In this document: positions 1 to 64,000 of the stretch, piece after piece | Layout: every line of letters starts with the position of its first letter | Numbering within the stretch: position 1 is the first letter of the stretch | Source: Solimonas flava DSM 18980 | Lineage (GTDB): Bacteria > Pseudomonadota > Gammaproteobacteria > Nevskiales > Nevskiaceae | NCBI RefSeq assembly: GCF_000426685.1 | Contig: NZ_AUFV01000001.1 | Location: forward strand, 372,001 to 436,000 | DNA: 64,000 bases | Direction: 5' to 3' | The notes under the pieces: generated by a model | What the model saw: the letters and a program-made list of their open reading frames with translations, nothing else | What the model was told of the DNA's origin: nothing | Database searches by the model: none | Translations under genes and position numbers: made by a program

Positions 1-2
1 CC

Positions 3-437
3 TCGAACTTTTTTGAGTTGCCCGACGCCGAGAACATCAGCGGCGTGCTGTTCTCCAATGCCGCGACGATCACCAAGTTCAACCGGATGGGCAAGCTGGC
101 GGGTTTGGGATCCAAGGAGGTGGTCATGCTCCGCCACGGGTTTGCCTTCGACCCCGACCCCTCGGCGCTGCGTCCGCTGCGGTTCGTGAAGAACGTCGAC
201 GATGCCGACTACGAGGAATCGTGGTCGGACAGCCTGATGCTGTATCACAACCCCAGAGCCAAACACCCGGTGGATCCAGAGTGGTTTGGCGACATTTCGC
301 ACATGACCTACGACCTCGAGTCTGGAGAGTTCAGGGGCATCTCGCGGCCCTTCGATGTGCTGGCCTCGACCACCATCACGCTTTCTTCCCATCCCGCACC
401 GGGCGCGCCACCGCCTGACGAGATCGGCGAGTCATAA
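3..437 (+). CDS. C-terminal part of an unrecognised protein (cut by window edge)
   Basis: The reading frame is open from the first complete codon at the left edge to a TAA at 435-437, so this is the 3' end of a longer gene. About 144 residues are visible; they are soluble-looking, with motifs such as SGVLFSNAATITKFNRMG and SWSDSLMLYHNPRAKHPV, and no membrane segment. I do not recognise the family. The gene lies 41 nt upstream of the SIR2-like gene on the same strand, so it may belong to the same operon. Its base composition is less GC-rich than the DNA beyond 3.7 kb. A TTG at 18 is an internal codon, not a believable start. Confidence 0.7.
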   Translation, partial: SNFFELPDAENISGVLFSNAATITKFNRMGKLAGLGSKEVVMLRHGFAFDPDPSALRPLRFVKNVDDADYEESWSDSLMLYHNPRAKHPVDPEWFGDISHMTYDLESGEFRGISRPFDVLASTTITLSSHPAPGAPPPDEIGES

Positions 438-478
438 ATACGCACGGCCGGCAGAATGCCCACGGGAGAAGAATTCCA

Positions 479-1669
479 ATGAAGAAGCGAGCCATCGTTC
501 TGTTCGGGGCAGGAGCGTCTGTCGAGTACAAGGCGCCCTCTACGATGAAGTTGACCGAAGACATCGAGCGCAGTGTGATGGCCGATGGATGGATGAAGCG
601 CTCGGGTGGTGATGCTGCCTATGCCGTCATCCGGGACAAGCTGAAGGCCTACCTGCGTAATCCGGGAATCGTTCACTTCGAGCACATCTACCACTGCGCC
701 CATGAGCTGCTGTTCAAATCGGCGCCAGGGCACAAGGCGTTCGACGAATTCCGGCCGTTGCTGGTGCCCTTCCTGGACGATAACTCCGGCATCCCGGAAA
801 CGGCACTGCGCGAGCTCGCCCGTCACATGGCCAAGGTGATCTACGCCGAGATGTCCGCTGCATGCGGACGGAATGCACTCTCACTGGATCCGCTGCGCGC
901 GTTTTTCGACATGCTGAAAGCGCAGCATGTCCTGCGAATCTACACAACGAACTATGACGACTTTCCGCTCCAGGCCGATCCAGGCCTGTATACGGGTTTC
1001 GTGGCAAGCCCAAGCGCAACACCCAAGCCCTTCGAGATCGACACCTTTTGGCAGAGACAGGATGTCGACTCGATATTCCACCTACACGGTTCCGTGCACA
1101 TGGGATTTCCGCACCCGATTCCGGCAGGGGGTGAGCTTGGAGAGTTGTTCTGGTTCGACGACCGGGCCGAAGCCATCAAGCACTCATCTTTCAACGGTGG
1201 CGACGCCCGGCGAATGGACGGCAGTTCGTTCCTGCCTACCGCTGTCATCACCGGCCTAGACAAACTATCGCGCTTGCAGCAACGCCCGCTGTCGCACTTC
1301 TACTCTGCGATGGCGACGGACCTAATGGCAGCCGACTTGATCTACGTGATCGGTTCAGGTCTCTCAGATCTCCACCTCAACACTTGGCTGCAGGAGGCGC
1401 GCTCTCGGAACCCGCGGCCGCCACTGCTCTTCGTCGACTACTGGAACACTTCCTTCCTGGACGCTGTGGAGTTCGATCACGATCGTAAGGAGATCGAAAT
1501 GTTCCACGCCCTCAAGATGCAAGTCGGCGGTCACTATGGAGGGACGCGGATCGGAGCTGGCTGGACTCTTTCGGACGATAGAACATGTGCTATTTGGGAC
1601 AAGGGATTCCAGAGATTTCTGACTGCTCCAACGGACCATGATCAGGTGGTTGCGCTTTGTACCGCGTGA
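479..1669 (+). CDS. SIR2-family (SIR2_2-like) putative NADase
   Basis: A 396-residue protein with the Rossmann signature of SIR2-like domains: FGAGAS at 9-14 (nucleotide loop), TTNYD at 156-160 (the conserved Asn in the NAD pocket), HLHGS at 201-205 (candidate catalytic His203) and GSGLSD at 292-297. Stand-alone proteins of this class act in several phage-defence systems as NAD+-depleting effectors; that role is inferred here from the family. A GGAG-containing ribosome site lies just before the ATG. The next gene on the same strand encodes an HExxH protein, giving a possible sensor/activator-effector pair. The lower GC content than the rest of the window suggests horizontal acquisition. No transmembrane segment is seen. 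Confidence 0.85.
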   Translation: MKKRAIVLFGAGASVEYKAPSTMKLTEDIERSVMADGWMKRSGGDAAYAVIRDKLKAYLRNPGIVHFEHIYHCAHELLFKSAPGHKAFDEFRPLLVPFLDDNSGIPETALRELARHMAKVIYAEMSAACGRNALSLDPLRAFFDMLKAQHVLRIYTTNYDDFPLQADPGLYTGFVASPSATPKPFEIDTFWQRQDVDSIFHLHGSVHMGFPHPIPAGGELGELFWFDDRAEAIKHSSFNGGDARRMDGSSFLPTAVITGLDKLSRLQQRPLSHFYSAMATDLMAADLIYVIGSGLSDLHLNTWLQEARSRNPRPPLLFVDYWNTSFLDAVEFDHDRKEIEMFHALKMQVGGHYGGTRIGAGWTLSDDRTCAIWDKGFQRFLTAPTDHDQVVALCTA

Positions 1670-1778
1670 TGTGCTGGCCGTCGTCCTCTCCTACCCACGA
1701 TAAGGGCAGATTGTCGGCGTCCCCCCAAGCCGTTGGCAGCTATGTACGCTCTCTGATTCGCTCTCAGGTACCGCGACG

Positions 1779-3173
1779 ATGAAACTATCTGATGTGGATC
1801 GCGACCTTTTGCGGTCCGGCCGCCTCGCTCACTACAGGCGGAATTTTTCTCTCATCCGCCTCGAACATGGTTTTTGGGGGCCGATTCTTGAGGGCCGGGA
1901 CCCGACACTCTTGCAGGTGAGTGTATTCGTCCACGAATACCTCCACTACCTACATAACTTCTCAACGATCGCGGGGCTCTACGACCTGATAGCACAGATA
2001 CGGCTTTCGAGCTTCTTTATCAACACCGTGGACAAGGATGGACGCAGTCATGGTTCGCTCGACCTCAGCGAGGAACACCAGTCCGACCTCAGGGAGCTGC
2101 TTGCGTGGCAAGTGGCGATGAGGGGTGACGCTATCCCTCGTCCATATGGCCTTTCGCGGGATCGAAACACGATGCACGTGAAGTCCATCAAGCGCAACAA
2201 TCGCGACTTCATGCTTTACCCAAACGTTGTCCCCGTTGAATCGATTTCGATCGATCTGGAGATGCGCACGAACGATATGACCGAGCCATGCACGATGGCT
2301 TTTGGGTCATCGTGCCTAACCGAAGCGATTTCCTGGGAGGTGGAGCGGACCATCCTATCGTCCGATCAATCATTACTTGCGGACGTGGCCCAGGCCGTTC
2401 CTCTTGCGCCCTATGACGTCGCCAGGGCCGTCTACACGCATTTGGCGCACGAGGAACCCGAGAGCGAAGTCTTGGTGCGGATCGCCATCCTCGCAATGCT
2501 TTCGTCGGCTCCCGGAGCCGAGTTCGTCGACTTCGTCGGTCATTATTGCAGACTCAGGGCGAATCACAGCCGAGATGAGGCCTTGGAAGCTCTCACGAGA
2601 CCGGTCTTGGCCGTTCTCAAAGATCAGCTACAGCGTCTGCTGGACGATGGGCTGGCGCTTGAGCTGCGAGAACTGAAGTCGCGGGGAATGCTTGGACTTG
2701 GCGCATCGTTTTTGGAGGAGACTTGCAGGAAATATCTTCCTTTGCGGACTAAGAACATGTTCTTTGAGCTGGACTTTGTACGTCCTGGCCTCACAGTTTC
2801 CCAACTCTTGGAGCAGCTCAAGAGTCACCCCTCCTGTCCCGTGATCGAGCCGTCAATAGAAAACCAGCGTCAGCAACAGTTCTTTTGGAGTGACAGCGGG
2901 CCAAGCGATGAAACCATCGATTCCCTGGGTGCATTCCAGGGCTTCATGCAGTTTTCTTCCAGCCACCTTACAAGGACCGCCATCGCGCCCACCCAGGGGG
3001 TTCGACAGGACCCCTGCATTTTTGTCGGAGCCTGCGGAGCGCCTCCAGCATCAGAGTTTCCGGAACGTTGTGCGGCCCGGCCATGGGAGAATTTCATGAT
3101 TGAACGTCCACGGCAATGCTGGTACGGGCATGGAGTCGGCTGCGCGCGCGGGAACGAGCGCGTTCGACGTTGA
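1779..3173 (+). CDS. Putative zinc metallopeptidase-like protein (HExxH) with Cys-rich tail
   Basis: A 464-residue protein of no family I can name. HEYLH at residues 52-56, inside VFVHEYLHYLHN, fits a gluzincin-type HExxH zinc site near the N-terminus, with a Glu-rich helical middle that could supply a third ligand. The last ~45 residues hold five cysteines and a histidine (PCIFVGACG, ERCAARPW, QCWYGHGVGC), consistent with a second metal site. It follows the SIR2-like gene after 109 nt on the same strand and ends 1 nt from a small convergent ORF. Peptidase activity is inferred from one motif only; a substrate-sensing or toxin-activating role beside the NADase is speculative. The base composition is unlike the downstream genes. 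Confidence 0.75.
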   Translation: MKLSDVDRDLLRSGRLAHYRRNFSLIRLEHGFWGPILEGRDPTLLQVSVFVHEYLHYLHNFSTIAGLYDLIAQIRLSSFFINTVDKDGRSHGSLDLSEEHQSDLRELLAWQVAMRGDAIPRPYGLSRDRNTMHVKSIKRNNRDFMLYPNVVPVESISIDLEMRTNDMTEPCTMAFGSSCLTEAISWEVERTILSSDQSLLADVAQAVPLAPYDVARAVYTHLAHEEPESEVLVRIAILAMLSSAPGAEFVDFVGHYCRLRANHSRDEALEALTRPVLAVLKDQLQRLLDDGLALELRELKSRGMLGLGASFLEETCRKYLPLRTKNMFFELDFVRPGLTVSQLLEQLKSHPSCPVIEPSIENQRQQQFFWSDSGPSDETIDSLGAFQGFMQFSSSHLTRTAIAPTQGVRQDPCIFVGACGAPPASEFPERCAARPWENFMIERPRQCWYGHGVGCARGNERVRR

Positions 3174-3174
3174 T

Positions 3175-3363
3175 CTAGGAGTTAAGTCCGGCCTGAACAG
3201 CTAAGTTTCCAACCCAGACCTTCGTCCGAGTATCAAGCATCAGGACGCGAAGGTGTTTACCCTCGATAAGAGGCAGGTTATCGTCACCGCAGCCCGTCTT
3301 CACTTCCACTATGACAGTTTGAGCCCAGAGTGGGCGTAGTGTGTCTTCAGAGAGCTTCGTCAT
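3175..3363 (-). CDS. Small hypothetical protein (62 aa), convergent with the HExxH gene
   Basis: The ATG at 3363 is preceded by a purine-rich AAAGGAGAAAGGCGAG stretch that works as a ribosome site, so this start is preferred over an upstream in-frame codon near 3471. The product contains TVIVEVKTGCGDDNLPLI and HLRVLMLDTRTKVWVG, a plausible beta-rich small domain with no signal peptide or membrane segment. It lies tail-to-tail with the HExxH gene, the two stop codons being 1 nt apart. I do not recognise it. It could be a small accessory or antidote-type partner of the neighbouring pair, or a chance ORF. Confidence 0.4.
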   Translation of the reverse strand: MTKLSEDTLRPLWAQTVIVEVKTGCGDDNLPLIEGKHLRVLMLDTRTKVWVGNLAVQAGLNS

Positions 3364-3691
3364 TGGTTCTCGCCTTTCTCCTTTCTCTAAATGCCTGATT
3401 CCGAGCGATGGCCGCCCAGCGGGGTCGCGCGCTGCTAGCCGCCTGTGAAGAGCGAGCTCCGCTATAGACATTTTCGAGTTGGGGATTAGTCAGTAATTTC
3501 GCCGTTGCAGGTGACAGCAATCCATCGGTGGTCGTAACGCGCGGGCATTAGCAGATGCGGCGGTTACGCTCCTTGATCCGCGTCAGTGCCAGCCATTCGA
3601 GCGTTTCCACAATGAGCACCGATCGGCGTCGGTTCTTCTGAGTTGATTCCGCTCGTGCGAGTTGCGGGCGCCGCCGGAAAAGGAGTTCGCG
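3364..3691. other. Non-coding boundary between acquired patch and stress block
   Basis: No convincing gene in these 328 bases. The left part holds the ribosome site of the 62-aa minus-strand ORF. The right part holds an imperfect FNR-type box at 3573-3586 upstream of the hibernation-factor gene. GC content rises sharply to the right, marking a likely junction. No tRNA end, direct repeat or integrase remnant was seen. Confidence 0.6.
3573..3586. promoter_or_regulatory. Imperfect FNR-type box
   Basis: TTGAT-CCGC-GTCAG differs from the TTGAY-N4-RTCAA palindrome at the last base only. It ends 105 nt before the hibernation-factor gene at 3692. Confidence 0.5.
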
Positions 3692-4045
3692 ATGTTGCAG
3701 CCCTTGCAGATGACGTTTCGCAACCTTGAGCCCTCGCCCGCCCTCGAAACGCGGATTCGAAAGTTCGCGGAGCGGATCGATCGCTTCTACGGTGCGATCG
3801 TCGGCTGCCGCGTCGTCGTCGATCGCCAGAATGGCGGCGCATCGCCGCAAGGGCTTTATCGGGCCAGCGTGGATTTGCGCTTGCCCGGCGCCTCGATCGC
3901 CTCGACGCGCAGCCGTGGCGGCCAGCACGCGCATGAAGATCCTTACGTCGCCGTGCGCAATGCCTTCGATGCGATCACGCGTCTGCTCGAAAGCCATGCG
4001 CGGCGGCAACGACGACCGGCGTCGAGGCGCATCGCCGCAGCCTGA
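3692..4045 (+). CDS. HPF/RaiA-family ribosome hibernation-like protein
   Basis: A 117-residue protein resembling the ribosome-associated hibernation-promoting family: TFRNLEPSPALETRIRKFAERIDRF, a central beta strand with CRVVVDRQ, then the conserved EDPYVAVRNAFDAITRLLES helix. Such proteins bind the 30S subunit and hold ribosomes inactive under starvation or anoxia. The ATG at 3692 is chosen because AAGGAG sits 6-7 nt upstream; a TTG at 3662 lacks one. The short basic tail (RRQRRPASRR) has no dimerisation domain. A close paralogue sits at 56995-57339. It precedes a universal stress gene, which fits a dormancy role. Confidence 0.82.
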   Translation: MLQPLQMTFRNLEPSPALETRIRKFAERIDRFYGAIVGCRVVVDRQNGGASPQGLYRASVDLRLPGASIASTRSRGGQHAHEDPYVAVRNAFDAITRLLESHARRQRRPASRRIAAA

Positions 4046-4089
4046 ACCGGCCGTGGCTCCGGGCGCGCGGCGCCACGTGCCCGTGCCGA

Positions 4090-4103
4090 TTGATGCGGGT
4101 CAA
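4090..4103. promoter_or_regulatory. FNR-type box upstream of usp
   Basis: Perfect TTGAT-GCGG-GTCAA palindrome ending 58 nt before the ATG at 4162, a spacing compatible with an activator site near -41 and a short leader. Confidence 0.75.
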
Positions 4104-4161
4104 TGAACGCCGGGCTGCGCAAACCGAAACTGCCTCGCATCAAGCCGCGAGGAGAAATGCC

Positions 4162-5061
4162 ATGGCGACCCCCAATAAGTCTTCCCCGGAAAGCGCCCGG
4201 CGTATTCTGCTGGCGACCGATCTCGGCTGCCGCAGTGATCGCGCGTTCGATCGCGCCGTGCAGCTCGCGCAACAGTGGGACGCGACGCTGTTCGTGCTCT
4301 ATGTCGCGCCGCACGCGGATTCCTACGTGGCGCCGTCGTGGCAGCGCGGCGCGACGCTGGCCGAGCTGGTCGAGCGTCAGGTCCGTCTCGATCTCAACGA
4401 GCGGCATGTGGATCTGCAAATCCTGGTTGACGTCGGCGAGCCGTACAAGGCGGCGCTGCGCCGCGCGGCCGAGTTCGACTGCCAGCTGATCGTGGTCGGC
4501 GTCAGCCGCGACTCGCTGCTCGGGCGTCACCGGCTCGGCGGCACGGTCGAGAAGCTGATGCAGTACGCTGACCGGCCGGTGCTGACCGTCAAGCAGCGCG
4601 CACACGGCATCTACACCGGATCGGTGGTCGCCACCGACTTCTCGGACTGTGCGCGGCATGCGATGGAATGCGCGGTCGGGCTGTTCCCGTATACCGACTT
4701 CGCGGTGCTGCATACCTACCGCGTGCCGTTCGAAAGCTTCGGACAGCGCGAGGCCAACAGCGCGGCGGCGCACGCCATGGCCGCGCAGGCGCTCGATCGC
4801 TTCATCGCCGAGGTGCAGCTGCCCGGCGAGATCCGCAGCGGCGTCAAGGCAATGACCGAATACGGCCATCCGGCCGATGTGCTCAACGGCTATCTGCGCG
4901 AGCGTCCGCACGATCTGGTCGTCGTCGGCGCGCGCGGCGACAGCGGCGTGCTCGATCGCCTGATCGGCAGCAATGCGGTGGCGATCACGGCGGACGTCTA
5001 CAACGACGTGCTGATCGTGCGCGATGGCAGCGAGGCAGCGAACCGCAAGACGGCCGCCTGA
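4162..5061 (+). CDS. Tandem universal stress protein (UspA-type)
   Basis: A 299-residue protein with two Usp domains in tandem (about 12-145 and 150-285). The second carries a canonical ATP-binding signature, GARG then nine residues then GSN near the C-terminus; the first has a degenerate version (GVSRDSLLGRHRLGG). Cytosolic, no signal. The start at 4162 is set by GGAG seven bases upstream; an earlier ATG at 4090 lies inside the FNR-type box and is not credible. It is one of four Usp proteins in this window and is probably induced at low oxygen through that box. Confidence 0.9.
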   Translation: MATPNKSSPESARRILLATDLGCRSDRAFDRAVQLAQQWDATLFVLYVAPHADSYVAPSWQRGATLAELVERQVRLDLNERHVDLQILVDVGEPYKAALRRAAEFDCQLIVVGVSRDSLLGRHRLGGTVEKLMQYADRPVLTVKQRAHGIYTGSVVATDFSDCARHAMECAVGLFPYTDFAVLHTYRVPFESFGQREANSAAAHAMAAQALDRFIAEVQLPGEIRSGVKAMTEYGHPADVLNGYLRERPHDLVVVGARGDSGVLDRLIGSNAVAITADVYNDVLIVRDGSEAANRKTAA

Positions 5062-5177
5062 ACCCGGCGCCCCCCACCATCGGGCCGGCGTCTCCCGCCG
5101 CCGCCCTGGCGCCAAATGCCAAGTGCGGGGCGGCGGGCGCTTCCATACTGGGCCGCATTCCGGATCGGAGAGCGGCA

Positions 5178-6212
5178 GTGGAAAGTGCACTGGTGACGGG
5201 CGGCAGCGGCTTTGTCGGGGGCCATCTCGTGGCGCTGCTGCTGGAAGAGGGCTACACGGTCAGGACCACGGTCCGCAGCCTTTCGAACCCCGCCAAGATC
5301 GGTCACCTGCTCGATCTGCAGCGCCGCCACGCCGGGCGCCTGAGCTTGTTCGAAGCCGATCTGCTCGCCGAAGGAGCGTTCGACGAGGCGATGGCGGCAT
5401 GCGACTGGGTCTTTCACGTCGCCTCGCCGTTCCTGATGCCGGAGCAGATCCGCGACGGGCAGAAGGAAGTGGTCGAGCCCGCGCTGCGCGGCACACGCAA
5501 CGTACTGGGCGCCGTCGATCGGACCCCGTCCGTGCGCCGCGTCGTGCTGACCTCGACGGTCGGCGCGATCTTCGGCGACTACGTCGACGTGCGGCAAATG
5601 GAAGGCGGCGTGCTCAGCGAGCAGTACTTCAATACCACGAGCACGGTCGAGAACAACCCGTACCACTATTCGAAAGTGATGGCCGAACAGGAAGCCTGGC
5701 GCATCTGCGGCGGGCAGGATCGCTGGTCGATGGTGGCGATCAACCCGGGCCTGATCCTCGGTCCGGCGCTCACCGGCTCGTCGGATTCCGGCAGTCTGTT
5801 CCTGCTCGACGAGCTGCTGAAAGGCTACTTCTTCTACGGCGCGCCCGATTTCAGCTTCACCTACGCCGACGTCCGCGACGTCGCGCTGGCGCACCTGCTC
5901 GCCGCCCGCGACCCGCAGGCGCACGGGCGCTACATCATCGCCGAGCGCGAGATGATTTCGTTCCTGCAGATGTCACGCATCCTGCGGCGCTGGCATCGTC
6001 GGCCGTACCTGCTGCCGCGGCACGGCGTGCCGAACGCGATCGTGCGCCTGATCGGGCCGCTGTTCGGCCTGTCGCAGGACTACATCCGCAAGCATCTGGG
6101 CATCCGCTTTGCGGTCGACAATCACCGCAGCGTCGACGAACTCGGCCTGCGCTACCGTCCGATCGACGAGACGCTGAAGGACCACTACGAGGCTTGGTCG
6201 CGCACGCGCTGA
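5178..6212 (+). CDS. NAD(P)-dependent epimerase/dihydroflavonol-4-reductase-like protein
   Basis: Extended short-chain reductase of 344 residues. The GTG start at 5178 has GGAG seven bases upstream and begins directly before the dinucleotide-binding VTGGSGFVGGHL motif. The catalytic YxxxK is YHYSK in NNPYHYSKVMAEQ, with Ser in LTSTVGA. It resembles the dihydroflavonol reductase/cinnamoyl-CoA reductase branch of COG0451, which reduces a carbonyl of an aldehyde or ketone using NADPH; the true substrate is unknown. It follows the usp gene by 116 nt with no clear promoter box of its own, so it may be cotranscribed. The C-terminal third (about 255-330) is typical substrate-binding sequence. Confidence 0.85.
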   Translation: MESALVTGGSGFVGGHLVALLLEEGYTVRTTVRSLSNPAKIGHLLDLQRRHAGRLSLFEADLLAEGAFDEAMAACDWVFHVASPFLMPEQIRDGQKEVVEPALRGTRNVLGAVDRTPSVRRVVLTSTVGAIFGDYVDVRQMEGGVLSEQYFNTTSTVENNPYHYSKVMAEQEAWRICGGQDRWSMVAINPGLILGPALTGSSDSGSLFLLDELLKGYFFYGAPDFSFTYADVRDVALAHLLAARDPQAHGRYIIAEREMISFLQMSRILRRWHRRPYLLPRHGVPNAIVRLIGPLFGLSQDYIRKHLGIRFAVDNHRSVDELGLRYRPIDETLKDHYEAWSRTR

Positions 6213-6225
6213 ACCGAGGCGTGCG

Positions 6226-6840
6226 CTAACCCGCCGGCGCGCCGTCGCGTTCCGTACGCGTGCGCGACGGCCGGCTCGATGCCCGGCTGCGAGAAGTCGC
6301 TGCGGATGATTTGCCGCGGCGCTTCGGCGTGCCGGCGGCGCGCATGCGCTGGCGCACCGTCTCGACGTAAGCGTCCAGGGCCTCGGAACCTGCCCCCTTG
6401 CCGAGCTGGGCTTCGGTCAGCGCGAGGCCCGGAAAGCGGCCGTGCTCGATCGTCTCGGCCTGCGGCTCGCGCAGCGCTGCCATCTCGGCGAGCGTCTCGG
6501 TCGCACCCGAGCCGCGCAGCGTGCAGAAGAACCCGAGCCGCCGCAGCGAACCGGCGTACTGCGTGAGATAGCTGCGGACCGGACTCGACACGTGGCTGGC
6601 CCAGACCGGCGAGCCGACCAGCACCATCTTGTACTCGCGCGGATCGTGACGCGGTGCGGCGATCCGCGGTTCGCGCGCGCGCATCACGTCGTAGAGACTG
6701 CGCAGGAAGCCGAACGCGCCGGAACGGCCATGCGCTTCGCGGATCTCTTCGAGATCGGCATCGAGCCGCTCGGCAAGCCGCTGCGCGAGCCGGCGCGTGC
6801 TGCCGCTGCGCGAGTAATACACCACCAAGGCGTCTTTCAT
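6226..6840 (-). CDS. Flavodoxin-family protein with basic tail
   Basis: A 204-residue flavodoxin-like protein. The FMN phosphate loop is YYSRSGSTRRLA at 8-19, followed by VLVGSPVWASHVSSPVRSYL, the usual isoalloxazine-side loop. It belongs to the flavodoxin/NADPH:quinone oxidoreductase-like group that handles electrons in redox stress. The last ~40 residues are Arg/Ser/Thr-rich and low complexity, absent from its paralogue at 62720-63244. It starts 3 nt after the stop of the 104-aa gene, so the two form an operon behind the FNR-type box at 7225. No membrane segment. Confidence 0.88.
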   Translation of the reverse strand: MKDALVVYYSRSGSTRRLAQRLAERLDADLEEIREAHGRSGAFGFLRSLYDVMRAREPRIAAPRHDPREYKMVLVGSPVWASHVSSPVRSYLTQYAGSLRRLGFFCTLRGSGATETLAEMAALREPQAETIEHGRFPGLALTEAQLGKGAGSEALDAYVETVRQRMRAAGTPKRRGKSSAATSRSRASSRPSRTRTERDGAPAG

Positions 6841-6843
6841 CGC

Positions 6844-7158
6844 TCAGGCTTCCGTTGCCGCCGCCCGCTTGCGCGGCGCCGGCTTCTTCAGGCCGGCCGC
6901 GGCGACCAGCCGGTCGATCTGGCGATGCGCCTGGCGCCGGCCGCCGTCGATCTGGCGAATCAGACTGTCGAACTGCTCGAACGTGGACTTGGCCCTGGCG
7001 GCCCCGGTCTTGCCGAGGCAGTTGGCGAGCGCGCGATTGGCCTCGACCAGCTCCCGCAGCGATTTTTCCGTGTGGCGCCAGCTCGTGCGCGTGCGCTGCC
7101 AGGCGGCACGGAGTTCCTGGGCGTCGGTCTTCTTCGTCGTCTTGCGGGCGTTCTGCAT
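6844..7158 (-). CDS. Small basic helical protein (104 aa) of unknown function
   Basis: The ATG at 7158 has a strong AGGAGGGG ribosome site. The product is almost all helix, with basic ends (NARKTTKK at the start, KKPAPRKRAAA at the end) around an amphipathic core (SLRELVEANRALANCLG; TFEQFDSLIRQIDGGRRQAH). The composition recalls small nucleoid- or granule-associated proteins, but I cannot place it in a family. It is the first gene after the FNR-type box at 7225-7238 and is followed by the flavodoxin, so it is probably made under the same redox condition. Confidence 0.7.
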   Translation of the reverse strand: MQNARKTTKKTDAQELRAAWQRTRTSWRHTEKSLRELVEANRALANCLGKTGAARAKSTFEQFDSLIRQIDGGRRQAHRQIDRLVAAAGLKKPAPRKRAAATEA

Positions 7159-7224
7159 GGCGCATCCCCTCCTGTCAGGCCATGGCGGCCTTTTCGACGA
7201 TGGTCCTGCGCCGCGCCGCGGGCA

Positions 7225-7238
7225 TTGACGCAGATCAA
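7225..7238. promoter_or_regulatory. FNR-type box upstream of the 104-aa/flavodoxin operon
   Basis: Perfect TTGAC-GCAG-ATCAA palindrome, 66 nt from the minus-strand ATG at 7158 and just beyond the stop codon of the upstream reductase gene. Confidence 0.75.
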
Positions 7239-7249
7239 GCCCGCCGCTT

Positions 7250-8020
7250 TCAGTGCGCGGTGTAGCCGCCGTCGATGACCAGCTCGGCGCCGGTGACGAA
7301 CTTGGATTCGTCGGACGCGAGGTAGACCGCCCCCCAGGCAACGTCGTCCGGCTCGCCGATGTGGCCGAGCGGATGCAGGGCGTCGGCGGCCTGGCGCGCC
7401 GCCGCCAGATCGCCGCCGGCGCTGCCGAGATGCGCCTCGACCATCGGCGTCCAGATGAAGCCCGGATGGATGCTGTTGACGCGGATGCGCTCGGACGCGT
7501 ACTGCATCGCGTCGGTCTTGCTCATCAGGCGCACCGCGCCTTTCGAAGCGTGGTACGGCGGCACGTCCGGCGCGCCGACCAGACCGTAGATCGACGACAG
7601 ATTGATGATGCTGCCGCCGCCGCTGCGCCGCAGGTGCGGGATCGCATGTTTGGTGCAGAAGAACACGCCCTTGACGTTGATCGCCTGCACGTGGTCCCAC
7701 TCCGCCTCGCTGATCTGGTCGGTCGGCTTGTTGACGCCGGAGATGCCGGCATTGTTGACGAGCACGTCCAGCCGCCCGTACGCGGCGGCGACGTCGGCGA
7801 GCACCGCCGAGACTTCGCTTTCGCGGCTGACGTCGCAATGCCAGTAGCGCGCGCGCAGGCCGCGCGCCGACAGCGCGGCGGCGAGCGCCGTGCCGGCCTC
7901 GTCGCGGACATCGAGCACGGCGACGGCCGCGCCCTCGCCGGCCATGCGCTCGGCGATCGCGTGGCCGAGTCCCAGCGCGGCGCCGGTGACGACGGCGACT
8001 TTTCCGTGCAGACGGTTCAT
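7250..8020 (-). CDS. Classical short-chain dehydrogenase/reductase
   Basis: A 256-residue classical SDR with every expected motif: TGAALGLG (cofactor loop, ~12-19), NNAG, catalytic Ser in NLSSIYG, YHASK as YxxxK, and IHPGFIWTPM after it. The C-terminus ends in VIDGGYTAH, the usual SDR close. The acidic residue after the second strand (VLDVRDE) favours NAD(H). The start at 8020 follows GAGGAG; an upstream in-frame codon near 8116 lies beyond the FNR-type box at 8079-8092, so the shorter form is right. Substrate unknown; 3-hydroxyacyl or cyclohexanol-type substrates are common in this branch. Confidence 0.9.
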   Translation of the reverse strand: MNRLHGKVAVVTGAALGLGHAIAERMAGEGAAVAVLDVRDEAGTALAAALSARGLRARYWHCDVSRESEVSAVLADVAAAYGRLDVLVNNAGISGVNKPTDQISEAEWDHVQAINVKGVFFCTKHAIPHLRRSGGGSIINLSSIYGLVGAPDVPPYHASKGAVRLMSKTDAMQYASERIRVNSIHPGFIWTPMVEAHLGSAGGDLAAARQAADALHPLGHIGEPDDVAWGAVYLASDESKFVTGAELVIDGGYTAH

Positions 8021-8078
8021 GGCGGTCTCCTCGATAACGGATGCCGTTTCCACCGTAGTCGTCGCCCGCCTGCCGACC

Positions 8079-8092
8079 TTGATCTGCGTCAA
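8079..8092. promoter_or_regulatory. FNR-type box in a divergent promoter region
   Basis: Perfect TTGAT-CTGC-GTCAA palindrome, 58 nt from the minus-strand reductase start (8020) and 112 nt from the plus-strand gene at 8205. The 58-nt side matches the spacing seen at other boxes, so the reductase is the likelier target. Confidence 0.75.
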
Positions 8093-8204
8093 TGTCGCGA
8101 CGCCGCACCGGTGCACGCTACCCGCTCACCGGGACGCACATCTCTTGCGAGCGGGACGGACCACCGCCAATCGCCACCGCCCGGCAACGAGAGGAGCCAG
8201 ACGC

Positions 8205-8597
8205 ATGTCCAATGCCGCCGCGCCCCGGGTCGGGAGCTGGTATCGCTCGCCGACGCAGGCGCAGAGCTTTCAGGTCGTCGCCATCGATCAGCACGCGCGG
8301 GCCGTCGAGATCCTCTGCTTCGACGGCACGCTCGACGAGTGGCCGCTGTCGCACTGGCCGGCGCTGGACGCCGAGCTGTGTGCGGGGCCGCGCGACTGCC
8401 GCGGCGCGTTCGAGCTCGAACGCGGCGACGCGCAGGACGACGCCCCCGACTGGGATCATGCGCACTGGCTCGACGCGCTCGAATCGGCGGAGCGCGCCTG
8501 CGCGCCCTCGCTGCCACCTCCCGAATGGCCGGACGAAGGTCCGCTGCGCCCGGCCGCGGTGCGGCGCGGCACCGTTGCGCGACACCCACGCGCTTGA
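8205..8597 (+). CDS. Conserved small protein, DUF6763-like
   Basis: A 130-residue protein whose N-terminal half (GSWYRSPTQAQSFQVVAID, then VEILCFDGTLDEWPLSHW) matches my recollection of the DUF6763 family, short proteins widespread in gammaproteobacteria with a small beta-barrel-like domain of unknown role. The remainder is acidic and then Pro/Arg-rich. The ATG at 8205 follows GAGGAG by about eight bases. Its TGA stop falls inside the FNR-type box at 8594-8607. Family assignment is from memory and moderately secure; function is unknown. Confidence 0.7.
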   Translation: MSNAAAPRVGSWYRSPTQAQSFQVVAIDQHARAVEILCFDGTLDEWPLSHWPALDAELCAGPRDCRGAFELERGDAQDDAPDWDHAHWLDALESAERACAPSLPPPEWPDEGPLRPAAVRRGTVARHPRA

Positions 8598-8607
8598 CGG
8601 CGATCAA
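8594..8607. promoter_or_regulatory. FNR-type box upstream of a 70-aa ORF
   Basis: Perfect TTGAC-GGCG-ATCAA palindrome overlapping the stop codon of the preceding gene and ending 73 nt before the ATG at 8681. Confidence 0.7.
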
Positions 8608-8680
8608 GGTCGCCGCGCCGCGCCGCTTTTACCGTCTGCGCACGGGCACTTCGCCCGATTCCTGCCGAAGCCGATCCTGA

Positions 8681-8893
8681 ATGAGCACCCTGCACCTCAA
8701 CGCCTGCCGCACGACGCCCCGGAACCCCACTCGTGCCGGCGGCGAAAGCCCGGCGGCGACGATCACGATCCAGCTCGGCGGCAACGCCGGCATGCGCACG
8801 CTGCAGCACCGCGAACCGCTCATCGAATGGAAGCGCGCGCGGCGGGTCGGCGCGGCCGCCGGCGATGGCGCAGCCGCGGCGCAACCGGCCTGA
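8681..8893 (+). CDS. Small hypothetical protein (70 aa)
   Basis: Short ORF beginning MSTLHLNACRTTPRNP, with a central TITIQLGGNAGMRTLQ segment and an Ala-rich end. No recognised domain, signal or membrane segment, and the ribosome site is weak. What supports it is position: a perfect FNR-type box lies 73 nt upstream, as for the recognised stress genes, and nothing else follows that box before the EPS locus. It could instead be a leader for a non-coding transcript. Confidence 0.42.
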   Translation: MSTLHLNACRTTPRNPTRAGGESPAATITIQLGGNAGMRTLQHREPLIEWKRARRVGAAAGDGAAAAQPA

Positions 8894-8976
8894 GCGAGGC
8901 ACCGGATGGCGGCGCCCGTCGTGCCGCCGTCCGTGAGGCAGAACACGGTCGGCCACGGTGCCGGCGGCGGCGGCCG

Positions 8977-9002
8977 GCATATGTTCGATGTCGTACGGAC
9001 AT
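8977..9002. promoter_or_regulatory. LuxR-box-like operator upstream of the initiating glycosyl transferase
   Basis: Imperfect palindrome with core TGTTCGA-TG-TCGTACG, matching TGTTCGA-N2-TCGAACA at 12 of 14 core bases. It ends 59 nt before the proposed start at 9062. Confidence 0.5.
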
Positions 9003-9061
9003 GTGGCTTCGGGCCCTGGAACATCGCCGTCGACGCCTTGTGCGTCCGGCCATCCATTCGG

Positions 9062-10552
9062 ATGTCCGTCGTCCTCATCGACGATGCCATGACCGGTCCG
9101 AAGCCTTCGTTCAACGTTTCGCCCCCGCTCGACTGCCGGGTCGACCTGCGCGCGTTTTCTGCCGCGGGCCGCGCCTGGCGCAGTGCCCTCGCGGCGATGC
9201 TGCCGCTGCTGGAGATCGCGGTGCTCGGCATCACCGCCTGGATCGCCGCGCTGCTCGTGCGCGAGTTCAATCCCGGCGGTTTCGACGCCGACATCGCCGG
9301 GCGCTACGGCCTGCTCGCCAGTTCGATGTCGCTGTTCGCGCCGTTCGTGCTGCACATCCGCAGGCCGGGCAGCGTGCGCGGTCGGGCCCGGGCCCTGCGC
9401 GAGCTGGCCGGTCCCTATGTGCTGTTCGGCGCGATCGCCACGCTCGCGCTCGTGCTCAACGGCGATGCCGACGGCGCGCCCGTGCAATGGCTCGGCCTCT
9501 GGCTGCTGGCCGGCTTCGCGCTGCTGCTGGTCTTGCGCAGCCTGGTGCTGCGGGCGCCGGCGCGTGAGGCCGTGGCCGTGGTCGGCGCCGGCCCGGCGAC
9601 CGACCGCCTGGTGCGGCACCTGCAGCGTCGCGACGGCCGCGACGTCGAGCTGATCGGCGTGTTCGACGACCGCTCGACGCGCGGCGGCAACGGCGCGGTC
9701 GTCCGCAGCGGCTCGGTCGCCAGCCTGATCGAACTCGGCCGCCACCGTCCGATCGATCTGGTGCTGATCGCGCTGCCGGACCACGCCGAGGGGCGCATCG
9801 TCGATCTGCTCAAGCGCCTCAAGTCGCTGGCCGTGTCCGTGGCCATGTGCCCCTGCGGCATCGAACTCGAAATGCCGCGCATGCCGGTCGAATACCTCGG
9901 CAACCAGATTCCGGTCACGCTGCTTGCCGAGCGGCCGATCCGCCGCGGCGGCGCGGTCGCCAAGATGCTGGAGGACTACCTGCTCGGCGGCCTGATCACG
10001 CTGGCGCTGCTGCCGCTGATGGCGCTGATCGCGCTGGCGATCCGCCTCGACAGCCCCGGCCCGGTGCTGTTCCGGCAGCGCCGCCATGCCTGGAACAACG
10101 GCGAGTTCGACGTCTTCAAGTTCCGCTCGATGCGCTGGAGCCCGAGGGCGAGCGGCCAGAATCTGCAGCAGACCGAGCGCGGCGATCCGCGCATCACCCG
10201 CGTCGGCCGCTTCCTGCGTCGCAGCAGCCTCGACGAGCTGCCGCAGCTGTTCAACGTTATGCGCGGCGAGATGTCGCTGGTCGGCCCGCGTCCGCACGCG
10301 GTCAACATGAAAACCGAGCAGCGGCTGTGCGAGGAGATCATCGAGACCTATGCACATCGCCATCGCGTCAAGCCCGGCCTGACCGGCCTGGCGCAGGTGC
10401 GCGGCTACCGCGGCGCGACGCACACGGCGGAGCAATTGCGCCTGCGCATTGAATCCGACCTCGAATACGTGGAGCATTGGTCCATCTGGCTGGACCTGAA
10501 GATTCTGGTCATGACGGCATGGACGGTGATCCGTGGCGAAAATGCGTACTAG
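9062..10552 (+). CDS. Polyprenyl glycosylphosphotransferase (WcaJ/EPS-initiating type)
   Basis: Initiates exopolysaccharide repeat units by moving a sugar-phosphate (usually glucose-1-P) from its UDP-sugar to undecaprenyl phosphate at the inner membrane. Four N-terminal membrane helices are followed by a Rossmann-like domain (VAVVGAGPATDRLVRHLQ; LIGVFDDRSTRG), then one more helix and the catalytic C-terminal domain with DSPGPVLFRQRRHAWN, FDVFKFRSMR, DPRITRVGRFLRRSSLDELP and SLVGPRP. About 496 residues from the ATG at 9062; an ATG at 9089 is equally possible. An ATG at 8906 would put the operator at 8977-9002 inside the gene and uses atypical codons. It overlaps the start of the next gene. Confidence 0.92.
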   Translation: MSVVLIDDAMTGPKPSFNVSPPLDCRVDLRAFSAAGRAWRSALAAMLPLLEIAVLGITAWIAALLVREFNPGGFDADIAGRYGLLASSMSLFAPFVLHIRRPGSVRGRARALRELAGPYVLFGAIATLALVLNGDADGAPVQWLGLWLLAGFALLLVLRSLVLRAPAREAVAVVGAGPATDRLVRHLQRRDGRDVELIGVFDDRSTRGGNGAVVRSGSVASLIELGRHRPIDLVLIALPDHAEGRIVDLLKRLKSLAVSVAMCPCGIELEMPRMPVEYLGNQIPVTLLAERPIRRGGAVAKMLEDYLLGGLITLALLPLMALIALAIRLDSPGPVLFRQRRHAWNNGEFDVFKFRSMRWSPRASGQNLQQTERGDPRITRVGRFLRRSSLDELPQLFNVMRGEMSLVGPRPHAVNMKTEQRLCEEIIETYAHRHRVKPGLTGLAQVRGYRGATHTAEQLRLRIESDLEYVEHWSIWLDLKILVMTAWTVIRGENAY

Positions 10553-11726
10553 CGATTTACCGCGCGCCGGCGGCGCCCTGCTCGCACTGGGCAGCCTGCT
10601 GCCGCTGGCCGCGGCCGCAGAACTCGAACTGCGGCCGTATGCCGAGGCGCGCGCCTACTACGACTCCAACGTCTACAGCTTCTCGGGACGTGACGAGGCA
10701 CTGGCGCGCAATGGCGACGATCAGCTCTCGGACCGCGTCATGCGCGGCCTCGCCGGCCTGCAGGCGGACTACGGCTTCAGCCGCCAGTCGCTCGGGCTGA
10801 CCGCCGAAGGGCGGCGCCTGATCTACGACCACTTCTCGCAGCTCGACCACAACGAGCATCTCGTCGCGCTGGCCTACAAGGGCCGCTACGGCGAGGACGT
10901 CAGCAGCCGGCTCTACGCCAGCCAGGAACGGCGCATGGCCTCGTTCGCCGATCGCGACACGACGGCGCTGACCCTGGAGCGCGAGCGTCTCGGCGGCGGC
11001 GAACTCGGCTTCGCGCCGGGCGACGACTGGCGCGTCGAGCTCGGCGCGCGCGTGCGCCGCCTGCTCTCGCCGCTGCCGGGCCTGCCCGACTTCACGCTCG
11101 CCGAGAACGGCGCCACCGCCGGCCTGCGCTACGTCGACGGCGGCCCGGCCAGCTTCGGCCTGGCGACCGAATACCTGAAAGGCCGCTTCGACGGCACGCC
11201 GGATCAGACGCGCTTCGACCAGTACACCGCGCAGCTCGACGCGCGCTATGAGATCAGCGGCCTGACGCGCATGAACGGCCGGCTCGGCTACACGCGCCGC
11301 AACGAGCGCAACAGCGCGCGCGCCGACGTCTCGACGGTGACCGGCTCGATCGGCGTGCAGCGCAACCTCAGCGGCGTCACCTCGGTCGAGCTCAACGCCT
11401 TCCGCAACGTCGAGAGCTACCTGGTCGGCGCGCAATCGGTGATCGACACCGGGGTGCGCGCCGCCCTCAACTGGCAGCGCTCGCTCGTCACGGTCTCGAC
11501 CGGCGTGCAGTGGCATCGCAGCGACTTCCAGATCGAGCCGCGCCGCGAGGATCGCATTACCCAGGCCTTTTTCCACGTCAACCTGGCGCCGCGGCGCTGG
11601 CTCGACGTGCAACCGTTCGTCGACTACCGCAACCGCAGTTCCAACATCGCGTCCGAGCGCTATCACGGCGTGGTCGCCGGTCTCGGCCTGCGCGTGCAGT
11701 TCGGCGGCGCCGAGGTCGCGCGCTGA
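10533..11726 (+). CDS. Outer-membrane beta-barrel protein of EPS locus (EpsL-like)
   Basis: About 397 residues with a signal peptide ending near LPLAAAAELELRP. The mature part is built of alternating amphipathic strands (RPYAEARAYYDSNVYS near the start, VAGLGLRVQFGG at the end), typical of the outer-membrane barrel proteins called EpsL in exopolysaccharide loci of the exosortase-linked type. Likely role: polymer passage or anchoring at the outer membrane. The GTG at 10533 and ATG at 10542 are both possible and both overlap the end of the preceding gene, so the pair is translationally coupled. A strong intrinsic terminator follows at 11761-11800. Confidence 0.78.
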   Translation: MAKMRTSDLPRAGGALLALGSLLPLAAAAELELRPYAEARAYYDSNVYSFSGRDEALARNGDDQLSDRVMRGLAGLQADYGFSRQSLGLTAEGRRLIYDHFSQLDHNEHLVALAYKGRYGEDVSSRLYASQERRMASFADRDTTALTLERERLGGGELGFAPGDDWRVELGARVRRLLSPLPGLPDFTLAENGATAGLRYVDGGPASFGLATEYLKGRFDGTPDQTRFDQYTAQLDARYEISGLTRMNGRLGYTRRNERNSARADVSTVTGSIGVQRNLSGVTSVELNAFRNVESYLVGAQSVIDTGVRAALNWQRSLVTVSTGVQWHRSDFQIEPRREDRITQAFFHVNLAPRRWLDVQPFVDYRNRSSNIASERYHGVVAGLGLRVQFGGAEVAR

Positions 11727-11760
11727 GGTAGGCGGCACGGCATCGAGCGGGAGCCGCCGA

Positions 11761-11800
11761 GCGGCGAGGACCCTGGCGGGGCCTCGCCGCTTTATTTTTT
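11761..11800 (+). terminator. Rho-independent terminator after the EpsL-like gene
   Basis: Perfect 9-bp stem (GCGGCGAGG at 11761-11769 pairing with CCTCGCCGC at 11782-11790) followed directly by TTTATTTTTT. It closes the two-gene 9.06-11.73 kb transcript. Confidence 0.9.
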
Positions 11801-11821
11801 CGCGGCCGCCGTCGCGTCTCG

Positions 11822-12805
11822 CTACGCCGGCTGCCGCGCCAGCGGCACGACGCGCAGCGCCGCAGCGGTTTCGGCCAGGCCTTCGCCGAGCGGCTTCCAG
11901 CGCAGGCCGAGCTCGGCGGCGGCGCGGCGGCTGTCGAGACGGATGCGCTGCTGCCAGAGCGCCCGCATCGACGGCGTGATCGCCGGCGGCAGGCCGCCGG
12001 TGTCGAGGCCGAGCCGGCGCAGTCCCAGCTCGGCGAGTTTGAGCAGCGGCGCCAGCAGCTGCGTTTCGAGCGACAGGCGCCGCGCCGGGATGCGCGCGAC
12101 CGGCACGGCGCCGAGGCGGCGCGCGAATTCGACGAAGTACTCGTTCCAGGTCGGCAGGTCGGCGTCCGCGAGCGAGAGGTTGAAGGTCTTGCCGGCGGCG
12201 CTGTCGCGGTAGAGCGACTGGCGTATCGCCGCGACGACGTCGTCGACGTGCACGAGGTTGCCGTAGCCATCGCCGTCGGCACCGAGATCGCCGAGCCGGC
12301 GCTCGCGCAGCAACTGCGCGATGCGCACGCTCCACTGCACGCTGCCGGGGCCGTACACGCAGCCGGGTCTCAGCAGCACCGTGTTCGGACAATGCCGCAG
12401 GATGTCCTCGGCGTCGCACTTGGCGCGGCCGTAGCCGCTCTGCGGTGCGGTGACGCTCCATTCGTCGATCCGGCCGGTGCTTGCGCCGTAGACGGCCATC
12501 GAACTCAGATGCACGAGCCGCGGCGCGCGCGCCTGGCGCCGCAGCGCCGTGGCCAGCGCGTCGGCGTTGGCGCGGATGTCGGCGGGCCCGCCGGTCACGC
12601 AGTTGACGACGGCGTCGACGCCGCCGACCACCCCGGCCAGCGCGTCGGCATTGCGCGCGTCGAGCGCCAGCGTGCGGACGCCCGCCGCTGCGCGCGGACG
12701 GCGCGAGGCGACGATCACCTGCCAGCCGCCGGCGGCGGCGAGCGTGCGCGCGACCTGGCCGCCGATGTAGCCGCTGCCGCCGAGCACCAGGACCCGCGCG
12801 CTCAT
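11822..12805 (-). CDS. NAD-dependent sugar epimerase/dehydratase-family protein
   Basis: A 327-residue extended SDR: GGSGYIGG in the cofactor loop (9-16), HLSSMAVYG holding the Ser, and YGRAK as YxxxK, then LLRPGCVYGPGS and VHVDDVVAAI typical of nucleotide-sugar epimerases and reductases. Its start overlaps the stop of the GMC oxidoreductase (ATGA), so the two are one transcript. In this setting it probably modifies a sugar or sugar-derived precursor of the polymer, but it could also act on the oxidoreductase product. No membrane segment. Confidence 0.85.
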   Translation of the reverse strand: MSARVLVLGGSGYIGGQVARTLAAAGGWQVIVASRRPRAAAGVRTLALDARNADALAGVVGGVDAVVNCVTGGPADIRANADALATALRRQARAPRLVHLSSMAVYGASTGRIDEWSVTAPQSGYGRAKCDAEDILRHCPNTVLLRPGCVYGPGSVQWSVRIAQLLRERRLGDLGADGDGYGNLVHVDDVVAAIRQSLYRDSAAGKTFNLSLADADLPTWNEYFVEFARRLGAVPVARIPARRLSLETQLLAPLLKLAELGLRRLGLDTGGLPPAITPSMRALWQQRIRLDSRRAAAELGLRWKPLGEGLAETAAALRVVPLARQPA

Positions 12806-14499
12806 GCCGCCAGCTCGCGCGGCGGCGCCGCCGCGTGTGGCGCGCCGGCGGCCAGCCGCGCCTGCAGGTGCCCGGCCAGGCGCAGGCTCAGCGCGACGAT
12901 GGTCAGCGTCGGATTGGCCTGGCTGGAGGTCGGGAACACCGCCGCGCCGGCGACGAACAGGTTGTCGACGCCGTGGACCTGCAGGTTGGTGTCGACCACT
13001 CCCTCGCGCGGCGAGCGTCCCATGCGCGCCGTGCCGATATGGTGGCCGCCGTAGGCGCCGTAGCGCAGCATCTCGGCCTCGATCGCGTCCGGGTCGTAGT
13101 CGTAGCGACCGATGCCGCTGGCGCGCACGTCGGCGGCGAAGGTTGCCAGCGCCCGCGCGACGGTTTCGACGTCCTCGCGGCGATAGCGCCAGTCCAGGTG
13201 CAGGCGCCGCATGCCGAGCGCGTCGCGCTCGCTGCCGAGCGTCACGCGGCTGTCCGGATTCGGCAGCTGTTCGGCGTGGAAATCGAGACTGAAGCGCGGT
13301 CGTCGCGGCTCGATGATGATCGACGGGAACTTGCGCTCGGCGAGCTTGCGCTGCGTCAGCATCTGCCAGGCGAAGGCGAAGGCCTGCAGCGGATCGCGCA
13401 CCAGATTGCCCAGGTGCGCGAGCCAGCGGCCGATGCCGTGCGCATCGTCGCCGTGCAGGCGCTTGGCGTACTCGTAGGGAATGAACGGCTTGGCGAGGTA
13501 GAGCAGCGACAGCGCGCCGGAACCATGTGCCGGGTCGGTGATCCGCGGATGATGCAGGCGCGCGATGAAGTTGCCGACGCCGAGCCGGCGCTGCGCATCG
13601 GCGCGCAGCGCGAAGCGGCGCCGGCAGTAGATGCCGTCGTCGCTGACGTCATAGCCGTAGCGCACGGCGACGCCCGGCTCGAGCGCCAGCGTGCCGGTGG
13701 TGCCGGCGAGATGGCACATGTAGTAGCGGCCGACGAGATCGTGCGCGTTGCCGATGCCGGTCCGCTGCACCTCGTCGCTGGCCAGCAGCAGACGGGCGTT
13801 CTCCAGACCGCCGGCGGCGAGGATCACGCAGCGCGCGCGCACGCGCAGCGTCTTGCCGCCGAGGCTCGCGGCGCGCACCGCGCTGACGGCGCGGCCGTCG
13901 TCTCCGAGTTCCACGCCGGTGACGTTGGCGTGCAGCAGCACGCGCAGGTTCGCGGCGGCGTCGAGCCGCTGGCGATAGCGGCGACCGAAGTCGGTCGGAC
14001 AGCTGAAGCGTTCCAGGGTATCGGTCGAGAACGATGCGCTGTCGAAGCCGGCGAGCAGCGGCGGCAGGCCGCGCGGAAACGCCGACGCCGCGTCGAACGC
14101 GCACTCGCCCGCCTCGCACAGCTGCGTGGCGCGCGCGTAGTACGGCTGCAGCGTCTCGTGGCCGATCGGCCAGCCGCTGTGCGGCACGTAGTCGCGCACC
14201 TCGAAGTCGATCGGATCGAACGGCACGCAGCGGCCGCCCCAGGTCGTCGTCGAACCGCCGTAGCGGCGCTCGCGATAGCGATCGAGCGGCGGATGCAGGC
14301 GCGTGTCGGCGACCTCGCCGGCGTACAGCGCCTGGGTTTCGGGCTCGTGGCGGGCGCCGCCGGCCTCGATGACGATCACCTCGTGCCGCCCGTCCGCGAA
14401 CGGCAGCGCCAGCGCGATGCCGGCGGCGCCGCTGCCGACGATGCAGACGTCGGCTTGCAGCTCGGTGCCGGCCGGCAGTTCCAGGGCATCGATGATCAT
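12802..14499 (-). CDS. GMC-family FAD-dependent oxidoreductase
   Basis: About 565 residues. N-terminal FAD-binding motif DVCIVGSGAAGIALAL with the following acidic strand end (VIVIEAGG), GGSTTTWGGRC early in the chain, and the GMC C-terminal block with HHIGTARMG and LFVAGAAVFPTSSQANPTLT. Such enzymes oxidise alcohol groups of sugars or other alcohols; similar genes are common in polysaccharide loci. The start at 14499 (MIIDALEL) is preferred, though an ATG at 14520 cannot be excluded. It is transcribed divergently from the GT26 chimera across a 159-nt region with an operator-like palindrome and is coupled to the downstream epimerase. Confidence 0.88.
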   Translation of the reverse strand: MIIDALELPAGTELQADVCIVGSGAAGIALALPFADGRHEVIVIEAGGARHEPETQALYAGEVADTRLHPPLDRYRERRYGGSTTTWGGRCVPFDPIDFEVRDYVPHSGWPIGHETLQPYYARATQLCEAGECAFDAASAFPRGLPPLLAGFDSASFSTDTLERFSCPTDFGRRYRQRLDAAANLRVLLHANVTGVELGDDGRAVSAVRAASLGGKTLRVRARCVILAAGGLENARLLLASDEVQRTGIGNAHDLVGRYYMCHLAGTTGTLALEPGVAVRYGYDVSDDGIYCRRRFALRADAQRRLGVGNFIARLHHPRITDPAHGSGALSLLYLAKPFIPYEYAKRLHGDDAHGIGRWLAHLGNLVRDPLQAFAFAWQMLTQRKLAERKFPSIIIEPRRPRFSLDFHAEQLPNPDSRVTLGSERDALGMRRLHLDWRYRREDVETVARALATFAADVRASGIGRYDYDPDAIEAEMLRYGAYGGHHIGTARMGRSPREGVVDTNLQVHGVDNLFVAGAAVFPTSSQANPTLTIVALSLRLAGHLQARLAAGAPHAAAPPRELAA

Positions 14500-14565
14500 G
14501 AGTGGCAATCGCGCAGGCATCGCGACGGGAATGTCGCACGGTCTTTTTATGGCGCCGCACCCCGC

Positions 14566-14591
14566 CCGTCTGTGCGACGTCGAACACGTGT
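14566..14591. promoter_or_regulatory. LuxR-box-like operator in divergent GMC/GT26 promoter
   Basis: Arms CCGTCTGTGCGA and TCGAACACGTGT around CG. The core TGTGCGA-N2-TCGAACA matches the perfect copy at 24584-24609 at 13 of 14 core bases. It lies 66 nt from the oxidoreductase start and 67 nt from the GT26 chimera start. Confidence 0.6.
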
Positions 14592-14607
14592 GCTGCATCG
14601 CGCTTGC

Positions 14608-14621
14608 GTTCGCTAGCGAAC
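14608..14621. promoter_or_regulatory. Perfect 14-bp palindrome near the GT26 start
   Basis: GTTCGCTAGCGAAC, perfectly self-complementary, 37 nt before the ATG at 14659 and 16 nt from the LuxR-box-like element. It shares the GTTCG/CGAAC core with that element and may be a second binding site. Confidence 0.45.
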
Positions 14622-14658
14622 AGTCGCGCCGCGCGGTCGTGCATAGCCTCGCACCGAA

Positions 14659-16218
14659 ATGAGCATGGCGGTCGCCATGGGAGGCCCGATGGGCGGATTC
14701 GATCTATCTGGAGTGTCGGTGCCGGCAGCGCCGCCACGTGTCCGGACCCAGGCCTGGCGCCGTCGCCTGCGCCAGCTGCTGCCGCTGTGGGATTTGCTGC
14801 TGCTGCTGGCGGCCGCGCCGCTGGCGACCGCGATCGCTAGCGCGCTGGGCGCGAACCTGCCCGCGGTCTCGGGCTGGCCGGACTGGGAGCGCTGGGCGCT
14901 GCCGCTGGTGGCGCTCGGGCCGATACTGCTCTATCAGCCGCTCGATCGTCCGCCGCCGCCGCTGCGCGGCTTCGGCGCGCGCCTGCTGCTGTTCGTCGCG
15001 ATCGCCGCGGCCGCCGCCGCGCTCGCCGGTCCGCTGGTGCCGGGCGTGTGGCTGCTGGCCTGGCTGGCGCTGGTGGTCGCCGGCCTGTCGGGGCTGCGGC
15101 TGCTGATGCGGCGTCTGCGCGGCCGGCAGACGCTGGCGATCTACGGCGCCGGTCCCGAGACCGACCGGCTGGTACAGCAGCTGCGCCGCCAGGCCGGCGA
15201 CCGCATCGAGCTGCTCGGCGTCTTCGACGATCGCATGACGCGCGCGTCGCCGGCGCAGACGCCGGCGCGCGGCGGCCTCGTCGAACTCGCGCGGCTGGCG
15301 CAGCAGCGCCCGGTCGACTGGACACTGGTCTCGGTTCCCGAGTCGGCGCAGCAGCGCATCCAGCAGCTGCTGCCGCTGCTGCGCGGCATCTCGGACGCCG
15401 TCGCGCTGAGTCCGGCGCCGGCGCCGGCACGGCGTGAAGGCCTGCTCGCCGAGTCGCTGAAGGTGCGCATGCTGGCCGACGCCGAGCACACCGCCTGCGA
15501 TCTCGACGACTACGATCTGTCGCGCTTCATCGAGGTCGCGCGCGGCTTCGGCCAGGACGCCTATACGTATGTGGTGACGCCCAACGTCGATCATCTGATC
15601 CGCCTGCACGACGACGTGCGCTTTCGCGCGCTGTACGAAGACGCCGGCTACGTCCTGCTCGACAGCCGTTTCCTGTCGCACCTGCTGCACTTCACGCGCG
15701 GCGTGCGCCTGCCGGTCTGCGCCGGCAGCGATCTGACAGGCCGCCTGTTCGGCGAAGTGATCGCGGCCGATGACGGCCTGGTGCTGATCGGCGGTAGCGA
15801 CGCGCAGGCGGCGATGCTGCGCGAGCGCTACGGCCTGCGCCGGTTCGCCCATCACAATCCGCCGATGGGTTTCATCCGCGATCCGGGGGCGGTCGAGCGC
15901 TGCCTGTCGTTCATCGAGGCGCACAGTCCGTTCCGCTTCTGCCTGCTCGCGGTCGGTTCGCCGCAGCAGGAGATCATCGCGCGCGAGCTGCAGCGCCGCG
16001 GCAAGGCGCGCGGCATGGCGCTGTGCGTCGGCGCGTCGATCGATTTCCTCACCGGCGGCGAGCGTCGCGCGCCGGCCTGGATGCAGCGCGCCGGCGTCGA
16101 ATGGCTTTACCGCCTGATGCAGGCGCCGCGGCGCATGGCGCGCCGCTATCTGGTGCGCGGGCCGCGCGTGTTCAGCCTGCTGACGCAGACCGAGGTGCAG
16201 CTGCGCATGCACGCGTGA
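14659..16218 (+). CDS. GT26 (WecG/TagA/CpsF) glycosyltransferase fused to a WcaJ-type N-terminal region
   Basis: A 519-residue chimera. Residues ~40-155 hold four membrane helices, and ~155-240 a Rossmann-like domain (LAIYGAGPETDRLVQQLR; LLGVFDDRMT) matching the N-terminal half of the initiating transferase at 9062-10552. Where that enzyme has its catalytic domain, this one has a complete GT26 domain (~275-519): TPNVDHLIRLHDD, LIGGSDAQA, LAVGSPQQEIIA, GASIDFLTGGERRAPAWMQ and GVEWLYRL. GT26 enzymes add the second sugar to undecaprenyl-PP-linked sugar on the cytoplasmic face. The fused part probably anchors it beside the lipid acceptor. Transcribed divergently from the oxidoreductase. Confidence 0.88.
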   Translation: MSMAVAMGGPMGGFDLSGVSVPAAPPRVRTQAWRRRLRQLLPLWDLLLLLAAAPLATAIASALGANLPAVSGWPDWERWALPLVALGPILLYQPLDRPPPPLRGFGARLLLFVAIAAAAAALAGPLVPGVWLLAWLALVVAGLSGLRLLMRRLRGRQTLAIYGAGPETDRLVQQLRRQAGDRIELLGVFDDRMTRASPAQTPARGGLVELARLAQQRPVDWTLVSVPESAQQRIQQLLPLLRGISDAVALSPAPAPARREGLLAESLKVRMLADAEHTACDLDDYDLSRFIEVARGFGQDAYTYVVTPNVDHLIRLHDDVRFRALYEDAGYVLLDSRFLSHLLHFTRGVRLPVCAGSDLTGRLFGEVIAADDGLVLIGGSDAQAAMLRERYGLRRFAHHNPPMGFIRDPGAVERCLSFIEAHSPFRFCLLAVGSPQQEIIARELQRRGKARGMALCVGASIDFLTGGERRAPAWMQRAGVEWLYRLMQAPRRMARRYLVRGPRVFSLLTQTEVQLRMHA

Positions 16219-16251
16219 GTTGATGCCAGCCCGTCGCCGCCACGGTCACAG

Positions 16252-16289
16252 CGTGAAAAAAGAAAGGGCCGGACGACGGTCCGGCCCTT
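16252..16289 (-). terminator. Rho-independent terminator after the GH5 gene
   Basis: Perfect 11-bp stem (16264-16274 with 16279-16289, tetraloop GACG). Read on the minus strand it is followed by TTTCTTTTTT, so it terminates the GH5 transcript. The stem may also slow transcription arriving from the GT26 gene. Confidence 0.88.
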
Positions 16290-16342
16290 CCTGCCCCCCA
16301 AGCCCCGCCCGCAGGCGCGGACGGGATCCCTGGCTCAGCGCG

Positions 16343-19123
16343 TCATGGGGTGACGGTGAAAGCCGACGGCGTCCATGCCGCGTACTTCGGGTTGAACAGC
16401 GCGATCTGGGCGGTGCTGGCACCGGACGGAATCGTGACCTGCAGCTGCGTGTCGCTGACCACCAGGAAAGTCGCCGACGACGAGCCGACCGTGACCCGCG
16501 ACAGGCCGGTGAAGCCCGAGCCGGTGATCGTCACCACCGTGCCGGCCGCGCCGCTGCTTGGCGAGAAGGTCTGGATGTACGGCTGCGTGTACGCGGTCGA
16601 GCCGCCGTTGATCGTCACCGTGGCCCACGACGGCGAACCGAGCGTGGCGCCGCCGGAGGTCGTGCTCAGCTTCAGCGAGAACGACTTGCTGCCGGTGAAG
16701 GCCTTCAGCGTGCTGATCGGGATGCTGATGGTCTTGGCCGCGGTATCGCCCGAAGCCCAGCTCAGCGTGCCGCTGACCGCCGTGTAGTCGGTGCCGGCGA
16801 CGGCACTGCCGTCGACGGTCGCGTACTTCACGCTGACGGCGCCGCTGGAGCCGCTGGCGCGCGCGACGCTGAGCGTGGCGATGCCCGAGCTCTGCGCGAC
16901 GCTGTAGCTCGACGCACCGAGCGCGAGCGTGCCCGGCGCGGTCGTGGTCGACGACGACGAGGTCACGCTGAACGGGCTGCCCGACCAGGCGGCGTACTTC
17001 GGGTTGATCAGCGCGATCTGGCCGCTGCCGGCGCTGCCCGGCACGGTCAGCGTCAGCGAGGTGTCGCTGCTGACCTTGAAGGTCGCGGCGGTGCCGGCGA
17101 TGCTCACGCTGCTCAGGCCGGTGAAGCCCTTGCCGCTGATCGTCACCGTCGTGCCGCCCGGACCCGAGCTCGGCGTGAAGCTGGCGATGTACGGCTGCGT
17201 GTAGCTCGTCGTGCCGCTGCCGCTGCCGCTGCTGCTGCTGCCCGAGCCGTTGATCGTGACGCTGGCGCTGGCCGCGCCGAGCGTGGCGCCGCCGGACGCG
17301 CCGGACAGCGCGATGCTGAAGCTCTTGCTGCCGGTGTACGGCGTGGCGTTGCTGATCGCGACGCTGAACGACTTGCTCGCCGTCTCGCCCGAAGCCCAGC
17401 TCAGCGTGCCGCTGGCGGCCGTGTAGTCGCTGCCGGCAACGGCGGTGCCGTTGGCGGTGGCGTACTTGACGCTGACCGCACCGCTCGAACCGCCACTGCG
17501 CGCGACCGTGACGGTCAGCGAGCCGGCGCTCTGCGCGACGCTGTAGCTCGATGCCCCGAGCGCGAGGCTGCCGGCCGAGGCGACGACGCCCGAACCGTTG
17601 ATCGTCACCGTGGCGATGTTCGGCGTGGCGAGCGAGGCGCCGCTGCTGGCGCCGGACAGCGAAACGGTGAAGGTCTTGCTGCCGGTGAACGGCGTCGCGT
17701 TGCTGACCGGAATGGCGATGGTCTTAGCCGCCGTGTCGCCGGCGGCCCAGCTCAGCGTGCCGCTCTTCGGCGTGAAGTCGGTGCCGGACACCGCGGTGCC
17801 GCCGGCCGTCGCGTAGCTGACCGACACCGCGCCCGTGCCGCCGCTGCGGCTGACCGACAGGCTCACCGAACCGGCGCTCTGGCTGACGGTGTAGGCGCTC
17901 GCCGACAGCGCGATCGACGCCGTGCTGCCGCTCGTGCCCCACAGCTTCTGCAGCAGCGCCATCTTGTCGGTGCGCACGTTGAGGCTGTCGTCGAGGATGC
18001 CGCCGGTGTCGCCGCTGTTCGGCGTGTAGCACCAGTAGAAGCTGTCACGCATGCCCTTGCTCAGCATGTAGTCGACGAACGCGTTCTGCCAGGCGACGTC
18101 GCGCGAGTCGCCGCCGACGCCGTAGCGACCGCCCCACTCGCCGGGCACGACCGGATGCGACGGATAGAACTGGCCGAACAGCGTTTCCCAGTCGGCGGCG
18201 AGGTTGGCCGGGAAGTTGGCGGCGTTGAACGTCGACTTGACGTAGACGTCCGGGCCGTAGGTGTGCGGCGACAGCACCAGCTTGTCATTCGGGATGTTGA
18301 GCGGCTGGTAGGCCTGCGGCTGGAAGTCCTCGCCGTAGTTCATCGGGATGTTGGTGTTCTCGATGCCGTCCCAGTTGCCGTTGATGCCCTGCACGAAGAT
18401 CATCAGGTTCGGGTTGGCCGCGAGCACGCCGGCGGCGCCCTTCTCGGCGGCGTCCTTCCAGTAGTTCTTCGACTGCGTCATGTTGGCGTCGCCGGTGCTC
18501 CAGCGCACGACGCCGTTCGGCTCGTTGTAGATGTCGATCGCGAAGAAGTGCGGCAGGTTCGCGTAGCGCGCGGCGACGAACTTGAGATCGCGGATCCAGT
18601 TGTCGACGGTATAGGCCTGGCTGTTGTAGATCAGGCCGAAGTCGGCGCTGTTGTCGACGAACCAGGTCTGATATTGGCGGTCGTTCGAGACGCTGTGGAA
18701 ATCGAGCATGACGTAGAGGCCCTGACGGTCGGCCTCCGCCATCCACAGGTCCAGTACCTCCAGCGGCGTCTTGCCGAGCAGTTCCGGATTCTTGCCCGGG
18801 TCGACATAGCTCAGCTGGTCGACCGGCGTCGTCACGTACAGCGTGTCCGGCACGTACGGCAGACGCACGGCGTTGAAGCCGAGCGCCTTGATCTGCGCGA
18901 TCTGCTCCTTCCAGCCCATCGACCACAGGTACTGCGGCTGCAGGATGTTGGCATTGAAACCGTAGTGGCTGATGCCGCGGATCGGCACCTGCTGGCCGCT
19001 GGCGTCGTAGATCTTGCCCTGCTGCGCGTAATACCCGGCGGCGCTCGCGGCCGGCGCCGCGGCGGCGCCGACCAGCGTCGCAAGGAGCGCGCCCAGCGCC
19101 CGGAGTTTCAGGCTCATCTTCAT
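16343..19123 (-). CDS. Secreted multidomain GH5 glycosidase with Calx-beta and IPT/TIG repeats
   Basis: About 926 residues. A signal peptide ends near APAASAAGYYAQ. Residues ~35-385 are a GH5 (cellulase-like) domain with the acid/base Glu in IYNEPNG and the nucleophile Glu in VVPGEWGGRYG. Then come two Calx-beta-type repeats (each with SVxYATxxGTAVxGxDYT), a Ser/Gly linker, an IPT/TIG domain (TPSSGPGGTTVTISGKGFTG), a third Calx-beta and a second IPT/TIG. It probably trims or remodels the polymer made by this locus outside the cell. The start at 19123 is chosen for GAGG upstream; an ATG at 19135 also exists. Single-gene transcript with its own terminator. Confidence 0.92.
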   Translation of the reverse strand: MKMSLKLRALGALLATLVGAAAAPAASAAGYYAQQGKIYDASGQQVPIRGISHYGFNANILQPQYLWSMGWKEQIAQIKALGFNAVRLPYVPDTLYVTTPVDQLSYVDPGKNPELLGKTPLEVLDLWMAEADRQGLYVMLDFHSVSNDRQYQTWFVDNSADFGLIYNSQAYTVDNWIRDLKFVAARYANLPHFFAIDIYNEPNGVVRWSTGDANMTQSKNYWKDAAEKGAAGVLAANPNLMIFVQGINGNWDGIENTNIPMNYGEDFQPQAYQPLNIPNDKLVLSPHTYGPDVYVKSTFNAANFPANLAADWETLFGQFYPSHPVVPGEWGGRYGVGGDSRDVAWQNAFVDYMLSKGMRDSFYWCYTPNSGDTGGILDDSLNVRTDKMALLQKLWGTSGSTASIALSASAYTVSQSAGSVSLSVSRSGGTGAVSVSYATAGGTAVSGTDFTPKSGTLSWAAGDTAAKTIAIPVSNATPFTGSKTFTVSLSGASSGASLATPNIATVTINGSGVVASAGSLALGASSYSVAQSAGSLTVTVARSGGSSGAVSVKYATANGTAVAGSDYTAASGTLSWASGETASKSFSVAISNATPYTGSKSFSIALSGASGGATLGAASASVTINGSGSSSSGSGSGTTSYTQPYIASFTPSSGPGGTTVTISGKGFTGLSSVSIAGTAATFKVSSDTSLTLTVPGSAGSGQIALINPKYAAWSGSPFSVTSSSSTTTAPGTLALGASSYSVAQSSGIATLSVARASGSSGAVSVKYATVDGSAVAGTDYTAVSGTLSWASGDTAAKTISIPISTLKAFTGSKSFSLKLSTTSGGATLGSPSWATVTINGGSTAYTQPYIQTFSPSSGAAGTVVTITGSGFTGLSRVTVGSSSATFLVVSDTQLQVTIPSGASTAQIALFNPKYAAWTPSAFTVTP

Positions 19124-19701
19124 AGGGGTCCTCATGTGTGTTCCAAGTCGGTTACGGCCGCCGGTCGAGGCGCGGGGGCCAGGTGCAACTGCGAGCCAAC
19201 GGTCGCCAATCCGCGCCGCGCACGCCCGGCTTTCGCACCGAGAGGTAGATAATTTCTACCCAAGCGGCGTGGATGGTTTTTTTCGCTGCCGCTCGTCCGG
19301 ATGCGGCCCGCCGGCCATCTGTGTCCGCTTGCCGACACAGCGCAAAAACATCCCGGCAGCGGCGCCGCGCGGTGTACATCGACGGCCATCGCGACCATGC
19401 GCGCAAGGCCGATCGGCGACGTCGCGGGCACCGTCGCGGCGGGCGGTGATGGCGGTTTCATGCAGAAGCTCCCGTGGCGACGCGGCGACGCACGCACGCG
19501 TGCGCCGACCGGACGGCCGTGTCTGTTCATGCGATTGAAAGGGCGCCGCGAACGGGGCCCTGCATGCGCGGTCACTCGGGAGCGGCGAAGACCTGGCGGT
19601 CACGGCGCGCTCCGAGGCCGGCGGGAGCTACCTTAGGGGGACAGCGATGAACGTCGCTTGACCGCCATCCGTGCGCTGGCGAACAGCCGGGCGGCGGCGC
19701 C
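19124..19701. other. 578-nt non-coding region upstream of GH5
   Basis: No gene is supported here; the ORFs on both strands are short and lack ribosome sites. It contains the GH5 promoter region, including the palindrome at 19244-19260, and the 3' end of the PPTase/NRPS transcript without an obvious U-tract terminator. A CTGTTC half-site near 19523 resembles one arm of the EPS operator but lacks the partner. Confidence 0.6.
19244..19260. promoter_or_regulatory. Palindrome upstream of GH5
   Basis: GGTAGA-TAATT-TCTACC, a 6-bp inverted repeat around an AT-rich centre in otherwise GC-rich DNA, 120 nt upstream of the GH5 start. Candidate operator or promoter element distinct from both other motifs in the window. 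Confidence 0.45.
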
Positions 19702-20469
19702 TCATGGCAGGGCGCCGGCCGGCGCGGTGACGGCGGTCGCGACCCAGCGCCCCGCGTAGCAGTAACGGCCCTGCCAGACGAGACCCGGCGCGGCCGCGGC
19801 GGCGCCGTTGCGCGGCACGACACGGAAGCCGCCGGCCGCCATCGCCGCGGTCTCGATCTCGACGACCACGTCGTGAAATTCGAGCCATTGCCGGGTCAGC
19901 GCGTACTGGCACTTGTAGAACGCTTCCTTGGCGCTGAAGGTCAGCGCCGCGAGCCGCTGGCGCTGCGCGAGCGGCTGCCGCGCGAGCTGGCGCAGCTCCT
20001 CCGCCGTGAGCAGCTCCGGCCAGACGACCGGCGAAACGTCGGCGATGACTTCGAGGTCGATGCCGAGCGAACGCAGCAGCCGCTCCGGCGCAACCACGGC
20101 CGCGCACAGGCCGTCGGTATGGCTGATGCTGCCGGCGAACCCGCTCGGCCAGCGCGGCCGGCGGTCGGCCTGCGCCGGCAGCTCGCGCGGCGCCACGCCG
20201 AGACGGCGCAGCGCATGGCGCGCGCAGGCGCGGCCGGCAGCAAACTCATGCAGGCGCTTGCTGCTGACGGTGCCGAGCGCGGCGCGCTCCATCGGCAGCA
20301 GCCAGGCCGGATCGCCGGGCGTCCGGCACTCGGCGGCGGCGACCAGGCCGTCGAACAGTCCGGCGAACAGCGCCGAATCGCGAACCCCGTCATCGACGGC
20401 GGCGACGGCATCCGGCTCCGGCACCGTGCCGGATGGCGCACCGCCCTCGCCGGCCGTGTCCTGCGTCAC
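19702..20469 (-). CDS. 4'-phosphopantetheinyl transferase (Sfp/EntD type)
   Basis: A 255-residue PPTase that would convert apo carrier domains of the local NRPS/PKS proteins to holo form using CoA. Motifs: SISHTDGLCAAVVA, GIDLEVI (Mg2+-binding Asp/Glu) and FSAKEAFYKCQY (the WxxKEAxxK-type motif). Its GTG start overlaps the TGA of the NRPS (GTGA), so the two are translationally coupled. It is the only PPTase here and presumably serves the C-A-T-TE protein, the A-T protein and the megasynthase. The EntD-like SHTDG form suggests a dedicated secondary-metabolism enzyme rather than AcpS. Confidence 0.93.
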   Translation of the reverse strand: MTQDTAGEGGAPSGTVPEPDAVAAVDDGVRDSALFAGLFDGLVAAAECRTPGDPAWLLPMERAALGTVSSKRLHEFAAGRACARHALRRLGVAPRELPAQADRRPRWPSGFAGSISHTDGLCAAVVAPERLLRSLGIDLEVIADVSPVVWPELLTAEELRQLARQPLAQRQRLAALTFSAKEAFYKCQYALTRQWLEFHDVVVEIETAAMAAGGFRVVPRNGAAAAAPGLVWQGRYCYAGRWVATAVTAPAGALP

Positions 20470-23400
20470 GTCGGCGTCGTGGCCGGAACGTCGATATGCG
20501 CTGCCATCTGCCGCGCGCCCGGGTCCTGGAACATCGTGAAGTGGTCGCCGTCGATCACCGCGACCTCGACGCCGTCGCTGGCGAACGCGCCCCAGCCCAT
20601 GCCGTGATCGAGGAAGCGCCCACCCGGCTGGCGCCGCGAGCGGAACAGCTGGATGCGGCCCTTGAAGCGGCCCGGCTCGTAGCCGGTCGCGGCGACGCGC
20701 AAATGCTCGAGCAGCCAGCGATCGTAATCCTCCGGCGACTGCCGGCGGCGCGACAGCAGGTCGTGGTCGGCATGGTCCGACCACAGCGACTGCAGGCGCT
20801 TGGCGAAACCGCGATTGGCGATGAAGCTGCGCCACGACTGGCGCCCGTGCCAGAGATCGGCCAGATCGAGTCCGATCAGCTGCAGGCGGTGCGAAGTTTC
20901 GGCCAGCGTCCGGCGCAGCCAGGACATGCGCCGCACGTAGCCCGGCACGTAGCCGTCGATGATGACGACCTGCTCGACGCGCTCGCCGGCCGCCTGCAAC
21001 TGGCAGCCGATCTCGAACGCGAGCGCGCCGGCGATGCACCAGCCGAGCAAGCGGTACGGTCCGTGCGGCTGCTCGCGGCGGATCAGCTCGACGTAGCCGG
21101 CGGCGATATCGACGAAGTCGCACGGCATCGCGGCCGGATCGCTGCCCGGATCGAACAGCTGCAGGCTGGTGAACGGCTGCGCGTCGCCGAGCCGCCGCGA
21201 CAGCAGGAAGTAGATGCCGGTGTTGTTGACCGCCATCAGCGGCGTGCGGCTGCCGTCGCTGCGCAGGCGCAGCACCGGCCGGAAGTCGTAATTGCGCTGG
21301 CCGCTGAGATCGACCAGCGGTGCCAGCTGCGCAATCGTCGGCGCATTGAACAGCGTCGACAGCGTGAGGCGCGCGCCGAACTCGGTCTCGACCTGCGCCA
21401 GCATGCGCGCGGCGAGCAGCGAGTGGCCGCCGAGTTCGAAGAAGTTCGCGCCGCGGCCGATGCCGCGGCTGCCGAGCAGGCCCTCCCAGATCAGGGCCAG
21501 CTTCTGCTCGACCGCCGTCTGCGGCGGCCCACCGTCGTCGTGCTCGCCTTCGCGCAGTGCCGGCGGCGGCAATGCGCGCACGTCGACCTTGCCGTTCTGG
21601 TTGCGCGGCAGCGCGTCGACGATGGTGATTGCCGCCGGCCGCATGTACGCCGGCAACGACTGCGCCGCTTCGGCAACCAGCTCGTCGCTCAGATCGACGG
21701 CATTGCGGCCGGGATCGCGCAGGCTGACGTAGGCCCACAGCGCGGCGTCGCCGTGCCCGTCGCGACCGACGATCGCGCAGGCTTCGCCGACCGCCGGATG
21801 GCGCAGCAGCACCGACTCGATCTCGCCGAGCTCGATGCGGAAGCCGCGCAGCTTGACCTGCGAATCGCTGCGGCCGATGAATTCCATGCGCTCGCGCCCG
21901 CGCCAGCGCACGATGTCGCCGCTGCGGTACATGCGCGCGCCGGGCGCCGCCGCGAACGGGTCCGGCACGAAGCGCGACTGCGTGAACTCCGGCCGGCCGA
22001 CGTAGCCGAGTGCGAGCTGCTCGCCGCCGATATAAAGCTCGCCCGGTGCGCCCACCGGCACCGGCTCGCCGTGCGCGTCGAGCACGTAGAAGCGCAGGTT
22101 CGGCAGCGGACCGCCGAGCGGCACGCTGGCGTAGCGGTGCAGCATCTCCGGCTCGATGCGCAGCACCGAGGCGTAGATCGTCGTCTCGGTCGGACCGTAG
22201 ACGTGCCACAGCTCGCTGCCGGTCGCCAGGATGCGCTCGGCCAGCTCGCGCGGCGTCTTCTCGCCGCCGCACATCGCCTTCAGCCGCGGCCGGCCGTCCC
22301 AGCCGGCGGCGAGCAGGAACTGCCAGGTGATCGGCGTCGCGAACATCACAGTCGCACCGTGCTCGCGCAGCAGCGCCAGCAGCGCCGCGCCGTCGACGAC
22401 GTCGCGCTCGGTCGCCAGCACCAGACGCGCGCCGCAGGACAGCGTCGCGAACACTTCCAGGCCCGAGATGTCGAACGCCACCGAGCTGACCGACATGAAC
22501 ACGTCCTGCGCCGTGATGCCCGGCTGCGCGCGCACCGCCCACAGCAGGTTGGCCAGCGCGCGGTGCGGCACCATTACGCCTTTCGGCTGACCGGTCGAGC
22601 CCGAGGTGTAGATGATGTACGCGAGATCCAGCGGCCGCGTCGCGCGCGGCGGCGACAGCGCCGGATGCGCGGCGATCACGGCGGCGTCCTCGTCGATCAG
22701 CAGCAGCGGTACGTCGAGCGCCGCCAGCGGCGCGCGCAGCGAGGCGCGCGCGACCACGGCGGCGAGCCCGGCATCGCCGCCGATATAGGCCAGGCGCTCC
22801 GGCGGATTGCCGGTGTCGAGCGGTACGTAGGCGCTGCCGGCCTTGAGGATCGCCAGCAACGTCACGATCAGTTCCGGCGAGCGTTTCAGGAACACGCCGA
22901 CGCGACGGCCGTCGCCGTAGCCGCGCGCGCGCAGCTCATGCGCGAGGCGGTTGGCGGCGGCGTCGAGTTCGGCGTAGCGCAGTGACTGTCCGTCGCAGAC
23001 CACGGCGATCGCATCCGGCGCCTCGGCGACGCGCGTCTCGAACAGATCGACGACGTTGCGCTCGAGCGGGAACTCGACCTCGGTGAGATTCCAGTCCAGC
23101 GTCAGGCGGCGGCGCTCGGCGGCGTCGATCAGCGGCAGCCGCGAGATCGCCTGTCGCGGGTTCGTCGCGATCGCGCCGAGCAGGTGTTCGAGCTGGGCGA
23201 GCAGACCGTTGACGGTGTCCGCGTCGAACAGATCGGTATTGAAGTCGCAGGACAGGCGCCAGCCGTCCGGGCGTTCGACCGCGAAGACATTGAGATCGTG
23301 CAGCGCGCCGGCCGAGACCGAGGGCATGTCGATCAGCTGGAAGCGTCCGTAGCGGCGGTTGGCGATGAACGAACGCTGCATCACGAAGTTGATCGAGAAC

Positions 23401-24506
23401 AGCGGATTGCGGCTGCGGTCGCGCGGCGGACGCAGCACCTCGATGATCCGCTCGATCGGCATCGCCTGGTGTTCGAGGGCGTCGACGACGGTGTCGGCGA
23501 CGCGCGCCAGCAGCGTCTCGAACGACGGATCGCCGGACAGGTCGTTGCGGACGATCAGGGTGTTGACGAACAGGCCGATCAGCGCTTCGAGCTCGGGTTC
23601 GTCGCGCACCGCGACCTGCGTGCCGAGCGCGATGTCGGTTTCGCCGGTATGGCGCTGGAACAGCACCAGCAGCGCCGACAGCAGGGTCATGAACAGCGTG
23701 CAGCCCTGCTCGCGCGAATAGGCCGCCAGCGCGTCGGTCAGCGGCCGCGGCAGCAGGCGCGACACGATCTGCGCGTTGGCGCTCATCACCGGCGGCCGCG
23801 GCCGGTCGGTCGGCAGCTCGAACTGCGTCATGCCGCGCAGCTGGCGCTCCCAGTAGGCGGCGTGCTCGGCGGCTTCGGCGCTGCCGAGCCAGTGCGACTG
23901 GCCCGTGGCGTAGTCGCCGTAACTGGTGCGCAACGGCGGCAGCTCGGCGACGCGGCGTTCCTGCAGGGCCGCACAGAACTCGCCCATCTCGTGCGCGAGC
24001 AGACCGATCGACCAGCCGTCGCAGACGATGTGGTGCAGCGTCACCAGCAGCACCGAGACGTTCTCGGCCAGGTGCACGCGCACCACGCGCAGGAACGGCG
24101 GCGGCCCGCTCAGATCGAAGGGCATGCGCGCCTCGCGCAGCGACAGGCGCTGCAGCTCGGCCTCGGCCGCCGGACCGGCGAGCGTGCGCAGGTCGATGTC
24201 GGCGATGCGCAGCGGGGCCTGCGCTTCGACATGCTGCAGCGGTTCGCCGTCGCGCTCGACGAAACGCGCGCGCAGCACTTCGTGGCGGCCGATGATGAGG
24301 CGGAAGGCCTGCTCGAGGTCGCCCGTCGCGACCTGCCCTTCGAGGCGCCAGCGCACGGCGACGTTGCACGCCGAGTTGGCGCCGCCATACAGCCGGTCGA
24401 GCGCCCAGAAGCGGCGCTGTCCGAGCGAGCAGCGCTGCATCGACGCGGTGCTGTGGAAGCGATCGGCGCTGCGGCCGTCGTCCCGTGATGTGGCTCCTGC
24501 ATTCAT
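20466..24506 (-). CDS. NRPS module C-A-T-TE
   Basis: A 1346-residue terminal NRPS. Condensation domain ~20-450 with HHIVCDGW (HHxxxDG intact, ~160); adenylation ~480-990 with YTSGSTGQPKG and VYGPTETT; carrier domain with GGHSLLAAR (phosphopantetheine Ser ~1027); thioesterase ~1095-1346 whose nucleophile position reads GWCIAG, so Cys (~1157) replaces Ser. It adds one amino acid to an incoming acyl or peptidyl thioester and releases the product by hydrolysis or cyclisation. It overlaps the PPTase and is transcribed divergently from the Wza operon across a 163-nt region with a perfect operator. Amino acid specificity was not assigned. Start set at ATG 24506; the ribosome site is weak. Confidence 0.93.
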   Translation of the reverse strand: MNAGATSRDDGRSADRFHSTASMQRCSLGQRRFWALDRLYGGANSACNVAVRWRLEGQVATGDLEQAFRLIIGRHEVLRARFVERDGEPLQHVEAQAPLRIADIDLRTLAGPAAEAELQRLSLREARMPFDLSGPPPFLRVVRVHLAENVSVLLVTLHHIVCDGWSIGLLAHEMGEFCAALQERRVAELPPLRTSYGDYATGQSHWLGSAEAAEHAAYWERQLRGMTQFELPTDRPRPPVMSANAQIVSRLLPRPLTDALAAYSREQGCTLFMTLLSALLVLFQRHTGETDIALGTQVAVRDEPELEALIGLFVNTLIVRNDLSGDPSFETLLARVADTVVDALEHQAMPIERIIEVLRPPRDRSRNPLFSINFVMQRSFIANRRYGRFQLIDMPSVSAGALHDLNVFAVERPDGWRLSCDFNTDLFDADTVNGLLAQLEHLLGAIATNPRQAISRLPLIDAAERRRLTLDWNLTEVEFPLERNVVDLFETRVAEAPDAIAVVCDGQSLRYAELDAAANRLAHELRARGYGDGRRVGVFLKRSPELIVTLLAILKAGSAYVPLDTGNPPERLAYIGGDAGLAAVVARASLRAPLAALDVPLLLIDEDAAVIAAHPALSPPRATRPLDLAYIIYTSGSTGQPKGVMVPHRALANLLWAVRAQPGITAQDVFMSVSSVAFDISGLEVFATLSCGARLVLATERDVVDGAALLALLREHGATVMFATPITWQFLLAAGWDGRPRLKAMCGGEKTPRELAERILATGSELWHVYGPTETTIYASVLRIEPEMLHRYASVPLGGPLPNLRFYVLDAHGEPVPVGAPGELYIGGEQLALGYVGRPEFTQSRFVPDPFAAAPGARMYRSGDIVRWRGRERMEFIGRSDSQVKLRGFRIELGEIESVLLRHPAVGEACAIVGRDGHGDAALWAYVSLRDPGRNAVDLSDELVAEAAQSLPAYMRPAAITIVDALPRNQNGKVDVRALPPPALREGEHDDGGPPQTAVEQKLALIWEGLLGSRGIGRGANFFELGGHSLLAARMLAQVETEFGARLTLSTLFNAPTIAQLAPLVDLSGQRNYDFRPVLRLRSDGSRTPLMAVNNTGIYFLLSRRLGDAQPFTSLQLFDPGSDPAAMPCDFVDIAAGYVELIRREQPHGPYRLLGWCIAGALAFEIGCQLQAAGERVEQVVIIDGYVPGYVRRMSWLRRTLAETSHRLQLIGLDLADLWHGRQSWRSFIANRGFAKRLQSLWSDHADHDLLSRRRQSPEDYDRWLLEHLRVAATGYEPGRFKGRIQLFRSRRQPGGRFLDHGMGWGAFASDGVEVAVIDGDHFTMFQDPGARQMAAHIDVPATTPT

Positions 24507-24583
24507 TCGCTGTCCGGCACCTGCCGCTCCCGTGGAAGACCCCTGTGTCCTCGTGGTGCGCAAATTAAAATTGCGGGACAGGC

Positions 24584-24609
24584 CCGTCTGTTCGAAATCG
24601 AACAGACGG
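24584..24609. promoter_or_regulatory. Perfect LuxR-box-like operator between NRPS and Wza operons
   Basis: Perfect inverted repeat: CCGTCTGTTCGA, AA, TCGAACAGACGG. It contains CTGT-N10-ACAG, the pattern of LuxR-type boxes. It lies 60 nt from the wza-like start and 77 nt from the NRPS start. Just left of it is an AT-rich stretch (24561-24573), rare in this DNA, that could hold a -10 element. Confidence 0.75.
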
Positions 24610-24669
24610 CGGAGCGGCCCGGCTCGAAGAATCGCCCCGTCGTCGTCACTGATCACGCCGGAGCTTTCC

Positions 24670-25566
24670 ATGAGGACCATCCATCGCGTCGCCAGCGTCA
24701 TGCGCCGCCATTCCGGCGCAGGCCTTGCCGTCGTCGCCATCGCCGTGCTGGCGGCTTGCGCCGGCCCGGCCGAGCGCCCCGTCGCCGCCGCGGCGCCGCC
24801 ACCGGCTGCGAAGCTGCTCGCCGCCATCGGCACCGAGCCCGAGCTGCTGCAGCTCGGACCGGGCGATGCCGTGCGCCTGCAGATCGTCGGCCGCCCGGAG
24901 CTGTCGACCACGCTCTACGTCTCCGACGGCGGCGAGCTCGACGTGCCGATGATCGGCCGCGTCAAGGCCGCCGGCCTGTCGCCCGCCGAGGCCGCACGCA
25001 ACATCGCCGGCGTCTTCCGCAGCCGTGAGCTGCTGGTCGATCCGCAGGTCACGCTGGTGCTCGACCGCTATCAGAGCCAGCGCATCTCGGTGCTCGGCGA
25101 GGTCCGTTCGCCGGGCCGTCTGGCGCTCGAATCGCGCACCACGGTCTTCGATGCGCTGGCCCAGGCCGGCGGCACCACCGAGGACGCCGGCGATGTCGTC
25201 TACGTGATGCGTACCGGCGCCGACGGCGCCGTCAGCCGCGTGCCGGTGCCGCTGCGCGTCGGCAACGCCGCGGCGAGCGCACCGATGGAAATCGCCCTGC
25301 GCGGCGGCGACGCGATCTACGTGCCGCCGGCCGAGCGCTTCTACATCTACGGCGAGGTCAACGCCGCCAACATGTACCGCCTCGAACCGGGCATGACCGT
25401 GCTGCAGGCGATCTCGCGCGGCGGTGGCCTGACCGTGCGCGGCAGCGGCAGTCGCATCGAGATTTCGCGGCGCGCGGCCGACGGCCACCTCGCCAGGATC
25501 GACGCCGCGCCGGCCGACCGCGTGCTGCCCGGCGATGTCATTCGCGTCAAGGAGCGTCTTTTCTGA
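24670..25566 (+). CDS. Polysaccharide export outer-membrane lipoprotein (Wza/EpsE family)
   Basis: A 298-residue lipoprotein: the signal sequence ends in the lipobox LAACAG, then the polysaccharide export domain starts at LGPGDAVRLQIVGRPELS with two SLBB-type repeats (ISVLGEVRSPGRLAL and FYIYGEVNAANMYRLEPG). Such proteins form the ring-shaped outer-membrane exit of capsule or EPS. First gene of a ten-gene operon in which nearly every junction overlaps; its TGA shares an A with the next ATG (TGATG). GGAG precedes the ATG at 24670. Promoter and operator lie in the 163-nt gap shared with the divergent NRPS gene. Confidence 0.93.
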   Translation: MRTIHRVASVMRRHSGAGLAVVAIAVLAACAGPAERPVAAAAPPPAAKLLAAIGTEPELLQLGPGDAVRLQIVGRPELSTTLYVSDGGELDVPMIGRVKAAGLSPAEAARNIAGVFRSRELLVDPQVTLVLDRYQSQRISVLGEVRSPGRLALESRTTVFDALAQAGGTTEDAGDVVYVMRTGADGAVSRVPVPLRVGNAAASAPMEIALRGGDAIYVPPAERFYIYGEVNAANMYRLEPGMTVLQAISRGGGLTVRGSGSRIEISRRAADGHLARIDAAPADRVLPGDVIRVKERLF

Positions 25567-26987
25567 TGAACAGCCAACTTCCCGCGCTCAACGTCGCCAA
25601 TGCGGTCGCACTGCCGCCGCTGGTGCCTTTGAACTACGTCCACCCGGGGCTGTCGCTGGCCCAGCTGCTGGCGATGCTGCGCGCGCACCGGCGCCGCATC
25701 ATCGCAATCTTCCTGGCGGTTGCCGCACTGGTGATCGGCGCCTCGACGCTGCTGCCGCGCAGCTACGCCGCGACCGCGACGCTGCTGGTGCGCTACGAGG
25801 TCAACGATCCGCTCGGCGGCAAGGAGTTCCCGCTCGGACTGCTCGGGGGCTATATCGCGACCCAGGTCGAGATCCTGCAGGGACCTTCGGTGCTGCTGCC
25901 GATGATCGACCAGCTGCAGCTGACGCAGAAGCGCGCCTACAGCGCCGGCTTCAAGGGCGCCGCGGCCGACCTGCCGGCCTGGGTGATGGAACGCGTGCTC
26001 AAGCGCCTGAGCGTCGAGCAGGGTCCGGCCGGCAGCCAGCTGATCCATATCCACTACGCCGGCACCTCACCCGAAGAAGCCGCCGAGGTCGCCAACACCA
26101 TCGCGCAGATTTACGTCGCGCATCAGAACACGCGCCTGACCGAACCGGCCTCGGCGCATGAGACGCGCTACGCCGCGCAGCTCGCCGAACTGCGCGGCAA
26201 GGCCGACAGCGCGCAGCAGGCGCTGACCGCGTTCCGCGAGCAGAACGCGCTGATCGACGCCCGCACCGAGATGGAGGCGCTGGCGGCGCTCGAACAGCGC
26301 CTGCTCGAAGCGCAGAACGCGCGCCGCGCCGCCGAGGCGCACGCCGCCGGCAATGTGCAGGTCGGCCAGGCAGTGCTCGGCTCGACGCTGGTGCAGTCGC
26401 TGAAGACGCAGCTCAGCACCTTGCTGACGCGCAAGGCCGAACTGCAGTCGACGCTCGGCCCGCGCCATCCGGACATGCGCGCGCTCGACGCCCAGATCGC
26501 GCAGGCCCGGCAGGCGCTGGCGGCCGAGATCGGTTCGTACTCGCAGGGCGCCAGCGCCGACATCGACGCCGCCCGCGCGCTCGAGAAAAAGCTGCAGATC
26601 GCGGTCGACGCGCAGCGCGAGAAGACGATGAAGGTGCGTGATCTGCAGGACCAGGCCTCGCGCCTGGAACTGGAGCTGACGTCGGCGCAGAGCGTCTACA
26701 AGCGCGCGCTCGACGGCTACGACCAGGTCGCCTTCGCCTCGCAGAGCCACTACAACAACATCAGCCTCGAAAACGCGGCGATCAAGCCGCTGCGGGCGGC
26801 GAGCCCCAGCTCGCTGAAGTTCGCGGTGCTCGGCCTCGCGCTCGGCGGCACGTTCGGCGTCGGCGTGCCGCTGCTGCTCGAACTGCTGCGCCGTCGCGTG
26901 CGCTGCCGCGACGATCTCGAACGTGACCACGGCATTCCGGTGCTGATGGAGTTCGCCCCGATTTCCGCCCACGGAGCCCGCTCATGA
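25566..26987 (+). CDS. Chain-length determinant/Wzc-type inner-membrane protein (EpsF/GumC-like)
   Basis: A 473-residue protein with an N-terminal membrane helix (HRRRIIAIFLAVAALVIGAS), a Wzz domain, a long periplasmic coiled coil (~190-370, with RHPDMRALDAQIAQ) and a C-terminal membrane helix (LKFAVLGLALGGTFGVGVPLLLELL). There is no ATPase domain; that function is the separate next gene, as in EpsF/EpsG systems. It controls polymer length and links export to the outer-membrane ring. Overlaps its neighbours at both ends. Confidence 0.92.
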   Translation: MNSQLPALNVANAVALPPLVPLNYVHPGLSLAQLLAMLRAHRRRIIAIFLAVAALVIGASTLLPRSYAATATLLVRYEVNDPLGGKEFPLGLLGGYIATQVEILQGPSVLLPMIDQLQLTQKRAYSAGFKGAAADLPAWVMERVLKRLSVEQGPAGSQLIHIHYAGTSPEEAAEVANTIAQIYVAHQNTRLTEPASAHETRYAAQLAELRGKADSAQQALTAFREQNALIDARTEMEALAALEQRLLEAQNARRAAEAHAAGNVQVGQAVLGSTLVQSLKTQLSTLLTRKAELQSTLGPRHPDMRALDAQIAQARQALAAEIGSYSQGASADIDAARALEKKLQIAVDAQREKTMKVRDLQDQASRLELELTSAQSVYKRALDGYDQVAFASQSHYNNISLENAAIKPLRAASPSSLKFAVLGLALGGTFGVGVPLLLELLRRRVRCRDDLERDHGIPVLMEFAPISAHGARS

Positions 26988-27721
26988 CGGCCACGCAACG
27001 CGATCCGGTCCTGCTGCACACGCGTCCGGTCAGCCCGTTTTCCGCCGAATCCGGCGACGGTGCGCTCGAAGAGAGCGGCCGGCGCGGATCGCCGGGCCGC
27101 GCCGATCCCAGCCTGGTGATCGCCCACCAGCCGTTCGATGCGCACAGCGAGCGCGTGCGCGCGCTGCGCACCGAGCTGCTGCTGCGCCGCCAGGGTCCCG
27201 GAGCGCTGTGCGTGGCGCTGCTCAGCCCCTGCCACGGCGAAGGCCGCTCGCAGCTGGTCGCCGAGCTGGCGGTCGCGTTCGCGCGCACCGGACGGCAGAC
27301 GCTGCTGGTCGATGCCGACCTGCGCCGGCCGCGCCAGCACGCGCTGTTCGGCGTCGACAACCGTGTCGGCCTGTCCGATACGCTGCAGGACGGCGCACCG
27401 CCGCTGCTGCACGCGGTGGAAGGCCTGCCGACGCTGTCGCTGCTCAGCGCCGGCCGCACGCCGCAGAACCCGCTCGAACTGCTGGCCGACGACCGCTTCG
27501 CCGCGCTCGTCGACGGCTGGCGCTCGAACTACGGCTTCGTGCTGTTCGATACGCCGCCGGTGCGCGACTTCAGCGATGCACTCGCCGTCAGCACCATCGT
27601 CGGCCAGGTGCTGACGCTGTCGCGCGCGCAGCACACGCCGTATCACGACGCGCGCGAACTGCTCAAGCGCCTGGCGGCGACGCAGGCGCGCGTGCTCGGC
27701 GCGGTGATCAACCACTTCTGA
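26984..27721 (+). CDS. EpsG/BY-kinase-like P-loop ATPase
   Basis: A 245-residue ParA-fold protein. The Walker A region reads SPCHGEGRSQL, with Arg where BY-kinases usually have Lys; as I recall, EpsG-type proteins often carry this GEGRS form. Walker A' is LLVDADLRRPRQ and Walker B is VLFDTPPV. There is no C-terminal tyrosine cluster, so self-phosphorylation in the Wzc manner is doubtful. It partners the preceding membrane protein to energise or regulate polymerisation and export. The start overlaps the previous stop (ATGA). The N-terminal ~40 residues are disordered-looking. Confidence 0.85.
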   Translation: MTATQRDPVLLHTRPVSPFSAESGDGALEESGRRGSPGRADPSLVIAHQPFDAHSERVRALRTELLLRRQGPGALCVALLSPCHGEGRSQLVAELAVAFARTGRQTLLVDADLRRPRQHALFGVDNRVGLSDTLQDGAPPLLHAVEGLPTLSLLSAGRTPQNPLELLADDRFAALVDGWRSNYGFVLFDTPPVRDFSDALAVSTIVGQVLTLSRAQHTPYHDARELLKRLAATQARVLGAVINHF

Positions 27722-27738
27722 ACGGGTAAGGCCGCGCC

Positions 27739-29163
27739 ATGTCCACCGACTCCGTCCTGCCGCTCGCCGGCGCGCCCGCCGCCACGGCGGGCGCGGCGCC
27801 CGCGGTGTCGCGCCTGAGCGCGGCGCGCTGGGTCCGCGACGATCGCCACCGGCTGCTGATGTCGGCGCTGGTCTGGACCTTCCTGGTCCTGCTGATCGTG
27901 CCGGACGGCTTCGATTACGCCTCCCTGCTCGGGACCGCGCCGAGTTCGGGCAGCGCCGGCAGCCGTCTGCTGTGGATGGGTCTGCTCGGCGTGTCGGCGA
28001 TCGTGATCCTGTGGCGCGCCGGCCTGGCCTGGCTGCTGCTGAGCCAGCTCAACCGCTTCCTGCTGCTGTTCGCGGTACTGGCCGCGGCCAGCGTGCTGTG
28101 GTCGATCGCACCGGCCTTCACCGTGCGGCGCCTGGTACGCGTCGCCACCTTCCTCGCGGTCGCCGTCGCCTACACGCTGGTGGCCTGGGACGGACGCCGT
28201 TTCCAGGATCTGCTGAGGCCGCTGATCACGCTGGTCATGTTCGGTTCGATCGCGTTCGCGCTGCTGCGTCCGGACCTCGGCGTGCACCACGAGGTCGAAG
28301 CCGGCATCGCCGGCTCCTGGCGCGGCCTGACCAGCCACAAGAACACGCTCGGCATGCTCGCCGGCACCGGCGTGCTGCTGTGGGCGCACGCCGCGCTGAC
28401 GCGCGCGACGCGGCGCCTGCCGATGCTGCTCGGCCTCGCCGCCTGCGCGTTGTGCCTGCTGATGTCGAAGAGCTCGACCTCGCTGCTGACGGTGCTGTTC
28501 ACGGTGCCGCTGCTGCTGATGCTGATGCGCTCGCCGCTGGCGCTGCGGCCGTACATGCCGTGGCTCATCGCCGCGTTCTCGCTGCTGCTGGTCGTCTACG
28601 CGCTGGCCGTGCTGCGTCTGCTGCCGGGGCTCGAATGGCTGCTGAGTCCGGTCGCGGCGCTGACCGGCAAGGACCTCAGCTTCACCGGCCGCAGCGAGAT
28701 CTGGCAGATCGTCGGCGAGCAGGTGCACCGGCATCCGCTGCTCGGCAGCGGCTACGGCGCCTACTGGATCGGGCCGACGCCGATGTCGCCGTCGTACGCC
28801 TTCGTGCCGCGCCTGTACTTCTATCCGGGCTCGGGCCACAACGGCTATCTCGACGTCGTCAACGATCTCGGCAGCGTCGGCCTGCTGTGCCTGCTCGGCT
28901 ACCTGACGAGCTATGTCGTGCAGGCGCTGCGCCTGCTGCGCGTCGAGCGCGAGCAGGCGGCGCTGTTCCTCGCGCTGTTCCTGCAGCACGCGGTCAGCAA
29001 CTTCTCGGAATCGCACTGGTTCAGCACGCTCAGCGTCGGCTTCGCGATCATGGTGCTGGCGACGGCGGCGCTGGCGCGCAGCGCGCTCGAACAGCGCCTG
29101 CGCCAGGTCTTCGGCGAACCGGAACTGGCGACCGCCGCGCGCGCGCCCGGAGCGCGGCCATGA
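27739..29163 (+). CDS. Wzy/O-antigen ligase-family membrane protein
   Basis: A 474-residue polytopic membrane protein with 10-12 hydrophobic segments and the O-antigen ligase/polymerase (Wzy_C) region: FTGRSEIWQIV, then HPLLGSGYGAYW and SGHNGYLDVVNDLG, containing the conserved periplasmic-loop His/Arg residues. In this operon it is the likely polymerase joining lipid-linked repeat units on the periplasmic face. It starts 17 nt after the EpsG-like gene and ends overlapping the acyltransferase start. Confidence 0.9.
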   Translation: MSTDSVLPLAGAPAATAGAAPAVSRLSAARWVRDDRHRLLMSALVWTFLVLLIVPDGFDYASLLGTAPSSGSAGSRLLWMGLLGVSAIVILWRAGLAWLLLSQLNRFLLLFAVLAAASVLWSIAPAFTVRRLVRVATFLAVAVAYTLVAWDGRRFQDLLRPLITLVMFGSIAFALLRPDLGVHHEVEAGIAGSWRGLTSHKNTLGMLAGTGVLLWAHAALTRATRRLPMLLGLAACALCLLMSKSSTSLLTVLFTVPLLLMLMRSPLALRPYMPWLIAAFSLLLVVYALAVLRLLPGLEWLLSPVAALTGKDLSFTGRSEIWQIVGEQVHRHPLLGSGYGAYWIGPTPMSPSYAFVPRLYFYPGSGHNGYLDVVNDLGSVGLLCLLGYLTSYVVQALRLLRVEREQAALFLALFLQHAVSNFSESHWFSTLSVGFAIMVLATAALARSALEQRLRQVFGEPELATAARAPGARP

Positions 29164-30266
29164 GCACGCCGCCGAACGCGCGCGGCGAGCAGATCGCCTC
29201 GCTCGACGGCATCCGCGCGATCGCCGTGATGATGGTGATGGCCGCGCACGCCGGCCTCGAACACATCGTGCCCGGCGGCCTCGGCGTAACGATCTTCTTC
29301 GTGCTCAGCGGCTATCTCATCACCACGCTGATGCGCCTCGAACAGCGCCGCACCGGCACGCTCGACTTCCGCGCCTTCTACCTGCGCCGCTTCCTGCGTC
29401 TCGGGCCGCCGTTGCTGATCGTGGTCGGGGTCGCCGGCCTCGCCGCCGCGTTCGGCCTGATCGCCGGCGGCTTCTCGCGCGACGGCCTGCTGGCGGTGCT
29501 GTTCTACTACGGCAACTACCACATGATCGCGACCGACTTCGACGGCGTGCCGGCCGGCATCGGCGTGGTCTGGTCGCTCGCCGTCGAAGAGCACTACTAC
29601 CTGTTCTATCCGCCGCTGGCGCTGCTGCTGATGCGTCGCCGCACGCCGCGCGGCGCCGGTCTCGCACTGCTGTCGGCCTGCGCGCTGGTGCTCGTCTGGC
29701 GCCTGATCCTGGTCCGCGCCGGCGCGTCCGAAGCCTATCTGACGATGGCGACCGACACGCGCATCGACGCGATCCTCGGCGGCTGCGCGCTCGCCTTCCT
29801 CAACAATCCGTACCTCGATCCGCCGCCGCTGCGGACGCGCCGCGATCTGGCGCTGGCGCTGGCCTGCGTCGCGCTGCTCGTCGCCAGCCTGCTGTGGCGC
29901 GACCCGTTGTTCCGGGTGACGCTGCGCTACAGCGTGCAGAGCCTCGCCGTCGCCGGCCTGCTGTGGCTCGCGGTCGCCTACGGCCGCCGCCTGCGCTGGC
30001 TCAATGCGCCGCTGCCGGTCTATCTCGGCACCGTCTCCTACACCCTCTACCTTTCGCATCAGGTCATCGATCTGGCGCTGCTCAAGCACTGGCCGTCGCT
30101 GCCGTGGTACGCCGTGCTGCCGCTGACGCTGGCGCTGTCGCTCGCCGTCGCCGAACCGATGCGGCGCTGGGTCGAACGCCCGTGCGCGCGCCTGCGCCGC
30201 CAGCTGGAGCGTCGCGCGCCGGCCCGCGCGGCCCGTGTGCCGGCCTTCCTGGAGTCGGGCAAATGA
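29160..30266 (+). CDS. Acyltransferase-3 family membrane protein (OafA-like)
   Basis: A 368-residue polytopic protein of the Acyl_transf_3 family: SLDGIRAIAVMMVMAAH near the N-terminus with the conserved His, FFVLSGYLIT, FYLRRFLRL, VVWSLAVEEHYYLFYP and a late TVSYTLYLSHQV. These enzymes add acetyl or other acyl groups to sugars across the inner membrane. There is no C-terminal SGNH domain. Because an A-T NRPS protein is encoded at the end of the same operon, it is a candidate for transferring an unusual acyl or aminoacyl group to the polymer; that is inference. Overlapping junctions on both sides. Confidence 0.93.
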   Translation: MSTPPNARGEQIASLDGIRAIAVMMVMAAHAGLEHIVPGGLGVTIFFVLSGYLITTLMRLEQRRTGTLDFRAFYLRRFLRLGPPLLIVVGVAGLAAAFGLIAGGFSRDGLLAVLFYYGNYHMIATDFDGVPAGIGVVWSLAVEEHYYLFYPPLALLLMRRRTPRGAGLALLSACALVLVWRLILVRAGASEAYLTMATDTRIDAILGGCALAFLNNPYLDPPPLRTRRDLALALACVALLVASLLWRDPLFRVTLRYSVQSLAVAGLLWLAVAYGRRLRWLNAPLPVYLGTVSYTLYLSHQVIDLALLKHWPSLPWYAVLPLTLALSLAVAEPMRRWVERPCARLRRQLERRAPARAARVPAFLESGK

Positions 30267-31711
30267 GTGTTCGGCGTCCCGCGATCGTGAACCTGGAAAC
30301 CCTGTCGCACGGCTACGACGCGTCGTCGGCCGAAGCGCTCGCCGCGCTGCGCCTGCACCAGGGTCCGGTACTGCTTGATCTCGACGAAACCCTGTATCTG
30401 CGCAATTCGACCGAGGACTTCCTCGACAGCGCCCGGCCCGGGCTGCTGGCGCTGCTGCTGCTGCGCCTGCTCGACCTGCTGCAGCCGTGGCGCTGGAGCG
30501 GCGGCGAGGCGACGCGCGACGTCTGGCGCGTGCGCCTGCTGTTGACGCTGATGCCGTGGACCGGTTCGCTGTGGCGGCGCCGCGTGGCGGCGCTGGCGCT
30601 CGCGCACGGCAACGCGCCGCTGCTCGAGACGGTGCACCTGCACTGCCGCGAAGCCTGGATCGTCACCGCCGGCTTCGAACCGATCGTACGGCCGCTGGCC
30701 GAGGCGCTCGGCTTCGACGCCGGGCGCGTGCTCGCCAGCTCGCTGCACCGCTTCGAGGACCGCCGCGACGGCAAGCTGCCGCGCGTCACCGCCGCGCTCG
30801 GCGACGAGGCCGTGCGCCGCAGTCTGGTGCTGACCGACTCGCACGACGACGCACCGCTGCTCGACGCCTGCGCGCGGCCGCTGCGCACCGTCTGGCCGGG
30901 CGCCGAGTTCCGCGCCGCGCTCGGCCGTGTCTACCTGCCGGGCCAGTACCTCACCCAGGTCAAGCGGCCCGGCGAGCGCTACATCCTGCGCGGCATCCTG
31001 CAGGAGGATTTCGCGTTCTGGCTGCTGGCCTCGCTGGCGCTGGCGGCGGCGCCGCTGCTGCACGTGCTCGGCCTCGGCGCGCTGCTGGTGTCGTTCTGGG
31101 CGGTCTACGAGATGGGCTACGTCGACAACGACCGCGTCGCCGCGCGCTACGAGCGCGAGCCGAAGCTGTCCGAGGCTTTCCATCGCGCGCCGGTGGCGAC
31201 GCCGCGCCTGCTGCCGTGGCTGTGGGCGGCGGGCGCCGGCGCCGCCGGCATCTTCCTGCTGCGCTGGCCGGCGGCGCCGCTGCCGCGCGACGGCCTCGCC
31301 TGGGCGGCGACGCTGCTCGCCACCCATCTGTGGTTCGCGTTCTACAACCGCGTCGACAAGAACTCGCGCGTCTGGCTGTACCCGGGCCTGCAGCTGGCGC
31401 GCAGCATCGCCTTCGTCGCGCTGGTGCCGGTGACGATCGTCGGCATGGTCGCGCTCGCCGCGCACGTGCTGGCGCGCTGGATGCCTTACGTCGTCTACCG
31501 CAACGGCCGCTCGAACTGGCCCGAGGTGCCGTTCCACCTGTTGCGCCTGGTGTTCTTCGCGCTGCTGGCGGCGATGCTGGCGATCACCGAAGGCTGGCGG
31601 CCGTTCGTCTCGGCGACCGGCGCCGCGCTGCTGGCGTGGAACCTGTTCCGCGCGCGCAGCGAGCTGGCCACCGTGCTGCGCGCCGCGCAGCGCATCGAGC
31701 ACGGCCGATGA
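30263..31711 (+). CDS. HAD-like domain fused to a polytopic membrane domain
   Basis: A 482-residue protein. The first ~230 residues are HAD-like: LLDLDETLYLRNS with the DxD at 39/41 and LTDSHDDAPLL late in the domain, as in HAD phosphatases. The rest has 6-8 membrane helices with YEMGYVDNDRVAARYE and FAFYNRVDKNSRVWLYPGLQ, which recalls UbiA-type prenyl-acceptor enzymes, but I cannot assign the family firmly. It might act on a polyprenyl-phosphate or nucleotide-sugar intermediate. Translationally coupled to the acyltransferase and the next glycosyltransferase. Confidence 0.72.
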   Translation: MSVRRPAIVNLETLSHGYDASSAEALAALRLHQGPVLLDLDETLYLRNSTEDFLDSARPGLLALLLLRLLDLLQPWRWSGGEATRDVWRVRLLLTLMPWTGSLWRRRVAALALAHGNAPLLETVHLHCREAWIVTAGFEPIVRPLAEALGFDAGRVLASSLHRFEDRRDGKLPRVTAALGDEAVRRSLVLTDSHDDAPLLDACARPLRTVWPGAEFRAALGRVYLPGQYLTQVKRPGERYILRGILQEDFAFWLLASLALAAAPLLHVLGLGALLVSFWAVYEMGYVDNDRVAARYEREPKLSEAFHRAPVATPRLLPWLWAAGAGAAGIFLLRWPAAPLPRDGLAWAATLLATHLWFAFYNRVDKNSRVWLYPGLQLARSIAFVALVPVTIVGMVALAAHVLARWMPYVVYRNGRSNWPEVPFHLLRLVFFALLAAMLAITEGWRPFVSATGAALLAWNLFRARSELATVLRAAQRIEHGR

Positions 31712-32631
31712 GCGCCGCCGTGCCGCGCATCAGCGTCTGCATCGCCACCTATCGGCGGCCGCAGAAGCTCGCCCTGCTGCTGCAGGATCTCGCCGCGCAG
31801 GCGCTGCCGCCGGCGCAGATCGTGGTCGTCGACAACGACGCCGCGCAGAGCGCGCGCGGCATCGTCGAGGCGGCGCGCCGCGCCGCGCCGGACATCGCCG
31901 TGCTGTACGCGACGCAGCCCGAGAAGAACATCGCGCTGACGCGCAATCTCAGCATCGCGCTCGCCGACGGCGACTGGCTGGCGCTGGTCGACGACGACGA
32001 GCGCGCCCCGCACGACTGGCTGGCGCGTCTGGCCGAGGCCGCCGACCGCTACTGCGCCGACGGCGTGCTCGGGCCGGTGCTGCCGGTGCTGCCGGCGCAT
32101 GCGCCGGACTGGATTCGCCGCGGCCGCTTCTACGACTGGGCGCGGCTGCGCAGCGGCAGCGTGGTGCCGCCGAACCGCCTGCGCCTCGGCAACGCGCTGC
32201 TCTCGGCCGCGGCGCTGCGCAGCGTGCCGGGCCCTTTCGATCCGGCCTACGGCCTGACCGGCGGCGAGGACGGCGATCTGCTGGCACGCCTGGCGCTGCT
32301 CGATGTGCGTCTGGTCTGGTGCGACGAGGCCGGCGTGCAGGAACCGGTCGACGACAGCCGCCTGTCGCTGCGCTGGCTGCTGCGCCGCGCCCTGCGCGGC
32401 GGCCAGGACTACGCCCGCCACACGCTGGCCGGCCGCTACGGACCGCCGACGCTGCAGCGCCGCATGCAGCTCGCCGTGCGCGCCGGCGCGCAGCTGCTGC
32501 TCGCCGCGCTGCTGGTGCTGGCGACGGCCCCGCTCGGCCGCCATCGCGCCGCGCGCTGGCTGGTCGCCGCCTCCGCCAACCTCGGCAAGCTGTCGCTGTT
32601 CTGGGGCTGGCACTACCGCGAGTACGCCTGA
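31708..32631 (+). CDS. Family 2 glycosyltransferase
   Basis: A 307-residue GT-A enzyme: ISVCIATYRRPQKL at the N-terminus, VVVDNDAAQS, and the DxD-type metal site in LALVDDDERAPHDW. A C-terminal hydrophobic stretch (AGAQLLLAALLVLATAPLG) suggests membrane association. It would add one sugar to the lipid-linked repeat unit in the cytoplasm. It overlaps the HAD-like gene at its start (ATGA) and the next GT2 at its end (TGATG). Confidence 0.92.
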   Translation: MSAAVPRISVCIATYRRPQKLALLLQDLAAQALPPAQIVVVDNDAAQSARGIVEAARRAAPDIAVLYATQPEKNIALTRNLSIALADGDWLALVDDDERAPHDWLARLAEAADRYCADGVLGPVLPVLPAHAPDWIRRGRFYDWARLRSGSVVPPNRLRLGNALLSAAALRSVPGPFDPAYGLTGGEDGDLLARLALLDVRLVWCDEAGVQEPVDDSRLSLRWLLRRALRGGQDYARHTLAGRYGPPTLQRRMQLAVRAGAQLLLAALLVLATAPLGRHRAARWLVAASANLGKLSLFWGWHYREYA

Positions 32632-33812
32632 TGGATGCGCTGCTGATGCTGCTGTCGATCGCGCTCGGCGTCCCTGCCGTCGTCGCCTGCGCCTACCTGC
32701 TCGGCCTGACGCTGCTGTCGGCGCGGCTGCCGGCGCCGCCGCGTTCGTCGCGGCGCCTGCGCTTCGACGTCATCGTGCCGGCGCACAACGAGGCGGCGGT
32801 GATCGCGCGCACGCTGCAAAGCCTGGCGCGCCTCGACTGGCCGGCCGACGGTTTCCGCCGCGTGGTGATCGCCGACAACTGCAGCGACGCGACCGCGGCG
32901 CTGGCGCGTGCCGCCGGCGCGACCGTGTTCGAGCGCCACGAGCCCTCGCGCCGCGGCAAGGGCTACGCGCTCGCCCATGCGTTCGCCGCAAGCGCCGCGC
33001 AGGGCTGGGCCGACGCCGTGGTTGTCGTCGATGCCGATTCGGAAGTCTCGCCGAACCTGCTCGAAGCCTTCGCCGCGCGCATCGAGAACGGCGGCGCCGA
33101 GGCGCTGCAGGCGCACTACGGCGTACTCAATCCGCTGGCTTCGTGGCGCACGCGGCTGATCGAGATCGCGCACGGCTCGTTCCACGTCCTGCGCTCGCGC
33201 GCCCGCGAGCGCCTGGCGCTGTCCTGCGGCCTGCGCGGCAACGGCTGGTGCGTGACGCACGCGCTGCTGCGCGCGGTGCCGTTCGCGGCGTTCTCGCTGA
33301 CCGAGGATCTCGAATACGGGCTGGTGCTCGGCCTGGCCGGCCGCCGCGTGCATTACGCGCACGAGGCGCGCGCCGACGCCGAGATGACGTCCAGCGGGCA
33401 GGTCGCGCTGCGCCAGCGGCAGCGCTGGGAACAGGGCCGCTTCGCGCTGGTGCGCACCTTCACGCCGCGCCTGCTCGGCGCCTGGCTGCGCCGGCGCGAG
33501 CGCATCGCCTTCGATCTGCTCTGCGACCTGCTGGTGCCGCCGCTGTCGTATCTGTGCCTGCACGTGCTGCTGTTCCTCGCCCTCGCCGGCGGCGCGACGC
33601 TGGCGGTGCCGGCGCTGTGGCCGGCGCTCGCCGCGGCGCTGGCCTGCGTCGCCGCGCTGGTCGTCTACGTGCTGCGCGGCTGGGCGCTCAGCGACATCGG
33701 CTGGCGCGGCGCGCTGGACCTGGCGCGCGTGCCGCTGTTCCTGCTCTGGAAGCTGCGCGTGCTGGCGACGCGCGGTTTGCGCGAGTGGGTGCCGACGTCG
33801 AGACATCCATGA
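32631..33812 (+). CDS. Membrane-bound family 2 glycosyltransferase (QxxRW type)
   Basis: A 393-residue GT2 with an N-terminal membrane helix and two to four C-terminal helices. Catalytic features are all present: FDVIVPAHNEAAVI, ADNCSD, VVDADSEVS (DxD), LTEDLEYG (TED) and QRQRWEQGR (QxxRW). This D,D,D,QxxRW set is typical of processive or membrane-embedded transferases. It may extend the repeat unit or add a polymer branch. Overlaps both neighbours. Confidence 0.92.
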   Translation: MDALLMLLSIALGVPAVVACAYLLGLTLLSARLPAPPRSSRRLRFDVIVPAHNEAAVIARTLQSLARLDWPADGFRRVVIADNCSDATAALARAAGATVFERHEPSRRGKGYALAHAFAASAAQGWADAVVVVDADSEVSPNLLEAFAARIENGGAEALQAHYGVLNPLASWRTRLIEIAHGSFHVLRSRARERLALSCGLRGNGWCVTHALLRAVPFAAFSLTEDLEYGLVLGLAGRRVHYAHEARADAEMTSSGQVALRQRQRWEQGRFALVRTFTPRLLGAWLRRRERIAFDLLCDLLVPPLSYLCLHVLLFLALAGGATLAVPALWPALAAALACVAALVVYVLRGWALSDIGWRGALDLARVPLFLLWKLRVLATRGLREWVPTSRHP

Positions 33813-35113
33813 CGGCGCCCGCATCCGGCCTGCAGCGCCTGCTGCATCTGCTCGGCAGCGCCGTCGTCGGCCAGGCGCTGCTGTCGGCGGCGAACCTCGT
33901 CGTCGGCATCCTGCTGCTGCGCTACGCGCACGAGCAGCAGTACGGCCGCTACGTCCTGGTCAGTACCGCGATCCTGCTGCTCGCCGCGCTGCAGGGCGCC
34001 TACATCGGCCCGCCGCTGGTGCAGCGTCTCGCCGAGCTGTCGCGCGCGGCGCGCAACGCGCTGGCCGCCGGCGCCTGGCGCGAGCAGCGGCGGCTGATCG
34101 CCGCGCTCGCGCTGCCGTTCGCGGCGCTGCTGGCGCTGGCGTCCGGCGCTTCGGCGACGATGGCGACGCTGCTGCCGGTGACGCTCGCCGGCCTGCTCGC
34201 CGGCGCGCTGTCGCTGCGCCGCGGCCACTACCGCTTCCTGCTGCAGGCGCATCGCCATCCGTGGCCGCTGCTCGCCGGCGATGCGCTGTACGCGCTGCTG
34301 CTGGTCGCCGGCGTCGCGCTCGCCTGCCGCCTGCCGGAGGCGGCGACCGGCGCCGCTCTCGCCGTCGCACTGGCGGCACTGCTGTCGAGCCAGCTGCACG
34401 CCCGCGCCCTGCGTCGCCTCGAAGGCACGGCGCCGCAGGCGACGCACGGCGTGCTGCGCGCGCTGGCGCCGCTCGGCCTGTGGTCGGCGGCCGGCGCGGC
34501 GATCCACTGGACCTTCGGCCAGGGCTACAACTATCTGGTCGCCGGCCTGCTCGACGTCGGCGCCGTCGCCGCGATCGCCGGCACGCGTCTGGTGCTGATG
34601 CCGGTGAACCTGCTCAGCACCGGCATCGGCTCGGCGCTGCTGCCGGTGACCGCGGTCTGGCTGCAGCGTCAGTCGCCGCGCGCGGTGCTGCAGCGGCTCG
34701 GCCTGATCGCCGCGGTGATCGGCCTGCTCGCGCTCGCCTATTGCGCGCTGCTCTGGCAGTGCCGCGACTGGCTGTACGCGGTCGTGCTGCGCAAGTCCTT
34801 CGCGCAGCGCGACACGCTGCTCGCGCTGTGGACGGCCGCCGTCGTGGTCGCCGCGGCGCGCGATCCGCTGCTGTACCTGCTGGTCGCCCGCCAGCGCCTG
34901 CGCGCGCTGACGCTGCTGACCGGCGTGTCGGCGCTCGCCGCGATCGGCGCGATCGTCGCCGCCGTGCCGCATTACGGCGCGCCGGGCGCGGTCGCCGGCG
35001 TGCTGATCGGCGAATGCACCAGCCTCGCCGGCGTGCTGCTGCTGAGCTGGCGCGAAACGCGCGGCGCGCGCGCGCCGGCAGTGGCCACCGCGCCCCTGGA
35101 GATGACGACATGA
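33809..35113 (+). CDS. Wzx-type polysaccharide flippase
   Basis: A 434-residue protein with about 12 hydrophobic segments, resembling the MOP/Wzx oligosaccharide flippase family: LLGSAVVGQALLSAANLVVG at the first helix and YGRYVLVSTAILLLAALQG next. With the initiating transferase, glycosyltransferases, Wzy and Wza/Wzc homologues it completes a Wzx/Wzy-dependent pathway, moving the undecaprenyl-PP-linked repeat to the periplasm. Its ATG overlaps the preceding stop, and its stop overlaps the A-T NRPS start. Confidence 0.85.
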   Translation: MTAPASGLQRLLHLLGSAVVGQALLSAANLVVGILLLRYAHEQQYGRYVLVSTAILLLAALQGAYIGPPLVQRLAELSRAARNALAAGAWREQRRLIAALALPFAALLALASGASATMATLLPVTLAGLLAGALSLRRGHYRFLLQAHRHPWPLLAGDALYALLLVAGVALACRLPEAATGAALAVALAALLSSQLHARALRRLEGTAPQATHGVLRALAPLGLWSAAGAAIHWTFGQGYNYLVAGLLDVGAVAAIAGTRLVLMPVNLLSTGIGSALLPVTAVWLQRQSPRAVLQRLGLIAAVIGLLALAYCALLWQCRDWLYAVVLRKSFAQRDTLLALWTAAVVVAAARDPLLYLLVARQRLRALTLLTGVSALAAIGAIVAAVPHYGAPGAVAGVLIGECTSLAGVLLLSWRETRGARAPAVATAPLEMTT

Positions 35114-36951
35114 AAACCCCGCTGCCCGAAGCCCTGCGTCGCGACGTGATCTCGGTGTTCCGCGACCGCGTGCGCGAGAACCCGGCGGCGATCGCGCTGC
35201 ACGCCGAACGGCCGATGAGCTACGCCGAACTCGATGCGCGCGCGGCGGCGATCGCCGCCGCGCTGCAGGCGCGCGGCATCGGCCGCGGCGCGATCGTCGG
35301 CCTCTGCGTGCAGCGCTCGGCCGACGCCATCGCCGCGCTGCTCGGCGTGCTGCGCTGCGGCGCCGCCTACCTGCCGTTCGATGTCGGCTATCCGCCGGCG
35401 CTGCTGCAACGCATCCACGCCGACGCGCGGCCGGCGCTGATGCTGGTCGATGCCGCCTCGGAGCGGCTCGCGTTCTGGACCGGCGAGCCCTTGCGGCTGG
35501 CGTCGATCGACGCCCCGGCGGCAGCGCCGGCCGACGTCGCCATCGGCGTCGACGATCCGGCCTACGTGATGTACACCTCGGGCTCGACCGGCACGCCCAA
35601 GGGCGTCGTCGTGCCGCATCGCGGCATCGTGCGCCTGGTGCGCGAGACCGACTACGCCGACTTCTCGCGCGATCAGGTCTTCCTGCAATGGTCGCCGCTC
35701 GCCTTCGACGCCTCGACCTTCGAGATCTGGGGCGCGCTGCTCAACGGCGCGTCGCTGGCGATCGCCGATCCGGCCGCCGCCTCGCTCGACGAGCTGGCGA
35801 TGACGATCCTGCATCATCGCGTCAGCACGCTGTGGCTCACCGCCGGCGTCTTCCACCTGATGGTCGAGCACCATCCGCACGCGCTGCGGCCGCTGCGCCA
35901 GCTGCTCGCCGGCGGCGACGTGCTGTCGCCCGCGCACGTGCGCCGCGCGCTCGATGCGGCACCGGCCTGCACGCTGATCAACGGCTACGGCCCGACCGAG
36001 AACACCACCTTCACCTGCTGCTACCGCGTGCCGCGTGATTTCGCCGACGGCCCGCTGCCGATCGGCCGGCCGATCGCGCAGACGACCGTGCACGTGCTCG
36101 ACGAGGATGGCCGGCCGGTGCCGCCGGGCGAGCCCGGCGAGCTCTACGCCGGCGGCGCCGGCGTCGCGCTCGGCTATCTGAACCGTGCCGATCTCAACGC
36201 CGAGCGCTTCATCGCCAACCCGTTCGGGCCCGGCACGCTGTACCGCAGCGGCGACCGCGTGCGCCTGCGCGAGGACGGCGTCTACGAATTCCTCGGCCGC
36301 GCCGACCGCCAGGTCAAGATCAACGGCAAGCGCGTCGAGCTCGACGACATCGAGGCGGCGCTGCGCCGCACCGGCCTGGTCTCGGATGCGGCTGTCGTCG
36401 CCCGCGAACTCGGCCCCGCGCAGAAGCGTCTCGAAGCCTACGTCAGCGGCGGCGCCGCCGAACCGCAGGCGCTGCGCGCCGCGCTGCGCGCGCAGCTGCC
36501 GGACTACATGCAGCCGGCACTGCTGACGCGCCTCGACGCGCTGCCGCTGACGCCGACCGGCAAGATCGACCGCCGCGCGCTGCTGGCGCTGGCGCCGCCG
36601 ACACCGGCGCCTGCCGCCGCGGCGCGGCCGGGCGACGAAGTCGAGGCGGCGCTGCTGGGTCTCTGGCGCCGCGTGCTGCAGCGTCCGCAGCTCGGGCTCG
36701 ACGACAACTTCTTCGATCTCGGCGGCAGCTCGCTGCAGCTGCTCGAACTGCATGCCGCGCTCCGCGCCGGGCTCAAGCCCGACGCCGCGCTCGTCGACCT
36801 GTTCCGCCACACCCGGATTCGCCAGCAGGCGCAATGGATCCGCGGCGGCACGACGGCCGCCGGCCACGCCGATCCGGCGCTGCGCGAACGGCAGCGGCGT
36901 GCGGCGCTGGCGGCGGCGAAGACCCGCGCCCGCGGCCCGGCCGCGCGCTAG
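35110..36951 (+). CDS. Stand-alone NRPS adenylation-thiolation protein
   Basis: A 613-residue A-T didomain. Adenylation ~20-500 with YTSGSTGTPKG, FDASTFEIWGALLNGA, NGYGPTENTTF and the late PTGKIDRRAL lysine; carrier domain ~515-585 with FFDLGGSSLQLLEL, the phosphopantetheine Ser near 540; a basic tail of ~25 residues follows. There is no condensation or release domain. It activates an amino acid (identity not assigned) and holds it as a thioester, like a DltA-DltC pair in one chain. It is the last gene of the EPS operon, fused to it by an ATGA overlap with the flippase, so it is expressed with polymer synthesis and may supply an aminoacyl decoration. Confidence 0.93.
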   Translation: MKTPLPEALRRDVISVFRDRVRENPAAIALHAERPMSYAELDARAAAIAAALQARGIGRGAIVGLCVQRSADAIAALLGVLRCGAAYLPFDVGYPPALLQRIHADARPALMLVDAASERLAFWTGEPLRLASIDAPAAAPADVAIGVDDPAYVMYTSGSTGTPKGVVVPHRGIVRLVRETDYADFSRDQVFLQWSPLAFDASTFEIWGALLNGASLAIADPAAASLDELAMTILHHRVSTLWLTAGVFHLMVEHHPHALRPLRQLLAGGDVLSPAHVRRALDAAPACTLINGYGPTENTTFTCCYRVPRDFADGPLPIGRPIAQTTVHVLDEDGRPVPPGEPGELYAGGAGVALGYLNRADLNAERFIANPFGPGTLYRSGDRVRLREDGVYEFLGRADRQVKINGKRVELDDIEAALRRTGLVSDAAVVARELGPAQKRLEAYVSGGAAEPQALRAALRAQLPDYMQPALLTRLDALPLTPTGKIDRRALLALAPPTPAPAAAARPGDEVEAALLGLWRRVLQRPQLGLDDNFFDLGGSSLQLLELHAALRAGLKPDAALVDLFRHTRIRQQAQWIRGGTTAAGHADPALRERQRRAALAAAKTRARGPAAR

Positions 36952-37262
36952 GCCTGTTGGCGCGAATGGCGTCGTTGTGGTGCCGTCTGGCGCGCCGCCA
37001 GGCCCTGCGTCCCCGTCCAGGGGGAAGGCGCGGGCCGCGCACCTGGGTGAGGGCCAAGACGCGGACCGCAACGCCGCATGGCGGCTCGCCAGGCGGTGTC
37101 CCGAAGGGACTGGCCCCCATTCATCGGTGCCTGCCGCATCGCGGGCCGTTCGCTTCGCGAACGGCCTCGTCGCTCCCGCACATCCAGTCCATCACGCTCC
37201 TCGTTCCTTGCGCTGCGGCAAAACGGACGCGGCCACAACGACGCGATTCGCGTTGACCGGCC
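36951..37262. repeat. Inverted ~30-bp repeats bounding a 312-nt non-coding element
   Basis: The sequence at 36951-36980, read in reverse complement, matches 37233-37262 at about 25 of 30 positions (both begin CCACAACGACGC and share ATTCGCG). The 252 nt between them are non-coding and include a perfect hairpin. This could be a miniature mobile element or an intergenic repeat family. No clear target-site duplication was seen. Confidence 0.45.
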
Positions 37263-37586
37263 CTGCCCGCACGACCGCACACTGGCGCTGGAGCGTCGCG
37301 CCATCGCGGCGGCGTGCAGCCGCGTCGCGGATGGCCAGGATGAGCCGCTGCGCCGCAGCGGACGCGGGCCGTGCCCGGTGCCGGCGAGCGGGCGGGCCGC
37401 GACGTGCCCGCGATGCCGCAGGGCGGCGCACGACGCCGGCTGACTGCGCGGCGCACGTCGCACCGGTTCGGGCGCGCCCTGGCGTTCCCTCGCCATGGCA
37501 GATGCGCGCTCCGGCGCGCCGCAGGACGGCCCGCGCCGCCGGCCCGGCGGCGGTGCATGCGTCCGGGACTTCTGCTGCCGGACCGC
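36952..37586. other. 635-nt non-coding region between the EPS operon and the wHTH/PKS genes
   Basis: Convergent intergenic region with no believable gene on either strand: the ORFs that cross it have no ribosome sites and low-complexity products. It holds the inverted-repeat element at 36951-37262 and the hairpin at 37144-37166. Confidence 0.65.
37144..37166. terminator. Perfect hairpin, possible terminator or repeat core
   Basis: GGCCGTTCGC pairs perfectly with GCGAACGGCC around TTC. There is no U-tract, so an intrinsic terminator is uncertain; it lies 193 nt past the end of the EPS operon inside the inverted-repeat element. Confidence 0.4.
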
Positions 37587-37967
37587 TCAGCGCGCGCGGC
37601 GGTCGCCGCGCACGCCGGCGGCGCCGGGGGTCGCGGCTCGCGCGCGACGTTCGTGCGCCGGCCGCGTACGCCAGCGCCGCCAGGCGCGCAGGGTGCTGGC
37701 CAGCAGGCTCGGCTGCCAGGTGCGCACGCACAGCGTCGCGCCGTCGAAGCTGAGGCGGTATTCGACGATGCCGCCGTGGCGCTCGCGCTCGAGCAGGCCG
37801 TCGTCGACCATTTCCTGCAGCACCAGCGGCAGGTCGCTGGCGCGCAGCCCGGTCTGCCGCCATTCGCGTTCGAGGGCTTCCTCGCCGAGCGGCTCGGGCT
37901 GCGCGCCGCCGATGTCGCGGAACAGGCGGATCAGGGCGAGGCGCCGCGTCTGGCGGTCGACGATCAT
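37587..37967 (-). CDS. Small winged-helix-like protein of unknown function
   Basis: A 126-residue protein beginning MIVDRQTRRLALIRLFRDIGG. The pattern of helices followed by LLERERHGGIVEYRLSFDGA suggests a winged-helix fold with its wing hairpin; a hydrophobic and basic tail follows (LRAWRRWRTRP). It lies 60 nt downstream of the megasynthase on the same strand and is probably cotranscribed. It may be a pathway-associated regulator, but the family is not recognised. The ribosome site is weak. Confidence 0.62.
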   Translation of the reverse strand: MIVDRQTRRLALIRLFRDIGGAQPEPLGEEALEREWRQTGLRASDLPLVLQEMVDDGLLERERHGGIVEYRLSFDGATLCVRTWQPSLLASTLRAWRRWRTRPAHERRARAATPGAAGVRGDRRAR

Positions 37968-38027
37968 CGCGCCGCTGCCTGCCGCCGCGGGGCGACGCGC
38001 CGGCGAGCGGTCGGCGGCGGCCGGCGC

Positions 38028-45935
<7,908 letters not shown>

Positions 45936-46009
45936 GAGCTTTTCTCGCCTGCGCCCTGGCGGACGCCGTCTTTCGGATTCCGGGCCATCATCGGCAGCGG
46001 CCGGGGCAC

Positions 46010-46035
46010 ACGTCTGTTCGAATCCACACCGATGG
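46010..46035. promoter_or_regulatory. LuxR-box-like half-operator upstream of the megasynthase
   Basis: Left arm ACGTCTGTTCGA is identical over its last 11 bases to the left arm of the perfect copy at 24584. The right arm (CCACACCGATGG) matches at only 7 of 12. It lies 74 nt from the megasynthase start. Confidence 0.5.
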
Positions 46036-46064
46036 AAGGCGCGGCGGATGCCGGCCGGAGCGGT

Positions 46065-46919
46065 TCAGAAGACGACGGCGGGCTGCAGCTGCGGCGCGAA
46101 GGCCCGCACGTAGGCCTCGCGCGACCAGGCATAGCAGCCGCAGGACGCGGCTTCGAGACCGCGGCGGTCGACGATGTTGATGACGCCGCGGCTGTAGCGG
46201 ATCAGGCCGCGCCGGCGCAGCCGCGCCGCCGCCAGCGAGATGCCGGTGCGCTGCACGCCGAGCATGTCGGCCAGCGTCTGGTGCTTGAGACGGAACTCAT
46301 CGGACTGCACGCGATCCTGCGTGGTCAGCAGCCAGCGCGCGAGGCGCTCCTCGACGCCGTGCCGGCAGGTGCAGGCATTGACCTGCGCGATCTGCGCGAT
46401 CAGCACATAGAGATAACGCCCGAGCGCGGCGCGCAAGTGGCGGCTGTGCGGCAGCTGGCGGCGCAGCTCGCGCACCGGCACGCGAAAGCTCGCGCCGGAA
46501 GTGCGGACCACGGCGCGCAGCGGCGACAGCGGCAGGTCGTCGATCAGCGGACTGCCGAAGGCGCCTTCGCTGCCGACCAGCGCGACCTGCACCGCGTCGC
46601 GTTCGCCGGGCGCCAGCAGGCCGACGGCGACGCCGGTCGGGAAATAGACGTGCTCGACCGGGCCTTCGTACTCGCAGATCAGCGTGCCGGCGCGCAGCGC
46701 GACCGTTTCGATCAGCGGCGTGAGCCGTCGCGCCTCGTCATCCGGCAAGCTCGCGAGGAGGAGATTCCGCCTCAGGTCGGGCGACCAGCTGCGGATAGCC
46801 GGCGCGCCGGTCGAAGCTGGAGCGCCGGTCGGCGAAGGCGATGGGCACGCTGCGGACGCGGCGGTCGACCGGGGTTCGGCGTTCGCCGCGACGACGGTCT
46901 TTTGGGGCGCGTAGCGCAT
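46065..46919 (-). CDS. Crp/Fnr-family transcriptional regulator (start uncertain)
   Basis: Cyclic-nucleotide-binding-like domain (SLPDDEARRLTPLIETVALRAG; VYFPTGVAVGLLAPG) followed by a Crp-type helix-turn-helix (HQTLADMLGVQRTGISLAAARLRRRGLI). No N-terminal Cys cluster, so not an oxygen-sensing FNR; a CGC pair follows the HTH (AASCGCYAW). The HTH lacks the ExxSR signature of FNR. Homology begins near 46780, but no ATG exists there. An ATG at 46919 forces a ~180-nt overlap with the upstream regulator and a low-complexity N-terminus, so the real start may be a non-ATG codon. Located 129 nt upstream of the megasynthase. Confidence 0.8.
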   Translation of the reverse strand: MRYAPQKTVVAANAEPRSTAASAACPSPSPTGAPASTGAPAIRSWSPDLRRNLLLASLPDDEARRLTPLIETVALRAGTLICEYEGPVEHVYFPTGVAVGLLAPGERDAVQVALVGSEGAFGSPLIDDLPLSPLRAVVRTSGASFRVPVRELRRQLPHSRHLRAALGRYLYVLIAQIAQVNACTCRHGVEERLARWLLTTQDRVQSDEFRLKHQTLADMLGVQRTGISLAAARLRRRGLIRYSRGVINIVDRRGLEAASCGCYAWSREAYVRAFAPQLQPAVVF

Positions 46920-47727
46920 CGTTTCGGGCATCCGGTCGACGGTGCGCCGAAATTTCCGACAAACGCGTGCCGCCTTCCGTACGGTGCAACACCGAAGGCC
47001 GTCCAATGGCCTTGGCGGCGGCTTCATGCAGCCGCGCGCATTCCGTGCTGACGATGCGGTAGCACTCGCAGGCGTCGCGCTCCAGGCGATGGCGGTCGAG
47101 GATGCGGACCAGACCGCGGCTGTACTGGATCACGCCCTCGTCGCGCAGCCGGCTGGCGGCCAGCGTGACGCTTTCGCGGCGCACGCCGAGCGTGTGCGCG
47201 AGGCCTTCGTGCGTGACGTGCAGCTCGCCGCCCGGCAGGCGGTCGACGCTCAGCAGCAGCCAGCGGCACAGCTGCTGGCTGAGCGCGTGGTGACGGTTGC
47301 AGGCGACGGTCTGCGCGGTCTGCACCATCAGCGCGCGCGCGCTGGCCAGCACCACGCGCTGCACGTCCGGCGAGCGGTCGAGTTCATGGCCGAAGATGTC
47401 GATCGGCAGGCGGTAGGCGGTGCCCTCGCACTGCACGACCGCGCGGCTGGTCGTGCGGTCGACGCCCATCATCAGCTCGGAACCGATCATGCTGTCGTTG
47501 CCGACGATCGCCGTCTCGGTCGTTTCGCCGGACGCCATCACCTGCAGCAGCGAGATCAGCGCATCGACCGGAAAATAGACGTACGAGATCGTCACGCCGG
47601 CCTCGTGCAGCACCTGCCCGGCTTTCAGCTTGACGCGGGTCAGCTGCGGCGCCAGCACCGGCACGCCGACGATATCCAGAACCTGGGCCAGAAGCCGATT
47701 GCCGCTCGGGCCGATCGCGGTAGCCAT
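46738..47727 (-). CDS. Crp/Fnr-family transcriptional regulator with Arg-rich tail
   Basis: A 329-residue protein: effector domain ~1-150 (LKAGQVLHEAGVTISYVYFPVDALISLLQ), Crp-type HTH ~170-215 (GLAHTLGVRRESVTLAASRLRDEGVIQ), then DACECYRIV, a CxC motif after the HTH also found in its neighbour. The last ~70 residues are a repetitive basic tail (DRRRGERRTPVDRR; FADRRSSFDRR). No N-terminal iron-sulfur cysteines. AGGAG precedes the ATG, and a perfect FNR-type box lies 52 nt upstream, so it is probably a secondary regulator switched on by an FNR-like protein encoded elsewhere. Its 3' end overlaps the next regulator. Confidence 0.9.
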   Translation of the reverse strand: MATAIGPSGNRLLAQVLDIVGVPVLAPQLTRVKLKAGQVLHEAGVTISYVYFPVDALISLLQVMASGETTETAIVGNDSMIGSELMMGVDRTTSRAVVQCEGTAYRLPIDIFGHELDRSPDVQRVVLASARALMVQTAQTVACNRHHALSQQLCRWLLLSVDRLPGGELHVTHEGLAHTLGVRRESVTLAASRLRDEGVIQYSRGLVRILDRHRLERDACECYRIVSTECARLHEAAAKAIGRPSVLHRTEGGTRLSEISAHRRPDARNDALRAPKDRRRGERRTPVDRRVRSVPIAFADRRSSFDRRAGYPQLVARPEAESPPRELAG

Positions 47728-47779
47728 GTCATCTCCTGCTTACATGACGGATAGTAGACATGACCTTGTCGGCGCAATG

Positions 47780-47793
47780 TTGATGTGCGTCAA
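47780..47793. promoter_or_regulatory. FNR-type box upstream of the Crp-type regulator
   Basis: Perfect TTGAT-GTGC-GTCAA palindrome, 52 nt from the ATG at 47727, followed by a run of A on the plus strand. Confidence 0.78.
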
Positions 47794-47871
47794 AAAAAAT
47801 GGCGTCCATTTCCCCTTCGTTCAGGGGGTCTTTCCGGCACCATGCGCCGTCCGGCGGCCTGCCCCTACCGC

Positions 47872-48900
47872 TCAGCGCAAATCGAGCACGACGCGGCCGT
47901 TGACGCGGCCGGCCTTGAGTTCGCGAAACACGTCGTTGATCTCTGACAGCCGCGCCGAACGGACCTGCGGCCGCACCTTGCCGGCGGCGGCGAAGGCGAT
48001 CGCCTCGTCGAGATCCTGGCGCGTGCCGACGATCGAGCCGCGGATCGTCAGGCGCTTGAGCACGACGTCGAAGATCGGCGTCGCGAACTCGCCCGGCGGC
48101 AGGCCGACGAGGCTCACCGTACCGCGGCGGCGTGCCAGCTGCAGCGCCTGCGTGAACGCCGACGGCGAGACCGCGGTGACCAGCACGCCGTGCGCGCCGC
48201 CGCCGGTGATCTGCTGCACGCGTTCGACCGCATCGGCAGCGTCGGCGCGAATCACGGCGTCGGCGCCAAGCGTGCGCGCCAGCACCAGTTTGTCGTCGCC
48301 GACGTCGAGCGCGGCGACGCGCAGGCCCATTGCCCTGGCGTACTGCAGCGCGACGTGGCCGAGGCCGCCGATGCCGGAGATCGCCAGCCACTGCCCCGGC
48401 CGCGTCTCGGTTTCGAGGATGCCCTTGTAGGTGGTGACGCCGGCGCACAGCACCGGCGCCATCGCCAGCGGATCGAACGAGGTCGGCAGGCGCGCGACGT
48501 AGTCGGCGCGGCCGATCACGTATTCGGCGTATGCGCCGTTGACGCTGTAGCCGCTGTCATGCTGCTCGCCGCACAGCGTCTCCCAGCCGGTGCGGCAGTA
48601 TTCGCAATGACCGCAGGCGTCGTGCAGCCAGGCCAGCCCGACCGGATCGCCGACGCGGAAGCGGTCGACGTCCGGACCCAGCTCGGCGACCAGGCCGACG
48701 CCCTCGTGTCCGGGAATGAACGGCAGCGCCGGCTTGACCGGCCAGTCGCCGTCGGCGGCGTGCAGGTCGGTGTGGCAGACGCCGCTGGTCAGCACCTTGA
48801 TCAGCAGCTCGCCGGGCCCCGGCTGCGGCACCGGCACGTCTTCGATGCGCAGCGGCTGACCGAAGCGACGGACGACGGCGGCTTTCATGGTTCGGGTCAC
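47872..48900 (-). CDS. Zinc-dependent alcohol dehydrogenase (AdhP type)
   Basis: A 342-residue medium-chain dehydrogenase. Catalytic zinc ligands in GVCHTDLH and GHEGVG; structural zinc cysteines in CGHCEYCRTGWETLC; NAD-binding ISGIGGLGHVALQYA with an acidic strand end (ALDVGDD). It matches the AdhP-like group that interconverts ethanol and acetaldehyde and is often induced during oxygen limitation. The GTG at 48900 is preferred since GGAG lies ~9 nt upstream; the ATG 12 nt later has no ribosome site. An FNR-type box sits 57 nt upstream. Confidence 0.93.
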   Translation of the reverse strand: MTRTMKAAVVRRFGQPLRIEDVPVPQPGPGELLIKVLTSGVCHTDLHAADGDWPVKPALPFIPGHEGVGLVAELGPDVDRFRVGDPVGLAWLHDACGHCEYCRTGWETLCGEQHDSGYSVNGAYAEYVIGRADYVARLPTSFDPLAMAPVLCAGVTTYKGILETETRPGQWLAISGIGGLGHVALQYARAMGLRVAALDVGDDKLVLARTLGADAVIRADAADAVERVQQITGGGAHGVLVTAVSPSAFTQALQLARRRGTVSLVGLPPGEFATPIFDVVLKRLTIRGSIVGTRQDLDEAIAFAAAGKVRPQVRSARLSEINDVFRELKAGRVNGRVVLDLR

Positions 48901-48957
48901 GACGCGGCACTCCGCAGTTGATGCGGTGCAGCTTCCGCTTGCCCCCGATGGCCGTCA

Positions 48958-48971
48958 TTGACGGCCATCAA
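48958..48971. promoter_or_regulatory. FNR-type box within a larger palindrome, upstream of adh
   Basis: Perfect TTGAC-GGCC-ATCAA, 57 nt from the GTG at 48900. It overlaps a perfect 10-bp inverted repeat at 48947-48969 (GATGGCCGTC, ATT, GACGGCCATC), which might let a second factor or hairpin modulate the site. Confidence 0.78.
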
Positions 48972-48991
48972 CGCGCGTCCATCGTCGTATT

Positions 48992-50071
48992 TCAGGATCG
49001 CAGCGTGCGGCGCGTGCCGAACGAAATGCCGAGGCCGGCAGCGACGCCCAGCAGCGGATCGTCGGCGCTGACGCGACGCGGACCACAGGTTGCGGTCGCC
49101 AGCGGCACGTCGTCGATGCGCCCGCCGCGCTGCACGACGACGCGGTCGTGCTGCTGCTGCGCGAGCAGTTCGACGGCATGCACCCCGAACGCGGACGCGA
49201 GCAGACGGTCCTCGGCGCTCGGCGGGCCGCCGCGCTGCAGATGGCCAAGCACGGTGCAGCGCGCCTGCACGCCGGACTGCGCCTCGATCTGCCGAGCCAG
49301 CCAGCCGCCGATGCTCTCGTACGGCGGGCGCTGCGCGGCAGCCGGCGCACGCGCGGCGCCTTCGGCGACGACCAGCAGCGCATGGCGGCGGCCGCGCGCG
49401 AAGACTTCGTGCAGGTGGGCGATGATCGCTTCCATCTCGAAGCCGAGTTCCGGCAGCACGATCAGATCGGCGCCGCCGGCGATGCCGCCGTGCAGCGCGA
49501 TGTGGCCGGCGTCGCGGCCCATGGTCTCGACGACGATGACGCGGTGGTGACTGGCCGCCGTCGGCAGCAAGCGGTCGAGCGCGTCGCTGACGACGCCGAC
49601 CGCGGTCGCGAAGCCGACCGCGGTGTCGGTGCCCGGCACGTCGTTGTCGATGGTCTTGGGAATGCCGAGCATCGGCAGCCCGGCCTGCGCGCAAAGCCGC
49701 GACATGATGCGCATCGAGCCGTCGCCGCCGATCACGACCAGCGCGTCGATGCCGAGCTCGCGCACGCCGGCGGTGAATTCGGCGCTGCGGTCGGCAAGGC
49801 TGCCATCCGGCATCGGAAAGCGGAACGGATCGCCGCTGCTGACCGTGCCGAGCAGCGTGCCGCCGCTGCGGAACGCCGGCCCGTCGAGTGCGTCCGGATT
49901 CAGCTCGACGTAACGGCGCGGCTGCTCGAACAGGCCGACGCTGCCGTCGAGCACGCCGAGCACTTGCCAGCCGCGCAGGGTCGCGGCATCGGTGACGGCG
50001 CGGATCACGGCATTGAGGCCGGCGCAATCGCCGCCGCTGGTCAGCACGCCGATGCGGCGCGGTACGTTCAT
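48992..50071 (-). CDS. 6-phosphofructokinase
   Basis: A 359-residue PfkA-fold enzyme phosphorylating fructose 6-phosphate. Motifs: GVLTSGGDCAGLNAVIR, VVIGGDGSMR, GIPKTIDNDVPGTD, VETMGRDAGHIAL and LGHLQRGGPPSAEDR. Gly in GGDGS suggests ATP as donor, whereas Lys in PKTIDND is the form also seen in pyrophosphate-dependent enzymes; this Gly/Lys mix fits the group III ATP enzymes. Its start overlaps the stop of the Usp gene (ATGA), tying glycolytic flux to the stress regulon driven by the FNR-type box at 51128. Confidence 0.93.
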   Translation of the reverse strand: MNVPRRIGVLTSGGDCAGLNAVIRAVTDAATLRGWQVLGVLDGSVGLFEQPRRYVELNPDALDGPAFRSGGTLLGTVSSGDPFRFPMPDGSLADRSAEFTAGVRELGIDALVVIGGDGSMRIMSRLCAQAGLPMLGIPKTIDNDVPGTDTAVGFATAVGVVSDALDRLLPTAASHHRVIVVETMGRDAGHIALHGGIAGGADLIVLPELGFEMEAIIAHLHEVFARGRRHALLVVAEGAARAPAAAQRPPYESIGGWLARQIEAQSGVQARCTVLGHLQRGGPPSAEDRLLASAFGVHAVELLAQQQHDRVVVQRGGRIDDVPLATATCGPRRVSADDPLLGVAAGLGISFGTRRTLRS

Positions 50072-51069
50072 GCTTCGCTTTCCTCGGGCGCCGCGGCGTA
50101 GCGCGCCTGCAGCTCGGGCAGGTTGTAGTGGCGCTTCAGCTCGTCGGCGAAACTGTCGGGCTTGACCAGCAGCACGTCGAAGCTGGCGCGCGACAGCACG
50201 CCCTCCGAGGCGCTGCCGAGCAGCAGGCGGCTCAGCATCGAGTGGTACGAGGAGCCGAGCACCATCAGGTCGATGTTTTCGGCCTGCGCGAACTGGACCA
50301 GCGCGGCGGCGGCTTCGCCGCCGCCGTCGATCCAGTGCCGGCGATCGGCCGGAATCGAATGCGCGTCGGCGAAGCGCGCGAAATTGTCATGCGAACTGCT
50401 GCGCACGTCCTGGTAGAGCTTGCGCAGGTCGGCGGACACGCCGATCACGAACGACGGCCGCCGGTACGGGAACGCGTGCACGAGGTGCAGGTCGGCATCG
50501 GCGAACATCGCCAGCTTCAGCGCCGTCGTGGCGATGCGCTCGTTGAGCGGATGCGGTGCGTCCTGGCGGTCGAGGCTGGCGTCGATCGCGATCGCCACGT
50601 GCCGCGGCAGCGGCGCGCTGTCCTGGCGCACGAACATCAGCGGCGCCGGACAGGTGCGCGCCAGGCGCCAGTCCAGCGTCGTCATCGGCATGCGCGCGGC
50701 GCCCTTGCGCGCCGGCAGCAGATCGGCGATGACCAGATCGGGCTTGAGCTCCAGCGCGCGCGCCAGCACTGCCTCGTGCGGCTCGGCGCTCCACAGCAGC
50801 TCGCAGTCGACGCGCAGGCCCTGATCGGCGAGTTCGGCGGCGCGCTCGTCGAGCCAGCGCTGGCGCTGCTCCAGGTACTGCGTCTTGGCCAGGCGCTGCA
50901 CCTCGCGGCCGGCCAGCTCGTGGCTCATGTCGATCATCGCGTCGAACGCGCACATCAGCAGGAACAGGCGTGCGTCGGCACGCTTGGCGAGCTGTGCGGC
51001 GCGATGCAGGCCGACCGTTTCGCGCATGCCGGCATCGGCGATGACCAGGATTCGCTTGATCTGCGACAT
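50068..51069 (-). CDS. Tandem universal stress protein
   Basis: A 333-residue protein with two Usp domains (about 5-150 and 160-310), UspE-like in length. The ATP signature of the second domain is altered (LGSSYHSMLSRLLLGSAS, second Gly replaced), so nucleotide binding is uncertain. The ATG at 51069 follows AAGGAG. An upstream in-frame start near 51141 would place the FNR-type box inside the gene and is rejected. Translationally coupled to phosphofructokinase downstream and divergent from the nuclease/phosphorylase fusion. Confidence 0.9.
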   Translation of the reverse strand: MSQIKRILVIADAGMRETVGLHRAAQLAKRADARLFLLMCAFDAMIDMSHELAGREVQRLAKTQYLEQRQRWLDERAAELADQGLRVDCELLWSAEPHEAVLARALELKPDLVIADLLPARKGAARMPMTTLDWRLARTCPAPLMFVRQDSAPLPRHVAIAIDASLDRQDAPHPLNERIATTALKLAMFADADLHLVHAFPYRRPSFVIGVSADLRKLYQDVRSSSHDNFARFADAHSIPADRRHWIDGGGEAAAALVQFAQAENIDLMVLGSSYHSMLSRLLLGSASEGVLSRASFDVLLVKPDSFADELKRHYNLPELQARYAAAPEESEA

Positions 51070-51127
51070 GAGATTTTCTCCTTCCAGTGGCGAGGCGGCA
51101 GTAGGCCATGCGGCGGCGCCGTCGTCG

Positions 51128-51141
51128 TTGATGCGAGTCAA
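51128..51141. promoter_or_regulatory. FNR-type box upstream of usp-pfk
   Basis: Perfect TTGAT-GCGA-GTCAA palindrome, 58 nt from the minus-strand ATG at 51069. It is one of two boxes, placed 14 nt apart, in this divergent promoter. Confidence 0.78.
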
Positions 51142-51155
51142 GCGGCCGGCCGCCG

Positions 51156-51169
51156 ATGACCTGCATCAA
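51156..51169. promoter_or_regulatory. Near-perfect FNR-type box upstream of the nuclease/phosphorylase operon
   Basis: ATGAC-CTGC-ATCAA differs from consensus only at the first base and ends 56 nt before the ATG at 51226, so each divergent operon has its own box. Confidence 0.65.
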
Positions 51170-51225
51170 TGCGGCGGAATCCGGCCTGCGGCATGCTAAC
51201 GAAAACAATCACAAGACGGGCTTTC

Positions 51226-54120
51226 ATGCACCTGCAATTCCTCGGCGCGGCCGGCACGGTCACCGGCTCCAAGTACCTTCTGTCGCGCGAACAGTCGCAC
51301 ATGCTGATCGACTGCGGCATGTTCCAGGGCTACAAGACCCTGCGCCTGCGCAACTGGTCGCCGCTGCCGACGTCGCCTGCCGACCTCGACGCCGTGCTGC
51401 TGACGCATGCGCACATCGATCATTCCGGCTGGTTGCCGCTGCTGGTGCGCGAGGGCTATCGCGGCCGCATCTTCTGCACACCGGCGACCTACGAGCTGTG
51501 CCGCATCATGCTGCCGGACAGCGGACGCCTGCAGGAAGAGGAAGCGGATTACGCCAACCGCCATCGCTTCTCGCGGCACAAGCCGGCGCTGCCGCTGTAT
51601 ACCGAGGCCGACGCGCTGGCCGCGCTCGAACGCTTCGAGACGGTGCCCTTCGATCATGAGTTCGCGCCGGCCGCCGGCTTCAAGGCGCGTTTCCTGCTCG
51701 CCGGTCACATCCTCGGCGCGTCGATGGTCCGCGTCAGCTCGCCGGACGGTTCGATCCTGTTCAGCGGCGACCTCGGCCGCCCGCACGACGTCATCATGCG
51801 GCCGCCGGTCGCGGTCGCCGACGCCGACTGGCTGGTCGTCGAATCGACCTACGGCAACCGCCAGCACGATCCGGACGACAACTTCGAGAAGCTGGCCGCG
51901 ATCATCCGCCGCACCGCCGCGCGCAACGGCGTGGTCGTCATTCCGTCGTTCGCGGTCGGCCGCGCCCAGGAGCTGCTGTACGCGATCAGCGTGCTCAAGC
52001 AGCGCGGCGCGATTCCCGCCGACCTGCCGGTCTATCTGAACAGCCCGATGGCGGCCGACGTCACGCAGCTGTACCTGCACCATCGCGACGAACACCGGCT
52101 CGACGCGCAGGCCTGCGCGATGCTCGGCAGCGCCGCGAAGATCGTCAACACCGTCGACGATTCCAAGCGCCTCAACGAACGCCACGGACCGATGGTCATC
52201 ATCGCCGGCAGCGGCATGGCGACCGGCGGCCGCGTCGTCCATCACCTCAAGGCTTTCGCCAGCGATCCGGTCAACACCATCCTGCTCGCCGGCTTTCAGG
52301 CCGGCGGCACGCGCGGCGCGGCACTGCTCGAAGGCGCCAAGTCGATCCGCATCCACGGCGAGTACGTCGCGGTGCGCGCCGAGGTCGAGTCGCTGACCAA
52401 CCTGTCGGCGCACGCCGACGCCGGCGAGATCCTCGACTGGCTGTCGCACTTCGAGCGGCCGCCGCAGGAAACCTTCGTCACGCACGGCGAGCCGCAGGCG
52501 GCCGACGCGATGCGCCAGCGCATCGAGGCGCGCTACGGCTGGAAAGTCACGGTGCCCGAGCATCTGCAGAGCGTCGAGCTGCGCCGCGTCGCGGCGACGC
52601 CGAAGCTCGACGACGGCCCGCACCGCGTACGCCTGCACCGCATCGGCATCGACACCTATCAGGAGCCGGTCGTGTTCCTGCGCGCCGACAGCGCGGTGTG
52701 CCGCTCGGAAGGCTTCGAGGCGCAGTCGCGCGTCAAGCTGACGCTGGCCGCGCGCAGTCTGGTGGCGACGCTTTACATCGTCGACGATCCGCTGCTCGCC
52801 GACGCCCAGGCCGGACTGTCGGAGGCGGCCTGGGCGGCGCTCGGCGCTCGCGAAGGCGACGAGGTCGAGATCTCGCATCCGGAGCCGATCGAATCGTTCG
52901 CGTTCGTGCGCGGCAAGGTCTACGGCCAGCCGTTCACCGACGCGGCGATCGAGGCGGTGATCCGCGACGTCGCCGCCGGCCATTACTCGGGGCTGGAGCT
53001 CGCCGCCTTCATCACCGCCTGCGGCGGCGACAGCCTGGTGCGCGACGAGACGGTGGCGCTGACGCGCGCGATGCTCGACGTCGGCCAGCGCCTCGAATGG
53101 ACGCAGTCGCCGGTGCTCGACAAGCATTGCGTCGGCGGCCTGCCCGGCAACCGCACGACGCCGATCGTCGTCGCCATCGTCGCCGCCTGCGGCCTGACGA
53201 TTCCGAAAACCTCCTCGCGCGCGATCACCTCGCCGGCCGGCACCGCCGACACCATGGAAATGCTCGCGCCGGTCGAACTCGATGTCGCCGCGATGCGCCG
53301 TGTCGTCGAACGCGAGGGCGGCTGCGTGGTCTGGGGCGGCGCGATGTCGCTGAGCCCGGCCGACGACATCCTGATCCGCGTCGAGCGCCCGCTCGACTTC
53401 GACAGCCCGGGCCAGCTGGTCGCCTCGATCCTGTCGAAGAAGCTGGCGGCCGGCTCGACGCAGCTGCTGGTCGAGATGCCGGTCGGCCCGACCGCGAAGG
53501 TGCGCAGCGCCGACAACGCCCACATCATCGCCGCTCTGCTGGAGGACGTTGGCCGCACGCTCGAGCTGTCGGTGCGCGTGCTGCAGACGGACGGCCTGCA
53601 GCCAGTCGGCAACGGCGTCGGCCCGGCGCTGGAAGCCCTTGATGTGCTGGCCGTGCTCGACAACGCGCCGCAGGCGCCGGCCGACCTGCGCGAACGCTCG
53701 CTGCGTCTGGCCGGCGAACTGCTCGAAATGGGCGGCCGCGCGGCCGCCGGACAAGGCCTCGCGCTGGCCCGCGAGACGCTCGCCAGCGGCGCGGCGCGGC
53801 GCAAGTTCACGGCGATCTGCATGGCCCAGGGCGGCCTGCGCGAACCGCCGGTCGCGGCCTACCGCCAGGTCTTCGTCGCGCCGCGCGCCGGCACCGTGGC
53901 GGCGATCGACAACCGCCGCCTGGCGCGCATCGCCAAGCTGGCCGGCGCACCGCGCGCGCCGGCCGCCGGCCTGCAGCTGCATCATCACCTCGGCGAGCAG
54001 GTCGCACGCGGCGAGCCGCTGTTCACGCTGCACGCCGAGTCGCCGGGCGAATTGGTCTACGCCGGCAGCTATGCCAATCTGCATCAGGACGTGATCCGTC
54101 TCGAGGAGTCCGCCGCATGA
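51226..54120 (+). CDS. Fusion of beta-CASP metallo-beta-lactamase nuclease and thymidine phosphorylase-family enzyme
   Basis: A 964-residue two-part protein. Residues 1-~455: metallo-beta-lactamase with THAHIDHSG, GHILGAS, GDLGRP and ESTYG plus a beta-CASP insert and late HADAGEI, as in RNA-processing exonucleases. Residues ~465-964: thymidine/AMP phosphorylase fold, starting near RLHRIGIDTYQEPVVFLR, with LDKHCVGGLPGNRT, KTSSRAITSPAGTADTME and a C-terminal PYNP-like domain. No start codon with a ribosome site lies at the junction, so the fusion looks real. It could couple RNA breakdown to nucleoside phosphorolysis, feeding pentose phosphate to the adjacent PRPP-synthetase-like protein. The start at 51226 is chosen by homology; the ribosome site is weak. 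Confidence 0.9.
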   Translation: MHLQFLGAAGTVTGSKYLLSREQSHMLIDCGMFQGYKTLRLRNWSPLPTSPADLDAVLLTHAHIDHSGWLPLLVREGYRGRIFCTPATYELCRIMLPDSGRLQEEEADYANRHRFSRHKPALPLYTEADALAALERFETVPFDHEFAPAAGFKARFLLAGHILGASMVRVSSPDGSILFSGDLGRPHDVIMRPPVAVADADWLVVESTYGNRQHDPDDNFEKLAAIIRRTAARNGVVVIPSFAVGRAQELLYAISVLKQRGAIPADLPVYLNSPMAADVTQLYLHHRDEHRLDAQACAMLGSAAKIVNTVDDSKRLNERHGPMVIIAGSGMATGGRVVHHLKAFASDPVNTILLAGFQAGGTRGAALLEGAKSIRIHGEYVAVRAEVESLTNLSAHADAGEILDWLSHFERPPQETFVTHGEPQAADAMRQRIEARYGWKVTVPEHLQSVELRRVAATPKLDDGPHRVRLHRIGIDTYQEPVVFLRADSAVCRSEGFEAQSRVKLTLAARSLVATLYIVDDPLLADAQAGLSEAAWAALGAREGDEVEISHPEPIESFAFVRGKVYGQPFTDAAIEAVIRDVAAGHYSGLELAAFITACGGDSLVRDETVALTRAMLDVGQRLEWTQSPVLDKHCVGGLPGNRTTPIVVAIVAACGLTIPKTSSRAITSPAGTADTMEMLAPVELDVAAMRRVVEREGGCVVWGGAMSLSPADDILIRVERPLDFDSPGQLVASILSKKLAAGSTQLLVEMPVGPTAKVRSADNAHIIAALLEDVGRTLELSVRVLQTDGLQPVGNGVGPALEALDVLAVLDNAPQAPADLRERSLRLAGELLEMGGRAAAGQGLALARETLASGAARRKFTAICMAQGGLREPPVAAYRQVFVAPRAGTVAAIDNRRLARIAKLAGAPRAPAAGLQLHHHLGEQVARGEPLFTLHAESPGELVYAGSYANLHQDVIRLEESAA

Positions 54121-55052
54121 GATCCGCGCCGCTGGTCTGCGCGCTGCCTGGCAACGCCGCGCTCGCCTACGCCGTCGCCACGCATTGCGGCGGCGATCTG
54201 GTCGAGCTGGCCCTGCACCGCTTCCCCGACGGCGAGACCGGCATGCGCGTGCTGGAGAGCCCGGCGCGGCGCGACGTGATCGTGGTCTGCAGCCTCAACG
54301 ATCCCGACCCGAAGATGGCGGCGCTGCACTTCGCCGCGGCGACGCTGCGCGAACACGGCGCGCGGCGCCTGCTGCTGGTCGCGCCGTATCTGGCCTACAT
54401 GCGCCAGGACCGCGCCTTCGAGCCCGGCGTCGGCACGCTGGCGCGGCACTACGCGCGCTGGCTGTCGGGGCTGTTCGACGCGGTGCTGACGGTCGATCCG
54501 CACCTGCATCGCATTCACCGCCTGAACGAAATCTTCGACGTGCCGGCGCAAGTCGTGGCGGCGGCGCCGGACGTCGCCGCCTGGATCGCCGCGCACTGCT
54601 CCGAACCGCCGCTGCTGGTCGGGCCGGACGGCGAAAGCGCGCAGTGGGTCGCCGACGTCGCCGCGCGCCTCGGCTGCCCGTCGGTGGCCTTCACCAAGCA
54701 GCGCCGCGGCGACGCCGATGTGCTCGTCCATCCGGCCGCCCTGCAACAGCATCGCGGCCGCCGCGCGGTCGTCGTCGACGATATCGTCTCGACCGCGGCG
54801 ACGATGATCGGCGCCGTCGAGGGGTTGCGCGAACAGGGCTTCGCCGCGCCGCTGTGCATCGCCGTGCACCCGCTGTTCGCCGGCGACGCCTACGTGCGCC
54901 TGCAGGCCGCGGGCGCCGGCGCCATCGTCAGCTGCAACACCATCGTCCATCCCTCGAACGGCATCGACCTGCATGTCCGTCTGGCGACGGCGGTCGACGC
55001 GCAGCTGCGCGCCCTCGAAGCACCGGAAAGCGCGCTCGGAGCCACCGCATGA
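54117..55052 (+). CDS. Ribose-phosphate pyrophosphokinase-family protein
   Basis: A 311-residue PRPP-synthetase-like protein. Recognisable parts: ELALHRFPDGETGMRV, DPKMAALHFAAATLREHGA, VAPYLAYMRQDRAF and the PRPP-binding VVVDDIVSTAATM. It diverges from housekeeping Prs and is probably the paralogue found with thymidine phosphorylase-type genes. Proposed role: using ribose 5-phosphate released from nucleosides, or the reverse reaction. Its ATG overlaps the stop of the fusion gene (ATGA), and its stop overlaps the dehydrogenase start. Confidence 0.88.
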   Translation: MRSAPLVCALPGNAALAYAVATHCGGDLVELALHRFPDGETGMRVLESPARRDVIVVCSLNDPDPKMAALHFAAATLREHGARRLLLVAPYLAYMRQDRAFEPGVGTLARHYARWLSGLFDAVLTVDPHLHRIHRLNEIFDVPAQVVAAAPDVAAWIAAHCSEPPLLVGPDGESAQWVADVAARLGCPSVAFTKQRRGDADVLVHPAALQQHRGRRAVVVDDIVSTAATMIGAVEGLREQGFAAPLCIAVHPLFAGDAYVRLQAAGAGAIVSCNTIVHPSNGIDLHVRLATAVDAQLRALEAPESALGATA

Positions 55053-56056
55053 ACACGATTCCGGCGACGCGCACGGCCATGGTCCTGGAGCACAGCGGCG
55101 GACCGCTGGTCACACGCGAGCTGCCGTGCCCCAGGCCCGGCCCCGGCGAAGTGCTGATCGAGGTCTCGGCCTGCGGCGTCTGCCGCACCGATCTGCATCT
55201 CATCGACGGCGAGCTGCCGGACATCCGCTACCCGGTGATTCCCGGCCATCAGATCGTCGGCCGCGTGCTGGCGCTCGGCGACGGCGTCGCCGAGCCGGCG
55301 GTCGGCACGCGCGTCGGCGTCGCCTGGCTGGCATCGACCTGCGGCCACTGCGGCTACTGCCGGCGCGGCAGCGAAAACCTCTGCGACGAGGCGCGCTTCA
55401 CCGGCTATCACGTCGACGGCGGCTACGCGACGCATTGCCTGGCGCGCGCCGATTTCGTCTATCCGCTGCCCGAAGGCTACGAAGACCTGTCGGTGGCCCC
55501 GCTGCTGTGCGGCGGCCTGATCGGCTACCGTGCGCTGCGCGCCTGCGGCGACGCCTACCGGCTCGGGCTCTACGGCTTCGGCTCGGCGGCGCACATGATC
55601 GCCCAGGTCGCCGTGCGCGAGAACCGCCAGGTCTACGCGTTCACGCGGCCGCGCGACGAACACACGCAGCGCTTCGCGCGCTCGCTCGGCTGCATCTGGG
55701 CCGGAGCCTCCGACGAGCTGCCGCCGCAAGCGCTCGACGCCGCCATCATCTTCGCCGCCGACGGTCGCCTCGTGCCGCAGGCCCTGCTCGCCGTCGCCAA
55801 GGGTGGCATCGTGGTCTGCGCCGGCATTCACATGAGCGAGATCCCGGCCTTCGACTACGAGCGCCTGTGGGGCGAGCGCGTGATTCGCAGCATCGCCAAT
55901 CTGACGCGCACCGACGGTCATGAATTCCTGGCGCTGGCGCCGAAGGTGCCGGTGCGCACGCATACCCGCATCTATCCGCTCGCCGGCGCCAACGAAGCCC
56001 TCGCCGATCTGCGCGCCGGCCGCCTCGAAGGCAGCGCGGTGCTGACGATGCGCTGA
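55049..56056 (+). CDS. Zinc-dependent alcohol dehydrogenase
   Basis: A 335-residue medium-chain dehydrogenase with catalytic zinc ligands in GVCRTDLH and GHQIVG, structural zinc cysteines in CGHCGYCRRGSENLC and an NAD(P) site at LYGFGSAAHMIAQVA. It is distinct in sequence from the AdhP-type enzyme at 47872. Third gene of the nuclease/phosphorylase-PRPP operon through an ATGA overlap, so it is probably controlled by the box at 51156. Substrate unknown; reoxidation of NADH during fermentation-like metabolism is a reasonable guess. Confidence 0.9.
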   Translation: MNTIPATRTAMVLEHSGGPLVTRELPCPRPGPGEVLIEVSACGVCRTDLHLIDGELPDIRYPVIPGHQIVGRVLALGDGVAEPAVGTRVGVAWLASTCGHCGYCRRGSENLCDEARFTGYHVDGGYATHCLARADFVYPLPEGYEDLSVAPLLCGGLIGYRALRACGDAYRLGLYGFGSAAHMIAQVAVRENRQVYAFTRPRDEHTQRFARSLGCIWAGASDELPPQALDAAIIFAADGRLVPQALLAVAKGGIVVCAGIHMSEIPAFDYERLWGERVIRSIANLTRTDGHEFLALAPKVPVRTHTRIYPLAGANEALADLRAGRLEGSAVLTMR

Positions 56057-56098
56057 GCGCGTCGCCGCCGGGCGCATCGGCCCAGCGGCGGCGCGCGC

Positions 56099-56992
56099 TC
56101 AGTGCGCGACGCCCAGCGGCACCAGCAGCAGGCCGTGCGCGTAGCGTGCGGCGGCGGCGAGGATGCCGGCGCGTTGCGGCGAGCGATCGGGTACGCCGAC
56201 GGCGAGCGCGCTGTCGGGCAGCGACTGGCACAGCGCGGCGAGCGCCGTTTCGGGATCGCCGTCGCGATGATGGCAATGGCGTACCGGAATGCCGCCTTCG
56301 CGGGCGTAGGCCGCCAGCGTCTCGCGTTCCGGCGGCGACATCGTGCCGCGCGCGTCGCCGGCCTCGGCCGGCGCATGGCCGAGCAGCGCGACGTGCAGTT
56401 CCGCGCCGCTGGCGGCCGCGAAGGCCTGCGCGGCCCCGATCAGCCGCGCCGCATCGTGCTCGGTACGGACGGCGTCGGCGTCCGGGTTGTAGCCGAACAC
56501 CACGATCAGCCGCCGCGGCAGATGCGCCGAGCGGTCGTTGCCGACATAGACCGGCACGCCGCTGCGTTCGGCGAGCGCGGCCTCGCCGCGCTCGCCGAAC
56601 AGCACCGTGGCACCGATCCCGCCGGCGTCCTTGACGAGCAGGTCGGCGTGACGCGCCTGCACCGCCTCGACCCAGTGCGCGAGCTGCGGCGCCGACCAGA
56701 GCACTTCGGCGCTGACCTCGCCGCCGAGGCGGCGCGCGCGCGTCGCCTCGGTTTCCAGCGACGCCAGTGCCTGTCGCTGCCAGCCGGCGCGCGCGGCTTC
56801 GCCGGCGCTGCGGAGCAGCGGCCGGACGCAATCGATCAGGCGCGAGCGATCGAGCATCAGCAGGCGCAGCGGACACGCGCTCGCGCCCGCCAGCTGCGTG
56901 GCCTGCTGCAGGCCCGGCGTCGGCATCGGCGCCGGACCGCTCAGATACAGGATGTGCCGGTATGGCAGCGTACCCATCGCCGATGCGCCCAT
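56099..56992 (-). CDS. Divergent universal stress protein
   Basis: About 297 residues with two weak Usp-like domains: HILYLSGPAPMPTPGLQQATQLA at the start and RRLIVVFGYNPDADAVRTEHDAARLIGAAQAF in the middle. The usual ATP-binding glycine motif is poorly preserved (ALAVGVPDRSPQRAGILAAA), so it may not bind nucleotide. The start at 56992 lies 2 nt after the hibernation-factor stop, making a two-gene operon; an ATG at 56977 is an alternative. Its operon is divergent from another Usp gene across the paired FNR-type boxes. Confidence 0.82.
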   Translation of the reverse strand: MGASAMGTLPYRHILYLSGPAPMPTPGLQQATQLAGASACPLRLLMLDRSRLIDCVRPLLRSAGEAARAGWQRQALASLETEATRARRLGGEVSAEVLWSAPQLAHWVEAVQARHADLLVKDAGGIGATVLFGERGEAALAERSGVPVYVGNDRSAHLPRRLIVVFGYNPDADAVRTEHDAARLIGAAQAFAAASGAELHVALLGHAPAEAGDARGTMSPPERETLAAYAREGGIPVRHCHHRDGDPETALAALCQSLPDSALAVGVPDRSPQRAGILAAAARYAHGLLLVPLGVAH

Positions 56993-56994
56993 GC

Positions 56995-57339
56995 TCAGGT
57001 GGCGTCCGCTGCGTGACGCTTGACGTCGCCGCGCCGGATCTGCGCGTCGCTGTCGAGCTGGCGCAGGGCGATGTCGAAGGCCTCGCGGATCGCGACGTAG
57101 GCGTCTTCCTGCGTGCCCTCGTGGCGGGTGTCGATGGTGCCGCCGGGGCGCGTGACGTGAATGCCGATCGCCACCGGCTTGCCGGTGTGCTGGCGATGCT
57201 GCGGGATGTCGACGATGACATTGCAGCGCAGGACATCGGCGTGGCGCTTCTCGACGCGGGCGAACTGCTTGCGGATCAGATCCTCCAGCGCCGGCGTGGC
57301 GTCGAGGTGGCGGAATTCGATGGTCAGCGGAATGCTCAT
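56995..57339 (-). CDS. HPF/RaiA-family ribosome hibernation-like protein
   Basis: A 114-residue paralogue of the protein at 3692-4045: IEFRHLDATPALEDLIRKQFARVEK, CNVIVDIPQH, and QEDAYVAIREAFDIALRQL. It would bind and silence 30S subunits under energy limitation. No dimerisation tail, so it resembles the short form. The start at 57339 is fixed by homology. It heads an operon with a Usp gene. Its 5' region (57340-57537) is long and contains a perfect 9-bp inverted repeat. Confidence 0.85.
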   Translation of the reverse strand: MSIPLTIEFRHLDATPALEDLIRKQFARVEKRHADVLRCNVIVDIPQHRQHTGKPVAIGIHVTRPGGTIDTRHEGTQEDAYVAIREAFDIALRQLDSDAQIRRGDVKRHAADAT

Positions 57340-57448
57340 GGCAACTCTCGGATACGGTGGGTGGATCGTGCCGGTGCGCGTCCATCGAGGACCGCGCCGC
57401 CATCGCGAGCGCAGAGTCTGGCTGGCAGTGCGAGCGCAAATGCACGCT

Positions 57449-57473
57449 GCATCCGGACACCGGGTCCGGATGC
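57449..57473. repeat. Perfect inverted repeat in the hibernation-factor leader region
   Basis: GCATCCGGA and TCCGGATGC around CACCGGG, 110 nt upstream of the start at 57339 and 65 nt inside the nearest FNR-type box. It could be an operator or a 5'-leader hairpin. Confidence 0.4.
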
Positions 57474-57537
57474 TCCGGCACGGCATCGTTCTGGCGACGC
57501 CGTCGTTGCAGATTCGGCCGCGGGCCGTGACCCCGCA

Positions 57538-57551
57538 TTGATATGGGTCAA
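57538..57551. promoter_or_regulatory. FNR-type box (first of a pair) in the hpf/usp divergent region
   Basis: Perfect TTGAT-ATGG-GTCAA palindrome, 198 nt from the hibernation-factor start and 102 nt from the usp start at 57654. It probably serves the minus-strand operon with a long leader. Confidence 0.72.
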
Positions 57552-57575
57552 GCGCGTCGGCGGCGCGTACTGCGC

Positions 57576-57589
57576 TTGATCCCCGTCAA
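57576..57589. promoter_or_regulatory. FNR-type box (second of a pair) upstream of usp
   Basis: Perfect TTGAT-CCCC-GTCAA palindrome ending 64 nt before the ATG at 57654. Confidence 0.78.
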
Positions 57590-57653
57590 GGCATTCGGCG
57601 ACAGGCGCCGGCATGCTGCGGACACGACAAAAACTTCCGCTCCGGAGAGCCGC

Positions 57654-58622
57654 ATGAAAGCCTACGAACGCATCCTGCTGATCGCCCGTCCCGACCTCCA
57701 GCGCTCGGCCGCGATGCGGCAGGCGGCGTGGCTGGCGCGCGAGACCGGCGCCGCGCTGCACATCGCCGTGTTCGACCACAGCGCCACGCTCGATCTCGTC
57801 GCGCGCCTGCGCGCCGAGGATCTGCGCGGCCTGCGTGAGACCTTCCTGCGCCAGCGTCGCGACTGGCTCGCGCAGCAGGCCGAGGAACTGGGTCAGGCCG
57901 GCATCAAGGTCACGACCGAGGCGGTCTGGAGCCGGCACGCCGCCGACGAAATCCTCGCCCACGTCGTCGAAACCAAGGCCGATCTGGTCGTCAAGGATGC
58001 CGAGGCGCACAAGGGCCTGCGCCGGCTGCTGATGACCTCGCTCGACTGGCAGCTGCTGCGCGAATGCCCGGCACCGCTGATGCTGGTACACGGCGACCAT
58101 CTGACGCCGCGGCGCATCGTGGTCGCCGCCGACGTCATGAGCGGCAGCGGCGATGCGCTCAACGAAAAGGTCGTGCGCGAAGCCGAGATGATCGCCGAAG
58201 CGGCGCAGGCCGAACTGCACCTCGCCTACGCGTTCCAGGCGATCGCGCCGATCGAGGCGGTGGCGCCGATGGCGGTGCCGGCGCTGACCGGCGAGCTGTA
58301 CGACAGCCTGCGCCAGATTCACGAGGAGGCGTTCGAGGCCTTCGCCGACGCCGAAGGCGTGCCGGACGCGCAGCGCCACTTCCTGGCCGGGCCGGCGGCG
58401 CCGGCGCTGGTCGGCTTCGCCGAGAAGGTCGGCGCCGACCTGCTGGTGATGGGCACCACGCACCGCACCCGGCTCGAACGCATCGTCATCGGCAGCACCG
58501 CCGCGGCGCTGCTCGATCACCTGCCGTGCAGCGTGCTGGTCATCAAGCCCGACGGCTTGGCCGAAGCGCTGAACGCGCAGATCACCGCGCGCCTCAACTC
58601 GCCGGCACGCAGCGCCGCATGA
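57654..58622 (+). CDS. Tandem universal stress protein (UspE-like)
   Basis: A 322-residue two-domain Usp: first domain from YERILLIARPDLQRSAAM, with VVKDAEAHKGLRRLLMTSLDWQ, second from PRRIVVAADVM to LVMGTTHRTRLERIVIGSTAAALL, where His stands in the second glycine position, as is common in UspE-type proteins. GGAG lies before the ATG at 57654. Its stop overlaps the L,D-transpeptidase start (ATGA), so both follow the FNR-type box at 57576. Confidence 0.92.
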   Translation: MKAYERILLIARPDLQRSAAMRQAAWLARETGAALHIAVFDHSATLDLVARLRAEDLRGLRETFLRQRRDWLAQQAEELGQAGIKVTTEAVWSRHAADEILAHVVETKADLVVKDAEAHKGLRRLLMTSLDWQLLRECPAPLMLVHGDHLTPRRIVVAADVMSGSGDALNEKVVREAEMIAEAAQAELHLAYAFQAIAPIEAVAPMAVPALTGELYDSLRQIHEEAFEAFADAEGVPDAQRHFLAGPAAPALVGFAEKVGADLLVMGTTHRTRLERIVIGSTAAALLDHLPCSVLVIKPDGLAEALNAQITARLNSPARSAA

Positions 58623-59530
58623 GACCGGCGTGGCTGCTGCTGGCGGCGCTGCTCGCCGGCGCGCCGGCGGCGGCGCAGGCCGATGATCTGATCGGCATGC
58701 GCCACTACGCCTTCGTCGGCGACGAGGACACGCTGCTCGACATCGCCCGCCGCTACGACGTCGGCTACGTCGAGATGCGCCTCGCCAATCCGGACGTCGA
58801 TCCGTGGCTGCCCGGCAAGGGCCGCGCGGTGCTGGTGCCCGCCGATCACATCCTGCCGCCGGGCACGCGGCGCGGCATCGTCATCAACCTCGCCGAGCTG
58901 CGCCTGTACTACTTTCCGCGCGACGGCCTGCCGGTCAGCTTTCCGATCGGCATCGGCCGCGAGGGCTACGAGACGCCGACCGGACGCACCACGGTCGCGC
59001 GCAAGCGCGAGCACCCGCAGTGGGTGCCGACCGCATCCGAGCGCGCCGAGAATCCGGACCTGCCGACGCTGGTGCCGGCCGGCCCCGACAACCCGATGGG
59101 CGATTACGCGCTCTATCTGGGCTGGAGCGGCTACGCGATCCACGGCACCAACAAGCCGTTCAGCATCGGCCGGCGCGGCAGCCACGGCTGCATCCGCATG
59201 TATCCGGAAGATGTCGCGCGCCTGTATCCGCTGATCGCGCCCGGCACGCCGGTGACGGTCATCGACCAGCCGTACAAGCTCGGCTGGCGCGACGGCGAGC
59301 TGTACGTCGAGGTGCATCCGCCGCAGCACGCTGCCGACGTCGTCGAGGACGGCGACATGCCGACCGCCGACGCCGACCTCGATCTCGTCGCGCCGGTGCT
59401 CGAAGCCGCCGGCAAGGATGTCGTGCGCGTCGACTGGCAGCGCGTCGAGAAGGCGCGCACCGAGCAGAACGGCATGCCGCTGGCGATCACGCGGCGCAGC
59501 GCCGAGCCGGCGGTCGCGGCGAGGCCGTGA
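58619..59530 (+). CDS. L,D-transpeptidase (YkuD family), exported
   Basis: A 303-residue protein with a signal peptide ending near GAPAAAQADD, an N-terminal LysM-like region (YAFVGDEDTLLDIARRYDVG), and a YkuD domain with the catalytic His/Cys motif in YAIHGTN and SHGCIRMYPED (Cys ~191). It would make 3-3 peptidoglycan crosslinks or attach lipoprotein to peptidoglycan in the periplasm. Coupled to the preceding usp gene and followed by an alanine-rich Lpp-like lipoprotein, an attractive substrate. Stress-induced wall strengthening is the likely role. Confidence 0.92.
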   Translation: MRPAWLLLAALLAGAPAAAQADDLIGMRHYAFVGDEDTLLDIARRYDVGYVEMRLANPDVDPWLPGKGRAVLVPADHILPPGTRRGIVINLAELRLYYFPRDGLPVSFPIGIGREGYETPTGRTTVARKREHPQWVPTASERAENPDLPTLVPAGPDNPMGDYALYLGWSGYAIHGTNKPFSIGRRGSHGCIRMYPEDVARLYPLIAPGTPVTVIDQPYKLGWRDGELYVEVHPPQHAADVVEDGDMPTADADLDLVAPVLEAAGKDVVRVDWQRVEKARTEQNGMPLAITRRSAEPAVAARP

Positions 59531-59553
59531 GCCGCGGCACGCCGCGAACGCGC

Positions 59554-59567
59554 TTGACCATCGTCAA
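59554..59567. promoter_or_regulatory. FNR-type box upstream of the Lpp-like lipoprotein
   Basis: Perfect TTGAC-CATC-GTCAA palindrome ending 88 nt before the ATG at 59656. Confidence 0.75.
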
Positions 59568-59655
59568 TGCGGCGCGCGCGCCGCGCGCCGATGATGCCGC
59601 GGTCGACGCTGTCCGGCGTCGTTGAGGTATCCCTTCCACCGACGGAGTCTTCGAC

Positions 59656-59967
59656 ATGAAACACCTGCCCCTCATTTCCATGGTCCTGCTCAGCGCCTCG
59701 ATGGCCGCCTGCACGACGCTCAGCAAGGCCGATCGCGATCTGCTCGACCAGACCGCGCAGAAGGCCGACAACGCGCAGCGCATGGCCGCCGAGGCGCAGG
59801 CCACCGCCGGTCGCGCGTTGACGATGGCGCAGGGCGCGCAGTCCGACGCCGCTGCCGCCAAGGCCGATGCCGAGGCCGCGAAGAAGGCTGCGACCGAGGC
59901 CGATGCCGCCGCGCAGGCCGCCGCCGAGAAGGCCGGCCGCATGTTCCAGAAGTCGCTGCGCAAGTAA
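59656..59967 (+). CDS. Alanine-rich Lpp-like lipoprotein
   Basis: A 103-residue lipoprotein: signal sequence with lipobox SMAACTT, then an uninterrupted Ala/Lys/Glu/Asp-rich helix (LLDQTAQKADNAQRMAAEAQ onwards) with heptad-like spacing, ending FQKSLRK. The terminal Arg-Lys recalls Lpp, whose C-terminal Lys is joined to peptidoglycan by an L,D-transpeptidase; such an enzyme is encoded immediately upstream. It has its own FNR-type box. Known relatives are the Ala-rich Lpp/OprI-type outer-membrane lipoproteins. Confidence 0.85.
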   Translation: MKHLPLISMVLLSASMAACTTLSKADRDLLDQTAQKADNAQRMAAEAQATAGRALTMAQGAQSDAAAAKADAEAAKKAATEADAAAQAAAEKAGRMFQKSLRK

Positions 59968-60199
59968 GCTTCCCCGCCGCGTTCGCACCGGCGCCGCCCG
60001 CACCGATACCTCGTCGTGTCGGTGCGCGGCCGCCGGGGCGGACCGGCTGCCTTTTCCCGTCGCATGGCGGCTACCGACGCCGCCGTGGCGGTGCGCGAAG
60101 TCCCCGCATTCCCGTGCGTGACGCTGGCCAGACCATGGCGGGCCCGCGACAATCCGTCCCGAACCCAGCGCATCGGCCCGAGCGGCCACAGGACAGGAC

Positions 60200-62740
60200 A
60201 TGACCGAAGGCAACGGCCTTCGCCATCGCGGATTGACGGCGGCGGAAGCCGCGCGGCGTCTGCAGGCCGATGGCCCCAACGAACTGCCGCGCCCGCGACG
60301 CCAGGGGCCGCTGCAGATCGCACTCGAAATCCTGCGCGAGCCGATGTTCCGCCTGCTGCTCGCCGCCGGCGCGATCTACCTGCTGCTCGGCGATCTCGGC
60401 GAAGCGCTGCTGCTGCTGACCTTCGCCGGCGTCTCGGTCGGCATCAGCATCTGGCAGAGCATCCGCAGCGAAAACGCGCTCGAGGCGCTGCGCGAGCTCG
60501 GCAGCCCGCGCGCGCAGGTGATCCGCGACGGCGAGCTGCGCCGCATTCCCGGCCGCGAAGTGGTGAGCGGCGACGTCGTCGTGCTCAGCGAAGGCGATCG
60601 CGTGCCGGCCGACCTGCGTCTGCTGTACGCCCGCGAGATGCAGACCGACGAATCGCTGCTGACCGGCGAATCGCTGCCGGCCGGCAAGCGCGCCGGCGAG
60701 GACGCCCTGCCCGACGAAAGCTCGATCACGGCGCCGGGCTGCGCCTACTCCGGCACGCTGGTGGTGCGCGGCGACGGCGTCGGCGAAGTCTTCGCGACCG
60801 GCGTCGCCACCGAGATCGGCAAGATCGGCCACATGCTGCAGTCGGTCGGCAGCGAAGTCTCGCCACTGCAGCGGCAGACGCGCGGCCTTGTGCGTTTCCT
60901 GGCGACCGCCGGCCTGGTGGTCAGCGCGCTGGTCGTGCTGATCCACGGCCTCTGGCGCGACGGCTGGCTCGAAGGCCTGCTCGCCGGCATCGCGCTGGCG
61001 ATGGCGATGCTGCCGGAGGAATTTCCGCTGGTGCTGACCGTGTTCCTGACGCTCGGCGCCTGGCGCCTGGCGCGGCAGAACGTGCTGACGCGCCGCCAGG
61101 CCGCAGTCGAAGCGCTCGGCGCGACGACCGTGCTGTGCACCGACAAGACCGGCACGCTGACGCGCAACCGCATGAGCGTCACCGAGCTGGCGACGGCCGA
61201 CGCGAGCGCGACGCTGGACGGCAGCGCGCTGCCGCCGGCGCTGGCGCGCCTGCTGTCGGTCGCCGTGCTCGCCAGCAAGCCGGAAGCGGTCGACCCGATG
61301 GATCGCGCGCTGCGCGAAACCCTCGCCACCCAGCCCGACATCGCGCCGCCGCCGGCCGAGGAGCACATCGTCCGGGAGTACGGGCTGACACCGGAACTGC
61401 CCGCCTACGCGCTGCTGTGGCGCACCGGCGACGGCGCGCTGCGGCTCGCCGCCAAGGGCGCGCCCGAGGCGATCGCGGCGCTGTGCGGACTCGACGAGGC
61501 CGGTCGCGCGCGCATGCGCGAGGGCATCGAGGCGATGGCGGCGCGCGGCATCCGCGTGCTCGCTGCCGCCGAATGCGAATGGCCGCAGGCGCAGCCGGCG
61601 CCGGCCACGCTGCGCGACGCGCCGCTGCAGTACCGCGGCCTGCTCGGTTTTTCCGATCCGCTGCGCGCCGGCGTCGCCGACGCGATCGCCGAATGCCGCG
61701 CCGCCGGCGTGCGTGTGCTGATGATCACCGGCGACCATCCGCTGACCGCGCGCGCGATCGCCGCGCAGGCCGGTCTCGATACGCGCGGCGGAGTGCTGAC
61801 CGGCGCCGAGATCGACGCGCTCGACGCCGGCGCGCTCGGCCGGCGCCTCGAACAGACCGACATCTGCGCGCGCATCTCGCCGGCGCAGAAGCTGCGCATC
61901 GTCGAGGCCCTGAAGGCCGACGGCGAAATCGTGGCGATGACCGGCGACGGCGTCAACGACGCCCCTTCGCTGCGCGCCGCGCACATCGGCGTGGCGATGG
62001 GCGGCCGCGGCAGCGATGTCGCGCGCGAAGCCGGAGCGCTGGTACTGCTCGACGACGATTTCGGCACCCTGGTCTCGGCGGTCCGTCAGGGCCGGCGCAT
62101 CTACGACAATCTGCGCAAGGCGATGGCCTACATCCTCGCCGTGCACGTGCCGATCGCCGGTCTGTCCCTGCTGCCGCTGCTGTTCGGCTGGCCGCTGATC
62201 CTGACGCCGATCCACATCGTGTTCCTCGAACTGCTGATCGACCCGGTCTGCTCGATCGTGTTCGAGGCCGAGCCCGAGGAACCCGGGCTGATGCGGCGGC
62301 CGCCGCGCGATCCGCAGGAGCCGCTGATCTCGCACCGCGTGCTCGGCTGGGCGCTGCTGCAGGGGCTGTGCGCCTTCGCCTGCGTCACCGCGCTGTATCT
62401 CTACGGGCTGCACATCGGTCTGTCGGACGGCGCGCGCCACGCCCTCGCCTTCACCGGCCTGGTCATGACCAACGTCGCGCTGATCTTCGCCAACCGCAGC
62501 TTCTCGGTCGCCGCGATCGGCACGCTCGGGCGGCACAATCGCGCGCTGTGGCGCGTACTGGGCGCGGCGCTGACGATCCTGCTGCTGGCGCTGTTCGTGC
62601 CGCCGCTGCGCCGGCTGTTCGGCTTCGAACTGCCGGAACTGCCGCTGCTGCTGCTGGCGCCGGCGGCCAGCCTGACGATGCTCGCGCTGCTCGACCTCGC
62701 CAAGCGCGCGATCGCGCCGCTACGCCGCGCGGTCGCGTGA
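60200..62740 (+). CDS. Cation-transporting P-type ATPase (P2, Ca2+-ATPase-like)
   Basis: An 846-residue P-type ATPase with actuator loop LLTGESLP, transmembrane PEEFPLVL, phosphorylation motif DKTGTLT (Asp ~315), nucleotide domain with AAKGAPEA, and MTGDGVNDAPSL, plus about 10 membrane helices in P2 order. The cation-pocket motif PEEFP differs from the PEGLP of SERCA-type pumps and is typical of a bacterial subgroup of uncertain specificity. There is no N-terminal metal-binding domain, so not a Cu/Zn pump. No FNR-type box was found in the 232 nt upstream. It overlaps the convergent flavodoxin gene by 21 nt. Confidence 0.9.
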   Translation: MTEGNGLRHRGLTAAEAARRLQADGPNELPRPRRQGPLQIALEILREPMFRLLLAAGAIYLLLGDLGEALLLLTFAGVSVGISIWQSIRSENALEALRELGSPRAQVIRDGELRRIPGREVVSGDVVVLSEGDRVPADLRLLYAREMQTDESLLTGESLPAGKRAGEDALPDESSITAPGCAYSGTLVVRGDGVGEVFATGVATEIGKIGHMLQSVGSEVSPLQRQTRGLVRFLATAGLVVSALVVLIHGLWRDGWLEGLLAGIALAMAMLPEEFPLVLTVFLTLGAWRLARQNVLTRRQAAVEALGATTVLCTDKTGTLTRNRMSVTELATADASATLDGSALPPALARLLSVAVLASKPEAVDPMDRALRETLATQPDIAPPPAEEHIVREYGLTPELPAYALLWRTGDGALRLAAKGAPEAIAALCGLDEAGRARMREGIEAMAARGIRVLAAAECEWPQAQPAPATLRDAPLQYRGLLGFSDPLRAGVADAIAECRAAGVRVLMITGDHPLTARAIAAQAGLDTRGGVLTGAEIDALDAGALGRRLEQTDICARISPAQKLRIVEALKADGEIVAMTGDGVNDAPSLRAAHIGVAMGGRGSDVAREAGALVLLDDDFGTLVSAVRQGRRIYDNLRKAMAYILAVHVPIAGLSLLPLLFGWPLILTPIHIVFLELLIDPVCSIVFEAEPEEPGLMRRPPRDPQEPLISHRVLGWALLQGLCAFACVTALYLYGLHIGLSDGARHALAFTGLVMTNVALIFANRSFSVAAIGTLGRHNRALWRVLGAALTILLLALFVPPLRRLFGFELPELPLLLLAPAASLTMLALLDLAKRAIAPLRRAVA

Positions 62741-63244
62741 CGGCCCGGCGGCCGGCGCCGGTGCCGCCGGAGCGGCGGCGGGCTGCAGCGCCGTCACGAA
62801 CGCGTCGAGCGCCACGGCGCCGCCTTCGTCGATCTGGCGCACCGTCATCATCAGCGTGGCGTCCGGCTCGCGATCGCAGAGACTGGCCATGTCGGCCAGG
62901 GTCTGCGCGCCCGAGTGGGCGCAGCTGCAGAAGAACGCAACGTGGCGCAGCTCGTCGGCATGCCGCGTCAGATAGCTGCGCACCGGGCCGGCGACATGAT
63001 CGGCCCACACCGGACCGCCGACGATGACGCGGGCGTAGCCCAGCGGCGGCTGGGTGGGCGCGGTGATCGGCGGTTCGCGCCCGAGCAGCGCGTCATAGAG
63101 GCAGCGCGCCAGACCCAGCAGGCCGCGGTGCGGATGCAGCTCGTGAATTTCGTCGAGGTCGGCGTCGAGCCGCGCGGCGAGCCGCTGCGCCAGACGGCGC
63201 GTATGGCCGCTACGCGAATAGAACACCACGAGATTGTCTTTCAT
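62720..63244 (-). CDS. Flavodoxin-family protein
   Basis: A 174-residue paralogue of the protein at 6226-6840: VFYSRSGHTRRLAQRLAARLDADLDEI at the FMN phosphate loop and VIVGGPVWADHVAGPVRSYL in the isoalloxazine region. It carries out one- or two-electron transfer to unknown partners. The ATG at 63244 follows GGAG. An FNR-type box lies 77 nt upstream. The 3' end overlaps the end of the P-type ATPase gene on the other strand. The C-terminus is Ala/Pro-rich. Confidence 0.88.
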   Translation of the reverse strand: MKDNLVVFYSRSGHTRRLAQRLAARLDADLDEIHELHPHRGLLGLARCLYDALLGREPPITAPTQPPLGYARVIVGGPVWADHVAGPVRSYLTRHADELRHVAFFCSCAHSGAQTLADMASLCDREPDATLMMTVRQIDEGGAVALDAFVTALQPAAAPAAPAPAAGPSRDRAA

Positions 63245-63321
63245 GACGGCTCCGGGCTGACTCAACCGTATGCACGGCAGACGGCATGGGCCGAGCCTGC
63301 CGCGGCAACGGCCGGGCAGCA

Positions 63322-63335
63322 TTGACCGCCGTCAA
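63322..63335. promoter_or_regulatory. FNR-type box upstream of flavodoxin
   Basis: Perfect TTGAC-CGCC-GTCAA palindrome, 77 nt from the minus-strand ATG at 63244 and 22 nt past the rhomboid stop. Confidence 0.75.
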
Positions 63336-63357
63336 TCGGTGCCGCCGGCGCCCGCGT

Positions 63358-63939
63358 TCAGCGCCAGACCTGGCGCCGCCGCCAGCGCAGGCCGAGGACG
63401 AGACCGCCGAGCAGGCCGCCGAGATGGGCGAAGTGCGCGACACCGTTCATCGTGCCGGTGACGCCGGCATAGAGTTCGAACAGCGCATACAGCAGCACGA
63501 ACAGCGGCGCCGGCAGCGGCAGCGGCGGAAAGATCAGCAGGATCACGCGGCGCGGGAAGAAGATCGCGAACGCGGTCAGCACGCCGAACAGGCCGCCGGA
63601 CGCGCCGACCGTCGGCTGCGGATCGGCGCTGACCATGCCGAACGCCAGCTGTGTGAGGCTCGCCGTCAGCACGCTGGTCAGGAACAGCACGAGGAAGCGG
63701 CCGCTGCCGGTCTGGCCCTCGACGTCGCGGCCGAACATCCACAGGCCGAACATGTTGGTCGCCAGATGCGCGATGCTGCCGTGCAGGAATGCGCAGCTGA
63801 CCAGCTGCCACGGCGCGAAGCCCTGCCCGAGCGGCCACAGCGCGAAGCTGCGCAGCAGCGGATCGCCAGCGACCATCTCCAGGCCGAAGACGAGAATGTT
63901 GACGATCAGCAGCGTGTAGGTGACGGGAGCCTTGTTCAT
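63358..63939 (-). CDS. Rhomboid-family intramembrane serine protease
   Basis: A 193-residue six-helix membrane protein with the catalytic Ser in GASGGLFGVL and catalytic His in FAHLGGLLGG, and an early HGSIAHLATNMFGLWMFG with the conserved HxxxN oxyanion part. It cleaves transmembrane segments of unknown substrates in the inner membrane. Compact bacterial form without extra domains. The start at 63939 precedes MNKAPVTYTLLIVNILVFG; the ribosome site is weak. It lies upstream of the flavodoxin with a box between, so they are probably separate transcripts. Confidence 0.93.
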   Translation of the reverse strand: MNKAPVTYTLLIVNILVFGLEMVAGDPLLRSFALWPLGQGFAPWQLVSCAFLHGSIAHLATNMFGLWMFGRDVEGQTGSGRFLVLFLTSVLTASLTQLAFGMVSADPQPTVGASGGLFGVLTAFAIFFPRRVILLIFPPLPLPAPLFVLLYALFELYAGVTGTMNGVAHFAHLGGLLGGLVLGLRWRRRQVWR

Positions 63940-64000
63940 GCGGTCATCGCTTCTCGGGGGCGGCCGCGCGGGCCGGGGCGTGCTGCGCCACTAGCTGCTC

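What the first reader, a model, noticed from the sequence alone, without database searches (positions are those of the whole stretch)
9062..45935. Exopolysaccharide locus fused at operon level with NRPS and PKS-AMT-NRPS enzymes
A full Wzx/Wzy-type set (initiating transferase, GTs, flippase, polymerase, Wza/Wzc/EpsG) is interleaved with a PPTase, a C-A-T-TE NRPS, a stand-alone A-T protein coupled by an ATGA overlap to the flippase, and a KS-AT-ACP-AMT-C-A-PCP megasynthase. The A-T gene in the polymer operon is hard to explain unless the polymer or its lipid carrier receives an aminoacyl, peptidyl or beta-amino lipopeptide group. Acyltransferase-3 is a candidate transferase. I know of no well-described pathway with this gene set.
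Basis: partly seen in the sequence, partly recalled or inferred. Interest (0 to 1): 0.85.

Follow-up and report, generated by a model that had tools for sequence, protein, structure and literature searches.

The report
Peptide assembly line within polysaccharide locus
In Solimonas bacteria, and in relatives from other families, the genes for an exported sugar polymer are intermixed with genes for a three-protein line that builds a small unusual peptide; the two keep turning up together, which suggests that the peptide or one of its amino acids is attached to, or travels with, the polymer.

Summary
A Wza/Wzz/EpsG/Wzy-type EPS locus in a Solimonas genome is interleaved with a PPTase, a C-A-T-TE NRPS, an A-T protein (ATGA overlap with the gene before it) and a KS-AT-ACP-AMT-C-A-PCP megasynthase. 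Relatives carry A-T fused to KS-AT-AMT or directly beside it.

The wider idea gains support. Of 16 Nevskiales genomes with this beta-amino PKS-NRPS, 11 have it beside EPS or other glycan-export genes, including complete syntenic EPS loci in four genomes of another family. One more is inferred across a contig gap; in S. soli it is split. The C-A-T-TE gene diverges from wza in 8 of its 10 occurrences, and its tree matches the EPS tree. Where the upstream line is missing, its C domain decays while A(Gly-type)-T-TE stays constrained.

The coupling is not obligatory: EPS loci without NRPS and unlinked lines exist. Covalent decoration of the polymer is plausible but unproven; a co-regulated free peptide is the main rival. 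No description of such a pathway was found in the open-access library.

The parts
8906..10552 (+). WcaJ-type initiating sugar phosphotransferase (start may be 9197)
   Evidence: Bac_transf 2.8e-62; TIGR03025 above cut-off
10542..11726 (+). Outer-membrane beta-barrel protein of the EPS locus
   Evidence: BBP2_2 2e-7
11822..12805 (-). NAD-dependent epimerase/dehydratase
   Evidence: Epimerase 3.6e-23
12802..14598 (-). GMC-type FAD oxidoreductase; in the order, E<1e-200 only in the six genomes with A-T, megasynthase and NRPS plus G019 and G026
14659..16218 (+). WecG/TagA/CpsF glycosyltransferase with an N-terminal CoA_binding_3 region
   Evidence: 2.3e-32
16343..19123 (-). Secreted GH5 + three Calx-beta + TIG protein (probable EPS glycosidase)
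19702..20469 (-). 4'-phosphopantetheinyl transferase
   Evidence: 4PPT_N 9.2e-23
20466..24440 (-). NRPS C-A-T-TE; TE nucleophile is Cys (GWCIAG); A code DILFMGVIY, Gly-type in five other genomes
24670..25566 (+). Wza/EpsE export protein, divergent from the NRPS
25566..26987 (+). Wzz/EpsF chain-length determinant
26984..27721 (+). EpsG tyrosine kinase
27739..29163 (+). Wzy_C polymerase
   Evidence: 1.1e-14
29160..30266 (+). Acyltransferase-3
   Evidence: 1.4e-25
30263..31711 (+). HAD phosphatase with C-terminal membrane domain of unassigned family
   Evidence: HAD 3.8e-11; no PDB match
31708..32631 (+). GT2 glycosyltransferase
   Evidence: 1e-17
32631..33812 (+). GT2 glycosyltransferase with TM segments
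33809..35113 (+). Polytopic membrane protein, tentative Wzx flippase
   Evidence: about 11 TM segments; no family match
35110..36951 (+). A-T protein: detached loading module of the megasynthase, Val-type code DAFWLGGTF
37587..37967 (-). Small protein of unknown function that travels with the megasynthase in S. soli
38028..45911 (-). Megasynthase KS-AT(malonyl)-ACP-AMT-C-A(Gly code DILQLGLIW)-PCP
46065..47727 (-). Two Crp-type regulators upstream of the megasynthase; they move with it in S. soli

Best explanation
The locus is one functional unit: an EPS export/polymerisation system with its own peptide assembly line. Line: A-T (Val-type) loads an amino acid; the KS of the megasynthase extends it with malonate; AMT turns the beta-keto group into a beta-amine; its C-A-PCP adds Gly; the C-A-T-TE NRPS (or, in relatives, two alpha/beta hydrolases) adds or offloads. 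The PPTase activates the carriers. SHOWN by sequence: parts, order, fusions, conserved linkage, domain constraint. INFERRED: that carrier-bound aminoacyl or peptidyl groups are handed, by the Cys-type TE or the hydrolase pair, onto the EPS repeat unit (or its lipid-linked precursor) before export, much as DltA/DltC or AlmE/AlmF feed an acceptor. The acceptor and the product structure (about Val-derived beta,gamma-diamino acid - Gly - X) are predictions only.
For: Loader: A-T fused to KS-AT-AMT in G020, G055, G326, G079, G082, G075 and adjacent in G028, G029, G037. Linkage: PKS-AMT in 16 of 85 Nevskiales genomes. G000, G010, G037 and, in another family, G075, G079, G082, G084 have it in full EPS loci; G048, G061, G028, G029 beside glycan assembly genes; G020 by contig ends. 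Also G128 in another order. NRPS divergent from wza in 8 of 10 occurrences. NRPS and EPS-core trees have the same clades. In G017 and G032 this NRPS holds the only C domain in the genome; C motifs are lost there but Gly-type A, T and Cys-TE are intact. For the G032-G038 pair dN is 0.45 in C against 0.14 in A and 0.15 in TE, so A-T-TE is selected at the EPS locus without the peptide line.
Against: Not obligatory: EPS loci without NRPS (G016, G019, G026); lines with no EPS genes nearby (G055, G057, several outside the order); the S. soli megasynthase is on another contig. No transferase specific to the pair was identified; AT3 does not track the NRPS. Nothing shows attachment. On the AMT tree linked and unlinked lines are mixed (5 changes).
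Confidence: 0.45

Rival explanations
1. Free product. The three-protein line makes a small secreted beta-amino (lipo)peptide, for example a surfactant, protease inhibitor or signal, that acts at the cell surface or in the biofilm. It is linked to EPS genes only because both are used and regulated together; TE or hydrolases release it by hydrolysis.
For: The domain order is that of free beta-amino lipopeptide lines (microginin, puwainaphycin type; PMC4219810). Crp-type regulators travel with the megasynthase. Unlinked lines exist. In family f6 the loader carries an N-terminal C domain, as lipopeptide starters do.
Against: Does not explain why the C-A-T-TE NRPS is kept at wza, with C decayed and A-T-TE constrained, in genomes with no upstream line, nor the linkage in several families with different EPS gene sets.
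Confidence: 0.35
2. Two separate functions share one NRPS. Its A(Gly)-T-TE part glycylates the EPS and is the true EPS gene; the A-T/megasynthase line makes an unrelated peptide and uses only C and TE of the same protein.
For: Complementary decay: C decays but A-T-TE is constrained when the line is absent (G032/G038, G017); A decays (identity 0.46, dN 0.51) but C, T and TE are constrained when the line sits away from the EPS core (G028/G029).
Against: Both halves are intact in Solimonas and G037; the line itself is EPS-linked in f6, where this NRPS is absent. C in G028/G029 has HQ instead of HH, so its activity is unclear.
Confidence: 0.12
3. One reading: the A-T protein alone charges an aminoacyl group that AT3 or another enzyme puts on the polymer, independent of the megasynthase.
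For: Position in the EPS operon with ATGA overlap.
Against: Loader fusions and adjacency; in Nevskiales close A-T relatives are found only in genomes with the megasynthase; AT3 occurs without it.
Confidence: 0.05

Closest known systems
beta-amino fatty acid PKS-NRPS lines (iturin/mycosubtilin, microginin, puwainaphycin)
   Same: Loader - KS-AT-ACP-AMT - C-A-PCP logic; malonyl AT; class III aminotransferase
   Different: Loader is an amino-acid A domain (Val-type code), not a fatty-acyl-AMP ligase; only about three modules; sits in an EPS locus
D-alanylation (DltABCD) and V. cholerae lipid A glycylation (AlmEFG)
   Same: A domain plus carrier protein feeds an aminoacyl group to an envelope glycan (AlmEFG: PMC4790380); inferred parallel for the Gly-type A-T-TE
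   Different: No DltB/AlmG-type transferase seen; the carrier is inside a C-A-T-TE protein with a Cys thioesterase
Exosortase-A (XrtA) EPS loci with acyl-CoA ligase and hydrolases 1/2 (TIGR03098/03100/03101)
   Same: EPS locus with an adenylating enzyme; relatives' lines end in two hydrolases that match TIGR03101/03100 below cut-off
   Different: A-T scores 219 bits against a cut-off of 592 for TIGR03098; the Solimonas locus has no such hydrolases
Cys-nucleophile NRPS thioesterases (ObiF, SulM)
   Same: Cys in the GxCxG position (PMC11298585; here)
   Different: Nearest solved TEs by sequence are another NRPS TE (7dxo) and NocB, not ObiF/SulM; position of the Asp not determined
EpsB-L/methanolan-type Wzx/Wzy EPS loci
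   Same: WcaJ, EpsE/F/G, Wzy, BBP2 barrel, WecG-type GT
   Different: No PKS/NRPS genes recalled in the described loci (from memory)

Membership tests
Wzx/Wzy-dependent EPS locus | Polyprenyl-P hexose-1-P transferase | tested here: met
   PF02397 and TIGR03025
Wzx/Wzy-dependent EPS locus | Wzy polymerase and Wza/Wzz/tyrosine kinase | tested here: met
   PF04932, Poly_export, Wzz, EpsG
Wzx/Wzy-dependent EPS locus | Wzx flippase | tested here: inconclusive
   No Pfam/PDB/profile match, low-confidence model; about 11 TM segments
AMT-type PKS-NRPS line | KS-AT-ACP-AMT followed by C-A-PCP with intact motifs | tested here: met
AMT-type PKS-NRPS line (iturin/puwainaphycin) | Fatty-acyl-AMP ligase loader | tested here: not met
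   Loader is TIGR01733 amino-acid adenylation, 410 bits, code DAFWLGGTF
Dlt/AlmEFG-like aminoacyl transfer | Adenylating enzyme plus carrier protein at an envelope-glycan locus | tested here: met
Dlt/AlmEFG-like aminoacyl transfer | Dedicated transferase and aminoacylated glycan | not testable with these tools
   Needs chemistry; AT3 does not track the NRPS
XrtA EPS system | ligase_PEP_1 (TIGR03098) above cut-off | tested here: not met
   218.7 bits against 592.35
XrtA EPS system | Exosortase and PEP-CTERM proteins | not tested
   No exosortase among the window proteins scanned; genome not searched

The most novel reading that the evidence does not exclude
A bacterial exopolysaccharide whose repeat units (or lipid-linked precursors) are acylated by a dedicated hybrid PKS-NRPS line with a beta,gamma-diamino acid-Gly peptide, or with Gly alone in relatives that lost the line: an NRPS/PKS-decorated polysaccharide class spread over several gammaproteobacterial families.
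Probability: 0.35. Interest if true: 0.88.

Novelty: new variant of a known kind. Interest (0 to 1): 0.66.

Why it matters
How amino acids and short peptides get onto bacterial exopolysaccharides is largely unknown. Here a complete PKS-NRPS line is repeatedly housed with EPS export and polymerisation genes in several gammaproteobacterial families, and type strains that can be ordered (S. variicoloris DSM 15731, S. soli DSM 21787) carry it. If the product is on the polymer, it defines a route from nonribosomal assembly lines to polysaccharide decoration; if it is free, it is an undescribed family of EPS-associated beta-amino peptides.

Tried and rejected
AlphaFold2 of the putative Wzx and of the HAD protein from three-sequence alignments gave pLDDT 35-39, so no fold search was made. 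hhalign of the putative Wzx against a true Polysacc_synt family found nothing. Paper searches for Solimonas EPS/NRPS, EPS-NRPS hybrids and the specificity codes found nothing relevant; the 2006 exosortase paper has no passage on ligase or hydrolases. AT3 as the peptide transferase: rejected as specific because it occurs without the NRPS. A check of the Val/Gly codes against linear gramicidin synthetase was not informative for Val; the code assignments rest on the published Stachelhaus table from memory. One search with the whole megasynthase failed and was replaced by a 601-aa segment. G039 was first counted as lacking the upstream line, but its fragmented assembly has another NRPS piece, so only G017 and G032 are used as firm cases. 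The first gene calls for some loci failed and were redone; G448 could not be called well.

Full report
WHERE IT IS. The window lies in a 4.46-Mb genome. Exceptions: the flippase has no family match, and the HAD protein's membrane half is unassigned. Start-stop overlaps tie Wza-Wzz-EpsG and then Wzy-AT3-HAD-GT2a-GT2b-'Wzx'-A-T. The PPTase-NRPS pair is divergent from wza, and the megasynthase is convergent.

THE A-T PROTEIN IS A LOADER. S. soli, 69% identical in A-T, keeps the EPS genes, A-T, NRPS and PPTase together but has the megasynthase, with its two Crp regulators and the small gene, on another contig. In three genomes of another genus (G028, G029, G037) A-T lies directly next to the megasynthase on the same strand. 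In G020 one 3172-aa protein reads A-T-KS-AT-AMT-C-A-T, and in G055 one of 2143 aa reads A-T-KS-AT-AMT. The same fusion is seen in G326 and G079 and, with a C domain in front, in G082 and G075. The simplest reading is that the window's A-T is the first module of the same line, split off and placed at the end of the EPS operon. Its C-terminal tail is basic in all six orthologues (+4 to +6), which would suit a docking tail; this is only suggestive.

PREDICTED CHEMISTRY. Specificity-code residues: A-T DAFWLGGTF in all six (Val-type by the Stachelhaus table, from memory); megasynthase DILQLGLIW or DILQLGMIW (Gly); NRPS DILQLGLIW, DILQMGMIW or DIMQLGLIW (Gly-type) in G037, G039, G017, G032, G038, but DILFMGVIY in the three Solimonas. 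The AT has the malonyl motif HAFH; KS Cys, AMT Lys region, C HHxxxDG and carrier Ser are present. The TE nucleophile is Cys (GWCxAG) in all ten NRPS orthologues, as in the unusual ObiF and SulM thioesterases (PMC11298585). Expected product: Val-derived 3,4-diamino acid - Gly - X. This is a prediction.

THE LINK TO EPS IS CONSERVED BUT NOT OBLIGATORY. A close homologue of the second GT2 occurs in 20 of 85 genomes of the order. Several EPS loci have no NRPS or PKS gene (G016, G019, G026). The C-A-T-TE NRPS has ten orthologues, all in genomes with that EPS core. In eight it is divergent from wza (Solimonas x3, G037, G039, G017, G032; G038). A hand estimate for scale: the 20 genomes hold 16 separate C-domain loci, eight within about 10 kb of the EPS core, where random placement within 25 kb would give about 0.2. 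The genomes are related, so this is no formal test. The NRPS tree and the EPS-core tree show the same clades.

The PKS-AMT segment is in 16 of 85 genomes. Four genomes of another family (G075, G079, G082, G084) carry it in a complete and syntenic EPS locus with two hydrolases, a PPTase, a flippase, BBP2, WcaJ, Wzy, EpsG, Wzz and Wza. G061 has it with hydrolases, PPTase and a relative of the window's 'Wzx' (29%). G048 has A-T beside EpsF/EpsG-like genes and the megasynthase beside a polymerase-like gene and a GT. In G028/G029 it is in a second glycan locus with UbiA-HAD, a DprE1-like oxidase, AT3, GMC, GtrA and a Polysacc_synt flippase. G020 is inferred from two contig ends. In S. soli it is split. 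Unlinked: G055 and G057; G043 is too short to tell. Outside the order, G128 has it in a polysaccharide cluster, while six others show no EPS assembly genes in the 20-40 kb fetched (G342). On the AMT tree the linked lines fall in several places, so either the link is old and often lost or it arose repeatedly.

COMPLEMENTARY DOMAIN DECAY. In genomes with the NRPS at wza but no megasynthase (G017, G032 firmly; G038 and G039 less so, being fragmented) the C-domain motif is lost (HQLVCDR, truncated, NAMICDR, HRMVCDG), while A, T and TE motifs are intact. In G017 and G032 it is the only C domain in the genome. Between G032 and G038 dN is 0.45 in C but 0.14 in A and 0.15 in TE. Between G028 and G029, where the line is away from the EPS core, A is relaxed (dN 0.51, motifs lost) and C (dN 0.09), T and TE are constrained. 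So A(Gly)-T-TE is under selection at the EPS locus without any upstream peptide, and C-T-TE is under selection with the line. This is the strongest hint that carrier-bound amino acid is used by the EPS system.

MECHANISM. Committed reading: the line's carrier-bound aminoacyl or peptidyl group is transferred by the Cys-TE (or the hydrolase pair in relatives) to the EPS repeat unit or its lipid-linked precursor. Shown: parts, order, loader identity, linkage, constraint. Inferred: acceptor, transfer, product. Main rival: a free beta-amino peptide that is co-regulated with EPS.

COMPARISON. It works like an AMT-type PKS-NRPS line, but with an amino-acid loader, and it parallels DltA/DltC and AlmE/AlmF (glycine on lipid A by ester linkage, PMC4790380) in feeding an envelope glycan. 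It is not filed as any of these. The pair of hydrolases in relatives resembles the exosortase-A EPS hydrolases below cut-off, a lead that EPS loci more widely use adenylation/carrier/hydrolase modules.

LIMITS. Genomes are one per species and mostly unnamed, several are fragmented; code assignments are predictions; no chemistry exists; absence from the paper library is not absence from the literature.

Noticed in passing
window 479-1669 and 1-3200: SIR2-like domain protein (PF13289) in a stretch of clearly lower G+C (58% against about 71%), followed by a 464-aa protein without a Pfam match: possible mobile or defence island.
   Followed up: no
window 4162-8116 and 47872-63939: The EPS/NRPS locus is flanked by a stress-type cluster: several universal stress proteins, a beta-CASP/thymidine phosphorylase fusion, PRPP synthetase, phosphofructokinase, alcohol dehydrogenases and a cation P-type ATPase; two proteins with similar N-termini (MKDxLVVxYSRSG) lie at its two ends (6226-6840, 62720-63322).
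   Followed up: no
L116:11017-12569, L119:9831-11407, L122:1253-2994, L155, L158, L161: Many PKS-AMT lines of gammaproteobacteria end in two alpha/beta hydrolases related to exosortase-A system hydrolases 2 and 1 (TIGR03101/03100, below cut-off) instead of a TE.
   Followed up: partly
L046:8227-11710 (G029), same in G028: UbiA-HAD, DprE1-like FAD oxidase and SDR in a row near the A-T/megasynthase/NRPS operon: looks like a polyprenyl-phospho-arabinose route in a gammaproteobacterium.
   Followed up: partly
L134-L135 (G342 contig): Two PKS-AMT lines on one short contig, with several unannotated proteins of similar N-terminal pattern between and beside them.
   Followed up: no
window 16343-19123: Secreted GH5 with three Calx-beta and two TIG domains next to the NRPS; homologues recur at other EPS loci (G032, G038).
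   Followed up: no
window 20466-24440, TE part: Cys instead of Ser as TE nucleophile, invariant in ten orthologues.
   Followed up: partly
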